Positions 1 through 64,000 of a stretch of DNA of 64,000 nucleotides are shown one piece after another. The position numbers were made by a program, and so were the translations under genes. The notes below the pieces were generated by a model. The model had not been told where the DNA came from, did not search any database, and worked only from the letters and a program-made list of their open reading frames with translations. Source of the DNA: Trebouxia sp. TZW2008 (lineage: Eukaryota; Chlorophyta; Trebouxiophyceae; Trebouxiales; Trebouxiaceae); NCBI GenBank assembly GCA_002118135.1, contig BDIU01000058.1:124001-188000 (forward strand). Direction: 5' to 3'. Numbering within the stretch: position 1 is the first letter of the stretch; each line of letters begins with the position of its first letter.

Positions 1-54
1 TCTGGCTAAAGTGACAGCAATGCGGGCGTTGACTTCAGGCAAAGCAGTGCTCAC

Positions 55-1409
55 CTGTCCTACAGCAAGCAGAATGCCCAGCGTGCTGCGTTGCTGTGAG
101 TGCTTGCCCAGGAAGGATGGCTGTGTTATGAGCACAACTCCTGCCACACAGATGGGAATGGCCACATACACAGCCCTACATGACACACAGGCTTTTTGAC
201 TTGTTCTGTGAACGCCTCGTCACTTGAAAGATACTCTCAACACCTCTCCAACTTTTAGTCAAGTCAGTCTTGAGCTGGCAGTGTGACTGAAAGAAGACAT
301 GCAGCACTGCTGATGAACAGACATCAGGTGCCATTGTACCATGCAGCGACTTTTGGCCACCAACACCAGCATTTCTCTGATACTTGAGCATTGTCAGGGT
401 GAGGAAGCATGTTGCACGTTGCTCTTCCTGACAACAAGCAATCTACCAGACAAAGCATGCAGCCAGGTGAATTTAACATCATCAGGACAACTGGTGAATG
501 TAACACACTGCAAGACGTAATTTTGTTGAACTTACTTTGTGATGGCTCCTGAATCAATTTTGATGATGGAAATGTTCCCATTCAGATTGAGCAACATGTG
601 ATTTGATGCCAAAGACAGCATTTTTGCAAAACTCACTTTGGTGGTTGCTCGTTGATCACAATTGGTGATGAAAGCGCCACAACCAGGGGAGCTAAAAAGG
701 TGATGACCATGGCGTCATTCAAGGGCAGCATGGTGATTGCAAAGAAGTAACACCCAATGGCTCCAAACCCAAAGGTACCCCTGATTGCTAAAAGCCCCCG
801 CCTGCATGTAAACAAGACTCATCTCTTCAACCTTCGCATTCAATATAGATGGTTTAGGTTAGCATAGTTTGGAGACATTCAATTGCTCCAGTATATGTCT
901 AGCTGGCCCTGCTGAGCCTGTCCAGGTCACATTTTGATGAATGAAGGAATGAAATGAGAGAGGCTGGAGGCTTGCGCAGAACATACTCAACTTCCAATCA
1001 TGAGTGAGCTTCAGGCAGCATAGCTGTGTGCAGGTGTGAAGACATTGTTGCAGAACTCAGTGTTGTACCTGTTGCCGAATGGGTTGACCCGCTGTTTTGC
1101 ACAAGCTATCAAGGCAAATGTCATGATACTCAAGCTACGAGCTAGCAGATTCTGCCACACTGGGAAGCCATGTTGCTTGAGCCTCTTGGCGCATATCAGC
1201 ATGGTCGCCAAAAATACAGAGCTGAGGGCATAAAGCGCCAAGCCCAAGATTGCCCTGTCTGAGTGATATATGCCTGTCTTCCTTGCTTGAGTAGCTGTGG
1301 CATCATCCGTTGCAGGATCAGAGACTTCGCGAGCCTCTGCCTGAATGTGCTGTGCCTCTGTGTCGCCATTCGCCTGCCCGTGATCCTGCAGGCGCGACCG
1401 TCTACTCAC
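55..1409 (-). CDS. EamA/DMT-family membrane transporter, 3' end beyond window
   Basis: Exons on the minus strand: 1409-1069, 801-637, 175-55; phases join (341+165+121 nt) and exon 3 ends at a donor, so the C-terminal part lies left of the window. The start is the first ATG of the open frame. The joined protein has a polar N-terminal tail of about 50 residues, then alternating hydrophobic segments. Family signatures seen are the run NRRGLLAIRGTFGFGA across the exon 1/2 join, PLNDAMVITFLAPL, and VAIPICVAGVVLITQPSFLG in exon 3. These match the first EamA repeat and the start of the second in plant-type solute transporters (SLC35G-like). Substrate cannot be told. A decayed copy of the exon 2 end with its donor seems to lie in intron 2 near 540-575. 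The gene is divergent from PURU with about 400 bp between start codons. Confidence 0.85.
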
Positions 1410-1817
1410 TCTGGCAACGACTTGAGCGTAGAGAAGAGCCAGCTATGTTGGCAACAATCCCACCTGTGAAAGCAGGGGCGTACGTTCCATCAGATCCGAA
1501 GCGGCGTTTGACGCCCGAAATCGCCTCTGATGTAGCCGGACCGAGCGGCTTAAAAGGTATCAACCTCAAAGCTTGCAGCCCTTCGCTTTCGAGGCAACGT
1601 CACTTGCTTGGACAGACGCAAGCAGTCTAACTGCACGGTTGGACGCAATTGCGCGATTGCTTAGAGGGCTTGTCGTCGCAGTGCAGCGCGTGGTAACTTT
1701 GTTTCGCAGCTACCAGCCAAGCGCGTTGAAGGATTACGTTACTTTAGTAACCCACATGGACTGCACGTGCGCTATCGCACGTGCCGCCGCTTGCGCTTTG
1801 GGGGGAGGTAACTTCCT
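1410..1817. promoter_or_regulatory. Intergenic region between divergent transporter and PURU
   Basis: This stretch separates the two divergent start codons, so it should hold both promoters and 5' UTRs. I see no clear TATA box or coding exon. It is more GC-rich and CpG-rich than the introns around it, as the other gene starts in the window also are. Confidence 0.4.
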
Positions 1818-4800
1818 GTGCATGATCAAGCGCACATAGTTTGCCGAGAGCGTGGGCAGAAGGTTCGCGCGCCATCTGCTGGTCGCATCCAGCGTTTGGC
1901 GCAAGACCTTGCGGCGCCCTGCCTGTCTGGTCGGTTTGTGCTCCTGCGTGGGTGTGCCGCCTACACAATACGCAGATTGCGTATTGTCTGCGTGCTGCTG
2001 ACTGAAGCTCGTGACGGACGATTATGGCCGCTGCCTGGTCTTGCGGTACAGTTTCGCCGTTTCCTTTCAGCAGGTCACGCGGCAGCGAGCTCTGCACCGT
2101 CGGTGCATGCATAGCTAGACCTCGGACACGGCTATTTCCTCAGGTCAGCGGCAGCAACACGCAGAGGGCAATTCCAATACCATGATGATGTGCAGCGAGA
2201 CACTTTGCGTGACACCTTGCAGGCACAGGCGCACAATTCTGCACATGCTGTGCAAGTTTTGGACCCGCCCCTTGTGTCAGTCCCACTGCAAACAGGTCAG
2301 CATTTCCGCTCACTACATGGTGCATGACAATTTCACAGAACTGCTGAAAGAACAAGACCTCAGTTTTGTTGCATGTCATGTTTATGACATGCAACAGGCC
2401 ACAGGTCTTTCTGAACAGAACACCACTATTGCATCACCCCAAGCCGCTCTTGCACAAGAGCCCATTAAAACAGAATTGCTGAAACGGCTTTTTGCTGCCG
2501 ATCGCATGCCATGACTTGCCACAGACCCTTTTTGACCAAAGCATCAGAATTACATGGCCCAACCAGCTTTTGCATGAAAGCACACTGTTCAAGGCGGAAC
2601 TGATGCTGATATTGCATGCCGTGATGTGCCCCAGGTCCTGAACAGAGTGTCACTGTTACCTCACCCAAGCCACAGCTAGCGAGCCTGCTCATACAGTGTC
2701 CAGACCAGAAGGGTGTTGTTGCTGCCTTGGCGCAACTGCTGTATGGCTTTGGCTGTAACATACTGGAGTCTGACCAGTACACAGACCAAACAACCGGCAC
2801 ATATTTCCAGAGGTGAGATTGCTCTTGCTTGCACTTCCTTCAATGGATAGCCTTGTGGGAAAGCAAGATGTCTTGACACCCTGACAGCCATGTTTGGCGC
2901 CTGGATTGCCAAGTGCATCAAGCATCTCTCGCAGGGGCCCTAGAGACAGTCAACCTGTCATCAGCATCTCAGCAATGCCCTTCAGCATGCTTTCCATTTG
3001 CACCTCAAAATGCAGTCTCGGCTGGAATTGCAAGCTGAATTGCTTATGATCATACTATCATTATCTGAGCCATACATGCCTGCAAGCTTGTAGCTTTTTG
3101 AGCATGCTACTGCAGCACCAGCAGCAGCCGCAGATTCAATTTGTTGTCATCATTCCAGATACTACAAGTGTTTTCTTCATGTGTTGCATTTCACCTTGTG
3201 TTTCCTGTGCAGAATACGCTTTGATTACAGTGAATGCCTGGTAGGCCCCAGCAACACACAAGTCCTAGAACACGGCATTGCTGAGCTAGCAAAGCGGTAT
3301 GAGATGGAATGGCGAATCTTCTATGACAGAAAAGTGAAACGCGTGGCCATCTTAGTCAGCAAGCTGGATCACTGCCTGTATGATCTGCTGATCCGCTTCA
3401 AGTCAGGCGAGCTGAGCTGTCAGATCCCTGTCATCATTAGTAATCACCCCAATGTGGCGGGAATTGCTGCACAATTTGGAGTCGATTTCAGGTGTGCACA
3501 TTTTATGCATCACACCTTGCCGCCTGATTCCTCAGTCATCAGCGCATAACAGTGCATTGCAGTCCTGCAAATGGTGCAAACAAATGATGGGCTGCATTAC
3601 TTAGTTCCTGCTCTGCACCAGATCTGACCTAATTGTGCTGAACCACATGCTTCTAGTATGCAAGGCGCAGCAGGAGTCTGGTATTGCATTGTCCACTCAC
3701 TCCAAATGCACTATCTTGCACTCTCACTGCTCTATCACTTAAGTCATTGCATGGTGCAGGCATCCACCGCTGCCAAAGTCAGAAACACAGAGCAAGACCA
3801 GTTATGAGAGCGTCGTTGCATTATTCACCACGCTCGTCATATCAGTGATCCCTTACCCACCCATACCTTATTGTACGATGCAGGCATCTGCCACTGCCAA
3901 GTCCAGAGGGCAACAAATGCTAGCAGGCCGTCATTGCCTTGATACCCACCATCACAGTACGACTGATCTACTTGATTTGTACCATGCAGGCATCTTCCGC
4001 TGCCTCATACAGACACAGAGAGCAAAGCAAGACAGGAGCCCGTCATTGCTTTACTACCCCCCCTGATTGCAGTCAACTCACATTCAACGCGTGTCACAGG
4101 CATCTGCCACTGCCAAGTACAGGTACAGAGAGTAAGGCAAGCAGGAGGCCGCCATTGCACCTTTCCCCACCCTTAGTGATCCATCATCCACCCTGATTGC
4201 AGTGTCATCCACCCTCGCTGCATGCTGCAGGCATCCACTGCTGCCAAATACGGATGCACAGTACAACACACAATAGGAGGCCGCCATTGCGCTGTTTGCC
4301 ATGCTCGACGCACTGTTGATCATCTTCTTTCTGCAATGCAGGCATCTACCGCTGCCGAGTACAGATACAGAGAGCAAAGCAAAACAGGAGGCCGCCATTG
4401 AGCAGCTCATGCAGGAGATGAAAATTGACATGCTTGTCCTGGCCAGGTAAGCTATCAGATTTTGTCTGTGTAGCACCTGCTGCTGTACTAAGAAAACCGC
4501 CCTTGCATCAAGCTGTCATTACTTACAGGTAACACTGCAGTCAGAACGCAATGCTTGTTTCTCACTTCTCTGGCCCTCTCACCGAGAATGTGCTTTTAGT
4601 GGCTGTCCTTATACAGATGAATTACTGTACCAGTCAACAGCTTTCTGTATGTGCTGCATCTGCTTATCGCTGCCTATGCTTGCATACACATGATGGCCTA
4701 CTTTTGCTTCATTTGCTCTGAGCGGTATTGATTTCGCGTTTTGACCTTTGACCTCTTCATGTAGTGATGTAGTATGGCTAGTGTCAACACATCATGCATA

Positions 4801-6094
4801 GCCGTGCACATGCACTTGCATGCCCTTGCACAGTAATACTTTATATACTGTAATACTATAAAATACTGTAATACTATGTATGTGAGCCTTGCTGCTGAAC
4901 TCATCACGTCCCATACGGCTTCTTCTTTTCCTGTTTCCTTCTTCTGCTTAGGACTTACTTGCCATGCCCTGACTGATCAGCTTGTAAATTTCCTGTTGAC
5001 TGTGCAACTGTCAAGGGTATATTGATGGCCCAAAGGCCTCTGGTTCATGGCAGACTAGACTACGGATGAACAAAGCCTACTCGCTTGTGCTAGGCAACAA
5101 ACCACGACTGCAAGTTTGGCCCAAGATCTGTGTAGACCAATGCATGCAAATGTCAAGTTGCTGCCTGTAATGCGCAGGTACATGCAAATCTTCAGCCAGA
5201 GTTTTTGTGTAAGGCATGCAGAGCACACCATCAACATCCACCACAGCTTCCTGCCCGCCTTTGAGGGCGCTAAGCCATACCACAAGGCGCACAAAAGAGG
5301 CGTCAAGATCATTGGGGTAAGTGTTGAGCATGCAGTCATGACTCACAACAGCTGTATCAGGTTTTGCTTACATGACCAAACATCAAAAGTTGTGACTGGT
5401 CGTTGCAGATGTAATGGCTGACCCTATTGACCTGATTTTGGTCAGGAGGGTCAGCCATTACGTCTGCAACATCAGACATGAGACATTTGGTGTGCAGCTG
5501 TTGGCATGGCCACTTTTCTCCCATGCATCATCTATGGCTTGCCAGCATGCTTAGCTAGAGGCACTCCAAGTTTGTTCCCTCATGCTGATTTTCACATTAC
5601 TGCTTGCAATTCCCTTATGCTGACTTGCACATTACTGCTTGCAATTCCCTCATGTTGACTTTCACATCAACACTTGCAATTCCCTCATGCTGGTTTTTGC
5701 ATTACTGCTTGCAATTCCCTCATGCTATGTTCCACATTACTGCTTGGGATTCCCCATGCTGACCTTCAAATGACTGCTTGCAATGCCCTCATGCTGACCT
5801 TCAAATGACTGCTTGCAATTCCTCATGCTGATATTTACGTTACTGCTTGGAGTTCCTTTATGCTGACTTTCACATGACTGCTTGCAGGCAACTGCTCACT
5901 TTGCTACAGCAGAGCTAGATGCAGGACCCATCATTGAGCAGGATGTGTCACGCATTACTCATAGGGACTCAGTGAAGGACATGCTGAGAAAAGGGCGTGA
6001 TCTAGAGAGACTTGTCTTGGCGCGAGCTGTGAGATGGGTTCTTGAAGACAGAGTGCTTGTGCATGGCAACAAGACAGTAGTCTTCAATGACTAG
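1818..6094 (+). CDS. PURU: Formyltetrahydrofolate deformylase
   Basis: Hydrolyses 10-formyl-THF to formate and THF; plant homologues act in mitochondria, balancing one-carbon pools. Exons: 1818-2073 (tentative), 2635-2812, 3213-3491, 4342-4446, 5178-5316, 5888-6094; total 1164 nt, 387 aa. Exon 1 is chosen because it ends in a CAG/GT donor with the right phase and gives an Arg-rich, acid-poor tail ending near QFRRFLSA, like a mitochondrial presequence; the start codon could differ. The ACT domain ([17 protein letters not shown]) is followed by the formyltransferase-type catalytic domain: VIISNHPN (catalytic Asn), [11 protein letters not shown] (His) and [10 protein letters not shown] (Asp) are all present, as is the YMQIF segment. 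No key residue is missing. Introns 1, 3 and 5 are filled with repeats derived from splice junctions. The stop is TAG. Confidence 0.93.
2395..2634 (+). repeat. Decayed copies of PURU exon 2 acceptor side
   Basis: Two diverged blocks, about 2395-2475 and 2515-2590, resemble the acceptor and first 60 bases of exon 2 (2630-2695). Each begins with a gccacag-type acceptor followed by a gtcctgaacagagtgtcac-like stretch. Both are broken as coding sequence. They lie directly upstream of the intact exon. Confidence 0.65.
3757..4300 (+). repeat. Five decayed copies of PURU exon 4 5' half
   Basis: Blocks at about 3757-3830, 3880-3950, 3984-4050, 4095-4170 and 4225-4300 each start with an acceptor-like gcag, then gcatctNccgctgcc, and end near the gaggccgccattg position of exon 4 (4342-4446). 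None carries the second half of the exon or its donor. Frame breaks differ between copies. The intact exon is the last and only complete unit. Confidence 0.85.
5402..5470. repeat. Foldback inverted repeat in PURU intron 5
   Basis: Arms of 24 bases at 5402-5425 and 5447-5470 pair with one mismatch (gttgcagatgtaatggctg against its complement). The short spacer can pair further (tgacc with ggtca). The whole forms an almost continuous hairpin. Confidence 0.85.
5575..5887 (+). repeat. 35-bp minisatellite ending in the exon 6 acceptor
   Basis: About nine head-to-tail units of roughly 35 bases follow the pattern ttccctcatgctgactttc, acattactg, cttgcaa. The last unit ends cttgcag and is the real 3' splice site of intron 5. 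Earlier units carry cttgcaa or cttggga, so the acceptor AG is absent from them. Confidence 0.85.
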
Positions 6095-7002
6095 GGTCTG
6101 CGGCAAGATAGTGCTGACTCAGATTCGCCTACTTTCTCAGGGCTGGCCCCTGGGTAGACCCCCCATAAATCGACTTTCTGCCAGGCGCTGCCCTAAAGCA
6201 GCACTCCTGGGCTGCCTCTGTAGACAGGGGCTTGCGCTATGACGCCTGAGCATAGACTTTCTATGCTAGACTGACTGTCACCTGGTGGAGAGTCTAGCCA
6301 AGCAAGGCATGCGGCCAAAGTGTGCAACGCAAAACACGCAGCCCTACCTTTATATAGACTATGCGCAAACTTTAAGATGACTCATCATATCATAGATGTT
6401 GACAACTGCATAGAAGTGTCTGTCCAATTACAGCACACAAGCGTATTGAGCACTTGACAACATTATGAGCCAAACTTTCTCCCGGCAAAGTCGTCAAGAT
6501 TTTTTATGTCGTCGATACTACCTGCTGCAATTCAATGATGTTATGAAACGTCAAACACACCCCATGCATGCCATCATCGGTTTCGATCACAGTCGAAGAG
6601 TGATCATTGCTAGAAAATGTGCAAGCATTTCAGTTCGTGAACTGATTGATATATCACAGAACACAATGCCTAGGCACCAACCAGATTGTCAGCAAGACCT
6701 GCAACTCCAATGACAACGTCTGAACACAAATGGCACTTCAAAATCAGCAACAGTGTAATCATGGCATAGCAGGCCATCTGATAGACAAGCTATGCAATCA
6801 AGCACGCACCTCTGTTGCATTTGCAGTAACAATGCATGTACAGTGTAAACGCCATGGCCACAAATTCCAGGCACTGCACTCAGTCACTGTGACAACAACA
6901 GGCTACAATTCTTCATTCATTAAACCAAGATCAGTGCCTCCTGCACAGACTTGCTCAGTTGCTCCTCAGTCAGTATGTCCTGTTTAGATGTCAAAAACGC
7001 GT
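6095..7002. other. Convergent 3' intergenic region
   Basis: This lies between the stop codons of PURU and the HMMR-like gene, so it holds both 3' UTRs. Short open frames occur but show no domain, no codon pattern and no convincing splice sites. I see no RNA gene. Confidence 0.5.
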
Positions 7003-7081
7003 TTAGTGGCTGCTAGCGCTGCGTGCTGACACCACACTGCGACCAGACTCTGAGCCAGCTCTATTGGGAGTAGATACAGCA
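7003..7081 (-). repeat. Duplicated 3' end of the HMMR-like terminal exon
   Basis: On the minus strand this repeats the last 17 or so codons of the terminal exon (AGSESGRSVVSARSASSH) almost exactly and ends in TAA instead of TGA. It lies just past the true stop at 7091-7093, so it is probably in the 3' UTR. Confidence 0.85.
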
Positions 7082-7090
7082 ACAAAGGGA

Positions 7091-10000
7091 TCAGTGGCTG
7101 CTAGCACTGCGTGCTGACACCACACTGCGACCAGACTCTGAGCCAGCTTTACTACTGCTAGATGCAGCAGAAGAGTTGTCTGGCCTTCTACCAGCTGCAG
7201 TGCTGCTGTGATCCCTTGGGTGCTGCTTTGTGGCTGTGGGGGGTAGGGGGGTGCTGCTGGGGGGCCGCCCACTGCCATTGGCCTGCACAATGACAACAAT
7301 CAAGATGACTGTCATGACAATGATGCTGATAGTAAATTGTGGTCCATTTGGTGCTTTTTTGAGGCTGTTGGGTTTAAGGGGGTGCTGCTGGGGGGCCTCT
7401 TATTGCCATTGGCCGGGACAACAACAACAATAGCAGTCACAATGCTGCTGCCGCTGCTGCTGCTGCTGATAGTGATGGCAACAGTAACAGTACTAGTCTT
7501 GCAAATGGCAACAGCAGTGAGTCACAGAAGTAGACAAATTGCATTGAAGCCTGGAAAACATGCGTATGGCAGGCTTGCTTGCACCCATGGGTGTTTTCAC
7601 AACATGCACGTCAGAGCATCAACCGTCCTTGTTGTGACGCCCAGAACAAGCCGGCCTGGCGGGACAGGACTTCAGCCACACACACCTAGCACATGCGCTG
7701 GAATGTGTAACCATTCATCATCATCATCATCATTATTACTATTATTATTATTATTGTTGTTGTTGTTATTATTATTGTTGTTGTTATTATTATCATCATC
7801 ATCATCATCATCATTATTGTTATTATTATTGTTTTTATTGTTATGTCAGAGCCAATGCCTAGTCCTCGACCTCATATGGTTGAGTTGGGGTTGCTGTGCT
7901 TTGACACTTGCAGAGCTGCCATGAAACGCATTGCAAGGCTGATGCCCTCAAGGTTGAGTCAGAATTCAGGTAGCACTGACGTGACAAGCATGTGATGTCT
8001 CTGCAGGGACTAGGCCACAGTCAAAGTAGCCATACCTTGACAAGATTAGAGATGCGTCCCTTCCGGCTAGGATTGCACACATGCTGCACATGGGCCTACA
8101 TGCATTGCAACATGCCCAAATTAGATCAGCAGGTCAAGTGACTGTACCTTGACAAGGGTGGAGATGAGTCACTTCCAGCTGGAACTGCACACATGCACTC
8201 AGGTGCACTGACTTCCCATGACAAGAAAAGTTTCAGCAAGCCTCATCTCGAGATCCACCTCAACATGCACACATCTGACCTATGGCAACTCCAAGGTTTT
8301 GAGGGCTGCACCTTTACAAGGGTGGAGATGCGTCCCTTGCGGCTGGGACTGCATACATGCTGCACATGCGCCCAGATTCGAGACTCCAAACTCTCCAGGT
8401 CCACTGCGCTGCCACCAGCAAAGCGAGCTGCATCAGGGGCGGGCGTCGTCATGCCACTCTCACTACCTGCAGAGCAAGTCAACTCAGATCCTTCTCATGC
8501 TGTGACTTGAGTGTTTTACATGTCTCTGCCAGCGCATGTAGCTGAGTCCACAGCACTGCACCTAGCAAAGCGGGCTGCATCAGGCGCAGGCGTCATCATG
8601 CTACTCGCAACCCCTGCAAGGCAAATTGGTTGATGTGGTCACTTAAATGCATTGCATGTTTCCAGTACAGGACTCCAGCCCCTCCAGTTTTGATACACTG
8701 CCCCCAGCAAAGTGGGCTGCATCAGGAGCAGGCATCATCATGCCACTCTCACTTGTGAAACATTTTGTCAACATGTCACCAGCCAGTTGGTGAGTGTGCT
8801 GCATGTCTAGCACTGTGTGCCTCAAGAGCGGCGTCATCATGCGATCCTCACCACCTGCAAGGCAAGCCAGCCAGTATTTTCTTGGAACGGTCAGTCAAGC
8901 AGCTTGCTCGGCTCACTGTACTGCCCCCAGCAAAGCGAGCTGCGTGTGGAGCTGCTGTCATCATGCCACTCTCACCACCTGTGAAGCATTTCAGTCAATA
9001 TGTCACTAGCCAGTTAGTAAAAGTGCTGCATGTCTGGCACTGTGTGCCTCAAGAGCAGGCGTCATCACTCCATCCTCGTCACCTGCAAGGCAAGCCAGCT
9101 GTTTCTTTCTTGGAACAGTCAGTCAGGCAAGATGCTCGGCTCACTGTATACTGCCCCCAGCAAAGCGAGCTGCGTGTGGAGCTGCTGTCACCATACCGCC
9201 CACATCACCTGTAGGGCGAGTCAACCAACTCCTTCTGCTATACTTCTTCTGTCTTGTAGTACAAGTTCTCCAGTGTCTGTGGCTGAGCTCATTGCACTGC
9301 CCCCAGCAAAGCGAGCTGCATCTGGAGCTGATGTCATCACACCAATTTTATCACCTCTACAGCAAAGCCGCTGATGTGCACGAGCTATAGTCAGTCAAGC
9401 GTGTTGCATATGCGCCCAAACGCGGAATCCCAGTCCTTCTAGGTCCTCTGTACTGCCCTTAGCAAAGCGAGCTGCATCTAGATCTGTTGTCATCATACTG
9501 ATTTTTGATTATTTGCACCTGCAGAATAAGTCCTCCAACACCTATCAGGGCTGAGTTGTTTTGTGGCATGGGTATCTGTGGCTGATTGATAGTGGATCGC
9601 AAGCATGCACCAAGTACTGGACCCGGGGCAACTTGCCCAATGCAGCGCACCTGTAATGCTGGAATGCTTGGGCTGCTCTTCTGCACAAGCAAGGTCATTG
9701 TTATGGCTGATGACGCAGCCCAGATGCAGTCTTTGTAGGGTGATGCATGAATTTGAGTTAGTAGCACAACATACCTTGCGCAGATGTCACAGCTGGGGCT
9801 GCACTCAACGGCCCTCTGCTTCCCTTATTGCCCTGCCCTACGGCTGGTGTGGCCATGTTCTCTTTGCCAGGGGGGTGGGCTTGGGATGGTGTTGGGGCTT
9901 GGGAGGGGTTGGCCTGCTGTAACAGCACATGGAGGTTCTGTGCAGTCTGATGGGTGGCACTTTCTATGGCGGCCTCCATTTCCTCCTGTGACCAAAATAT

Positions 10001-13000
10001 AGAGTGAGACTCTGCTACCAGCAACATCAATTATTGTCACATGGTCAGAAGTTCTCGTAAATGGAGCCCATGTCACCTTGGACTGCCAAGCTTGACCCTC
10101 GTGAAGAGCCTGCTTGCCTCTACCCGCCAGCATCAGGTTGCGTTCACTAATGGGCGTCGCACACAGGAAGTGCTTCCTGACATACAGTGACTCCCTGTCT
10201 CAGCTTTGACTACCAAGCTTGGCCACTTACATACACAACAGTGATGCAGCTGAGATCCCGACATTGTCCCTAAGTGGAGTCACATGCAGCTGACATTGCC
10301 ATTTTGACCTTGAATTGCCAGGTTTGACCTTCTTGCAGTGCTTACTTTCCTCTGCCTGCCAGCATCAGGCTACGTCTACTAACAGGGGTGACACACAGGA
10401 GATGCTTCCTGACACTGGTCATTGCTTAGCTGCCATTCTCCCAGGTCCAAACTATGACCCATCCGCTGATAAGTGTCGACTTGCTTCCTTGGTTGTCTCA
10501 CCTTGGATTGCCAGGCTTGACCTTCTTGCATTGCTTGCTTGCCTCTGCCTGCCAGCATCAAGCTCTGTCTACTAAGGGGGTCGACATACAGTCAGCTCTG
10601 CCATACTCGGGAGACTACAAACACAGCAGACACAACCAATAGCAATGAGAGAGGGTACCTTGGATTGCCAGGCTTGGCCTTCTTGCAAAGCTTGCTTTCC
10701 TCTGCCTGCCAGCATCAGGCTGCGTCTACTGATAGGGGTGACATACAGGTGGTGCTTCCTGAGGCTAGCAGGCTGCAGGGGATTCTTCTCCAAGGGGCTG
10801 CGCTGGGAACTGCTCTGGGCGGTTGCTGGCAGCCCTTTGCCAGGCACAGGGAACTGGCTACGCACTGCAAGGTACCTGTATAAATTACTTCACCCTCAGC
10901 ACATAAGTGTTCCCATTGTCTCAAATGCTGACACAAGCAAAAATGTTCACACAGCAGCAGCATGCACTGGTATGGCACTGTTGTGCTGCTGAACGCATGA
11001 TAGGCTATGCAGTGCATCTGGCACACTACTTGAGGTTATAGCGCATGAGTAGGAGCAGCATGCGCAAAAGCATGACAATGTTGTGATGCTGCAAGCACAA
11101 CAGGCTGTGGTGTTGTATACACACCTGACGCATTGCTCAAGGTGAAAGCGCTCACGCAGGAGCAACATGCACTCGTGCCGCATCTCCTCCAGCTCCTGCT
11201 TCAATCTCAAATGGTACTGGATCTTCTGCCTGGGATTGTTGTGACCCATGCCTGCTGTGCCAAACACCTCCTGCAGTCGTCACACCAATTCACAACAGTG
11301 CTCATGAGACCTCGCAAGCGACAGAGCACCATGGTACCTGGAGGTCACCTGCCAATCTCAACCAGTCTTACAGCCAGCCGTGCGTCTGAGGCACTCCACC
11401 TCAGTCACAGCTGCTAAAACAGCACACGTGCAGGGACAAATTGAGCCTTTACAAAGGCTCTGGAGTGAGAATTAGGATGTCATCATCAACAGGTGGTTCA
11501 CCTCAAGATCAATATCCATCTAGGCAAGTCTAGCTGCCAGCAGCGCGCCGTCCTGTCCGAGGCAGTCCACCTCAGTCGCCTCAACCGCGGCTGCTGAGAC
11601 ATTCATGCACGGGGTGTCAGTTTGCCTGGGCAAAGAGACACTGCTGGGACGGGCAATGGGCATCACCTGGAGGTCAATGTCCATGTGGGCCAGTCTCGCA
11701 GCCAGCAGAGCGTGTTCCTGTCCTAGGCAATGCCACTCAGTCCTTTCTTGCTTCCGACCGAGCAAATGGCACACAGATTAGGGTGACCAAATCCCATGAA
11801 TTGAGAAAGAGATCCTACTTGGAGGTTGATATCCATCTGGGCCAGACTTGCAGCCAACAAGGCGTTATCCTGTCCGAGGCACTCCACCTCAGTCACCTCA
11901 ACCAGTGCTGCTGAGACAATCATGCATAGACAGGCAATTTGCCGAGATATGAAAACACTGCTGGGACTGGCAAAGTGACTGGCAAAGTGCATTACCCGGA
12001 GGTCAATGCCCATTTGCGCCAGTCTGGCAGCCAGCAGAGCATATTCCTGTCCTAGGCAATGCCACTCAGTCCTTTCTTGCTTTTGACTCAGCAAACGGCA
12101 CACAGATTAGGGTGACCAAAATCCATGCATTGAGAAAGGGATCCTGCCTGGAGGTCGATATCCATCTGGGCCAGTCTTGCAGCCAGTAGTGCATTTTCCT
12201 GTCCCAGGCGCTCCACCTCTTTCTTTACTGCTTGCAGGCTGACCAGACAGCACACAAACAACAGATCTGCAGAGGGTCCGTTATGACACCTAACGGCGAA
12301 GACTTTGCTCTCTTCTTTTTTCATTTTTTCTTGGTTTTCCCTGTTTCCCAATATGCAAAATCAATACCGCTGAGAGCAAATGAAGCAAAAGTAGGCCATC
12401 ATGTGTATGCAAGCATAGTCAGCGATAAGCAGATGCAGCACATACTAAACTCTAACTAAACTAAATCGTCAAGGCAACGGCGCTTACCTGAAGATCAATG
12501 TCCATTTGAGCCAGTCTGGCGGCCAACAAGGCATTGTCCTGTCCTAGGCGCTCCACCTCAGTCACAGCAGCTTGACTGGCTTCTGCTGCTGCGCGGGCAC
12601 TGGCAGCTTCAGCTTGCATTGCATCTACCTCCAACTGCATTGTCTCAACCTGCAAGGCAATTCAGTTCTACTGCCAGTGTCTTTGTTATGGTTGTCACCA
12701 TTACGCGGATGGCTTGACTGGCTTGAGCTGCTGCTCAAGCACTGGTGGCTTCCGCTTGCAGTGCATCCACCTCCAACTGCATTGTCTCAACCTGCCAGCA
12801 ATTGGTAGGTCTGGTCAATATGACATCATGAGCGTCATCCCTACTAGTACTCTGGCAATCATTGCTATAGTCACTGTCATCTTAATCATTATGACTGGTC
12901 ACAGCTTGACTGGCCCCGGCTGCTGCGCATCCGCTGGCGGCTTCAGCTTGCATTGCATCTACCTCCAACGGCATTGTCTCAACCTGCAAGGTAAAACAGT

Positions 13001-16000
13001 TCTACTGTCAGTGTCTTTGTTATGGTTGTCACCATTACGCGGATGGCTTGACTGGCTTGAGCTGCTGCTCAAGCACTGGTGGCTTCCGCTTGCAGTGCAT
13101 CCACCTCCAACTGCATTGTCTCGACCTGCAATTCAGTTCATCATGCTTGTCAGTAGCGATGTGACCATTGTTGAGCTCGTGGTCTTGACTTGCAATGCGT
13201 TCACCTCCAAGCGCACTGTCTCCACCTGCAAGATAATCATAAGTCTGGTCAATATGACTGCCATTGTGAGCGACATCACTACTAGTACTCATTGTTATAA
13301 GTTACTGTCATCTCTATTGTATGACTGGTCGCAGCAGCTCAAGTGGCCCCGGCTGCTGCGCGTGCATTGGCGACCTCTGCTTGCATTGCATCCACCTTCA
13401 ACTGCATTGTCTCCACCTGCCATCAGCATTCATATCGTCAATTTGAGTATGACTCTCAATGTCACTATGACCACCACTGCCATTGGTCAGGATGTTTCGA
13501 CTCGCCACAAGCGTCAACTCCGTCACTCTGAGCCATCTTCAAGTGGGTGCTGTTGCCGTTACTATCATCATCAAAAGCATTGTCACAACTGTCATCAATG
13601 CCATCCGCATCGTCAGAATGCTCACCCTCATGGACATGCTTGCTGTGCAAAGTCCAGGACCCTGCTGAATGCAGACAGGTGCATGCATCTTAAGCAACAC
13701 GGCAGAAGCTACCGACTTCACTCTGGCAGCTGCCTGTGGGTCTCAGGCGGGTCTTGGACTGCATCTTTGCCACAAGCAAGCCTGAAATGCATAAGGCTGT
13801 TCAAGCTTGATCAAGTGCACGTTACGCCATACCCTTTGATTTGCAGCAGCAGCAGCCTCCAGTGGGGCATTCTCCAAGTGCCCTTCCAGGCTTTTGGCCC
13901 TGCCCTCAGCATGCTGCAGTGCTGAGTATGCAGCTTGAAGCTCAGCCTGCACAAAAAGATTGTGAACCGCAGCAAAACTAACAAGTTTAGCAATGCAAAT
14001 AACATCAGAGGGTACATGCTTGCAGGACTTTCAATTTGACCCATACTATCAGCCGTGTGCTCCACACACGCTGTGCTGGTCATAGTGACAAGTGCACATG
14101 AACAACTGCATGACTACTCATCAGAGATCCGCTGAAACTTCTATGCTGACAGGGCTCACAGGTTGAATCACTTTACAGGCCTTTGAACTGCTCATACACT
14201 CGTCGCAACGCAAAGTTGCTTCAGCACCCCAAAACTGCTCCATGAGTCTGCAGGGTGGCATGTTGCAATGCCCTAGCACAGATCTGTGTGGCAATTGCCT
14301 GTGTGACGTGGCATGGAATGGGCTGTAACTGCATTGGCGTGCTCTGCTGACTATTCTAGCTGCTATCAAACTTGATCTGACAGTCACGCTCTTAGTTACA
14401 GACAATGTTTTTCTTATACATGGATAGATACCCGCTGCATGCCAAAGGCGACACAATATACTCATGATCAGAAAGCCACAAAAGTCTGTTTTCTGCCAGG
14501 GCACAAAGCTATTAAGAGTTCAGAAATTACCGTTGTTTCTTGCTTTTGCGCTTCCAGTGAGGCCTTGTCAACACGTATCTGATCCAGCTCATCAAGAAAA
14601 TCAGCAGCAGCATCTCCATGGGCAGCTGCATCGCCCCTTGCCTCTTCTGCTTCCTGATGACTAATCTGCAACGCCTCATGCAGCTCCTTCACTTTCTCTT
14701 CTGATGCTTGGAATGCTTCATTTGCTGCCTTCAGCTCTTCTTGGCTTGCATTCAATGTCTGAGCCAGGCTCCATACCTCTTCTTGCCTCGCTGTTGCTGA
14801 GTCACTGAGCTGTGAGAGCTGTGCTCTAAGGTCGTCAGCTTTGCCTGTCTGACTCAGGATCTGACTCTGAGCATCATGAGCTGAGGCTTGAGCCATCTGC
14901 AAAGCTTGAGCTACCTCACTGAGTTGTACTTGCAGCTCAGAGACTCTTTCCGTGTGTGCATCTGAAGCTGCTTGAGCTGTTTGGGTACTGGCTTGTAATT
15001 CAGCCTTGACTTGGCAAATATGCAAGTCATGTTCAGCTTTAGCTTTGTCACTTGCTTGCTCAGCTGCTGCTAGAGCTTGCCTCAGCTCTGAAACCAGGTC
15101 TTCAGAGTCAGCAAGCTCAGCTCGGCGGCTGCCGAGTTCGCTCTGCGACTGAGTCAGCACATCCTGCAGCTCAGCAGAAGCTCTGGCTAAATCATCCATT
15201 GCATTCTGAGCCTCTTCATGCTCCTCTGTGAGGTTAGCATTGAGCTCAGTTGCTTGATCCAGCTGAGCCTGGACCACACTGACATGATCTTGCGTTGTGC
15301 TGAGCTGATCCTGTATCTCAGCATGCGCCTGCTGCTCAGAGTTCAACTCAGCCTGACTTTGACTCAGCTGCTGTTTTGTCTCCTCAAGTTGGCCCTGAGT
15401 GTCTGTAAGAGCAGCTGCTGATGTTTGTAAACGCCTCTCGACATCAATGTACGCTTTCTGGAAGTCTGAGGCTGTCTCATTGGCATCATCTACAGCAGCT
15501 TCCAGCCTGCTTCTGGTCTCAGACTCAGCGTTCAGCTCCTGCTGAGTAACGAGCTGGCTCGCCTGAGCTGCTTCCAGCGCACGCTCAACTGCCTTGCTGG
15601 CTTCTGCTGCAGCTGTTGAGGCAGCTTCAGCGGTTACTAAAGCAGCCTGTGACTGTGTAAGCTGACTCTGAAGCTGACTGACCTCCTTTGACAGCTCAGC
15701 ACCAGACTGCTGACTCACGTTCAGCTCCAGACTCAGCTGTTGCGTCACAGAATCCAGCTCACTACGCTGTTGGTAAGCCTCATTCAGTGAGGTCTGTGCT
15801 TCTGCCAGAGATGCTTGCAGCTCTGTCTGAGATTGTGACAGGTGCTCAATCTGTTGCTGTGACTGCGCAGCGCTCTGTTGATCCTGAGCAGCGAGTTGCG
15901 TCAGCTGTGACATGCCTTGAGAGGCGTCTGAGAGCTGCTGTTGCATGGCATCAAGAGCCTTGGCCTTTGCAGCTGCAGAACACTCTATAGCTGACACACT

Positions 16001-19000
16001 AGCTGTCGCCTCTGCATTCAGCATAAAAAAAAAGCATTGCATATATGGTGCCTTGGAGTTGAGTCTGCAAAACCAAAGCAGGCTGATCTGTTTTGGTATG
16101 GCAGAGTCCTACAAACCCATTTAGCAGGCATGTTGGGAGCAGAAATAAATTGGCTTTGACAGCGCCGGCGTGCAACAATGTGTTGAACGCTTTGACTGCT
16201 TTGGTGCATCCGCATTTCATGGCAGAGTCAGCAGACATCAGGAACAAGGAATGGGCTTGTAAGTGTGCACAGCACATGCAGTTCTGCTTTGCCAGATCCT
16301 CCTCAAGCTGCCAGTACAACAGTTTTCATTGTCATTCCTCACCTGCCATGGCAGCTTCATACTGAGTCACCTCATGCTGAGCCGCAGCACATGCTTCTTT
16401 AGCAGTTGCTGTCTGCCGCTGCTGCTCCTCAAGTCGTGCTTGCACCTCAGCAGCAGAGACTTTCAGGCTGTCAATGTGAGCCAGCTTGGCAGTTTGGTCT
16501 GCTTGCAAGCCTGCTGCCATGCCCTGCTGTGTGGTCACCTGCACTATGCATTCACTTTGAAAGCAGTGTTCACTTGAGCAGATACACATGAACAGCAGCT
16601 TTCTGCTTTTGTTTTTTTTGGCTTTCAGGCTATCATTGTGAGCCAACTTGGCTGTTTGGTCTGCTTGCAAGCCTGCTGCCATGCCCTGTTGTGGGGGCAC
16701 CTGCAGCATGCATTTGCTCAAAAGCTTTGACATAGGTAGCAGCGCATGCTTCTTCAGTGGCTGTTCACTGATGCTGCTGCTGCTCAAGTTGTGCTTGCAC
16801 GTCAGCAGTGTCAGCTTTCAGGCTGTCAATGTGAGTCAGCTTGGCTGTTGGGTCTGCTTGCAAGCCGGCTGCCATCCTCTGCTGAGTTGTCACCTGCAAC
16901 ATGGATTCAGGATGGAATCATGCATATTCTCTCAAGTACTGGCATATGGCATCAAATACCTGCTGTTGTGACTCTCAGACTACAGGACATTCCATACGCC
17001 CATACAGGGTGGCTGCTGTCATTGGCCAAATTTGGACTTGGCATGCATCAGCGGCAGACCATGAAAAGAAAAAGAAAAGTCTACGCCATTAGGCGTCATA
17101 GCGGGAGCCTCTGTCTAAAGAGGCAGCCCGGGAGACCATGATCAATCACAAGTCAGCAGGCATGTCTGTGCGTGCCCTGCTGCAAATCAAGCCAGAGAAT
17201 GCTCACCTGAACCTTGAGCTCTGCTACAGTCTCAATGAGGCTTGCATTGGCTCCCTCAAGCTGCTGCACATCCTCTTGCAGCACCTGCACAAATACCAGC
17301 AGTTGATTTTCCATGCTAAGCAAGATACTGCACACAGCTGTTGAGGGTGATCAAGCCGTCATGCTGATGGGGCAGCATGGCTTCATCCAATCATGCAAAC
17401 ACTTGACTTGCATCTTTGCTGACAGAAGTGCGCTATCATGCACAACAAGAGGGCTGTGCCTCTTCACGGCCAATGTGGCGAAGCACAAGCAGCAGTTGGG
17501 GATACTGTTTTCAGACAACAACGGTGTCATGTTGAGCAGAGCACTGCATTGCGCTGCCATGCTTATCAGCATCATCTACAACCTGATTAGTAGGTGGCAT
17601 CACTGCATTAGGTGCATGGAGCAATGCACGCTTGATACTATCTTCCTTCACCTCTTTGGCCTCCTTTAAAGTCTGGCAGTCTGCCTGGGACTCTGCTAGC
17701 TGCTGACGCAACTCCTCTGACTCTGCTTGAGATGCGCTTGACTCCCCCCTCATCTTTTCAAATTCCACTTGAGACTGTTTCAAGTCCCCAGCCAGCTGTT
17801 GACACTGTTGAGTTGACCTGTTCAACTCCTCACTCAGCTGCTTGTTTGAGCTCTGAGCATCTGAGTGTAGCTGCCAAGCAGTTGCAACCTCAGTCTGCAA
17901 TGATGATATGCTGCTTTCTGTGTCTGATTGCAGGCTTGCAAGCTTAGAGCTCAGCTCAGCTTCTGCAGACTCAGACTCATCCAGTTTGTCGCTCATGAGC
18001 TCCGCATGGCTGTGAAGCTTGGTCAGCTTTGAGCTGAGCTCGGCGTTTGCAGCTTGTGAGCCAGCATGCAGTTGAGTGACCAGGTCAGAGCTCCTCTGCA
18101 GCTCAGTCAGCTTTGAGCTGAGCTCAGCATTGGCAGCTTCTGAGTCAGCAAGAGCCTTAGTAAGCACCTCAGCCTTGGACTGCAACTGGGCATGCTCTGA
18201 GTCCAGTGCTGCTTTATATTCCTGCAGCTGAGTGTGAGCCAGCTCAAGATTGCCAAAATCTGCTCTGAGTTGAGTGTGGTCCTGAGCCAGATCTCCCAAC
18301 TCATTAACCTCAGCTGTTGCCTCACTCAGCTGGTTGAGTACTGAGACGTGAACCTCAGTCAACTCTTGAAGTTCTGTCTGCAGTGTGGCTTGACGTGCAA
18401 CTGCTGCTGCTGCTTCTGCCTGGTGCTGCTGCTGCAGCTCAGCATGGCTGTCACTGAGCTGCGAGTGCTGAGCCTGTAAGGTGGTGAGTTCAGTCTGTAG
18501 GGTGTCCTGCACAACACCAGTATAAGTGATCAAGCACAGACGCTGCACTGCTGTTGTCTTTCATTCCTTTCATGCAAAACAAGTGCTGAACAGGCGCTGC
18601 AGGCGCAGCTGGGTACGGACTGGAGCAATCAAGTGTGTCCAGCCAGCTTGGTCCGGTGCTGACCTAAATCAATTATGTTGAGCTGTTGTCTTTGCTCAGG
18701 CATTGCCTCACTGTTGTCTTTGCATAGCATCTTTGGCTAATGGACCATCAGTCAAATCATACATGGCAGAGCGTGCAGCTTGGCCTCACAGCAGTCTTGC
18801 TGGCTGGAAAATCAAGGCACGCTGTCCAATAAGAAGGTATGTCAGACAGTAGGCTCTCACCTTGGCAATAGTAGCAGCAACTAGCTGTTCCTCAGTGCTG
18901 CTGACAGTGCTGTCAGTGACTGCTTTTGCTTCCTGCAGCCGCTCATGCTGGTTTGTGAGATCTCTGTGCTCAGAGACCAGGGAAATATGTTGAGCCATCA

Positions 19001-22000
19001 GTGCGGAGTGAGAACCCTGCAAATGACATGAAAACTTGCCCCCTTGTTACAATGGCGCTATCGTGTCTGCTCAGCTGATTTGCTGTTCATTCCATCATGC
19101 TGGTTGGTCAGGTCTCGGGGAAATGTGCAGGGTTATCAGTGCATATCAGACCCCTGCACGCCCCACTTTCTGCATGAGCAGTGACAGCTATGTGCTACAG
19201 GTGCAATCAGTGGCGGTCTTTGCATCTTTTCAAACGCGGGTGCTGGTTGGTCAACTCTCTGTACTCAGTGTTTAGGACAAAATGTTGGGCCAACAGTGCA
19301 GAATGACACCCTTGCACACAACAGCATGACCCCAAGTCTCTGCTTGGGCACTTGTAACACTTCCGTGCTCGCTTGCATGCTCTTCTGAGGTGGCACTCAG
19401 CACAGCATGCTGATTGATGACGTCTCTGTGCGTTGAGAGCAGGACATGTCTTGGGTCATCGGTGCAGAGCGGATCTCACACTCAAACAGCAAGGCTATCA
19501 GCACTAATGACACATCATTGAAGTAGTTGATGGTGATATCCATGACCCTGCTACAAACCTACAGAAGCACTGGATGAGTTTTGCACATACCTGCAGCTTG
19601 TCCAGCTTCTGAACACGCTCTGACAGCTGTCTGCCCAAGCTGGCTGCTTGTCCCCTTGCACTCTCCAGCTCAGATGCTGAGTCAGCTTCCCGAGCTGCAG
19701 ATTTGGCCCTCTCAGCTTGCAAGTCGGCCTGTTGCTGTTGAGTCTGCTCAACAGCTGAGTCTAGCTCGACTTGAGTGTTGCCTAGGCTCTGGGTCAGCTG
19801 CTGAGTCTGCTCAACAGCTGAGGCCAGCTCGGCTTGAGTGTCGCTCAGGCTCTGAGTCAGCTGCTGACACTCAGCGACTGACTGGATGAGGTCTGAGCTG
19901 TTTGTGTCGGCTTCAGCTGTCTTACAGTCAAGCTGTTGCTGCAGAGTGGCCTTCTCTGCCTGCAGAAACATTGGAGTGGGCTCAAAAAGCTGTACAGTAA
20001 TTCGAAGCCAGAGAAGCAGGCAGGCAGACAGACAGACAGGCGGACGGATAGACAGACATACAGACAGACACAGAAAGACAGACAAACAGACAGCTGATGG
20101 TGATGCATGACTTTGGCCTGGGGTCAAATACACCAGTCAACAGTTGTGAAAGCAAAGAAGCGCGGCTGTATTTGTTTGCCTCATGGCTGTTTGGCCGTGC
20201 GTATGATTCCACAGTTCAGATGCGTGCAGACAAGCAAAGGTATCCATTGCAACAGTGTATATGAACTGCAGACAGCGGCAGGGAATGCACCTTTAACATG
20301 TAAATGGATGCCGCAAGCTCCTGCTGACTGTGGCTTGCTTCCTCAGCAGTCTTCTGCATGCTGCTGCTCTGCTGGCCATCATGTACTTCATGAGGCGAAG
20401 CATTGCATCTCTTACTTTGTGATGCAGACGTGCACAGTGCACAATGACTAAACTCAAAGGAACAAGGGAGCACCTTCAATGTGTCAATGATTGCCGCAAG
20501 TTCCTGCTGACTGTACCTTATTTCCTCAGCAGTCTTCTTCATGCTGCTGCTCTGCTCATCATCATTTACTTCATGAGGCTAAGCGTCATGTCTGTGACTT
20601 TGCGATGCAAGTGTGCACAGTGCACCAGATTTACACTTGAGGGAGGGGAGCATAAGATGCCCTGAGCATATCATAGGTTGCTGCTCCTGCTGACTCTGAC
20701 TTACTTTCTCAGCAGTCTTTTTCGTGCTGCTGCTCTGCTGGTCATCATATACTTCATGAGGGTAAGCAATACATCTGTGACTTTGCGAGGCAGAAGTTCA
20801 CCTGGCACAAGATGTGCACTCAAGGGAGGGAAGGGTGACGCACCCTGAGCATATCAATGGTTGCTGTCAGCTCCTGCTGACTGTGGCTTGCTTCCTCAGC
20901 AGCCCTCTTCATGCTGCTGCTTTGCTGGTTGGTAAGCTCTTGCAAAGAAGCAATCTCTGCAGCTTGTGTGTCCAACTTGGCCTGTTGCGCTATGGACTGC
21001 TGCTGCCGTTCAGCGAGCTGCTGTTGGGCATCTGCAAAAGAAGCCTGCACAGGTACCACTACATTTGGTGCAGTCTTCACAGAATACACAGTTCTCGCAA
21101 GGCAGAGATCTCAGCAGTTGTGCACTCAATTCAGCCTGTTGCACTGCTGCCTGCTGCTGTTGTGAATCTAATTGCCTCTTGGCATCTGCCAACGAGGCCT
21201 GCAGACGTCACACTACATTGAGTATACTTGTTGCAGAACTTGTTCAGGGCTCAGAAGCTGCTGGCAATGCTGACTGGGAAAGCTCAGCAGCTTGTGTGTC
21301 TGCTGCATCTTGTTGCAGTGTTGACTGCTGCTGTTGCCCAGTCAATTGCTGCACTATATCTGTCAATGATGCCCAGAGCATTGTCAAATTCGACTCAGTG
21401 AAAATTTTGCAGAAAGCCTCAAAATATGGGGCAATAGATCAGCATTGCAACTGAAAATCAAATCTCATGGCGCATCAAACCACTTTCCCATAGCAGACTG
21501 CTGAAGGGCAGAGTAAGACCATTTGTGCAGCCTCAATAGTTTGGCACATGATCAGCAAGATCAAGATGTTCAGGTTTTGCTGTAAGACAAGGTCGGAGGG
21601 ACACCTACTTGAAAAGTAGCAACTTGAGCATTTGCTGCTAGCAAGGCCTGCTCCAGCTCAGCAACTCTTGCTTGCAAGGTAGCAACCTGTGCTTCAAGCT
21701 CAGCAATACGCTGCTGTGCGGCAGTCAGAGCTGCTTGCAGTTGCCCTGCAGTCATCGGCTGTGACTCTTGATACGACGTGCTGGTGCAGATACATGATGT
21801 AGGTGCGAAAACAAACATCTCAAGCAGATGCAGCACATGTACACAACCTGATTGAAAGTCAAAAAGATCAAAGCCAGGTGTGCAGGCACATACATATGTC
21901 ACGCAATGTTTGTGTCATTGCATATTACGGTATTTGTACTGCATTACACTGCATAGTATTTGGCACAACACACATATGCAAGGTGTGATCCATTGTTGTC

Positions 22001-24307
22001 CTGTGCTTCTGACCTATTCTGTCTTCAGCATTGGCAAGTGCCTCGTCTTTGCTTGCCAGATCCTCAAACGCCAGACTCTGCTCCTCTTGCAAGCTCCGTA
22101 TCTGCTCCAATGCGTTTTTGATGCTACACTCCCCATCAGAGAGATTGTCCACTAGATTGGGAGACAGCTGCTGGACAAGGCTTGACCAGTCTTTGTGTGT
22201 GCTGACAACATCAGCTTGAGCCTGCAGCATGGATGAAACATCATGACCTATAACAGAATGCAACAAGTGCTGCTGTTAGGCAGTCAACAGTAAAATGGCG
22301 GCTGACAATTTGTGGCATGCCAGTGATCCCAACAGGATGCCGTAACCTCTGTCAGACAGTGTATCCACTGGTTCGGGAGACATCTGCTGCACCAGCCGTA
22401 ACCAGTCTCGCTCTGTGCTGACAACATTTGCTCGAGCCTGCAGTGCATATAGCAGCAGAAAAACCGACAGAGTGTCCACTGGTTTGGTAGACAGCTGCTG
22501 CACCAGTGTTGCTCTGTGCTGACAACATCTGATCGAGCCTCCAGCATAGGTGTAATGAGCAAGACAGGCGGATTGTGCACTGTTGAGGTAGACAGCTGCT
22601 GCACTGGCTGTGACCAGTCTTACTTTGTGCTGAACACATTGGCTTGGGCCTGTAGCCTAGGTGTCATGGAAACACACACAAGTTTACTCGAAACCTCAGC
22701 TCTGGGAGACCATGGCATCAGCTTGAGCCTGAGACATTGGTGCAGTGCCCAGGAAGAGGAAAAGAAAAGAAAGAACTGCAGTTGCCAGTAGCAAAAGTGA
22801 TGTTGAAACAAAGGGAATAGACTTGGTGTCTGGGACTGGTTACCTTGTTCAACAAGGCCTCTTGCTCTTGCAACTGCTGCACAGTGCCCTGATGAAGCTT
22901 GCTGAGATCTGCAACCTTGCCCTCTGCCGCTGTAAGCTGCTCTGAAACCAGAGTCAGCTGCTGCTGCTTGTCAGCTGCTGACTGCTGTGAGCTTGTCAGA
23001 TCAGCCTGCAGGCAAGGCATGCAGTCAAAAGTAGCTAGGAACATAGGTGAAGCGTAAAAGCCATCTTCATGCTTTGAAACTGTCATGCAGGTACTGTACA
23101 GGCATTGTGCACAGCACTCTGATACACAATGGCAATGCATGCATGTAAGTATGCTGCAAGCTTTACTTTACTTTGTTTGGATCGTTTTGCAGATGCACAG
23201 CTGCAAGGGCACTGAACCAATACTGCGCCAACATGTGACAGCATTGTTGCAGATAATTGCTTGGCCTCTTGGGCTGATCTTGAGCTAAACTTATTGATTC
23301 TCAATGATGAGCAACAACCTGAAGGTTTTGGTGCTTCTGCTGTAATTGCTGAATGACATCCTGCTGCTGCTCCAGCTGCTCTTGCTGCTCCTGGCTGTCC
23401 TTATGCAACTGTGTCCGCAGATCCTACAAGCACTCAACGTGCCATGTGAGGGTGCGTAGCATTTGCTGCAGGAAACTTGTGTCATCGATCTCTAATGAGA
23501 GTGTGATGCGATGCTCATGGCTGTCTTTGTGTAACTGTGTGCACAGATGCTACAAGCACTTACTACGGATGGTATGCTTAGCATGCATTGTGCTATGTTC
23601 AGGTGCCCAATGGGTGCAGAGCATTGTTGGTGCACTGACATGCGCGGTGAACATGCATTGCGGTGTTGATTTTGGCTGCTCAGATGTGGATTTGCTTTGT
23701 GTGAAGGCTCAACATGCAAGACAAGCACTGTCAGTATGCATTGCAAATGCTCAGGAACACGTGTTCAATTCTACCTTTATCTTGGCCTTGGCCTTTTCCA
23801 ATTCCAACTCCAAATCACGGATTCTCTGTGTAGCCCAGGAGAACTTGCGCCCTTCAACTGTTTGCGGCTTTTTGCGCTCCCTGGGTGGGGAGATGTCAGG
23901 AGCAGAGCCTGCACGCAAACATGATTGACACCTGCTGCTTCTCCTGGGGCCTTACACAAAGTTCAGTTCACCATGCATTTGTGCTGCAGCTGCAGCAGCT
24001 GTAAGGTATCTGACCTTCTCTTTCCAGCTCATGAAACCTGTCTCCCGTCAAGAATCCCGACTTCGGATCGGCTTTGAAGCCCCTGGCTCTTGCTGGGTCA
24101 TAATCGCCCGGCCCTGAACATATGAGAGGCAAAACTGCGTGTTGTGATCAGTGCTGGATCAGCGCTCAAGAGAACCCTACCGCGTGGTTCGCACAACAAC
24201 ACTAGCGTGTGCGTTCCTTCACAAAGTGGCGCACAGGACGTGCAGGACGCACCTGGGGTGTATTCTTTGTTAGGTCGAAAGCGATCTCCGCCAACCCCGA
24301 ACGACAT
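7091..24307 (-). CDS. Giant coiled-coil protein, HMMR (RHAMM)-like
   Basis: Exons: 24307-24253, 24113-24015, 23908-23775, 23423-23319, 23005-22844, 22221-22014, 21766-21609, 21044-20844, 19959-19591, 19016-18861, 18506-17583, 17284-17207, 16538-16343, 16011-14531, 13946-13833, 12649-12488, 11270-11125, 10875-10659, 9985-9775, 8466-8312, 7282-7091. All phases join; 5523 nt, about 1840 aa. The N-terminus starts MSFGVGGDRFRPNKEYTPGP and continues PGDYD, then GRKFSWATQRIRDLELELEK, as in HMMR family starts. Residues about 100-1535 are almost unbroken heptad coiled coil rich in Gln, Ala and Ser, with repeats such as NAELSSKLT. Residues about 1535-1583 hold GMGHNNPRQKIQYHLRLKQE, matching the HMMR/KIF15 C-terminal GHQN motif. 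The tail is Ser/Pro/Gln-rich and low complexity. Likely a microtubule, spindle-pole or basal-body protein (inference). Exon 7's acceptor and exons inside repeat arrays are less certain. Confidence 0.85.
7375..7432 (-). repeat. Decayed 5' copy of the terminal exon
   Basis: On the minus strand this block resembles the acceptor and first 15 codons of the terminal exon (GCCAATGGCA, then CCCCCCAGCAGCACCCCC). It lies upstream of the exon in the last intron. Confidence 0.75.
7622..7850. repeat. Dispersed repeat copy 1 with trinucleotide tail
   Basis: Bases 7622-7720 (ccgtccttgttgtgacgccc to ctggaatgtgtaac) match 44740-44830 over about 90 bases. Both copies run straight into CAT/ATT/GTT trinucleotide arrays (here 7718-7850). 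A shared body ending in a simple trinucleotide tail suggests the 3' end of a SINE or non-LTR retroelement. The 5' limit is unknown. Confidence 0.6.
8030..8200 (-). repeat. 3'-half copies of HMMR-like exon 20
   Basis: Two blocks, 8146-8200 and 8034-8095, resemble the last third of exon 20 with its donor (plus-strand ccttgacaagggtggagatg, then gcacacatgc). They lie downstream of the exon in transcript order. Confidence 0.8.
8540..9520 (-). repeat. Six 5'-half copies of HMMR-like exon 20
   Basis: Blocks near 8540-8620, 8645-8760, 8890-8990, 9060-9210, 9280-9365 and 9400-9520 resemble the acceptor and first half of exon 20. On the minus strand each can be read as variants of PAPDAARFAGGS. Several contain stops or shifts, and none includes the exon's 3' part. 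Confidence 0.85.
10070..10580 (-). repeat. 3'-half copies of HMMR-like exon 18
   Basis: Blocks at about 10075-10145, 10195-10225, 10305-10430 and 10500-10580 repeat the segment read on the minus strand as MLAGRGKQALQEGQAWQSK plus donor. The intact exon ends at 10659. Copies lie only on the downstream (donor) side. Confidence 0.8.
10880..11110 (-). repeat. 3'-half copies of HMMR-like exon 17
   Basis: On the minus strand the stretch contains at least two degraded versions of the exon 17 end (gcatgttgctcctgcgtgag, then tttcaccttgagcaatg), near 10900-10975 and 11040-11075, in the intron after the exon. Confidence 0.6.
11335..12240 (-). repeat. Six 3'-half copies of HMMR-like exon 16
   Basis: Blocks near 12139-12240, 11998-12062, 11820-11905, 11670-11740, 11505-11590 and 11335-11410 encode variants of ERLGQDNALLAARLAQMDID followed by a donor-like site. 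These match the second half of exon 16 (12649-12488). All lie in the intron after that exon. Stops and lost donors mark most as pseudo-exons. Confidence 0.88.
12690..13420 (-). repeat. Five 5'-half copies of HMMR-like exon 16
   Basis: Copies whose acceptor sides lie near 12791, 12982, 13125, 13225 and 13418 encode variants of VETMQLEVDAMQAEAAS, the first half of exon 16. Several have a TGA. They lie only upstream of the exon in transcript order and stop at about the middle of the exon, where the downstream series begins. Confidence 0.88.
16620..16900 (-). repeat. Two 5'-half copies of HMMR-like exon 13
   Basis: Blocks at 16892-16770 and 16701-16620 repeat VTTQQGMAAGLQADQTAKL with changes. 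The first runs into TGA and the second into unrelated sequence. The intact exon is 16538-16343. Confidence 0.85.
19060..19490 (-). repeat. Three 5'-half copies of HMMR-like exon 10
   Basis: Blocks near 19085-19150, 19245-19315 and 19405-19480 match the first half of exon 10 (plus-strand tgctggttNgtNaNgtctct, then tgttgagccatcagtgc) and are degraded. They lie in the intron before the exon. Confidence 0.75.
20000..20095. repeat. Degenerate (GACA)n microsatellite
   Basis: This is an array of gaca, gacg and gata tetranucleotides inside an intron of the HMMR-like gene. The Cys/Leu/Ser-rich peptide read through it is an artefact of the repeat. Confidence 0.9.
20285..20750 (-). repeat. Three 3'-half copies of HMMR-like exon 8
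   Basis: Blocks near 20300-20410, 20440-20545 and 20650-20750 encode variants of MKRAAEEASHSQQELTATID, the second half of exon 8 (21044-20844), in the intron after that exon. Confidence 0.83.
21060..21375 (-). repeat. Two 5'-half copies of HMMR-like exon 8
   Basis: Blocks at about 21200-21105 and 21375-21240 read ASLADAKRQLDSQQQQ and ASLTDIVQQLTGQQQQ, versions of the exon 8 start ASFADAQQQLAERQQQ. They end in stops or unrelated sequence and lie before the exon. Confidence 0.83.
22340..22740 (-). repeat. Four 5'-half copies of HMMR-like exon 6
   Basis: Blocks near 22342-22442, 22450-22545, 22590-22660 and 22655-22740 carry versions of the exon 6 start QADVVSTHKDWSSLVQQLSP with its acceptor side. 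The two most distant keep only a few codons. The intact exon is 22221-22014. Confidence 0.85.
23513..23570 (-). repeat. Partial copy of HMMR-like exon 4 5' end
   Basis: Plus-strand ggctgtctttgtgtaactgt and the following gcacagatgctacaagcactta match the acceptor region and first codons of exon 4 at 23392-23440. Confidence 0.75.
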
Positions 24308-25410
24308 CGCAGCCCGCGACTGTCTCAATGTCGCTGTCTGCTGCTTGACATCATCACAAGGACTACGAGCAATATTGCGTAGGCATGGCTCACGGCAGAT
24401 GCCGCTAAGTTGCAAGTTTGCGACCAAGGCGCCAACGGCACTGCTGCTGCTGCTGATCTGTCATGATAGTCATGCATGACCATATGACCATGGTTTCCTG
24501 CACATCAATTGCAGTGCTGCACATCACGTCATAGACTGCCTGAATTTCATGGACAATGGTCAGTGTTGCAAATATATATATATATAGTCATTGCCACAGT
24601 GTGGCACATGCGATCAGCCTTTTTGGCTGGCTAAAGCATGTAAAATTTTGCTCTCTCTCATCAATTGCAGTCCGCATGCAATGCCTTGGAGGCCAGCTTG
24701 TCAATAAGGTAGTCAAATCCTTTGAGGCTTGCGTGCATGTGCATTGCTGCTGCACGAAAGCGCGAATTGCATTTTGCGGCAGGGCTTGACACAAAGCAGG
24801 TGATTTTCAAGGTCTCCGCCCTTTCTAAGACAGCTTTTACGTGAGGCAGGCTGCTATCGAAGAATCTTCTGTGAGTCACAGCACAGGCCTGTGCTGTCGC
24901 GTAGGCCTTCTGTCGGCAAGTTAACGGCCAGACAGACAGAGCAGACAAGTCCATCATGAGCTGCTGGTTTGTTTGGGCATTATGATAGCAAATTCGAAAG
25001 ATCTGCTGGCCATAATTTCCTCGATGCTGGCTTCAAACTGATTGAAATCCTTTGCAAGACAGTTCTGTGGCTGCTTCAATGCAGCAATATATGTTCAATC
25101 AGCTGAATAAGCCAGCTGCAAAACTGCAAGGCTGCTTGTTTGTTAGGGCAAACTTGAAAGAGCTGATGGCCATGGTTTCCTCGTCGCTGGCTTCTTCAAA
25201 GTTATTGAAAGCCTCCGCAAGGCAGTCCTATAGCTGCTGCAATGCTGGCTGATTGAGGGGAATCAGCTGAACAAATTTTCAGCTGCACAAGTGCAAGGCT
25301 GTAATTGAATCACAGATCTGCTGTTGTAAGGTTGCTGCGACGCCTTTGGTCTGGACAGCTGCACGACTGTGGCTTGACATTCCTCTTGGCAACTCAACAG
25401 TCAACAAGCA
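24308..25410. other. Region between HMMR-like start and TPR-J gene end, with a duplicated block
   Basis: This holds the HMMR-like promoter and 5' UTR and the 3' UTR of the TPR-J gene. Two related blocks (25000-25085 and 25160-25255) read on the minus strand as DCLAKDFNQFEASIEEIMAS and DCLAEAFNNFEEASDEETMA. A 98-codon minus-strand frame (24957-24661) ends in TGA. I recognise no family and no splice sites that tie these to a gene, so an unannotated exon or small gene is possible. Confidence 0.35.
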
Positions 25411-27005
25411 TCATCTGTAGGGACTTGTGTTGAGAAGATTGTAGGCAGCCTGAACCTGATGAAAACGCTCTGCAGATCCTCCTTTGTCTGGATGCGCAAG
25501 CTTTGCTGCCTTCACATAAGCACGCCTGCATTGCAACAGAGCGCTTCTTAATTGTTTCAACCTCGTCAGCCTGTCAGCATGCTAATTGCATTTGCTGATC
25601 TCCAAACACTTCATCTGAAGCAACCAAACTTATGAGTACACATATGCACCCTGAGGAGCTGCATGTCATGTGCAGTTTGATGCAAGTCACGCTGGCAAAC
25701 ACTTGCTACATCTGTCCAACACGGGGTCCTTGATATCAGGGATTTTGGCTGTACAGATGCCACTGAATGCCGATCATCCAGAGTACAGCAAGCGTCAGGA
25801 CAGACGTGCATTGCTTTGAGCACTGCAAGCAATTGGAGTGCATATGCTCAATTGCACACCTGATGTCTTCTGCACTTGCTTGCCAGGCTACACCCAGAAG
25901 ACTGCACGCTGCCTTGAGTGATCCTGTCACAGCTGTCGGAGAAGAAGCAGGAGGCTGGTCATTGCATGTATCAGGCCCGCATTGGTTCCATTGTGCAAAG
26001 TGCTCCCTCTGAATGGTGTCCTTGGTCTTTCTGCAATGGGCTGCTGACATTCTATTGGTACAATGCTGTTGCTGTAGCTTGTGCTGTTGCTTAGTGTAGC
26101 ATGCCTGTGCAGACATCATCTTGAGTTGGCACTATCATTGCTTGCAACGCATGTAGCCGATAAGCATTGACAGCATGTTGTGCATGCAACCTGCATCTGC
26201 TTGTAGAGCACAGCAGAGCGTGTGACTGGGAAGCACACAAAAGGTGCACCAGTATTGTACGCGGCAAAGAACATTTGTTGAGCAAACCATCTGGGCCCAT
26301 CAGGACACCAGGCAAAGGTCAAGCAGACCTTGCATGTATTGTGCCATACAGATTCGTCACCTGCTGAGCTGCTGTCGCTGCAGCTTGTCTGAGCGCCTCT
26401 TCAACATCTGAATGCCGTGTTGTGAGGAACTCTAGGCGTAGTGCATCTGTTGCTCGCTGCAGTAGGCAATGTAGCTGCGCTGCTGCTGGCCTAAGCTTGA
26501 GGGCTGTGCTACAGCTCTTGATGCACTGGTGGTATACTTTCAAGCTGTGTTGTGCCTGTGCTAGGCGGTATAATGCTTTCACACTGTCTGGCTGTAGATT
26601 TGTGGCCTGTGAAACACACTTTGTTCAGCTTGCAAGGACAATACGTTGAAGCACCAAGCTGCCACAGTTAAAGAAGCTGCATTGCATCACATGCACATGC
26701 AAGACAGTTATTGATGCAAGTGCTGACTGCAGGTCTCAGCTGTATATACGTGCTTTGCTTAGGCGTTCGAGCTTGACCTGTTGAGCGTCAGAGAGGGCTT
26801 CCTTCCACAGGCCTAGAAGCCCATACGCTGCGCTTCTGTTGGCGAGAATGGCATGTCTTTCTTTTGGGCATGAGAGAAGCGCTTGAGACCAGCATGCTAT
26901 GGCTTGCTCAAAGTCTCCGTTTTTGAACGCGGAAGTGCCACTGATCAGACTAGACTGTGCAGCGTCCTCGTGCTCGCTGTCCGTTGCTCTTGTTGTACGA
27001 ATCAT
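25411..27005 (-). CDS. TPR and J-domain co-chaperone (DNAJC7-like)
   Basis: Exons: 27005-26778, 26606-26361, about 26008-25860, 25525-25411; 738 nt, about 245 aa. The N-terminal part is TPR: SGTSAFKNGDFEQAIACWSQ, then ILANRSAAYGLLGLWKEAL and SVKALYRLAQAQHSLKVYHQ (residues about 20-115). The C-terminus is a J domain with AEDIRRAYVKAAKLAHPDKG, including the HPD motif that stimulates Hsp70 ATPase, ending AAYNLLNTSPYR just before TGA. It is short for the family (DNAJC7 has about nine TPRs). Exon 3 could instead start at 25954 in the same phase. The protein is expected to be cytosolic and to hand clients to Hsp70. It is divergent from the glycine-rich gene. Confidence 0.85.
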
Positions 27006-27150
27006 AATCAGCCCTGTCGTGCATCACATCAGATCAAGCACAACACAATCCGCGTGTCCCAGCTGGCTGTGCCGCAGCTTCGTAGCCCTCCGAGGTCAAC
27101 TGCATAGAAGGTTGCAGGCGTTATGAGGAGGCTGCATGGCATGCATGACC
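27006..27150. promoter_or_regulatory. Short bidirectional promoter region
   Basis: About 145 bases separate the start codon of the TPR-J gene from the proposed start of the glycine-rich gene. Both promoters must lie here or overlap exon 1 of the neighbour. I see no clear TATA box. Confidence 0.4.
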
Positions 27151-30100
27151 ATGTCGTTTGCAAGACCAGAGGTCTTTCCACCGTGAATTAGGTTGAGACG
27201 GTTTTAGAAGGCTGCGACAAGTGTAATTTGTTGCAAGCATGGGGGAGTTCGGAGACCTTGCTCGCATGGCCCAACACTTTTCGGTAAACGTCCTTCGCCG
27301 GTCGAGCTTCTTGAACCATCTGTGTTGGCCGTCGATTCGAGAGCATGCCAGAATCTGGGATCCATCCTAGCAAGAGACTGAACCTTCCGCATCTGATTGT
27401 CAGACTCAAGAAAACAGCCATCAGAAACCTGCATGGCTTGCTTGCTTGCAGGCCCTCGACGATGGCAACGGTAACGTTGACATGAAAGACGTATGGAACA
27501 GGTGAGAGGATAAGACAGCGCACTCGTGAAATGCTGTATGCACCTTGATGGAAAGAGCAGCTTTGTGATCAGTTGTGCACTCCACCTTGCATGCATAGGA
27601 TGGGCAACGAAGGAGGTCAAGGAGGCTATGGCGGAGGAGGCCAGGGCCAACAAGAGTTTGGTGGTGGAGGTGATGGCCAACGAGGTTTGGGCAGCATGTT
27701 TGGCGGTGGCAGCAATGGTGGAGGAGGGTATGGGGGTGGTGGTGGGGGTGGCAACTTTGGTGGGGCACCCCCAGGCTATCCTGGTGGGGGTGGACAACAG
27801 GTGCTCATGCCTTCCAGTACTTTTTGTGTTTCATAAAAGCTTTGTTGTCTAAATTGTCCTTGTTGAGGGGGTCCAATGCAGCAAGACTGCAGTCATTGGC
27901 TCCCAAATGCATTGTCCTTAGGTTCCAATTGTCCTCATGTCAGAATAGGAATACGCAGCAATGCGGCCTTGTACCTTAACTCTTCCTCACGCCTTTGATG
28001 TCTGCTGCCTGCCGCTGTGTTGTCTTGTTGACAGTGTCAAGCTGTTCACACCCTCTGAACAATGCTTGCTCAGGTCTGGCAGTTGTTTGTCTGTTGCTGT
28101 TGATCTTCACAACAAGTCACTGTTTGATTAGTCTCCATGACATACTTTGCACAGAGTGGTGTACAGATAGGGCATTGACACACCAACTCAGTCCGTGCTG
28201 TTGGCACAGCAATAAGCATGCAAGCAGGGCATGCGCATTCTCATTGATGCGCTGCAAGGCCTGTCTGTGGTTGCAGCTGAGATTTGTGCATTGTGCTTCC
28301 CTGCATGTATGTTGCATTATGGTGTTGGCGTCAAGTCAGAATTTACACAGAGGGCACTTTCAGAATAAGTTGAAGCTGTTTGCAGGGAGGGTATGGCGGA
28401 GAAGGCCACCATCACCACCACCAACAGCAAGGTGGTGGTAATTTCGGAGGCAATCAAGGTGGCTACAGTGGTGGCGGTGGTGAGTTTGGTGGCGGTGGTG
28501 GTGGAACCTTTGGAGGTGGTGGTGGTAACTATGGTGGTGGCGGTGGCAACTATGGTGGTGGAGGTGGTGGTGGCAACTATGGTGGCGGCAGTGGAGGTGG
28601 CAACTATGGTGGTGGCGGACAAGGTGGGTATGGCGGTGGACAAGGTGGCTATGGAGGTGGTGGTGGTGGCGGTGGTGGTGGCAACTACAGCAATCACCAA
28701 GCTGCCCAGTCGTCTAGCTCATCCTTGGTGCGCTTCGCCGTTCCACTGCTTTCATTTGATTCCTCTATTGCAGTGCCCAAAAATGCACTGCTGTCAGGGC
28801 CCGATGCAATGCATTGTCATGGCCTGCAAGCTGCTACAGCATCTGTTGTTTCAAGTCAACGTTGTTGAGGTTGTCTGTGAACAACATCACACCAGTATGT
28901 TTGCCTGACAACCGCTTGAGCAGATGCTGCCAGACAGCTTGGCCAGCCTTGGGTCAAGCTGTCGATATTTACATGTGCCAGACGCTGCATGACAATATTC
29001 CATCGCCTTCATATATATATTTTTGTCAGGACAAGGTTCACAGACAAGGCATGTCTGCTACGTCAGTAACAATGCTCCAGTCTGCATGAAGAAAAGTCGC
29101 AGTATATGTCACAGACGTCAGTCACTGTCTTTGTAGAGGTGAGGATGCCAGCGTACAGGACATAGAAGCAATACGTCTGCTGTGTTAGCAGCAATGTCTG
29201 TCTGCAGGTCAACAAGCTGATGGGCCACTACACTCAGAACACCGGCCAGCAGTTTTCAGGCGGAAACTCCCAGTATGCAAAGCTAGCCCAGATCGCCTCT
29301 GAGAAATGCGGCATCAACATACCGCCTGCTCTGCTGCAGAAACTGTAAGCCTTCTCCTCATGAAGAGCTGGATGTCCCCGGTCTTGCTCTTGCCATTTTG
29401 CCTATGCAGTGCTGTGCTTTCTGAGGATCTGTGCACTGTGACCAAGCTTTGCAGGCTGCATATGGTGACCATGACTTGCAATTGAGAGTGCTTTATGGCA
29501 CAGTCACCATTGTCTTCCCTGTCCTGCTTCTGCCTTGCTTTTCAAGCAAGTTTGTTTGTGCCCTGTGACATAAATCGCGAGCGAATGTACGCCTCAGCTG
29601 GTGAGTTTAGTAGATCTGAGGGTGTCTGCAGCTGAGATTGTAGTGAAGCTGTCTGTGCTGTCTGTTGCACTTTTCATGCAAGCTTCAAAGCCTGGCCAGC
29701 TGACTTTGCTGCTGGCGCCCTTGCTGGCTGGCAAGGAGTCAGCATGCTAATTCTGTAGCATGCCCTGTGTGCCTATGTGCAAGTCTTTCATAACGCCAAG
29801 CCTCATTGCATGTTGACCAGCCTGCTTTGCACCTTTCAAGTGCAGTCAATGCCAAGGGGCATAGCTTTTGGAAGCTGCAATTGCGCAAGACATGAATGAT
29901 ATTGCGCTCTCACTCTTATGTGATGTGTGCCAGTACAAGGCTACAGGCATCAGCACTGTTATATGACATTGCACTGACACGCATGTCATGCCCAAGCGCA
30001 GGCCTGACAACTCACTCCTTCTCAGCATATAGACTTGCAGATCTATATGCTGAGAAGAAGTGAGTGGTCAGGCCTGTTTCTTAGGTTTGACAATTGACTC

Positions 30101-30790
30101 TTGTGCAGCGTCATAGATTTGCAGGCTGAAGCTTGTGACAAGCTCAGCGTTCAGCAATGTAACCCGGGCTGCTTTTGCTGACAGAGACTCTTGCCCGGAC
30201 GCATGGACCCTTTCTTTTGTCCTCTTATCAAGGATGCAGAACATGATTCAAACCCACATTGGGCTTCCTTGAATCATGCTCTGCATATGTTGTGCGCGTG
30301 AGAGTTGATGATGACGCGGTTTTGAGATGTTGGACAAGCGGCATGTACCGCATTTGATAGCTGCTGATGACACTCTTAACTAATGTCAGCAAGGCAACAT
30401 ATACGTCCTTCACATCTTGCGCATTGCATGCTGATAGTGGTATTGCTCGTTCCTGTCAGAATGACAACATATGCATTACACAACGCTTTTGGCTGTCTAT
30501 AGCAGCAGTGCTTGTGGTTGTCAATCAATCAATTTATTCATTTTGCTGTCTTTGGGACCCAGCAGGCGGATCAACAGACAATGTCAACAATGAATCATCA
30601 CAAAATAGACATCTAAACTAAAAGTCACAGAAGCAATATATACTATCATGTGCAGTGCATCTGAGTGATGCAGACAAGACTTTTTGTGACTGAGCAAGAG
30701 ACAACATCTACTGTGGTGTGCAGAGTCAGCGGGGTGATGGGCGGCGGTGGCCACAGCAGTGGCGGCGGTGGCCTAAGCAGCTTCTTCTAA
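27151..30790 (+). CDS. Glycine-rich protein, function unknown
   Basis: Exons: 27151-27171 (tentative, codes MSFARPE), 27452-27501, 27599-27800, 28386-28727, 29208-29344, 30724-30790; phases join, 819 nt, 272 aa. Exon 2 reads ALDDGNGNVDMKDVWN, which resembles a degenerate EF-hand loop. Exons 3 and 4 are long Gly runs with Tyr, Asn, Phe and Gln (GGGGNYGGGGGNYGGG) and a His run HHHHH. Exon 5 is a compact conserved-looking segment, VNKLMGHYTQNTGQQF to SEKCGINIPPALLQKL. The last exon gives VSGVMGGGGHSSGGGGLSSF and a final Phe. If intron 5 is kept, the frame meets TAA at the donor, so a shorter form ending QKL is possible. I do not recognise the family. Confidence 0.7.
29999..30076. repeat. Foldback inverted repeat, 34-base arms
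   Basis: Arms 29999-30032 and 30043-30076 pair with two mismatches (caggcctgac, then ctcagcatatag), loop of 10. It is inside intron 5 of the glycine-rich gene. Confidence 0.9.
30234..30286. repeat. Foldback inverted repeat, 18-base arms
   Basis: Arms atgcagaacatgattcaa (30234-30251) and 30269-30286 pair with one mismatch around a 17-base loop, in the same intron as the previous hairpin. Confidence 0.85.
30518..30590 (+). repeat. Dispersed repeat family 2, copy 1
   Basis: This stretch begins with caatcaatcaat and continues ttcattttgctgtctttggg, then acccagcaggcggatcaacagacaatg. It matches 58660-58730 on the same strand at roughly 80-85 per cent by eye. Both copies are intronic. Confidence 0.7.
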
Positions 30791-32841
30791 ATTGGATGCT
30801 GTTAGGTTGACAGCTGTACAGCTGTGGTTCGGCATAGCAACCCTGTAGCTCTGGACATGACCAAGCTGAAGCGTTTGGATCCTTCTGTTGCAAGGCACAC
30901 TACATCTTTAACAGATTGATAGCCCTCAAAAGATGCTCTGCAATACTCAACGCAAACATGATTTGCTAAAGTACTAGCTTCCAGCAGCCAGACAAAATTC
31001 TATCAATGACCAAGGGCATGTCAACTGCAAAGCCCACAGTAAAGGCGCTGCACTATTGTCGGTCAAGTCAAACATTTGTCATGCAGAGATCCTTTGCAAG
31101 CATCTGTAATGCTTTGCCACAGCTATGACTTCTGCAAACCCCCAAGCCTTGATGACGTCATGCATCTCACAAGCAGCTAACCCTCAGGTATACAGCGATG
31201 ACCTGATGCTCAGACGATTTAGCTGAAGCATAACAAAGATGTTGCAACGATCATGAACGACGTGCTCACACGTGCAGTGCACTTTTGGTCAGAGCATGCC
31301 ATCCGTGCCACAAACTCGTTGACACAAACTCGTTGACAAATGAGTTGTGAAACGCTGAGCCTTGGAGGTTTCTCTGTTGCCAGCCCCAAGATCGTCCAGA
31401 AAAGCTGTTGCAAAAATATATATTTGTTGATTTGACAGCAATGATCCAGATAGCTTTCTGGATAACTTCGCCCATAGCCTACGATGGAACCAATTTGATT
31501 TCGCTCGCACTGGGCTTTTCGTGTGAAGGCAAATGTGTACACTGTGCTTTTGCAAGTTGAAGACTCAGACCAGCGCAGATGAGCAGGGCCTGAGCGCTAT
31601 GATGGCTTGTATGCAATTGTCAACTGATCAGCATGTAAGCGATAGCTGTACTACATGCTGCACCTATCACTGTCTGCATGTGTCACTGCATGCATGCATG
31701 TACAAATGGATGTAATTTCGCATTAGGGATATGCATCTGAAGTGTTGTCGAGCTTAACTCCGCTCTCAAGTGCCGCTGAGCAACTGCAACAGCAGAGCAA
31801 TTGAGTTAATGATACAGCTGAGCCAGTTTGGATTTGGATCATGCTTCAGCATGCAATGCATACCATCCTCACAAGCCCTCCTGGTCATCATTGTACGGAG
31901 GGGAGCATCGCTGCCTCGCGTTGAGCCAGGCAAATTTGTGGCGGGTACACGCGTCCTCTGCTCTGTAGCTATAGGCACCAGGTACAGGATCACATGCGCA
32001 AGCCAGTTTGTGACATGTCCAAGCAGCGATCTCAGCTTGAGAGATCAACCTGGCGATTGCATGCACTGATCTGAGCCGTCCCGCGCAGATGTTCAACAGT
32101 CCCTCTGACGCATGCTTTGGCAGTTGCATTGTCGGAAGTTGAGGAGGCTGTTTTGCGAAGGGCTTTTCACCACGTGATCATTAGTCACAGTTTCTTGGGC
32201 AACCTCCGCACCGTGTTGCAAGCTGAGAGGTGTTACAGACTTTGCCTTGGTCGGGAAGGTGTCACGCGGCGCCTTGCAGCCACCAGCAGGCTGAAGCGGG
32301 CCTGTGGCAATGCACGATACATCTTGGCGCTGTGACGCCGACCGCTTTGCTTGCCGCAGCCACCCAGCATCCCTTTCTCTGACAGTCACTTGGCGGCATC
32401 GGGTGCTGCTGAGGACGGGCTAGCGAACTCTTACAGTCTTGAGTGTATTGATATCAGCTCAAAGTCAGCTTGCTGCGGCGCAAACCGCTCGTTACCTGGA
32501 ACTAGTTGATATTCGACCGTTCAGTGCACCGCCTGAGATACATCGCTTACCGAGCGCAAGATATCTTGTGCGCCCGTTGCAACTCGTTCACAGCAACGCA
32601 AGCAGCTTCCACACAGTTTAGAGATTAGAGAGGCTGTGATGGCGTGGCCGTTGAGCCAGCTACTTAGTTGACAGCAACTGCAGTGATCAAGGATCTGCAG
32701 AGTCAGCTTGTAAGAAGTAAGTCCTCCAACAGGCGTCGGCAGCATCTGCTCTTTGGGCGGACTACCTATTTTGGTACCCCCTGCTCGCCCTGTTGTTTTT
32801 TTACGCGTCTTTACTGCAGGAAACGTGGCTGGACAGCCGGG
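30791..32841. other. Intergenic region upstream of the Ser/Pro-rich gene
   Basis: It holds the 3' UTR of the glycine-rich gene and the promoter and 5' UTR of the Ser/Pro-rich gene. From about 31,900 the composition becomes GC-rich with many CpG, like a gene start. A 72-codon plus-strand frame (32117-32335) has no recognised homology. I see a short direct duplication (acaaactcgttgac, 31313-31338) and nothing else supported. Confidence 0.4.
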
Positions 32842-35800
32842 ATGCTAGGCAATAGAGCCATCTCTGCTCCGTCAAACTTCCTTGAGCAAGCTCTCGATTC
32901 AGCTGTTGCCTTCCACACGTCAGCCAACGCGGTAAACGCCGCAATAGAAGTTTGCCCAGCATCGCCTCGCCTGTTTGCTTCACCGCTGCTGCCGTCCACG
33001 CCTCCATCGCAGCTCCTCAAGGCAGCATCTACACCTCCCCCCGTCAGGCGCACCAAGAGCATCACCTCCCCGCCATCAGCCTCTCACCCAGTGCTCGCGT
33101 CAGCAATCGCCTGCGCTATCTCAGTCGCATCAGATGTCCAGCACAGCCCAGCACGCCTCCCCACTAGAAGGCAGCTAGGGCCCCTTCTTGCCTTTCAGAA
33201 CAGCCCTCCAGCCCAAAGCAGTTCCCCTTTTGCTTTTGCCGCCCATCATGCTTCGCCAGGCAGCCTGCTAGAAAAGGTTCATAGCCTTCCCACACCAAAA
33301 GACATGCTGCGGCACGTGTTGCATCAGACTCAGGACAGCCTCTCCTTACATGACAGCGGCATGCTGTGCCACATGCTTCAGCGCACTGCTTCACAAAGCG
33401 TACCACAGCCCAAGCCTGATGACAAAGAGCCAATCCAAGCATCCTCTGCAGGCTCTGCAAGCAGGTACGTGTTGGATGGCTGATGTTCTTCTCTGGTCCT
33501 GTTGATTTTCTGCTCTGTGCCTTCCTGTGTTTCTCATGATGCTTTTGATGCATGTTGATTGTGCGGCATCTGCTGTAATGACAGCAGAGCATGCTTTGTA
33601 TTGTCCAGCAATGCGTGCATGCCACATTTGACTGCATCCAGCATGTCATCCGTGACTAGTCGTGATGCCCACAACTTGACCCGGATGATATCTTGGATGC
33701 AGTCAATGTGTGATGCGCTCAACTTTGCTTTATGGGCCCTCAATGCTTTATGGTCCTTTGCTGCGAATGCACCAGCCTATAGCAGTATAGACACTGGATG
33801 CCTGCTCACTTGCTGCAACAAGTGCACAAGTCACCCAAGACACGTGTTAGCCGCTATCATGTAGCTTGTTCTGCTCTTATGGAGTTCACTGCTGACTCTT
33901 GTCTTTTGCCTTGCAGCTGCGCAGATGTGTCAGCAGCTGCGCAGATGTGTCAACATCTGCTGAGCCAATGGTGACCTGCAAACGTGCTTGCGGTACCGTT
34001 TTGCCTTGCTGCATTGTCATGACCATTGAGTGCTTCTTTCTACCATGCAGCTCTGCTGCATCAATGATGTCGGGCCAATATGCTTGCCTTGCTCTGCCTT
34101 ACTGCTTAGTCTCAATCACTAACATCTGTCATGTTCCCTGCAGCTCTGCTGATGTGTCAGATGATGGCAGCGGCCCTAAGCCTAGCTCACACCCAGAGCA
34201 GACCCCGTCTACCCCCACCCCTACCTCCACCCCCACCCACACCCCTCCCAGCAAGCTGGGTGTTTCCACCCTGATGCCTGCCACAGATCTACCTGCCACA
34301 AATGCTCTGCTATCCAAGAGCAGGAGCGCATTTGACAAGAGCCAGCTCAAGAGGCGCTACCAGTCGCCGGCTCAGGCTGTGAATCCACATGTGACTCCGC
34401 CAAGTGCAGGCTTTGCCTCAGATTTGCCAACAGCGTCACCCTCTATACCGTTTCCATCGCCTCAACGCAATGGCATGTAAGCCTTACATCAGCTCTTGCT
34501 CTTTCAGTAGTCTTGTCAGGCCTGAATGCGCCAGCTCTGCCATCAGCAGCACCAGCTGTGCTATTCCCATCACCTCAATGTAATAGCATGTAAGCCTTAG
34601 TCCATGCATGTAGTATCAGTGATATTGTGCTTCAGTTTGTAGTGCTCAGCGTTTCAGCTATGCCAACAGCCTCACCAGCTGTGCCATCGCCATCACTCCA
34701 ACATAATGGCATGAAAGCCTGACATCAATTCTTGCTGTTGCTAACATTCTGTCTTCCACAGGATTCAAGCATCCTTTTGTGTAAGCCTGACGTTGGTCTA
34801 TGTTGCCTGAGTCATCTTTTTATACACAGAGGCCTTTGTTTTGCACCCATTTGACAGCCATGACAAAATCTGCAGCACAAATGCTTTTCTAGTTCTTGAC
34901 CACATGGAGTGCCTCTGCAGCCTTTAACGCAATTCCGCGTCTTCATGTGTACAGCAAATTCCCATAGGGGCATTTGCCTTGAACCATTTTGTGAGCTCCT
35001 ATCACATCGGTTAGCCACATGTCAACTGAACGTACCCAGCTGGGCCCACCGAGCCTGTCTAGCATACGTCTAGAGATGTTGTCAACTAAAGGAAGAGATA
35101 TGTTACTGAACAAAGGGATATGCATGCAAATGGCTGAGCTGTGTGCTTCACACTGCAGGAGCTACACTCAGGCCCATGCCAAGCATTCTAAGGGGAATGT
35201 TGTGAGGGCTCCCGCCCCGCCAGATAACTCCTACAGACTGAGGGCTGTTTCAGCCAGCCCTAGCCGCCCAGGGCCCCACACAGAAGCTAATTCAGCTAGC
35301 CCATGGGCTGTTTCCAACAGCCCCAGTCCTAGGGCGGTTCCAGCTAGTCCCAGGGCTGCTGCCCCCAGTCCCAGGGCCATTACACCCAGCCCCAGGGCTG
35401 CTACACCAAGCCCCAGCGCTGTTACACCTAGCCTCGGGGCAGTTTCAGCCAGCCCCAGTCAGCACGTGCCCTTCCCAAAGCCGTCGATGAGTGTGCTGAA
35501 TTCAAATGGTGAGCATAATGGCATTAGATACAGCCCATATAGTCCTTTAGAGCAGGTGTCCAGAATGCTTCAGCAGAACAGTCCCAGTGAACGTGTACAC
35601 TTAGACAGCTACAGCTATTTACCAAGTCAGATCAGTGGGGTTGTTGGTGGTATTAGTCAGGGGCTAGCCGCTGGTCATGTGCCTAGGTTTCCCACTACAG
35701 ATAGTCACAAAAGCAGCAGCCAGGCAGAGCGCCAGGTTCGAACCCATGCGCCTCAGCACAGCACAGTGCAGCAGGGCTCCCTCTCAAGGGCACCGCCAAG

Positions 35801-36382
35801 CAGCCCAAGGGCTGCAGCCAACCGCCCTGTGGTTTCAGAGCAACCTAAACACTATGCCAAGCTGCGCTCTCTCCCTCAGGACTCCACCATCAGGGCTGCT
35901 CCAAACAGCCCCAGGCCTCACTTTCAGTCCTCTCCTTCAGCAGGGCAGTCCAAGGCCAGGGCAGTGGATGGCTTTAACAAGGATGGGCGTCAAAGGGATG
36001 GAATCAAGCCGGACAGCAAAGTGTCCCTGCTGGCAGGGCATTTGGTCCCAATGGCCCCTCTGGACAGCTTTGAGTGCAGGCTGACTCTGCCTCATGGTAC
36101 GAGAAGCCACAAGCGCCCTCGCCTGGAAGATCGACTGAAGGAGGTAAGGTTTGCATGCGGGTTGTTCCCGCTGTAATAGGATTGCTAACTGAGGGTGACT
36201 CTTTCGCATCTGATTTGGGGATCTCAAGGTGCTTTTGCTGCCATTGCTCTTGCACCTGGCAAAGCAATTGGCATAGCAAGTGACTGTTGTCATCTTGAGA
36301 CCAAGTTTCAAATACTGAGCTGCGCCTGTCAATCAATTGTGACTGTCACCCCACTCATCAGCTGCAGGAGGTAGCATGCTGA
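32842..36382 (+). CDS. Ser/Pro-rich low-complexity protein, function unknown
   Basis: Exons: 32842-33464, 34144-34476, 35159-36143, 36368-36382; phases join, 1956 nt, about 651 aa. The start is uncertain: an acceptor at 32820 joins an open frame upstream of the chosen ATG, so an earlier exon is possible. The last tiny exon is tentative. Exon 1 has many SP and TP pairs (AASTPPPVRRTKSITSPP). Exon 2 has an STPTPTSTPTHTPPSKLG stretch. Exon 3 carries a tandem 9-residue pattern of the type SPRAVTPSP repeated about ten times, then the basic end SHKRPRLEDRLKE, which could be a nuclear signal. The many SP/TP sites suggest a target of proline-directed kinases (inference). I recognise no domain. Confidence 0.6.
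33915..34070 (+). repeat. 5'-half copies of Ser/Pro-rich gene exon 2
   Basis: Three acceptor-like starts (33915, 33935 and 34048) are followed by versions of the exon 2 beginning gcagctctgctgatgtgtca. The first two are direct repeats of 21 bases. The intact exon begins at 34144. Confidence 0.75.
34530..34725 (+). repeat. 3'-half copies of Ser/Pro-rich gene exon 2
   Basis: Blocks 34530-34598 and 34660-34722 repeat the exon 2 end (tgccaacagcctcacc, then tcaacgcaatggcatgtaag) with its donor side. They lie in the following intron. Confidence 0.85.
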
Positions 36383-39300
36383 CATGCTCTTGAACAGCTC
36401 ATTGCAAACTTGCTGTGCACCAGCAACATGGTGAGCTGAGCCTGCTACATGATAACTTCATGCCTGCTTATGGTCTGCCCTTTATCCGCAGCCAAGGCCA
36501 TCATTTCATCATTATTGTTATTGGAGGACATCAGGTTTACTTGCATGTATGCAATCAACGGTAAAATATGATGATGCACATGCCGGGGTGCAGTGCTGGC
36601 AGCAGTTCAGGACTGCACTTGTTTTCTAAACGCTTGTTAATGTGCACTCCACATTGCCAGATCACGTCAATTTCACAACTCGCTATTGCTGACGACATAA
36701 TATCTCATGGTCGCAGCGTACGCTGATGCACACTGAACAGAGGCAGAAGCTTCCAAGGCCAAATCTTCAAGCCAATTTGGATGTATTGCCATGAAGCTCC
36801 CAAACCAAGCATGGAGTGGAATTTTACCAAGGTGTGTATGCTGTCCTTCTATGCTGATATTGCTGCCTACATCAATTCAACTGAGGCGCGAACTGAGAAT
36901 TGCGAGCACTGCTGAACTGCTTCTGGTGATGCTTCTGGTGGTCTGGTTGCGGATTGCCATCAACCTGCTTGCAATTCTGTCTCTGCACTCCAGTTGGAAA
37001 TTGCAATTCTTGGACAGATCATTCTGAACATTGAGAACTTGTCTGCACTTGCCCGCCCAGTATTGCTGCTGCATGAATTGAGAATTTGCACAGGATACCA
37101 GAAAGATACTGCGCTTTCTGGCTGAATTGCTGAATTGCAATTTCTGTTCTTGGTTCAGACACAAATGCCTGAAGACAACGATGTCTGCCTGTCATCGCAA
37201 TAAGCATGTGCACACATGCGGATCTGGCCTTAAAGAGGACCGACAGAAATGACTCATCAGTTTACAGCAGTGTGGAATGTACAAAAGCGAGAAACTGAAG
37301 TGGTCTTAATTGCTATTCAAGTTACCCAGAAAAGAGGCAGGCTAGCAGGGAGCCACCCTAACTGAATTTCAGCGTTGCATTGATGGACTGCAGTTTGCGG
37401 TCACTCACTGTCAAAATTGCTGTGTTAGTTGAGTGGTTTTGACGTGCTTTCAATTAAGCCTAGTTAGGGTCTAGGCTAAGATTTTGACGCGTGAGTAGGT
37501 GCTGACAAGCATTTTGCAGCTGCTTTCAGCTACATACTACTTGATTGTTTTTTGTTTTGCTACAGAACCTTGCGATCCGGACCTGTTTCTTTGTTGATGA
37601 TTCCTGCTTTGTGTTTTACATAGCAGGAGTGAACATGTGATCAAGAATGCTTTCTAGGCTAGATATCAGTTGCTGCGGGAATTTATTGGCCTTCTTTACT
37701 GCCTGTTTGCAATTAGAGAGCAGCTGTGCTTTTGCACCGGGTTGTTAGTAGTTTTACAGAACCTTACAGGGACAAAATCACTAGCCTTGAAGTTGTTTTT
37801 TTACTCTCCAGCTTGGGGTTGGTCCATGTCGTGTGCTAGCGTGTTGTAATGAGTGAGCATGTTTCCATGATGAAGCTTTGCTATGTAATGACTTGTCCAC
37901 ATTTTGCTTGGGAGTTAAGAGGGCTGAGATCAATCATGAGCATAACCTTGCTTTGTTGTGTCCATGTTGCCATGATGCAATCTTGTTGTGTAATGACATC
38001 TTCACCTTTTGTTGCTTGATGTTCAAGGGAGCTAAACCATGTTCCATGAGCAAGCCTTGCTATGAAACTTAGCTGTTCACCTTTTGTTGCTTGTGGTCCC
38101 AGGAGCGAATCCATGTTTTCATGATAGAATTTTGCTTGTGTAATGGAATGTTCACCATTTGTTGCTTGTTGTTGAAGGGGGGTTGAACCAATTATGAGGC
38201 AGAGTCAGCCTATGTACATTTCACATGCAACACCACTCAAGAAGGGTATCACCAAGCATCATGCATACAACACCCACATCAGCTTAGGCGTGAGTGATGT
38301 AGCAGATACACTCATGCTCAAGTGACCTCTGAGTCTCATACAGCACCCGCATTGCAATTTGGAGGACTGAACATACGTACCTGCTCGTTTTCAAGTTGAA
38401 ATCTCGAAACTCCTGCTTGCTTGCTGTACTTCCCTGCCTATGTGTCCAAGGTCGATTCCTGATCCTGACTTGAGCAAATCAGGATCGGTGCATGCTGCTT
38501 TTCTGCTCTATTTTCCTCTCAGCTTGTACAACAGCCTTTTCAGCTGGCCTGTAGAATATTGGTGCTTGTGGATGACAAGCGTGAAATCAAATGCCGCAGT
38601 GCTGCCATTGCAATTGTTTGAAGTAGCCCTTTGTGTATTTGCCAGAGTTTACTTAGTTGATGATCCATGGAATCCATTTCCAAGACTGGCTGACATGAGC
38701 CAGTCTTGGAAAACGCGAAGATCGGTTGATGTTTTTGTTAAAGTTTGCAGCTGCTGATTCAATGTGAGACGAACGTAGGGATGATTTTTTAGAATTGTGC
38801 TTTACTTGATGGGCAGATGGCCCTGTTGAGACTGATTGCTGATTAGGTCGATGTGGGTCACACGTTGTAGTAAGGGGCGCTGGGAGTTTGTCAATGCAAT
38901 TTTTGGTAGGGGTATCTCATGCATACATGTACACGACATAGCTGTAACAGTCGTAAACGGTGTTACAGACTGGCATCAGACCATGTCAGGCCTGAATGCA
39001 TCTGCACACAGCAAGAACAGCATGCATGCAAGACCGACTCAATGCAACCGTTGCACCCACGACAAGTGTACATACAGAAGGACCAATGCCCTGCTGTGAC
39101 TGAATGACCTATCATGCCTTGAAGCAAATGTGCCATCATCAACCCTGTTCTGCATGCAACGCTGTAACGCTTTCAGGGCTGAGCTGCATTGCATGAATCT
39201 AAAATTGCAGCTGCATCGAATGCCAATGGTCACAGACATCTCAATCTGTCCCCATCTGCTCTGTCAAGAGATATTGTCTTCAACAGAAAAGATCGAGCAG

Positions 39301-39825
39301 GCCCATCTGCCCAGCATTGCATGCTGTTACAAGCTTGCATCAAGTCTTGTAATGACAATGTTTGAGGACAATCTGATGTTGACGCTGATGACAGTGGCTC
39401 TGAGAAACTGATCCAAGTTGCTTGCTGCACCAGTTTGGCACTGACATTTGGTGATCGCGGGTGCGCACTGTTAGACAACCACAGAAGTCTGCAGATTGAC
39501 AGCTCAACCCGGCAAAGCGCCCCGGGGCAGATACGGGGAGGGAGGGCGGGCCAAGCTTTTGCCTTAGGGCTGCAGCCCCAGGCCTTTGGTCTAGGGGTAC
39601 AGCCCCAAGCCTTTCAAAATCTGCTGTAGTTGTAGCAAAGCCAGCGATTGCCGAAACTCAACAGCGTCAAGTGCTTCTGATTATAAAATGAAATCAATAC
39701 CCTGCATGAGATGGTGGACAATATACATTCGACCATGCCACTCATATCCCACAATAACACAGGGTGCAGAGCACAGAAAAGCAAACTGCCAAATGACAAG
39801 ACTTGTCTCAAGCTGATCAGGGCGT
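36383..39825. other. Convergent intergenic region with small repeats
   Basis: This is the longest gene-free stretch, between two convergent 3' ends. I find no exon with a domain. It holds a roughly 95-base tandem repeat, about four units (37855-38190, unit tcaccttttgttgcttg), a perfect 14-base hairpin at 38678-38711 (ttccaagactggct), an 8-base hairpin at 38459-38486, and GC-rich gggctgcagccc palindromes near 39565. Confidence 0.45.
38678..38711. repeat. Perfect 14-base inverted repeat
   Basis: ttccaagactggct at 38678-38691 is exactly complemented by 38698-38711 with a 6-base loop. It could be a hairpin in an intergenic transcript. Confidence 0.85.
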
Positions 39826-42800
39826 CTAGTCCCAATACTTGATCTGACCGTCCCACCCTGCAGTTGCTACTTTGCTGGACTCCAAAGGATGCCACTCACA
39901 ATCTATGCATACGCCATCATGAGCCTTGATGGTACGAGCTACTTTGGTGTTCTGCCATTCCCAGAACCAACACTTGCCCTCTCCGTCTCCAGACATAACA
40001 TATCTGCCATCAGAAGAGAAGTTTGGTCGGCAAGCATAGCCAGCAACGACGTGCCCTTTGAACGTCTTCTTGCGATTCTGTCGGAAACGATCCTTTGTGC
40101 TGTACGTGTCGATCTTGTTGTCCAGCGATGTCCCCACAAACCACTTCTGGTCTGGACTGAGGCTGACTGCTGGCATACTGTGCATGCCGGGATCTGCCAT
40201 GTATTTGATCTGAACTGGCACACCTAGGTCCCAGACCCGAATTGTCTTGTCATCACTAGTGGTGACAAACCTTCTACCCTCGTCCACGAAGGTGATGGTG
40301 TTGACAGCTGCCAGGTGATAGTCATACTCCTGTACGATGTCTCCTGAGTCAAGGTCCCACTGGTACACCTTCTTGTCTGCACATCCAGCTAGCATCATGT
40401 TCTGCTGCTCAGGGTGGAACTTGGCAACATAGTACATTTTGCCTTCGCCAAAGGTCTTGATGACCTGCCCAGTCTCTGTGTCCCACAGCTTGATGACCTT
40501 GTCATAGCTAGTGCTGAGAAAGCGCTTGCCATCGTTGCTGAAGTTGATATCTTTCACACCCTACGCAGTGACATGTACCGCAAGCTTGAGCTGAAACGCT
40601 TGACAAGCACCAGGTCAATGCAACAGCTTGATGCAGAATGACTCAAGCCAGCATGTGACAGTTGTACTTGCATCCACACGTCAGCAAGCAAGACACAGCC
40701 AACACATGCCTTGAGATGTCCCGGACATATATATATATACTTTGCAGCCCCACACAGATGCAGACGTGATGTTAACTTGACAGAAGAGTATTGCGCAGCG
40801 CTTTCATACGCAGACATAATGGTCATCTTCATGAAATGCAATACCTTTGTGAAGCCCATGTACGTGCGCATACACTTGCCACTGCCATTGACATCCCACA
40901 TCTTGATCTTGCCATCAAGCCCAGCTGATAACAGCAGATGACCAGTGTTTGGAAAGAATCTGCAGAACAGCAGTGTCGTTTGAGCTCAAGATCACTTCTT
41001 CCAATGTAGATTTTCACCTGCAGATACTGTTTTCAGTTAAGAGTGTCTGTACCCACGAGACACAGACAATTACCATTACAGGCATGAGACAAGATCAGAC
41101 AAGCAACAGAAAAAAGCGGACCTAATGGCATTGACGCCTGTAGTATGACCGCTCCAGTGTGCATCATGCTCTTTGGCAAAGACGTCAAAATAATTGCAAC
41201 CATCATAATTGTTATGTTGGATACAACACGCTGTTGGTCAAGCACAGCTGGACAAGCGGCTGATGGCATTGACGCCTTTGATGAAGCCGCTTCAAGTGCG
41301 TGTCCGTCTCATGGGCATAAACATACAAGCATACACTGCTGTGGGTACAATGTGCTGCCAGACAGGCAAAGTTGAAGCCACTCCAAGCATGTATCCATCT
41401 CTGATAAGAGACACACAACACACTTTCATGGTGCAAGACATGCAAAATCAGAAGTGTACCTGATAGCATTGACGCCCTTGGCGTGGCCACTCCAAGTATG
41501 TATCCATCTTTTGGGCAGGAAGCAGCCAAACTGACACCTTTGTGGATGCAACATGTTGCCAGACAAGCAAAGTTGAAGTTCCACCTGATGACATTGACAC
41601 CTTTGGTGTGGCCACTCCATGTGTATATCCATCTCTTGGGCAGGAAGCAGCCCAAACAACACCTTTGTGGATGCAACACGCCGCCAGACAAGCAAAGTTG
41701 AAGCCCCACCTGATGGCATTGACACCTTTGGTGTGGCCACTCCACATGTGTATCCATTCACGCCAAGTCAGAACTGTACCTGATGGCCTTTACATCTTCA
41801 ATGTGGGCAGTATATCTGTGAAGCCTTTGAGCAAAGACTTACAGACAAAGCCGTGTTTGAATGAATGCAATACACTAACAAACAAGCAGAGTTGAGTCCA
41901 CCCCTGATGGCGTTGATGCCGTTGGTATGTTGACTCCAGGCATGCATACATCGTTTAGGCAAAGACATACAGCACACTTTCATGGTGTAAGACAAGCAAA
42001 TCCAGGACTGTACCTGATAGCATTGACCCCTTTTGTATGACCACTCCATGTGTGTATCCATCTCTTGGGCAAGAAGCAGTGCTCATTCTCTGCCTTGAGA
42101 TCCTTGGGAGCTTCCAGCCAGCTTCTGCCAGCATAGTCTTTCAAACTCTTGCCGTGAAACATGGATTTGTCTGTTGGCGCCGCGCCAGCAACTTCTGCTG
42201 CATCGGCCTTGTCTTTAGCAACCTGCAGACCAACAAGCATCATATACTGCAAGTTCCTCCTGTCAGCTAACTATTTGTCACCTAGCGAGCAAAACTAATC
42301 CTTCAGCCCATTGTCAAGGCATTATGCAGGATGGCGCATGACACAGCCAGAATCAGATAGAACAAGCCTGAACTCAAGTCACGGCCAAGCCACTACTGAA
42401 TGGGCAGTATGATGCCTCATGAAACAGACACAACAGAGAGAATACACAAGCTGAATCCATTGCTGATGCGGTCTTGTGAAGTCAGGGCGACGACCCAGGA
42501 CTCAGATAAGACAGACAAGCTGACCTGCTCCAGGAAGGCCTTTTGCTCATCATTCAGCTCAGCAGCCTTGACTTCCTTATCAGCCCAGGGCTGTCTGTGG
42601 TGAATGGCCCAGGGTTCGCTGCTGTCAGCAGCAGCTGCTGTCTCAGCTGCCTTGGCAGCTGCCGCCTTTTTGTCAGCGGTCTTCCTCCTCTTGGACCGGT
42701 CTGTGTTGGTGTAAACTGACTTGCCTGTTACACAATGTGTCAATTTGTGGCTGATGCATTTGCTGCTAGTGTGAATGCTTTGAGGCTGCCGCTTTCTTGT

Positions 42801-45662
42801 CAGTAGCCTTTCTATTGCTGGAACAATCAGTGAAGGGATGAACTTATTTGCCTGTCACATGGCATACAACCTGTGAGCAAATGACTGATGCACCAGCTGC
42901 TGCTGAAGCTGCCTCGGCAGCTGCTGCTTCCTTGCTGACCGCTTGCTTGTTTTACAAATCAGCACAATTTTCAATGTGATATGTAGATGCACTTGTACCT
43001 CTTTATCCATTCAAACACAGTCACTTGTCAGAGACAGCAACACTTGTTGCATGCACACAATTACAGCATGGCTGGCAGTCCTTATCTGCTTATCCCAATT
43101 CAGTTTGCACCTCCATGGAGCATATGACAAATTGGGGCTTCAAAGCACCAAAATGTGTTGCAAATTTTTCCCCGATCATTACTGAGTCATGCAACACTGC
43201 TGTTACAAACTGCAGCACAGCAATGCGCAGGCCAGGAGAGTGGCACACTATCATGAGATGTTGAATGTTGCATGACACACATACCTGCTTGTTGCTCTTC
43301 CAAGAACCTGGGATCTGAAACCATGTGCCCACCGCCTGGCGCCATTGCATGCCCAAAGCTGCACATGAACAGCAGCTTTGACATTTGAGCAAAGGAATGT
43401 CAGAAGATACTTAGCCAGAGTATGTGGATGTGAATGGGACCAATGGCAATTTGTGTTACAGTCTATGATCAGCGCATGACTTGCATATCAAGTACTATGT
43501 ACGGCAATTGGCTGATCATTTGACATACCTGTGATAGGTGTAGTACTGGTCATCAAAGTGGAAAGAGTGGACGTGTGAGTCCTGCAGAAAAAGTATGCGT
43601 CAGCTTGAGAAACATCTATTACTTCTGCAAACTGTGATGCAAGCCCAGATGTTGTAGATGTGAATGTCTTGAAAAGCACCACAGGCACTGCTTCTGCATG
43701 ACCACAAGCTTAATTCAGCACAACAAACATCTGTGCAGAACTGCCACCCTGTCATTTGGAGCAAACAGCACTCACAAGCAGTGCAGAAGCACTGATGATG
43801 CATTGCAGTCATGATCAAGAAGGCTGCGAGCAGAGTGATGTGACCATGCGCAAATGATCAAAAAGGTTGCTGTTACCATGCAAGCTCCAGCTCCCACCTC
43901 AATGTGATGCAACCGGTCGATGGACCATATGCAGCTATGCAGGACAAAGCATAAGCAAGCCTGCTATCACTGTACAATGTGCACTTTTTTTGGCAAAATG
44001 ATGCAATCAGCCAATGACCCGCATGTCATTGCAGCAATAAGGGTGTTGAAAAGCCTGCTATCACTGTACAATGTGCACACCTTTTCGCAAAATGATGCAA
44101 TCAGCCAATGATCCGCATGTTGTTGCAGCAATAAGGCCGTTGGGTAGCCTGCTGTCACTGTGCAACATGCAGCTCGTTCTGAGACATGATACCAACAGTG
44201 GGTGAAAGACACATCTCTGCAACAGCCAGAGCATTGCAGAGCATGAGGCACTGTGCAGCTCTGTTTTACACATGATGCAAATAGCCTATGGCTGACATGT
44301 CTCTGCAGCGGCCAGAGCATCAATAGCTTTGCTGTGTAAGGTGCAGATCTCACCTCAACATGGCCAGCCCTATGATTGCGCATGCCTGCTGCTAGGCCGT
44401 CTTTGTTGAAAGGGTGTGCAGGACCTGTGTAGGCACAGCACAATCTTGCTAGTTGTCTGCAAGGCTTCTGCAAGTTTTGACCACCTTTGCGATGCTTGAT
44501 GTTGGACTTGACATGATCTCTGGTTCTGACCATCTTTGTGGTGCTCAATACTGGATTTGCAAAAGTTTGATACTTTCTGTTAATCTTGTGATGCTGGACA
44601 CTGAAGTTTTGACAACTTTCTGTTTGATCTTCTCAACATTCCTTGTGACATTGACAAATGTCAGGAGCATTGTAAAAACAGTTGCCAAGACAGCAGCTCC
44701 TGCTGCAGATTGTGTTGCACGGATACCACTCGGGTAATGCCGGTCCTTATCGCGACGCTCAAGACAAGCCTGCCTGGGGAGATAGGACTTGTGCCACATA
44801 TACCTAGCAGTATATGCTGGAATATGTTACTATTACTATTATTATTATTGTTATTATCGTTATTGTTATTAATGCCGGTTATGCTGCGCATCTGATTGAC
44901 CTGTCACTGAAGGCCGTCATGTGGCAAAACAACCAGGCAAGATATGCATGCTTACCTACTGTGGGTGCATGCATGTCCTCATATGGTACGTTATAGTACA
45001 CTTGCCGCGCCCTGGCATCTGCACCACATTCAGCACAAGTGAGGGTGCATGTCGCCACAGGACAAATGAGAGGCAGCAGTGTCCTCGGGTTGCAGTGAAC
45101 TGAGAGTGAACTTGCAGTTTTATAACATGACATTGCACAAGTTTGTTCGCCAGTAATACACTATTTCTGTAACAGGGTCTTGGAACCTCATGAGCAAGCA
45201 TGTTAGTGATGATGCGAGCAACATTGCAACATCTAAGTGGCAGGGATCATCTTCTCCTGCTTGAAGACTGTACCTGGGATCTGATGTGTTTGTCCAGATT
45301 GCACTGCTTGAGCATCCACCAGAGCCATGCCTGTGATGTCCACCTGTTGCGTAACAAGATATCAAGTCAGCTAAAACACGGCATGCGTTGATGCTGATGC
45401 TGATGCTGCATTGCTGGCCTGTCTGCTTACATCTGGTGCAGCTTGGACAGCCACAAGAGACCTGAAGGCCATTCCTTCATCATCACTGCAGCGCATGACA
45501 AGGTGATCAGCAGGCGCTTTTATTGGCAGCTGACACTTTCCTTGAGGAAGGGAGCCGAGCCTTGAATGCTTGCATGTACCGCATTGTGTAATATTACGTG
45601 TTCTAGGCTTGCATTGCAAGCTCTGCACAAGAGGCCTTTTCAGTTGCGTACCTGTCTCCCAT
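39826..45662 (-). CDS. PRP17: Pre-mRNA splicing factor PRP17 (CDC40)
   Basis: WD-repeat factor needed for the second step of pre-mRNA splicing, in the nucleus. Exons: 45662-45652, 45485-45431, 45343-45274, 45018-44956, 44424-44354, 43581-43529, 43358-43285, 42724-42525, 42222-42014, 40959-40845, 40560-39826; 1656 nt, 551 aa, near the human length of 579. Exon 1 codes only MGD plus two bases; this start gives [11 protein letters not shown], the acidic start seen in the family. Conserved blocks in order: [92 protein letters not shown], and the WD repeats to [10 protein letters not shown]. All seven-blade landmarks look intact. It is divergent from XPG across 480 bp. Confidence 0.97.
41120..41970 (-). 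repeat. About eight 3'-half copies of PRP17 exon 9
   Basis: Blocks near 41125, 41263, 41375, 41462, 41585, 41705, 41780 and 41905 each encode degraded versions of [20 protein letters not shown] plus the donor side (plus-strand acctgatggcattgacgcc, then ccactccatgtgtatcca). They lie only in the intron after exon 9. Shifts make the reading frames of neighbouring copies differ. Confidence 0.9.
43950..44335 (-). repeat. Tandem repeats in PRP17 intron 5
   Basis: Three to four units of about 105 bases (plus-strand gcaaaatgatgcaatcagcc, then aatgaNccgcatg) fill most of the intron. The first two units are close; the next two are degraded. Confidence 0.8.
44735..44880. repeat. Dispersed repeat copy 2 with trinucleotide tail
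   Basis: Bases 44740-44830 match 7622-7720 (ccggtccttatcgcgacgct, then cctagcagtatatgctggaa). It runs into an ATT/GTT array at 44828-44872. It lies in PRP17 intron 4. Confidence 0.6.
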
Positions 45663-46143
45663 GTAGGGCTTTGTGACTGGTTAGCAGCAGCCCAGTGGCG
45701 TGCTTACAAAGTCTACGTTCCTGAAGCTAAACTGGATATGCAGGGACTCTAGTAAGCGCGAGTTGCACGCTCTGCTGGCTGAAGGTCCGCGATAGCGCAA
45801 GCACAGATCGCAACAGTGTACAGTGCCAACGTCAACTCGGCAACACCTCTCTCTGTATGTGGATGCTCAAGTTAAATGCGAGCAATGCCGTGCAATGCCG
45901 TGTAACGCTGCCTCGATTGATGAGTTGCAGCAAAACTATGTTGCGGTGCATGCTGTCTTCCTCTTCTTGTGTGTGTAGGCGTTTCATGTCTTGCGTCAAA
46001 CCGGTTCGATGACCGAGAGCTGATCGCAGCGATACCGCCTTTGTCGAGGTCAGCATGCGCATTTCTTGCAGCATGCGGACGTTGACTCGTCGACCAAAGG
46101 GCTAGGCAGCGTGTTAAAGCAATAGGGTGCACGTCTTTCTACC
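45663..46143. promoter_or_regulatory. Bidirectional promoter region, PRP17 and XPG
   Basis: 480 bases separate the two divergent start codons and must hold both promoters and 5' UTRs. CpG content is higher than in nearby introns. No clear TATA box or coding exon is seen. Confidence 0.45.
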
Positions 46144-49100
46144 ATGGGTGTGCACGGGCTTTGGCCGTTGCTGGAGCCTGTCGGAAGGCGTGTGAATATT
46201 GAGGCCCTGACTCACAAACGACTTGCTGTTGGTACCACTTGCTGCTCGGCAGAATCATTGCAGCGGTGCTGTCAGGATCTTCCCGTTTAAGCTGTGATCT
46301 ACTGCGTTGCAGATGCCTCTATATGGCTCGTGCAGTTCATCAAAGCGATGCGCAATGAAAAAGGGGAGATGCTGCACAATGCGCACTTGCTAGGGTTCTT
46401 CCGTCGAATCTGCCGATTGCTGTTCCACCGCATTCGACCCGTATTTGTGTTTGATGGAGCCACCCCAGCACTGAAGAAGCGCACCACCATTGCACGTCGC
46501 AGGTCCGCTCTCCAGCTTGCTGATCACTCATCGGCCCTTTCTGTCAGGCACGCAACAGCACATCTGCAACTGCTGCAGGCGGCGGGAGGAGCAGAGTGCA
46601 AAGCTGAGAAAGACTGCTGAGAAGCTGCTGCTGAATCAGCTCAAGAAGCATGCGCTCAAGAACATGTCTGGACCTCAGCAGGCTGCTGTTCTGGAGCAGG
46701 CTCAGGCCTCCCTGCCAGGTCCTGCTCCAGACGACGATGATGAAGTACCTGCTGACTTGCTGGTGTGTGCTCACAAGCTGTTGACATGGCGCACTGGCAT
46801 TTCATCTTTCATTCAAACGCATAGCAGACAGGCTCAGCAGGCCCGGCTAGGTGCATTCTGTAGCATTCAACTCTCCCCAACCAGCTCTGTCCTGTGCTGA
46901 CCTGAATCACTGGCACTGACATGGCTGCTCAGTGACAAGCCAGCGTCTGCTATCATTGTAGTATCACTGCATGCTGCCACTGAGGTGCTTTGACCAGAAC
47001 CTTTCGCTATTCAAAGAATTGCTTGAAGGGCCGGCAAATGCACAGTGTAGCTGCATGCGTAGACAATCAGGATGCGATGACACTTTGCAAGCATGCATAA
47101 AGTGTAGCTGATCAGACCATAGAGTGGGGCACAGTGCCAATGAAGTGACGCCAGAAATGCAGTGGGAGGTACAACAACAAGATACATTAACCATCATCTG
47201 CTGCAGGTTGCTGCTGGCAGCGACTTTGGCAAGCAGTCAGAGCCTTCAACTTCAGCAGCATTGCCAGAAGCTGCAGTACCAGCAGCACAGCAATCAGACA
47301 AGCAGCCATCCACAGCTGGTGATGCCTTGCTGGCTGCACAGCTGCAAGAGGCAGATCAGGTAGGCATTGCTTGCAATTTTGAGCTCAAGTTGTGCTCAAT
47401 GGAATGTGCATTGCCGCACATTCTTTCTGCGGCGGGTTTGATTGGCACATAGTTTGAGAAAGCATGCGGATGTCACAAAGAACAATCTCATTCGCTTGAT
47501 TATGTGGCTCTGCAAGGCAGGGACTCCTGCGCTGATACAGACTGCAAGGCGTGTTGCCTGTACAACAAAGCAAACCTGAACAAGCAAGCCCATAGGTGCT
47601 GTGGTGACCCTGCTCATGTTCCGATCATGTTCTGACCAGACAAACCCAGCATCTTGAGCTACACATGGCTCACCAAGTCTGTCAAATGCAGTCATGTCAA
47701 GACGGCTACAAGCTGCTGTGTGTTGCAGGATGAGGAGAGACTGGCTAGCAATGGCTTGGCATCCACCTCAGGCGTGCACATCATTCATGGCAAGCCCTTC
47801 ACCCGCCGTAATTCCACCTTTCAGGTCAGTCATAGCCTGCAGACATGGTCACGCCACACAGGAGCGTCTTTGCAATAGCATTGCATTGCATTGCTGCTGC
47901 CATCATCTTGTTGATGGCTATGCGGCGTCTGCGTATCCAGGTTGCCTTCTGACATTCAGTGTGAGCACTGCAAGCTTGGCTGTCATATAAAGTACACTAC
48001 TACCAAGTTGCACTGACATAGTCTATATGAACAAATTTTGCATCCTTAAGATAGCGACTGTGTATGTTTGTCAGTCAAAGGATGGACTGGGGCTCCATGA
48101 ATGTGTGTGGAGCTGCTGATGTCTCAAACGTCATCAGAGATTGATCCTTTGCAGGATCCATAGCATGAGGGTTTTGCTGGGGGAACATGCTGCATTCAAG
48201 ATAGTATGTCCAGACCTACACCAGCACAAGCATGAGTTACACTCCTGAAGTGATACAGGCACATTGGTTATTGTGTGTGCATCCTGCTAAGACTGTTGCA
48301 CCCAATTGGAACATCTGCCTCCTTTGTGTGCAAGCATATCCTGAAAGCATTTTGCTGTTGTTCACAAGTTGGCATTTCTGCACGTATGTGTACCATTGTG
48401 TGCAGGGTCACCTGGCTCCCATCTCATCAGCAGACCAAGTGGATCAGGTCATGTCCAAGTTGTTGGAGGACTCCAAAACAGCCTCGGCAACCCACAACAT
48501 CATCGGCTACCGTGTCTTGGATGAGTCTTCTGGCAAAGTAGTGCAGGTAAGGTGAAAGACTGGGCTGCAAGCTTTCATTTGGTGCGCTTGTGATTCCCTT
48601 GATTGTGATCATGAAGATCATCATCATCATTTACATGCCTTGAGTGGGGTTGTACAATTCAGATATGTGCATTCATTGCTTGTGACACGGCACATGTTAC
48701 AACATATGCTGTGGTGAGACCTGGAGTGAGAGTGGCATGGCTGGGGCCTTGGCTTGGGGCAGCTTGGGGTCAAGTGTAGTTCTTGCTAGGCGGCTTGGCT
48801 ATCATGGAAAAAGCAATCAGACTGCAGTCATATTGATATCTGTGCTGAAACACCACAGTAAAGTGGTAGGAACAGTTTGATTGCCTACAGTGTGCCACCA
48901 GCTAAGCATCAGTAATGGATGATGATGCAAGTGATGCAGTCAGTAGTGATGCTGAGTAAGGGGATTCAATAGTAAGGTCTGCTGGCCATGCAGCCAGCCA
49001 GATCATTGCAAGAGACTGTTGCTGTACCCAGATGCTCAGAATCCTGCCCTGCGTTGCTACAGACAGCAATGCCAGCGCAGTGACGATCTGCAGGATTCTC

Positions 49101-52100
49101 ATGTAGTCAGCAGGTGTCGTGATGGCGAAGGCGGCGCTGGCAGCAGCCGTATTTGTCTTGCAAAAGCAGAAATTGCAGTTGCAACCTGCAGTGCTACGTC
49201 AATCTTTGTTTGCAGGACTTTCATGATGACGGCGAGGGTGGTGCTGGAATCAAGATCATGCACTTGCTGCAAGACAGCAACATGCGCAATGTGGTGGTCA
49301 TTATATCACGCTGATTTGGCGGAATGCTACTGGGTCTAGCCAGGTTCATGTACATCACAGATGCTGCCAGAAGCATGCGCAAGCTTAAGTGCTGAAACCA
49401 TGACTGCAGGACTTTCATGATGATGGCGAGGGTGGTGCTGGCATCAAGATCATGCACTTACTGCAAGACAGCAATGTGCGCGGCGTGGTGGTTGTGGAGT
49501 CACACTGGTTTGGTGGGATGCTACTAGGCCCAGCCAGGTTCATGGACATCACAGACACTGCGTGACACACGGTGAAATGGAAAATGCTGACGCAATGGTC
49601 TTTTGCAGGACTTTCATGATGACGGTGAGGGTGGTGCTGGAATCAAGATCATGCACCTACTGCAAGACAGCAACGTGCGTAATGTGGTTGTCATTGTATC
49701 ACGCTGGTTTGGCGGGATGCTACTGGGCCCAGCCAGGTTCATGTACATCACAGACGCTGCCAGAGCGGTACTCAATCAGGGTGGCTACCTACAACAAGCT
49801 CAGCCCTTGGCTCTGGTCAGCGCTGCTCCAGGGTCTGAACCCATGGAAGAGGACTCCTCATCAAGTGAAGAAGACGCTGAGGTGCTTAGTCCTGTTTCAT
49901 GCTCACCTTGTGTATGATGCTCTGTAATCTGCCTGGTTATGTACATCACGGACGCTGCCAGAGGCATGCTGAATCGCGGCAACCACCAGCAACAAACTCA
50001 GCCTGTGGCTGTGGTCATAGCCGCTACAGGATCTGAACCCAAGAAACTATGCTCATCATCTCAATACAGAGAGGTGCTTGATTTGCAGTTGGACATATCT
50101 TCTGTATGATGCTGTATGCACAGGTTGACAATAAATCAGGCTGACTGTGATCATTCTGGCTCCGCCTCGTCTGACAACGTTGCATATGTGTTGAAATCCA
50201 ATAATCAGTTTTGAGTACAACTTGATGTATTGCAGGCTCTACTGCCAGAAGGATTGGATGAGCTAGACACGGCCTTGCTGTCTACCCTGCCACCTTCACT
50301 GCGGCTACAATTTGCCTTGACACCCTGATGTTGGAGTCTGAACTCAAGATCGAAGTTGAATTTGAACTTGGATTGTTCCTTGTATGCAGGCTGTACTGCC
50401 AGAGGGACTTGACGAGCTCGACCCCGCAGTGTTGTCCACACTGCCACCCTCACTTCAGCTGGATTTTGCTTTGAAGCTGCGGGAGCGTAAGCAGGCTGAG
50501 AACAGGGAGCACTTTCAGAAGCACACCGGCCAGCCGCAAGCCTTCTCCAGCTTTCAGCTGCAGCAGTACCTCAAGGGGACTCAGCTCAAGTAAGTCATAG
50601 ACTGTTGCAGATGCACGACCGTTTTGCATTGCACTGCACTCAACAGCACGCTGGGCAGCCGCAAGCCGGCTCCAGCTTTCAGCTGCAGCAGAACCTCATG
50701 GGCACCCAGCTCAAGTAAGCCCCTTTCGGCAGCTTGAAGTCTTTAGTTGTTGAGCCGATTCTGTGCTTGCCCGATCAAAGATTTGGCAAACTGAGCATGC
50801 TTGATTCGTGTTGTCATTCGATCAATTTTGCACGCGGCGAGAAAGCTTGAAGCAGACAAAGGATCCTTGATTCACATGGTCCCTGCAAAGCTGGTCTGCT
50901 TTGCAGGCAAGAGATGGAGAAGATGAAGGACGCAGTGAATGCAGCAGCAGGGGGTGAGGGGGTACCCACCCGCCGCATTGCTGGGGATGCTGGCAGGGAA
51001 TACATCCTGCAGACAGAAGAAGACACAAAAGCCAAGGCAGCCCTTGAGGCAGGTCTGTCCTGACCATTCGTCAGAGTTTGCACTGATTGCATGCTTGCAT
51101 GATTCGGCTGACGTATGATCCAATGCTGCCATCAGATGCAAATTTGAGAACGCAAAGCAATGTCTTGAACAGTGTCTCGAGTCTTTGGTTTCTGTGTGCC
51201 TTATCAATGTTCAACCGACACGTCTGGCTGAAATTCGTCATATGCTTGCTTGATGTTGCAGCCGACCTCACCCCAAAGCATGCCTCAAGCAACAAGTTCA
51301 CAGCATTGCTTCCTGTGGCTTTTCCGTCTCTGTGACCACATGCGCAAAACTCAAAATTCATTTGCTTGTGTTGTGATGCAGAACCAAGCTCAAGAACATT
51401 GTCCAGCGGGCACCTAGAGATTGAATTTGAAATGCCAGCAGAGGATGCTGACACTCAAAAACAGCTCTCAATTGGTGACAGCTCAGACGAATGGGAAGAT
51501 GTGGATGGGGAGGGCAGTTTGGAACAGCCCTCGCCCTCGGGTGAGGGCAGCGCCAAAGGCAAGGGCTGGCGGGAAAGAGCTGCGCACAGGCAGAAGTACT
51601 GGAGCAGAATGACAGGGTTTCAATTTGGCAGAAAACTTGGGGACTGGGGTAAAGATGAAGATCCTGAAGCAAAAGCTAGCAAAGTAAGATGCAACCAGAT
51701 CCTGCTATCTAGTGCCATAGCCTCTCTTTCCTCACCTGTGTATCATGGTCCTATGCTGCTGTTTGATAGCATATACTGGTTTGTGGTTTCTGAGTTGCTT
51801 GTCAGGGTGTTCGCAGTGCTTTGAACAGAATACACGCTCCTGTTGTGCTGCCTAAAGAGCTTCACTTCCGTTCACTGTGCTTTTGCTATCAGGATGCTCA
51901 CACTGTCTTGAATATAAATCAAATTCTGGCGCTTGATGGCCTAGGCTTTTCTGCCTCTATGTCTTTATACAAAGCGCCTGGTGGTCTAGGCTTTTCTGCC
52001 TCTATGTGTTGCGACAAGGTCCTCAAAAGTGCTTTGGATGCCTGCAGGAGCTGCGTGCCTCTGAGGTTGAAGACGCAGAGCTTCAGGAAGCAATCGCCAG

Positions 52101-53769
52101 AAGCCTCAGAGAGTCTCAGCAAGGTGTCCAAACTCTACATACTGCATGATAACAATGACAACAAGCACTACACTGTCTAACATACACTGCTACATGTGTG
52201 TGGCATGACTTGTGCACTGCATGTTGCTTGCATTCAAGTCGTTTCTGCTGTTACTGCTGCATGCATGGAATTCAAGTCCCATGCGGAATGTTGCCACTGC
52301 ATGCCTGAAACTTCAGTCCCTTGCAGATGTATTGTATGGGCAATCACCATGGACAACAACATATGAACAAAGATCACATGAAGATTTACATGGTCATTGC
52401 TGGAATGCTGAAAAGCATGAGACCATCACATATCAACTATGCACAGCACGCAGTCTGTCTCTTTCATCAGCACGTGTTACAGCCGTAAGCTGCATTATAG
52501 CTAAAGATGCATATGCCGTGAGTGTGTGATTTGAAACGTCTGGTGGGCACAGGGGCATCTCGCGATGTTGATGAAGAAGACAGTGACATAGAGTGGATGG
52601 ATTCGGAGCCACTGCCTGCCAGCCAGCCGCTTAGTCAGCAGCCCACAGCCACTGTGAGTGGCTCAGGAGCGCTGAAACCACCCCTGCATCCTGCCCGTTC
52701 TGGGTCTCGCGGTCTTCTTCTTCAGCGTCAGTCATCTGCTGCTGTGACTACTCCCCTCTCCACCACTGGCAGGCACCAGTCTGTTGCAGCCTCTGACTCA
52801 GCTTCAGGGGATGAGTCACCTACTGGGGCAGGCGTCCATCGAGGCCGTGTGCAACTGCCCTCTGTCCTCCAGCCTGGCCCTAGTCAGCAGCATGGGAACC
52901 CTAACATGGGCCAGCCGCCAACAGAACCTTCAAATGCCTCATTCCAGGATTTTAGCTTCATGCAGTCCGTCGCTAAGCCAGATTCTGTTTTGTGCCCGCA
53001 GCAAAGTTCACAAGCAAGTAAGGCTGCTCCTCAAAGTACAGGTCAACGGTCAGCAGGATCTCCCAAATCCCCAAACACTCACAATGGAGATGAACCTCAG
53101 CCTCAGAGGACACTTCAGAAGCCAGATAAGTCCCAAGTGACCCTGGAGTCACCAACTTCTCCCATCACCAGTCCCTTTAAGAAGGTGCCTTCCCCTTGGG
53201 AGAAAGAGCAGCCGGCCCATCAAAGTGGCCCTTTGACTGATCCAAAAGGCAAATCAGTCCTAGGCAAGAGGAAGCTCAGACCCGAGGAGACCCACAATGC
53301 TGACCCATCAGAGAAAGCCATCGAGAGCTTGCAGCATAGTGTGGCAGAGGCAGCTCACACTGCCAAGGACAAGACAAGGGACGACGTGTTGCTTGCTATG
53401 CTTGAAGATGTGCCTGATGATATGCCGATGCCTGTGTCGGTGGAGGATAGGGGCATGGGCGTGGGTCAGTCAAGCAACTTGGGGCAAGCCACATCTCAGC
53501 AGCAGCAGCATCAACAGCAGCATCAACAGCAGCAACAGCAGCAGTCAGCCAACGCAAGTGTTGGCCGAGCTGAAAATCAATCTGCTGCTGTTGCTGCTGC
53601 TGATGCTGCTGCTGTTGCTGACAGGCAGCATCAGTCACCAGTCTCTCAAAGTTCAGCAGAACCTTCTCAGCTAGGTAGTCATCAGCAGCAGTCAAAACAG
53701 CAGCAGCAACAGCAGCAGCGTCCCCAGCAGCAGTCAGAACAGCAGCAGCACCAGCTGCAGCAAAATCCT

Positions 53770-53805
<36 letters not shown>

Positions 53806-56800
53806 GCCCGACAGCAGCAGCAGCAGCAGGCACAGCGGCAAAGCAGCAATTTTTTTGGGGCTGTTGACAGCGTGGGGCCAAGTGGCAGCTTGCCAGCGCC
53901 TTCAGAGGTGGGGCTAGGAGAGTATGGGTCAGCTGGGCTGGACCCCGGCATGAGTGGGGGGGTCAGCGGGGGGCTACCCTCCTTTGATTTGGATGCTGAG
54001 ATTGCCACCCTTGACAAACAGAACAAGGTTTGTATTGCCAGGAATTGTGCGCGCATTTTGAGTTTCTGCCTCTCCTTTTTCAATGTTACATGTCCATCGC
54101 TCTGTCTCCAGCTGTGTCAAGTTTGTCAGCAGAAATTGCTGTCACAGCATAGTGCAGCTCACAAGATGTTTGAGACAGTGTCAAGAGCTGCTGCAAGCCT
54201 TCAGCATGCCTTACAAAGTTGCCATCCGCATTCGAGTGTTTTGTGCCTGTGCAGAGGCTACAGTAACATCACAGAGCTCAAGTCAGGAATACGTTGACCC
54301 ATCCTATGACTTGTGTGAGGAACGTCAAGAGCTGCTGCAGAATTTTGACTTGCCTTACATATTTGCCCTGTCTTACAGAATATCTTCTCTTCATGCAGAG
54401 GCTGCAGTCACAGCATAGAGCTCAAGTCAGCAATGCTGCTGACACCCCAGAAAATGAGATGTGCAGGAAACGCCAGGAGCTGCTGCCACTGTTTGGCCTG
54501 ACCTCACAAGTTGCTTTGCTTTACTCTTCTCGTTGTGCAGAGGTTGCAGTCTCAGCATAGAGCTCAAATCAGAAATGTTGACAGCCCAACCAATGGAATG
54601 ATAAGGAATGCCAAGAGTTGCTGCAGATGCTTGGCGTACCTTACATATCTGCCCTGTCTTACAGCAAGTCTGCTTTCTATGCAGAGGCTGCAGTCACAGC
54701 ACAGAGCTCAAGTCAGGAACGCCGATTCCCCAACCAATGAGATGTATGGGGAATGTCAAGAGCTGCTGCAGATGTTTGGGTTGCCTTACATCATTGCTCC
54801 AATGGAAGCTGAAGCCCAATGTGCCTGGTTGGATGAAGCAAAGCTAGTAGACGGAGTTGTCACTGATGACAATGATGTCTTCCTGTTTGGTGGACAGCAT
54901 GTCTACAGGTGAGTAGCGTGTTTGCTGTCAATGGCCTGACTTACACTAGAGCACCAATGGAGGCTGAAGCCCAATGTGCTTTGCTGGATGAAGCAAAAGT
55001 AGTGGACAGTGTTGTCGCTGGTGACAACAATGTATTCCTGTTTGGTGGCCAGCATGTCTACAGGTAAGGCGGATAGTGTAGCCTTTGATACTGTTGGTGT
55101 CAGTGGCTTGCCTAACATTGTAGCACCAATGGAAATTGAAGCCCAATGTGCCTGGTTGATTGAAGCAAAGCTAGTGGACGGTGTTGTCACTGACGACAAT
55201 GATGTCTTCCTGTTTGGTGAACAACATGTCTACAGATGAGCTTGAATTGCGCATCACACCTCACAACTGCATACAAGAACTCCCTTGCCACAGGTCAGGC
55301 TGTAGAGCAGACAGTCTTGCTGATCCCGCCGCTGATGGCAACAATGGCTGCTTTCTGGTTGACAGCATATTTACATCTTGGGTGGATGGTTTTGAACGAG
55401 TTCACTGCTTACAACTGTGAATTGTGTTGTTGCTTCATGTCACATTCTGTACATTGCAACTCCAAGAGCAATGACCATGTTGACGAACAGCTATGGTGCA
55501 CTTTTAGGAACAACTTTGAGGGGAAGTAATATGTGGAAAATTATGGGGTCAAAGATATCAAGCTTGAGTTGAGCTGCTGCTGCATGCAGCATTGAGCACA
55601 CACTGCCATGTCTATGCCGGAATCTTGTGACCAGAAAAGATGTGAGCAGGATCATAAGAGCAAACAATGTCATGCACACGCAAACATATCTTCCAGGGCA
55701 TGAAGTGGGCGGTCTAGCACAGGGTACAAAATGTGCATGCTGACTTGCCTGGCTGCTGTGTGTAGCATTAAGCAAATACTGCCTTGTCCATGCAAGAACT
55801 ATGTAAACTATATAAACTATGTAAACTACGTAAACTATGTAAACATTCAGGAACATGTAAAATCTTGCACATGCAGGAACATTTTTGAGGGCAAGAAGTA
55901 TGTAGAAGAATACAGGGTACAAGATGTGGAGTCTGAATTGGGCATGTCGCGGGACAAGCTCATTCAGCTGGCTCTACTGCTCGGCTCTGACTACACTGAG
56001 GGCGTTGCTGGCATTGGCATTGTCAACGCTGTTGAGATTGTGAACGCGTTTCCCACTGAAGAGCTGCTGGTCAACTTCAGGTAATGCTCAAGGAGTCATC
56101 CATGCTGTTCATTGTGTTGATGTATGTCTCCCTGTCAAGCTCATTCAGCTGGCTCTTCTGTTGGGCTCTGACTACACTGAGGGTGTTGCTGGCATTGTGA
56201 TCGTCAACGCTGTTGGGATTGTGAGCGCCTTTCCCACTGAAGAGCTGCTGATCAACATCAGGTAATTTGCAAAGGGACTGCAAATGACTTTCCAACTGAA
56301 GAGCTCCCAATTAAGCTTTGCTAACATTGTCCTCCAGACAGGCATTGGCATTGCCAACGCTGTGTAGATTGTGAATGCCGTCCCCACTGAAGAGGTACTG
56401 GTCAAGACAATGCTGAAGGAGTCATTAAATTTGTTGCATTTATGGATGCGTGTTCAGTTCAGCTGGCTCAGTTGCTAGCCTCTGACTACACAGAGGGAAT
56501 CACAGGCATTATTGTCGTCAATGCTGTCTGCTACTGTATATGTAGGGTGAAGGCGTATTGTTGCTGTCTGGTTTAACACTCTCAATGCTGCTCAAGTTGC
56601 CAATGACATGCTAACAAAACAGTTTCTCATTAGTGTGGAACAAGTCAGGGTTGAGCACAGCAACCATGATTTGCTTCACGCTGATGAGCAGCTGTTCAGA
56701 CAGCATGAGTGCTGTCAACTTGCAGACAGGCATGACAGGCACTGCGTGTCAGCAATGAGCAAGCATCGCTGCATGACCCAACAAGTCTCTTCTTAGCAAT

Positions 56801-59800
56801 GTCAATGCTGCTAAGAATGCCAATGCCGTGCTGACTGAACAGCTTCTCTTCAACTGACAGCAGATCATGGTTGCTGTGTTCAATTGGGATCATCATGCGT
56901 GAATACAGCGAACTGATCTACCTGAAGCTGATGAGCAGCTGCTGAGATGGCATGAGTGCTGTCAACTTGCGGACAGGCCTGGCAGGCACTGCATGCCAGC
57001 AATGACCAAGCATTACTGCATGACCCAAAAATTTTCTTCTTGGCACTGTCAATGCTGCTCAGGTTGCCAATGCCTTGCTGACTGAACACCTTCTCTTCAA
57101 CTGACAGTAGATCATGGTTGCTGTGTTCAACTGACAGTAGATCATGGTTGCTGTGTTCAATTGGGAGCATCATGGGTGAATACAGCGAGCTGATCTACCT
57201 GAAGCCAGTGAGCAGCTGCTGAGATGGCGTGAGTGCTGTCAACTTGCAGACAGGCTTGGCAGGCACTGCATGTCAGCAATGATCAAGCATTGCTGCGTGT
57301 ACGATAGATCATGGTTGCTTTTTTCAACCATGGCTCCTCACGGTTGAGGGCAACGTATTGATTGAATAAAAGAAGCATCACCACACCTTTCAGCACATGT
57401 GCTAGGTGTGTGTCGCACATGTCCTGTCTCGCCAGATATGTTTGTACTGATGCATCTGAAGCTAGTGGACAGCTGAGATGTCATGGATCAGATGGCAGGT
57501 AGGCCTTTCTCACTGCAGTTCAGCAATGAACAGGCATTGCTGACTTGCCCATCATGACGGGATGATTTATTGGTCAAGCATGTGATAATCTTCTGACATC
57601 ACCAAGTTGAAATGCAAGCTCATGTCCAAACTGCAGAAAGTTGGTGTTGAAAGTTGGATTCGGTGAAAGTTGCTGATGCTTAGCTGATTACCTCCCTGGA
57701 AGGCACTGCTGACATTGACCCCTTAGCCTTGCCACATTGTTCTGGCAATGACTCAAAATCGTTGACTCGTTGTTGACTGATGCTGCTCAATGTACCACTT
57801 GCAGGAAGTGGGTTTTGACACCTGATGCTCAGCTGATCACTGCTCTGGGGGGCGCTGCTGACATTGACGCCTCACACAAAGCTTGTTAGTCTTTGTCAAC
57901 AACTGAACGCTTCTGACTCACATTTGACTGATGCTGGCCAATGTCCGACTTTCAGGAGATGGGTGCTGACTCCTGATGCCCAGCTCGTCACAGCTTTGGA
58001 TGGCACTGCTGATATGTTCCGTCATGCATCACATGTTTTTGTGACTACAAGCTGATGACTCCCAATGACTGATGCTGACAAATGCAGGAAGTGGGTGTTG
58101 ACACCCGATGCTCAGCTGATCACAGCTTTGGGTGGCACTGCTGATGTGGACCCTGAATTGCATACATGAATAACAGACTTGTCACCGGCGATATATAGGG
58201 CTGATGAGCAATAATCGACTGATCATTACCAGTGGGCGATCTGCAGGAAATGGGTGTTGACCCCTGATGCCCAATTGATCACAGCTTTGGGTGGCACTGC
58301 TGATGTGGACCCTGATGAGCACATCCGGGCCTTCAAGCACACCCACACTGGTCAGTCTTGTCACAATCTTCTTCAGTCTTGTCACAATCTTCTTCAGTCT
58401 TGTCACAATCTTCTTCAGTCTTGATCTTGTTCCGCACACACTCACAAGGCTGCTTGACCCTGGATGCACACAATCAAAAGGCTGCTTGACCCTTGTCTGA
58501 ACATACTCACAAGGCTGCTTGACCCTGGATGCACACAATCAAAAGGCTGCTTGACCCTTGTCTGAACATACTCACAACGGTGCGTGAGGTGATTGTTTTG
58601 CAAGAGTGAGCAGTAGTCATCACCTTCATGCAGTGCTGTGTTGCTTGTTTGCCGAGTTCAATCAATCAATCAATCAATCCATTTTACTGTCCTTGGGACC
58701 CAACAGGGGAGTCAACAGACAATAGTTGTCATTTATCACCTGTGTCAAGCACAAGAAGGAGTTTCACACATGGGCATCAATCTCTATCCTAAAAGCACCG
58801 CCGTACTTGGGATTTGGTTCGCAAGCACTCACATGATAGTATAAGGCATCATGTCCAAATGCCTACAGACATGGTGAGCATTGGCACCTATGCATGCATC
58901 CATACACTGCAGGCCTGCGCAAGAATTGGGACGTGCCTGAGACGTTTCCTAACTCAGCAGTGATTAGAGCCTATAAGGAAGCCAAGGTAGACCAGAACAG
59001 GGACAAGTTCACGTACGGCCGGCCAGACCTGCAGCTGCTGCGTCGATTTTGCCTGGACCGATTTGGATGGCAGCAGGACAAAGCTGATGAGCTACTTGTA
59101 CCAGTGCTTAAGGTATGAGTCTGACATTTGTCTTGTTCAGAAGCTCTGTGAGCTGAGACACTGCTGCTCATCTGGCTTGTTCCAAGAAGAAAGGTTCTGG
59201 CAGCAGGATAGAGCTGATGAGCTGTTCTTGCCTATGCCAGTCCTCAAGGGATGGCATTGCTATCCCAGCTTTCTCCCAAACAGTTACTGATTGCCTTTGC
59301 CTAGAGAGATTTGGGTGGCAGCAAGACAGAGCACTTGTGCCAGTGTCAAAGGTATTTGTCTGTGTCTCAGTGATTCCTGAGACATCTGGTTCATGCTATC
59401 TACCTTGGCTCAAAATCCCCGCGCCTCTGGTCATTCAGGCATACTGTGGCAGCAGAATATAGCCCAGATGTGCTGCTTGTTCAACGCAAAGTGGTGCAGA
59501 GCCTTTTGCATCATTCATCACTATCTCACTGTTGATTCAAGGCAGCTCGCGGTCTCTGCATCAGATGAACAGAATCCCTGAACATTATTGAATGAACAAA
59601 CAAGGATGGCAATACCTTGTTGCCGCTGCCGTGACAGTCAAGTCATGTTATTTAATTACCTGTTGATGCATTCATGTATTGCACTGACATTGCATTTGCA
59701 TGGTGCTGTAGGCGTACGATGACAATCAGACGCAGATGACCCTGGACAGCTTCCTCAGTTTCAGTCAGCGATTCGCCAAGATCAAGTCTCGCCGCCTACA

Positions 59801-61259
59801 AAAGGCTGTTGCAGGCATCACAGGTTAGTATTACAATCACACATCATCAGTCCAATTGCATATGGCTGGAAATTGTGTTGACACTGAAGATGGCAGGAAT
59901 CGAGTCAGTATGCTTCCAGTATGACAAGTTTGACTTGATAGCCCCTGTTGGCATACCAGGACGGCATTGCAGGCATTCTTGAAGGGCACAATACATCAGC
60001 ATTTCGGCATGCAGGCACGTGCCCACATCACCTGCCACACCCAGTGCTGCACCTCAAACTACCCCGCATCAAAGAACTTAGATCGACGTTCTTTGGCGTG
60101 CGTGTGCCTGTCAAACGGTTTTCAGACCACTTTGGAGGCAGCCTGAGTGTATATTGCCATTCAGATTTGCTGGCAGCTCATTACTGCTTCAAGCATGCAT
60201 CCCATCAACATTTGCTGTCTAAGCATACACTTGCAGGGTTATTTATGTTTGATCTGCTGTCAATGGCGTCAACAAACATCAACCACCCTTCAAGTGTATG
60301 CTTAGACAGCAAATGTTGATGGGATGCATGCTTGATGACAGCAGATCTCAACAGGCTGCAAATGTGCTGTGCCACAGGAGTTGCCAACTCTGAGATGACT
60401 TTTGGAGACGAGATCCAAGACCCAAAGCCAAAGCGTCAACGCAAGGCAGACAAAGCAATAGAAGCAGGCTCAGCAGGCACAGCAGGCATAGCAGATGAAG
60501 CAGCTGCCTCAGAGCCCGCTGAGTTGACTCGCACTGGAGCTGCTGAGGTAGTAGCTGACGCTGACTCAACTGTTCCTGCCACAAAAGGTGAGTCAGCATG
60601 CCATTGAGTCATTCTATCATGCTGATCTTGGTGAACAGGACTTTCTGTTGACGTCCCTTGCAATAGTTTAGCACTGCACCACAGATTTGTACTGTAGCAG
60701 GCAAGCTGTGTACAGGCAAGGCTTGGTATTTGGTTGATAGGCTACCAAAGAGGAGCACTTCTTTCATTTGGTCCAATAGCAAACACGCCTTGTTCTCATG
60801 AAGTCTAGCCGTTTGGTCAGCTATTTGTTCTCTACTATCAGCATTGTCCACTGATTTCTTGCAGGCAAGACTCAGCGTGGTCGGCCTGCTGGCAGAGCAA
60901 AGCAAGCCAGAAAGAGCTCACCCAGCAGCAAGCAAAGCCCTGCTGCAGCCCCCAAACCCCCCAAAGGGGCAGGGCGGGGTAGAGGCAGGGGCCAGGGCCG
61001 GGGCAAGGGCAGGGGCAGGGGCCGTGCGGTGACCAGCCCTGCAGTGGAGCAGCAAAGCGCCAGCAGCAGTGATAGTGATGCAGACACTGGCAAAAGTCAG
61101 GATCAGGATAACACTGATGGTGCACAGCAGACGCGTCAGATGCGACAGCGTTCTGGGAAAGTGCTGTATGCTGAAGAGGGTGATGCACAGCAAGAAGGGG
61201 TGTTGGCTGATCAAGATGATGATAGTGTTGACTGGGAGGCTGCTGTTCCAGACCTTTGA
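46144..61259 (+). CDS. XPG: XPG/RAD2-type DNA repair endonuclease with inserted IMPACT domain
   Basis: Structure-specific nuclease making the 3' incision in nucleotide excision repair. Exons: 46144-46231, 46313-46502, 46579-46762, 47207-47359, 47729-47824, 48406-48546, 49609-49881, 50390-50589, 50907-51052, 51382-51683, 52048-52123, 52553-54027, 54685-54908, 55877-56080, 58247-58350, 58913-59112, 59712-59823, 60378-60587, 60865-61259; all phases join, 4773 nt, 1590 aa. N domain begins [12 protein letters not shown] with acids at residues 30 (DASIW) and 77 (FVFDG), as in human XPG. IMPACT domain at about 222-350. Spacer with [10 protein letters not shown], a UIM-like [10 protein letters not shown] and polyQ. 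I domain: [40 protein letters not shown]-box-like [10 protein letters not shown], then a basic [15 protein letters not shown] tail. Catalytic acids all present. Confidence 0.95.
47729..49881 (+). other. IMPACT (UPF0029) domain encoded inside XPG
   Basis: Exons 5 to 7 encode an IMPACT-family domain: [68 protein letters not shown]. These are the family's most conserved blocks (compare IMPACT/YIH1, regulators of GCN2). Introns on both sides are phase 0 and flank in-frame XPG exons; exon 5 also carries linker sequence before the domain. Reading past exon 7 meets TGA after 12 codons (49917-49919), so a shorter IMPACT-ending transcript is possible. Confidence 0.85.
49060..49570 (+). pseudogene. Three upstream decayed copies of XPG exon 7
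   Basis: Copies at about 49090-49180 (weak), 49215-49375 and 49405-49563 begin at the gcaggactttcatgatga acceptor and run as far as the ITDAAR codons. The second has TGA in place of the Trp of RWFGG; the third reads ESHWFGG and ends in TGA. They are the best preserved pseudo-exons in the window. Confidence 0.9.
49925..50095 (+). repeat. Downstream 3'-half copy of XPG exon 7
   Basis: It begins at gttatgtacatcacggacgc and follows exon 7 through the GSEP codons to a gaggtgctt donor copy, about where the upstream copies stop. Confidence 0.88.
50236..50325 (+). repeat. 5'-half copy of XPG exon 8
   Basis: gcaggctctactgccagaag and the next 70 bases repeat the acceptor and first half of exon 8 (50390-50589). 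Confidence 0.88.
50640..50720 (+). repeat. 3'-half copy of XPG exon 8
   Basis: cagccgcaagccggctccag and the next 60 bases repeat the end of exon 8 and its donor (ctcaagtaag). Confidence 0.9.
53490..53835 (+). repeat. CAG/CAA tracts coding polyglutamine in XPG exon 12
   Basis: Runs at 53497-53550, 53685-53760 and 53770-53830 code Gln stretches mixed with His, up to about 11 in a row. They fall in the disordered spacer. The opposite strand reads as Ala/Cys runs and is not coding. Confidence 0.92.
54110..54645 (+). repeat. Four 5'-half copies of XPG exon 13
   Basis: Units starting near 54111, 54255, 54400 and 54538 repeat the acceptor and first 35 codons of exon 13 (gcagaggctgcagtcacagc to cttgccttacat). 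They stop where the downstream copies of exon 13 begin. The intact exon is 54685-54908. Confidence 0.9.
54945..55240 (+). repeat. Two 3'-half copies of XPG exon 13
   Basis: 54945-55070 and 55120-55240 repeat the stretch coding [16 protein letters not shown] to FGGQHVYR. The first keeps its gtaagg donor; the second has lost it (acagatgag). Confidence 0.92.
55505..55560 (+). repeat. 5'-half copy of XPG exon 14
   Basis: aggaacaactttgaggggaa and the next 35 bases repeat the exon 14 start, with a TAA in frame. Confidence 0.8.
55800..55850 (+). repeat. Short tandem repeat next to XPG exon 14
   Basis: About five units of a 9-10 base ctatgtaaa motif lie immediately upstream of the exon 14 acceptor. 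Confidence 0.85.
56138..56530 (+). repeat. Three 3'-half copies of XPG exon 14
   Basis: Units at 56138-56270, 56275-56415 and 56450-56530 repeat the stretch coding [20 protein letters not shown], with loss of codons increasing away from the exon. Confidence 0.88.
56640..57340 (+). repeat. Three tandem units of about 265 bases
   Basis: Units share gatgagcagctgctgagatg, then gagtgctgtcaacttgcNgacaggc, and gatcatggttgctgtgttcaa. They are near 56680, 56935 and 57215. A tgctgactgaacagcttctc piece resembles the exon 14 end, so they may stem from the same copying. Confidence 0.8.
57640..58160 (+). repeat. Four 5'-half copies of XPG exon 15
   Basis: Units at 57645-57720, 57803-57870, 57953-58020 and 58083-58155 repeat the acceptor and [19 protein letters not shown] codons of exon 15 (58247-58350). 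Closeness to the exon rises with proximity. Confidence 0.9.
58353..58425 (+). repeat. 21-base tandem repeat at the exon 15 donor
   Basis: cagtcttgtcacaatcttct units begin at 58353, 58374, 58395 and 58416. The first overlaps the donor of exon 15 (gtcagt at 58351). Confidence 0.92.
58441..58570 (+). repeat. Perfect 65-base tandem duplication
   Basis: 58441-58505 and 58506-58570 are identical by eye, so the event is recent. A third unit is only begun. Confidence 0.93.
58660..58730 (+). repeat. Dispersed repeat family 2, copy 2
   Basis: caatcaatcaatcaatccat, then tttactgtccttgggaccca and acaggggagtcaacagacaat, matching 30518-30590. Confidence 0.7.
59185..59360 (+). repeat. 3'-half copies of XPG exon 16
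   Basis: Units 59185-59250 and 59295-59355 repeat the exon end coding [18 protein letters not shown], degraded. They lie after the exon. Confidence 0.85.
60189..60335. repeat. Long foldback inverted repeat in XPG intron 17
   Basis: Arms 60189-60240 and 60281-60335 pair perfectly for 45 bases (tcaagcatgcatcccatcaa onwards) and then with few mismatches. The roughly 40-base loop can pair partly. Confidence 0.93.
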
Positions 61260-62386
61260 GAATGACAGGACAAGTCTACTCTGTTGAAGCAAGATCATGA
61301 AAGCATCTGTAAGCAGAAGCTGCTGCACCTTGGAAGACCTGTGGTCGCCGCTGCTTCCCTTGTTCACATGAACGGCTGACGGTGTTTTGCACAAGCAGGA
61401 ATTTTTGTATGTGATGTGACTGAGGCTGCAATGACAGGTGCCAGAGCAGGGGCATGCATTAGACTTGAATGAATTCACATCAAGAGCAGATCATCGTTTA
61501 GTGAGCGAGACACATGACATGAAATGCACAAAGACGCCTGTCGAAACGGCTCTTTTACATTCTGAGTATCATTATCAACTTGTCTGTCCTTTGGAGAAAG
61601 CTACTCGATTGACCATTTTCAAGTCCTGATTTAAAACTGAGGCAATGCTGAAACAAGTATAACAAGCAGTCTGGATCCTGTGTCGCTTGGGTGCATTGCC
61701 CTCTTGCCTCAAACTCCTGGGACCAAGCTAAGCCGTTGCATACTATGCGGTCTTCTGGCCAATCAAAACTCGAAAGGATCATAGAGATGGAATCAATGTA
61801 AGCATTGCTGTCTGATCATGCATGACTAGAGTCTGTATCATGACGAAGATGTGCGTTGTAAGCGGTATGATCAGATGTAGTCATCACCTCCCCCAGATCC
61901 AAAATAAAACGGCTACAGCATGCCCAACGTTCAACTCCCCAATACTTCTGATCCTCAAACGCTGTGACATACCCCACACTAATGGCGTACGACAAGCATA
62001 TCAATCACTCGCACTGGTCTTGCAATGTAGACACAGTTGAACAAGTTTCAACAAAACAACAACACCAACACCAACATCAATACAAATGCTACAGTACACA
62101 TGCTGAACATTATTTTGACTGCTTACCAGGCTCTGCATAAATCAAGTACCCCTACTGCAATACTCCTGCTGCATGCCATCAACACGCCAGTACACGACCA
62201 GTTAATCCCCAACAACACAAAGCCTGATTTTGATCCTCCTGACCAGTGCGACGGTCACTCCTCTTCAGCGAATCTGGCTCGTCCGTACACACAATCACCA
62301 ACAAACACGAATCCCCCAACACCCACACCAACACCATACTGTGTCGTTTTGCTGTGCTGCAGTAGTGTGAGTTGTATCAGCAGCAT
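61260..62386. other. Convergent 3' region between XPG and phosphodiesterase
   Basis: This holds both 3' UTRs. A TGTAA, the chlorophyte-type poly(A) signal, is at about 61305, 47 bases after the XPG stop. From 62040 to 62340 the plus strand is Asn/Thr/Pro-like low complexity (aacaccaacaccaacatcaa). I see no further exon. Confidence 0.45.
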
Positions 62387-63664
62387 CTATGCTGGCAAAT
62401 CCGCCAGATCTGTGTTGTTTTCCCAGTGCGCGTAATTAGCAAGCACACCATCCAGCATTGGTTTTGCATCCTCAAACAGGTCAACCATGCTTCTGAAAAG
62501 TGGGATGCCGACAATGCTGAAAAAACCCAACTGAGAGCGGGTCATGCCGCCTTGTTGACTCCGGTCCATAAGGGGACTCACAGGTAGGCTACCTGCTTTC
62601 TCCTTGTCTCCCTACAGTCAAAAATGCAGTCATAAGCATGCACCATGCAGAAGATTGCTGGAAATGCTACAGATGCTCTACATGTACGCTGATACTGCTT
62701 TCACTTGCATGATACTGCTGTGTAACAAAATGAGCTCCCAACCAAACAGCGGCAGCGTAACAAAAGGCAGTGAGGACCTGTCTGAAGAACTCCTCCTCCA
62801 GCTGAAACGCCCATCGGCGATGCGTCCTTGGAGGCGCGGCTAAGTGACCGATGTCAGCACATTTCAGCACCATCTGCAGTCAAAATTCGACTCTCAGCAT
62901 TTTGCCATGCGCACCAACTGCTGAAAAGGCTTTGTGATGTTTGGCTTGGTATAAGCAGCTAGCTGATGCATGCACTTGGCGTGGTCCATGTCTGCACATG
63001 ACTATATTTGAGGGTTTAGGGTTTATAGGGCCCATAGTCTGCACATGACAATCATGCCAAATGACATGCTATCTCCTTGCTTTGGAGTCTGTGTGCAGAC
63101 AATACGCAACTGCATGTTGAGCCACATGGTCACTAAGGAAGAGGATGATTGCTGCAACTGTCAACTGCAGATGTGCACACATGCAACACGCTTCAAAGCG
63201 CTGTCATGGATGCACTTCAACTCAAGCCAAGACCATTCGTTAGCAGCTGCTGCCTCCACATCAAAAGCTTCCTGCATCAGCCTTACATCGACAACAGCTA
63301 CAGTTATAGATGCATTGTTTGATGCTCTTTATGCCCTTTACAAACGAAAATTGAAACATGGCTGCATGGTTTGTAATGTACAAGACTGTTGAGCTTTGCG
63401 TAGTGTACTATGGTCTTGTCTTCAGCTTTGATGGTATCCCAGTCAATAGGTGAGTGGTCTGTTGACAGTGTTGACGTCAGATCACTTGACTGATGTCGTG
63501 TACATCATGCATGTTGACGTGAATCACTTGAGCTATCGATGATCAAAGCTTACTTGATGTACAAGTGTTTTGTCTTCAGCTTTGATGGTGTCCCAGTCGA
63601 TGGGTGAGTGGTCTGTTGGCAGTGTTGACGTCACATCACTGCCTCCAGGCCTCTTGAAAGCAGC
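62387..63664 (-). CDS. 3',5'-cyclic-nucleotide phosphodiesterase, C-terminal part
   Basis: Hydrolyses cAMP and/or cGMP. Exons on the minus strand: 63664-63554, 62873-62778, 62611-62387 (TAG); 111+96+225 nt, all phase 0. The 5' part lies right of the window. The joined protein reads LVHQMVLKCADIGHLAAPPR (helix with the metal-binding Asp), RWAFQLEEEFFRQGDKEKAG, PVSPLMDRSQQGGMTRSQLG, then the last helices FFSIVGIPLFRSMVDLFEDA, as in PDEase class I. The Gln of SQLGF is in the nucleotide-clamp position. The HD-type His residues upstream are not in the window, so activity cannot be judged. Cyclic-nucleotide signalling is common in flagellate algae. Confidence 0.93.
63011..63025 (+). repeat. Two telomere-type TTTAGGG units
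   Basis: agggtttagggttta lies inside a phosphodiesterase intron. TTTAGGG is the usual plant and many green-algal telomere unit. Two units may be chance or a telo-box. Confidence 0.4.
63420..63500 (-). repeat. 3'-half copy of a phosphodiesterase exon
   Basis: Plus-strand tcagctttgatggtatccca and the next 60 bases repeat the end of exon 63664-63554 (63576-63640), on its donor side. Confidence 0.88.
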
Positions 63665-63874
63665 CTGGCAAAACAGCAACAACTTGGTGATGTTATCTCA
63701 AATTTAGATTTTTAAGTTCAGAGACGTCAACAGCGCATGGCCATTTATTTTTGGGCTGTTCTGGCAACAGTAGCCTAAGTTTGCTGCTCTGTGCTTACAC
63801 CTGCTTGCCTCAAAGAGCACTGTACGCAGCTGTACAACTCATTTGTAGAGCTGTGCACAACGCATGCCATAGTA

Positions 63875-64000
63875 AAGCACAGCACAGCACAGCATGCAAC
63901 ATTGTATAGCACGGCATGACACAGCACCACACAACATGGCATGCAGCATGGTAGAGCATGGCACAGCGCAGCACAGCAGGCAGCATGGCACAGCAAAGCA
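63875..64000. repeat. Low-complexity GCACAGCA/GCATGGCA repeat
   Basis: A run of 5- and 10-base variants of cacag and catgg continues to the window end. The frames read through it are artefacts. Confidence 0.85.

Follow-up and report, generated by a model that had tools for sequence, protein, structure and literature searches.

The origin of intron sequence is an old question, and it is raised in an unusual form by a 64,000-nucleotide stretch of DNA from Trebouxia, a lichen green alga (the window), in which introns seemed to be filled with copies of the ends of their own exons. The original prediction was that 5'-half exon copies sit only in the preceding intron and 3'-half copies only in the following one, and it proposed comparing introns with their own flanking exons. 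We ran that comparison on 15 pieces of DNA from a single Trebouxia assembly (230 kb, 344 exons, 138 kb of intron).

Most of the exons (310/344) came from an ab initio gene finder trained on the same data, and 43 predicted exons were removed by rule as likely copies. A one-strand version of the gene finder predicted too many tiny exons or linked genes lying on the wrong strand, and a joint two-strand version was used instead. The other 34 exons were homology-anchored and belong to three genes, PURU (286 bits vs 3w7b), PRP17 (733 bits vs Prp17 8xi2_W, with 542 residues aligned gapless and 93% identical to a Trebouxia sp. A1-2 protein) and XPG (226 bits vs ERCC-5, spanning the end of exon 12 to exon 18). 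The first exons of XPG carry XPG_N and UPF0029 domains, and its exons 8-11 and 19 are based on splice sites and an open frame only. Copies were excluded by eye from the homology queries, and the homologous proteins had nothing at the copied places in the PURU, PRP17 and XPG alignments. In these confirmed genes every exon was searched against every intron of the same gene on both strands. A chance control, one Markov-1 resample per piece, gave 0 pairs.

Copies of exon ends in adjacent introns

The junction-copy pattern reported for the window is real. In the confirmed genes, 28 matches were found, all on the same strand as the source exon, in an adjacent intron and on the predicted side. In preceding introns 13 matches started at exon base 1 and one was internal; in following introns ten reached the last 15 exon bases and four were internal. 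Across the 15 pieces, 5'-half copies lay before the exon in 65 cases vs 4 after, and 3'-half copies after it in 56 vs 1 before, hence the side rule held, and the equal spread over both sides that had been named as counter-evidence was not seen. At least one match was found for 75 of the 344 exons. The strict wording "only" did not survive, as five of 161 adjacent same-strand matches in the gene-finder set were wrong-sided; this set also held one inverted match and 15 matches two introns away. Whole-exon duplications, described as missing, were indeed absent from the 28 matches in the confirmed genes, but they made up 8 of the 161 gene-finder matches and a whole exon was included in 13 of 116 tandem clusters. 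The predicted total of more than 60 copies is in line with the 60 window matches obtained with gene-finder exons included, and further decayed copies were seen by eye. The side rule itself proves little, since geometry imposes it on every tandem duplication that crosses a single junction.

The source exons and copies in the window are as follows.

3760..4292, + strand: five 5'-half copies of PURU exon 3, each with AG (starts 3760, 3884, 3990, 4100, 4231); three pass E 1e-3, the decayed two at 3760 and 3884 were added by eye from the alignment
4342..4446, + strand: PURU exon 3, source; the 3w7b alignment runs across it; splice sites ATGCAG before and GTAAGC after
10077..10591, - strand: three 3'-half copies of exon 10659-10875 (gene-finder exon)
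12712..13125, - strand: three 5'-half copies of HMMR-like exon 12488-12649 (gene-finder exon), at 13046-13125, 12902-12983 and 12712-12791
20297..21198, - strand: copies of HMMR-like exon 20844-21044 (gene-finder exon), three 3'-half below and one 5'-half above
34654..34712, + strand: 3'-half copy of Ser/Pro-rich exon 34144-34476 (gene-finder exon), 75%
41122..41757, - strand: five 3'-half copies of PRP17 exon 8, at 41122, 41260, 41460, 41585 and 41710, most with GT; additional, more decayed copies seen by eye
42014..42222, - strand: PRP17 exon 8, source; Prp17 alignments cross its donor gapless
42890..42927, - strand: partial copy of PRP17 exon 7 (42525-42724) in the preceding intron
49216..49561, + strand: two 5'-half copies of XPG exon 7, 92% and 87%
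49609..49881, + strand: XPG exon 7 (UPF0029/IMPACT part), source
49931..50041, + strand: partial copy of XPG exon 7 (exon positions 124-235) in the following intron, 78%
50236..50320, + strand: 5'-half copy of XPG exon 8 (50390-50589), 76%
50645..50714, + strand: 3'-half copy of XPG exon 8 with GTAAG, 87%; flank past GTAAG without recognisable relation
54255..54646, + strand: three 5'-half copies of XPG exon 13, at 54255, 54399 and 54541
54685..54908, + strand: XPG exon 13, source of the arrays on either side; ERCC-5 protein alignment
54937..55235, + strand: two 3'-half copies of XPG exon 13, 54937-55063 and 55104-55235
55508..55574, + strand: 5'-half copy of XPG exon 14, 72%
55877..56080, + strand: XPG exon 14, source; ERCC-5 protein alignment
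56136..56527, + strand: three 3'-half or partial copies of XPG exon 14, at 56136, 56341 and 56458
57805..58156, + strand: 5'-half copies of XPG exon 15 (58247-58350), at 57805, 57956 and 58088, with a decayed fourth at ~57637
63404..63486, - strand: one 3'-half copy, found by eye, of a phosphodiesterase-gene exon (~63558-63640, read by eye, outside the gene models), 89%; copied donor without GT

In the arrays inspected as sequence, successive copies are separated by stretches of non-exonic DNA within the intron. Copies in the window are 68–92% identical to their source exon, so an assembly error, which the original prediction had named as a possible explanation, is unlikely. Mis-mapped exon or RNA reads could in principle create copies or make them exon-like during assembly or polishing, and similarity confined to the exon block would suit correction with spliced reads; we regard this as extremely improbable, as the copies differ by 8–32% from the exon and most retain an intronic AG or GT that spliced reads lack. 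The copies are old, decayed tandem copies of the neighbouring exon's end plus its splice site, and they are common in the sampled DNA.

Array size and intron length

Introns with copies averaged 665 bp vs 386 bp for the others, an excess over the mean of the others of ~22 kb in all. The cluster period was 110–220 bp in 61 of 76 exon-touching clusters; unit length had a median of 154.5 bp and was at most 160 bp in 44 of the 76, with the others reaching up to 828 bp. When clusters were classified by shared copies, these 76 stood against 12 intron-only clusters where random placement gives ~1:1, an exon-touching share of 86% vs 48% at random, or 70% if introns were half as long. A first classification (108 arrays; junction 62, expected 25.5; intron-only 11, expected 26.4) merged arrays on both sides of one exon and was replaced. 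In the confirmed genes there were seven junction arrays (expected 2.6) and three intron-only arrays (expected 2.9). The claim that such duplication is a dominant route of intron growth is thus unproven, given an excess of ~22 kb in 138 kb of intron and intron-only arrays at expectation in the confirmed genes.

Decay of the copies and loss of their flanks

The copies drift nearly neutrally, as had been predicted. Copy-private mismatches were almost flat over codon positions 1/2/3 (0.20/0.14/0.22, all groups), changes common to two copies relative to the exon stood at 0.03/0.03/0.087, and intron-calibrated pairwise omega was 0.45, where ~0.5 is expected for one neutral and one constrained lineage. 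A coding function was considered because of the constrained look of the three confirmed genes (188 synonymous vs 171 replacement changes, a synonymous share of 0.52 vs 0.25 under neutrality; copy-private changes at 0.18/0.16/0.27 overall and at 0.10/0.15/0.32 within the PRP17 array), and was set aside as unlikely once changes were partitioned by branch and in view of omega and the frame-shifting indels. Selection could also keep copies for use as alternative junctions, poison exons or decoy splice sites. The AG survives in 51 of the 58 upstream copies and the GT in 39 of the 48 downstream ones. Stops (28 vs 44.6 expected if every replacement change fell on the copy) and indels (79 per 1840 mismatches vs 446 per 4513 for non-exonic pairs) both fall short of what full neutrality predicts. 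Together with the constrained look of the confirmed genes, these observations speak for such use. However, the flat codon-position pattern, the 62 of 79 indels that are not multiples of three and the in-frame stops in 7 of 28 confirmed-gene copies make it very unlikely.

Similarity between copy and source often stopped 2–7 bp outside the splice site. Of 82 upstream copies, 22 lost similarity at -7 to -2 from the junction, as did 22 of 60 downstream ones, or 3–4 per base vs at most ~2 per base elsewhere, and the spike was also present in copies at least 86% alike. Ten upstream copies and 13 downstream ones stayed similar over more than 100 bp of intron. With splice-site bases excluded and other genes as the null, intron flanks were recognisable in 42 of 100 testable copies vs ~85 expected (26/59 and 16/41, against 48.9 and 35.6 expected at twice the block divergence and, still above the observed counts, 33.7 and 24.9 at three times). 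Between two intronic copies, flanks were recognisable in 27 of 53 cases vs 51.3 expected. Spacer homology at z>3 was found in 39 of 71 scored junction groups. Simple duplication with neutral decay does not explain the ends at splice sites or the greater loss of flanks than of blocks, and this decoupling suggests concerted evolution within clusters.

As a raw count, the interior ends of same-exon copies lay within 10 bp of each other in 11 of 20 groups (e.g. 157/157, 261/261, 59/59/62 and 107/110/114), and 12–25 bp apart in the other nine. Two HMMR-like stretches, 13129-12902 and 12795-12568, match each other at 94%, their limits lying 4 bp outside an AG and where the block stops in the interior. 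The sequence just before copied AGs was T-rich (0.32 in 59 copies, vs 0.34 at true acceptors and 0.27 at random AGs); the branch-point motif upstream of copied acceptors was too weak to decide, only T-richness being informative.

Origin of the arrays

These data are best accounted for, with a probability of about 65%, by arrays of the mirage type, in which a tandem duplication spanning a junction is multiplied in place and its exon block is refreshed by gene conversion from the exon. In the founding step, a tandem duplication, mostly of 110–220 bp with breakpoints inside the exon and in the adjacent intron, would copy one splice junction and mostly 50–150 bp of exon. As one junction still yields the old mRNA, the other copy would become intron and the change would be close to neutral; most duplications confined to an exon or covering a whole one would be lost. 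The unit would then multiply in place. Copies would subsequently drift while short-tract gene conversion repeatedly refreshed the exon block, that is, the exon part and a few conserved splice-site bases, with the constrained exon as a lasting template and the flanks between blocks turning over freely. Old arrays would hence keep recognisable exon ends, splice sites included, amid spacers that are unrelated to one another, and exon-touching arrays would outlast purely intronic ones. The founding duplication, with exon and intron breakpoints as originally predicted, is well supported (same strand, adjacent, flank homology in part), in-place multiplication is supported in part, and refreshment by gene conversion we infer. 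The search for copies relied on resemblance to the exon and thereby favours star-like trees with the exon at their centre.

If plain tandem duplications arose at random throughout genes, passed the filter of purifying selection and then decayed neutrally, exon-touching arrays would look special only because the constrained exon copy stays recognisable for longer. This reading needs no added assumptions for the side rule, strand, adjacency, near-neutrality and part of the flank homology; non-exonic tandem pairs occur too, and the intron-only arrays of the confirmed genes match its expectation. About four in ten testable copies retain the flank as it predicts, which counts against the mirage-type reading. 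Yet flank loss exceeds that expected at twice the block age and is seen between two unconstrained intronic copies as well, and neither the splice-site spike in young copies nor the 76 to 12 excess follows from it, hence we consider it rather unlikely. Copying bounded by splice sites, with a separate template switch per copy ending at splice-site-like microhomology, would never have copied the flank, in keeping with the many copies that end at the splice site and several at least 90% alike without a recognisable flank. The closeness of interior ends, improbable for separate events, and the T-rich bases before copied AGs, as though the original duplication had taken in the acceptor region, leave this quite unlikely.

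Under the mirage-type reading, the Trebouxia exon may be an undying template that rewrites its own decayed intronic junction copies through short gene conversion, purifying selection on exons thereby maintaining a genome-wide stock of non-functional, intact-looking splice junctions and driving intron length; we put this forward tentatively. If junction arrays recur across the whole algal genome, part of intron length would be a record of duplications, each bearing an age scale of its own, and junction choice by the spliceosome would become testable through the many duplicated, apparently unused splice sites. Such arrays would also mislead annotation, as the 43 gene-finder exons dropped as likely copies illustrate.

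Comparison with known systems

A search of the openly accessible literature returned no match for partial exon duplication with intron plus gene conversion, nor junction-copy arrays in algae among the matches listed. The accessible text of the Trebouxia 'A48' paper (PMC12712428) has "intron" once, inside a reference; the passages of PMC4039745 had no bearing on the question, and PMC2206037 contains none of the terms looked for.

Introners (PMC9860276), which form dispersed families, likewise add much intron sequence. Two copy-rich Trebouxia introns used as genome queries matched, among the best candidates scored, nothing beyond their own sequence, the exon each belongs to and, within one of the two, an inverted pair; without dispersed near-identical relatives they are not introners, which bears out the predicted distinction. 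Intron gain by tandem genomic duplication with a duplicated AGGT (passages of PMC3443670; also PMC4974935) resembles the Trebouxia arrays in that splicing hides the additional copy made by a tandem duplication. In that model a duplicated piece of exon itself becomes the new intron, whereas in Trebouxia existing introns are lengthened by units with one real junction plus intron flank. In human segmental duplications, too, internal tandem repeats lie at exon-intron boundaries and are either removed by splicing or retained; the available passages (PMC2812944) present these as recent and paralogue-specific and discuss them as a source of novel introns and splice variants.

The closest match is the mirage minisatellites of lancelet Adh3, the globins BflGb6 and BflGb9, TnC and PGBD5. 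The sections consulted (PMC3087553, PMC3902484) describe tandem repeats across intron-exon boundaries, at 5' and 3' exon boundaries, with reported units of 10–160 bp, undisturbed regular splicing, haplotype length instability and concerted evolution within clusters; in BflGb6, repeats are 81–100% identical and differ in length between haplotypes. Trebouxia repeats similarly span intron-exon boundaries and affect both exon ends (65 and 56 correctly sided copies). Mirages are described there in single lancelet genes, whereas the Trebouxia copies occur at 75 of 344 sampled exons, are mostly 70–95% identical and have blocks and flanks of different apparent age. This prevalence and the decoupling of block from flank look new.

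Placement of exon copies in flanking introns

In the three homology-anchored genes (PURU, PRP17 and XPG), each exon was compared with each intron of its own gene on both strands, giving 28 matches, all on the same strand and all in an adjacent intron, with no wrong-sided and no whole-exon copies among them. A search of all exons against introns one and two away, which begins from similarity to an exon, returned 177 matches: 161 adjacent and same-strand (belonging to 75 of 344 exons), 15 two introns off and one adjacent and inverted. Among the 161, 5′-half copies, most of which carry the acceptor AG, lay before their exon in 65 cases and after it in four; 3′-half copies, most of which carry the donor GT, lay after it in 56 and before it in one, and the remainder were internal (n = 27) or whole-exon (n = 8). 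The one-sided placement proposed in the original prediction is therefore largely borne out, whereas the absence of whole-exon copies holds for the confirmed genes but not for the full exon set, where whole exons also occur in 13 of 116 tandem clusters. After a tandem duplication spanning from intron into exon, the truncated copy always falls on the intron side, whatever the cause. Looking for copies on both sides, the refuting test put forward with the original prediction, hence separates tandem duplication from scattered insertion, but cannot tell a special process of intron growth from random duplication.

Besides the window, which lies at G000:C57:124001-188000 of a 68.5-Mb assembly in 527 contigs, the sample took in 50 kb of C13 and 13 pieces, none longer than 10 kb, from contigs C1–C20, giving 15 sequences with a total of 230 kb. 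Judging from protein sequence, the sequenced lichen green alga is a Trebouxia, probably of a species other than Trebouxia sp. A1-2, whose protein matches the spliced PRP17 protein over 542 residues without gaps at 93% identity (second-best match Apatococcus, 65%). Genes were modelled with a two-strand HMM gene finder, self-trained from a seed of obvious coding stretches of the window, which reached the splice consensus CAG/GTAAG (donor) and TGCAG/G (acceptor). PRP17, XPG and PURU were set by hand with homology (34 exons together; XPG exons 8–11 and 19 without homology support of their own). All six predicted proteins scanned from non-window pieces had a Pfam match with E ≤ 0.001 (RCC1, staphylococcal nuclease in two, citrate synthase, SET, amino-acid transporter). 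After 43 predicted exons were discarded as tandem copies of a longer exon within the same gene, 344 exons were kept, most of them predictions and all from one genome; eight, each <25 bp, were left out of the copy search. One piece, L013 (G000:C17:50001-60000), was excluded from gene and copy counts: it differs from the others, with a GC content of 0.405, only two ORFs of at least 130 aa, zero tandem pairs and no tRNA found, and is perhaps organellar or foreign DNA.

The XPG-like gene (45744-61259) seems to place a UPF0029 (IMPACT) domain after XPG_N and ahead of XPG_I without a break in the reading frame (window 47207-49881). The XPG_N and UPF0029 Pfam matches lie on one spliced product of the gene model, which represents either a fusion or two genes merged by the model.

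Junction excess and intron length

Coverage by tandem pairs was 20.8% in the window, 14.7% in the C13 stretch and 0–46% in the other pieces, hence the window is richer than many pieces, yet not alone; one Markov-1 resample per piece contained none. Grouped through shared copies, the pairs formed 116 clusters. Of these, 76 combined part of an exon with copies in an intron and 12 were intron-only; 13 included a whole exon, six lay within exons, three were intergenic and six were of other kinds. The exon-touching share of the two neutral classes was 86%, against 48% when observed unit lengths were dropped at random on genes with observed exon and copy-free intron lengths (70% if introns were halved). 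Because the constrained exon copy would lose similarity more slowly, about a factor of two in this excess may be accounted for on general reasoning; among clusters holding a pair at ≥88%, 25 were exon-touching and three intron-only. With a cruder array classification, the confirmed genes gave seven junction arrays (expected 2.6), three intron-only (2.9) and two whole-exon (5.0), all small numbers. Exon-touching arrays across the 15 pieces had unit lengths centred on ~150 bp (median 154.5), near those of lancelet globin mirages and nucleosome length.

Copies were present in 79 of 301 introns, which averaged 665 bp against 386 bp for those without (Mann–Whitney p = 2e-14). This is an association, because longer introns also give more room. 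Copy-bearing introns exceed the mean of the others by ~22 kb in total, of 138 kb of intron, a sizeable share which does not by itself prove the dominant route of intron growth originally proposed.

Other repeats were seen in window introns. A 97-bp sequence forms an inverted pair, 95% alike, at 4647-4743 and 12349-12445 (a PURU intron and a predicted intron 7.6 kb off), the two places found in the genome search. An almost perfect inverted repeat in a PURU intron (5402-5470) could fold into a long hairpin and is possibly a small inverted-repeat element. Nine 35-bp repeats (5575-5886) end at the true acceptor of PURU exon 5, forming an intron-only array that touches a splice site.

Decay of copies and probable renewal of exon blocks

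Copy-private differences, partitioned over exon bases covered by two copies (97 copy pairs, 34 groups), were nearly even across codon positions 1/2/3 (0.20/0.14/0.22), whereas differences in which both copies agreed against the exon were three times as frequent at position 3 as at the other two (0.03/0.03/0.087), indicating that copies drift while the exon is constrained. Changes common to two copies are few. Evenness was lower in the confirmed genes (0.18/0.16/0.27, seven groups) and lowest in the PRP17 array (0.10/0.15/0.32); the synonymous share of exon–copy differences in the three confirmed genes was 0.52 against 0.25 expected, and constraint may have acted on a minority of the copies for part of their history. 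Exon–copy omega was 0.45 (all copies of at least 40 columns, spectrum from non-exonic tandem pairs), 62 of 79 indels were not multiples of three, and 28 in-frame stops occurred in 3594 codons, against 44.6 expected if every replacement change sat on copies. The claim of neutrality thus needs qualifying: copies are mostly neutral, with damage below neutral expectation and apparently more constraint in the confirmed genes.

Junction-aligned identity across all copies was 0.69–0.98 on the exon side and 0.60–0.97 over five splice-site bases, dropping immediately beyond them to 0.33–0.64 (0.24–0.71 among copies ≥86% alike). Among 82 upstream and 60 downstream copies, similarity stopped 2–7 bp outside the junction in 22 of each set and inside the first 60 exon bases in six and seven, and it extended >100 bp into the intron in ten and 13. 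With six splice-site bases omitted and flanks of copies in other genes of the same sample as the null, the testable copies with a recognisable flank numbered 26 of 59 and 16 of 41. At the indel rate seen here (0.1 per substitution), simulations predicted 48.9 and 35.6 for flanks diverging twice as fast as the block, or 33.7 and 24.9 for a three-fold rate; for the confirmed genes the counts were 3/13 and 2/9, against 10.2 and 7.7 expected at twice. Exon constraint cannot explain this loss, because flanks are also lost between two intronic copies (recognisable in 27 of 53 pairs, 51.3 expected). Two arrays illustrate the range.

12488-12649, minus strand: HMMR-like exon with two 228-bp block-spacer-block stretches (13129-12902 and 12795-12568), 94% alike
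7862-8751 of sampled piece L009: regular array with homologous spacers too, coexisting with decoupled arrays

Each HMMR-like stretch ends 4 bp outside an AG on one side and at the interior end of a block on the other, and the sequences around the two differ, as would be the case for a homology-limited conversion tract. The exon appears to refresh its blocks while spacers turn over, and gene conversion would be the simplest process known to us with this outcome. Interior ends of one exon's copies lay ≤10 bp apart in 11 of 20 groups and ≤25 bp in all 20 (BLAST ends, no null), favouring a single founding unit. We read these as mirage-type arrays, founded by junction-spanning tandem duplication, multiplied in place and with putatively conversion-refreshed exon blocks, at a probability of about 0.65, which allows for the inexactness of the shared interior ends and for the less neutral look of the confirmed genes relative to all copies.

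Comparison with known systems

A genome search with two copy-rich introns (1320 bp from XPG; 1261 bp from PRP17, with exon) found no dispersed relatives among the best-scoring candidates; both matched themselves and their own exon, the XPG query also an inverted pair within the intron, which agrees with the proposed distinction from introners. Tandem-duplication intron gain (PMC3443670) involves the same kind of mutation with a different outcome, and the build of lancelet mirage minisatellites (PMC3902484) is matched by the Trebouxia arrays. As far as literature searches show, four things are new relative to known mirages: the lineage, how frequent the arrays are in an unselected sample, their range of ages and the decoupling of blocks from flanks.
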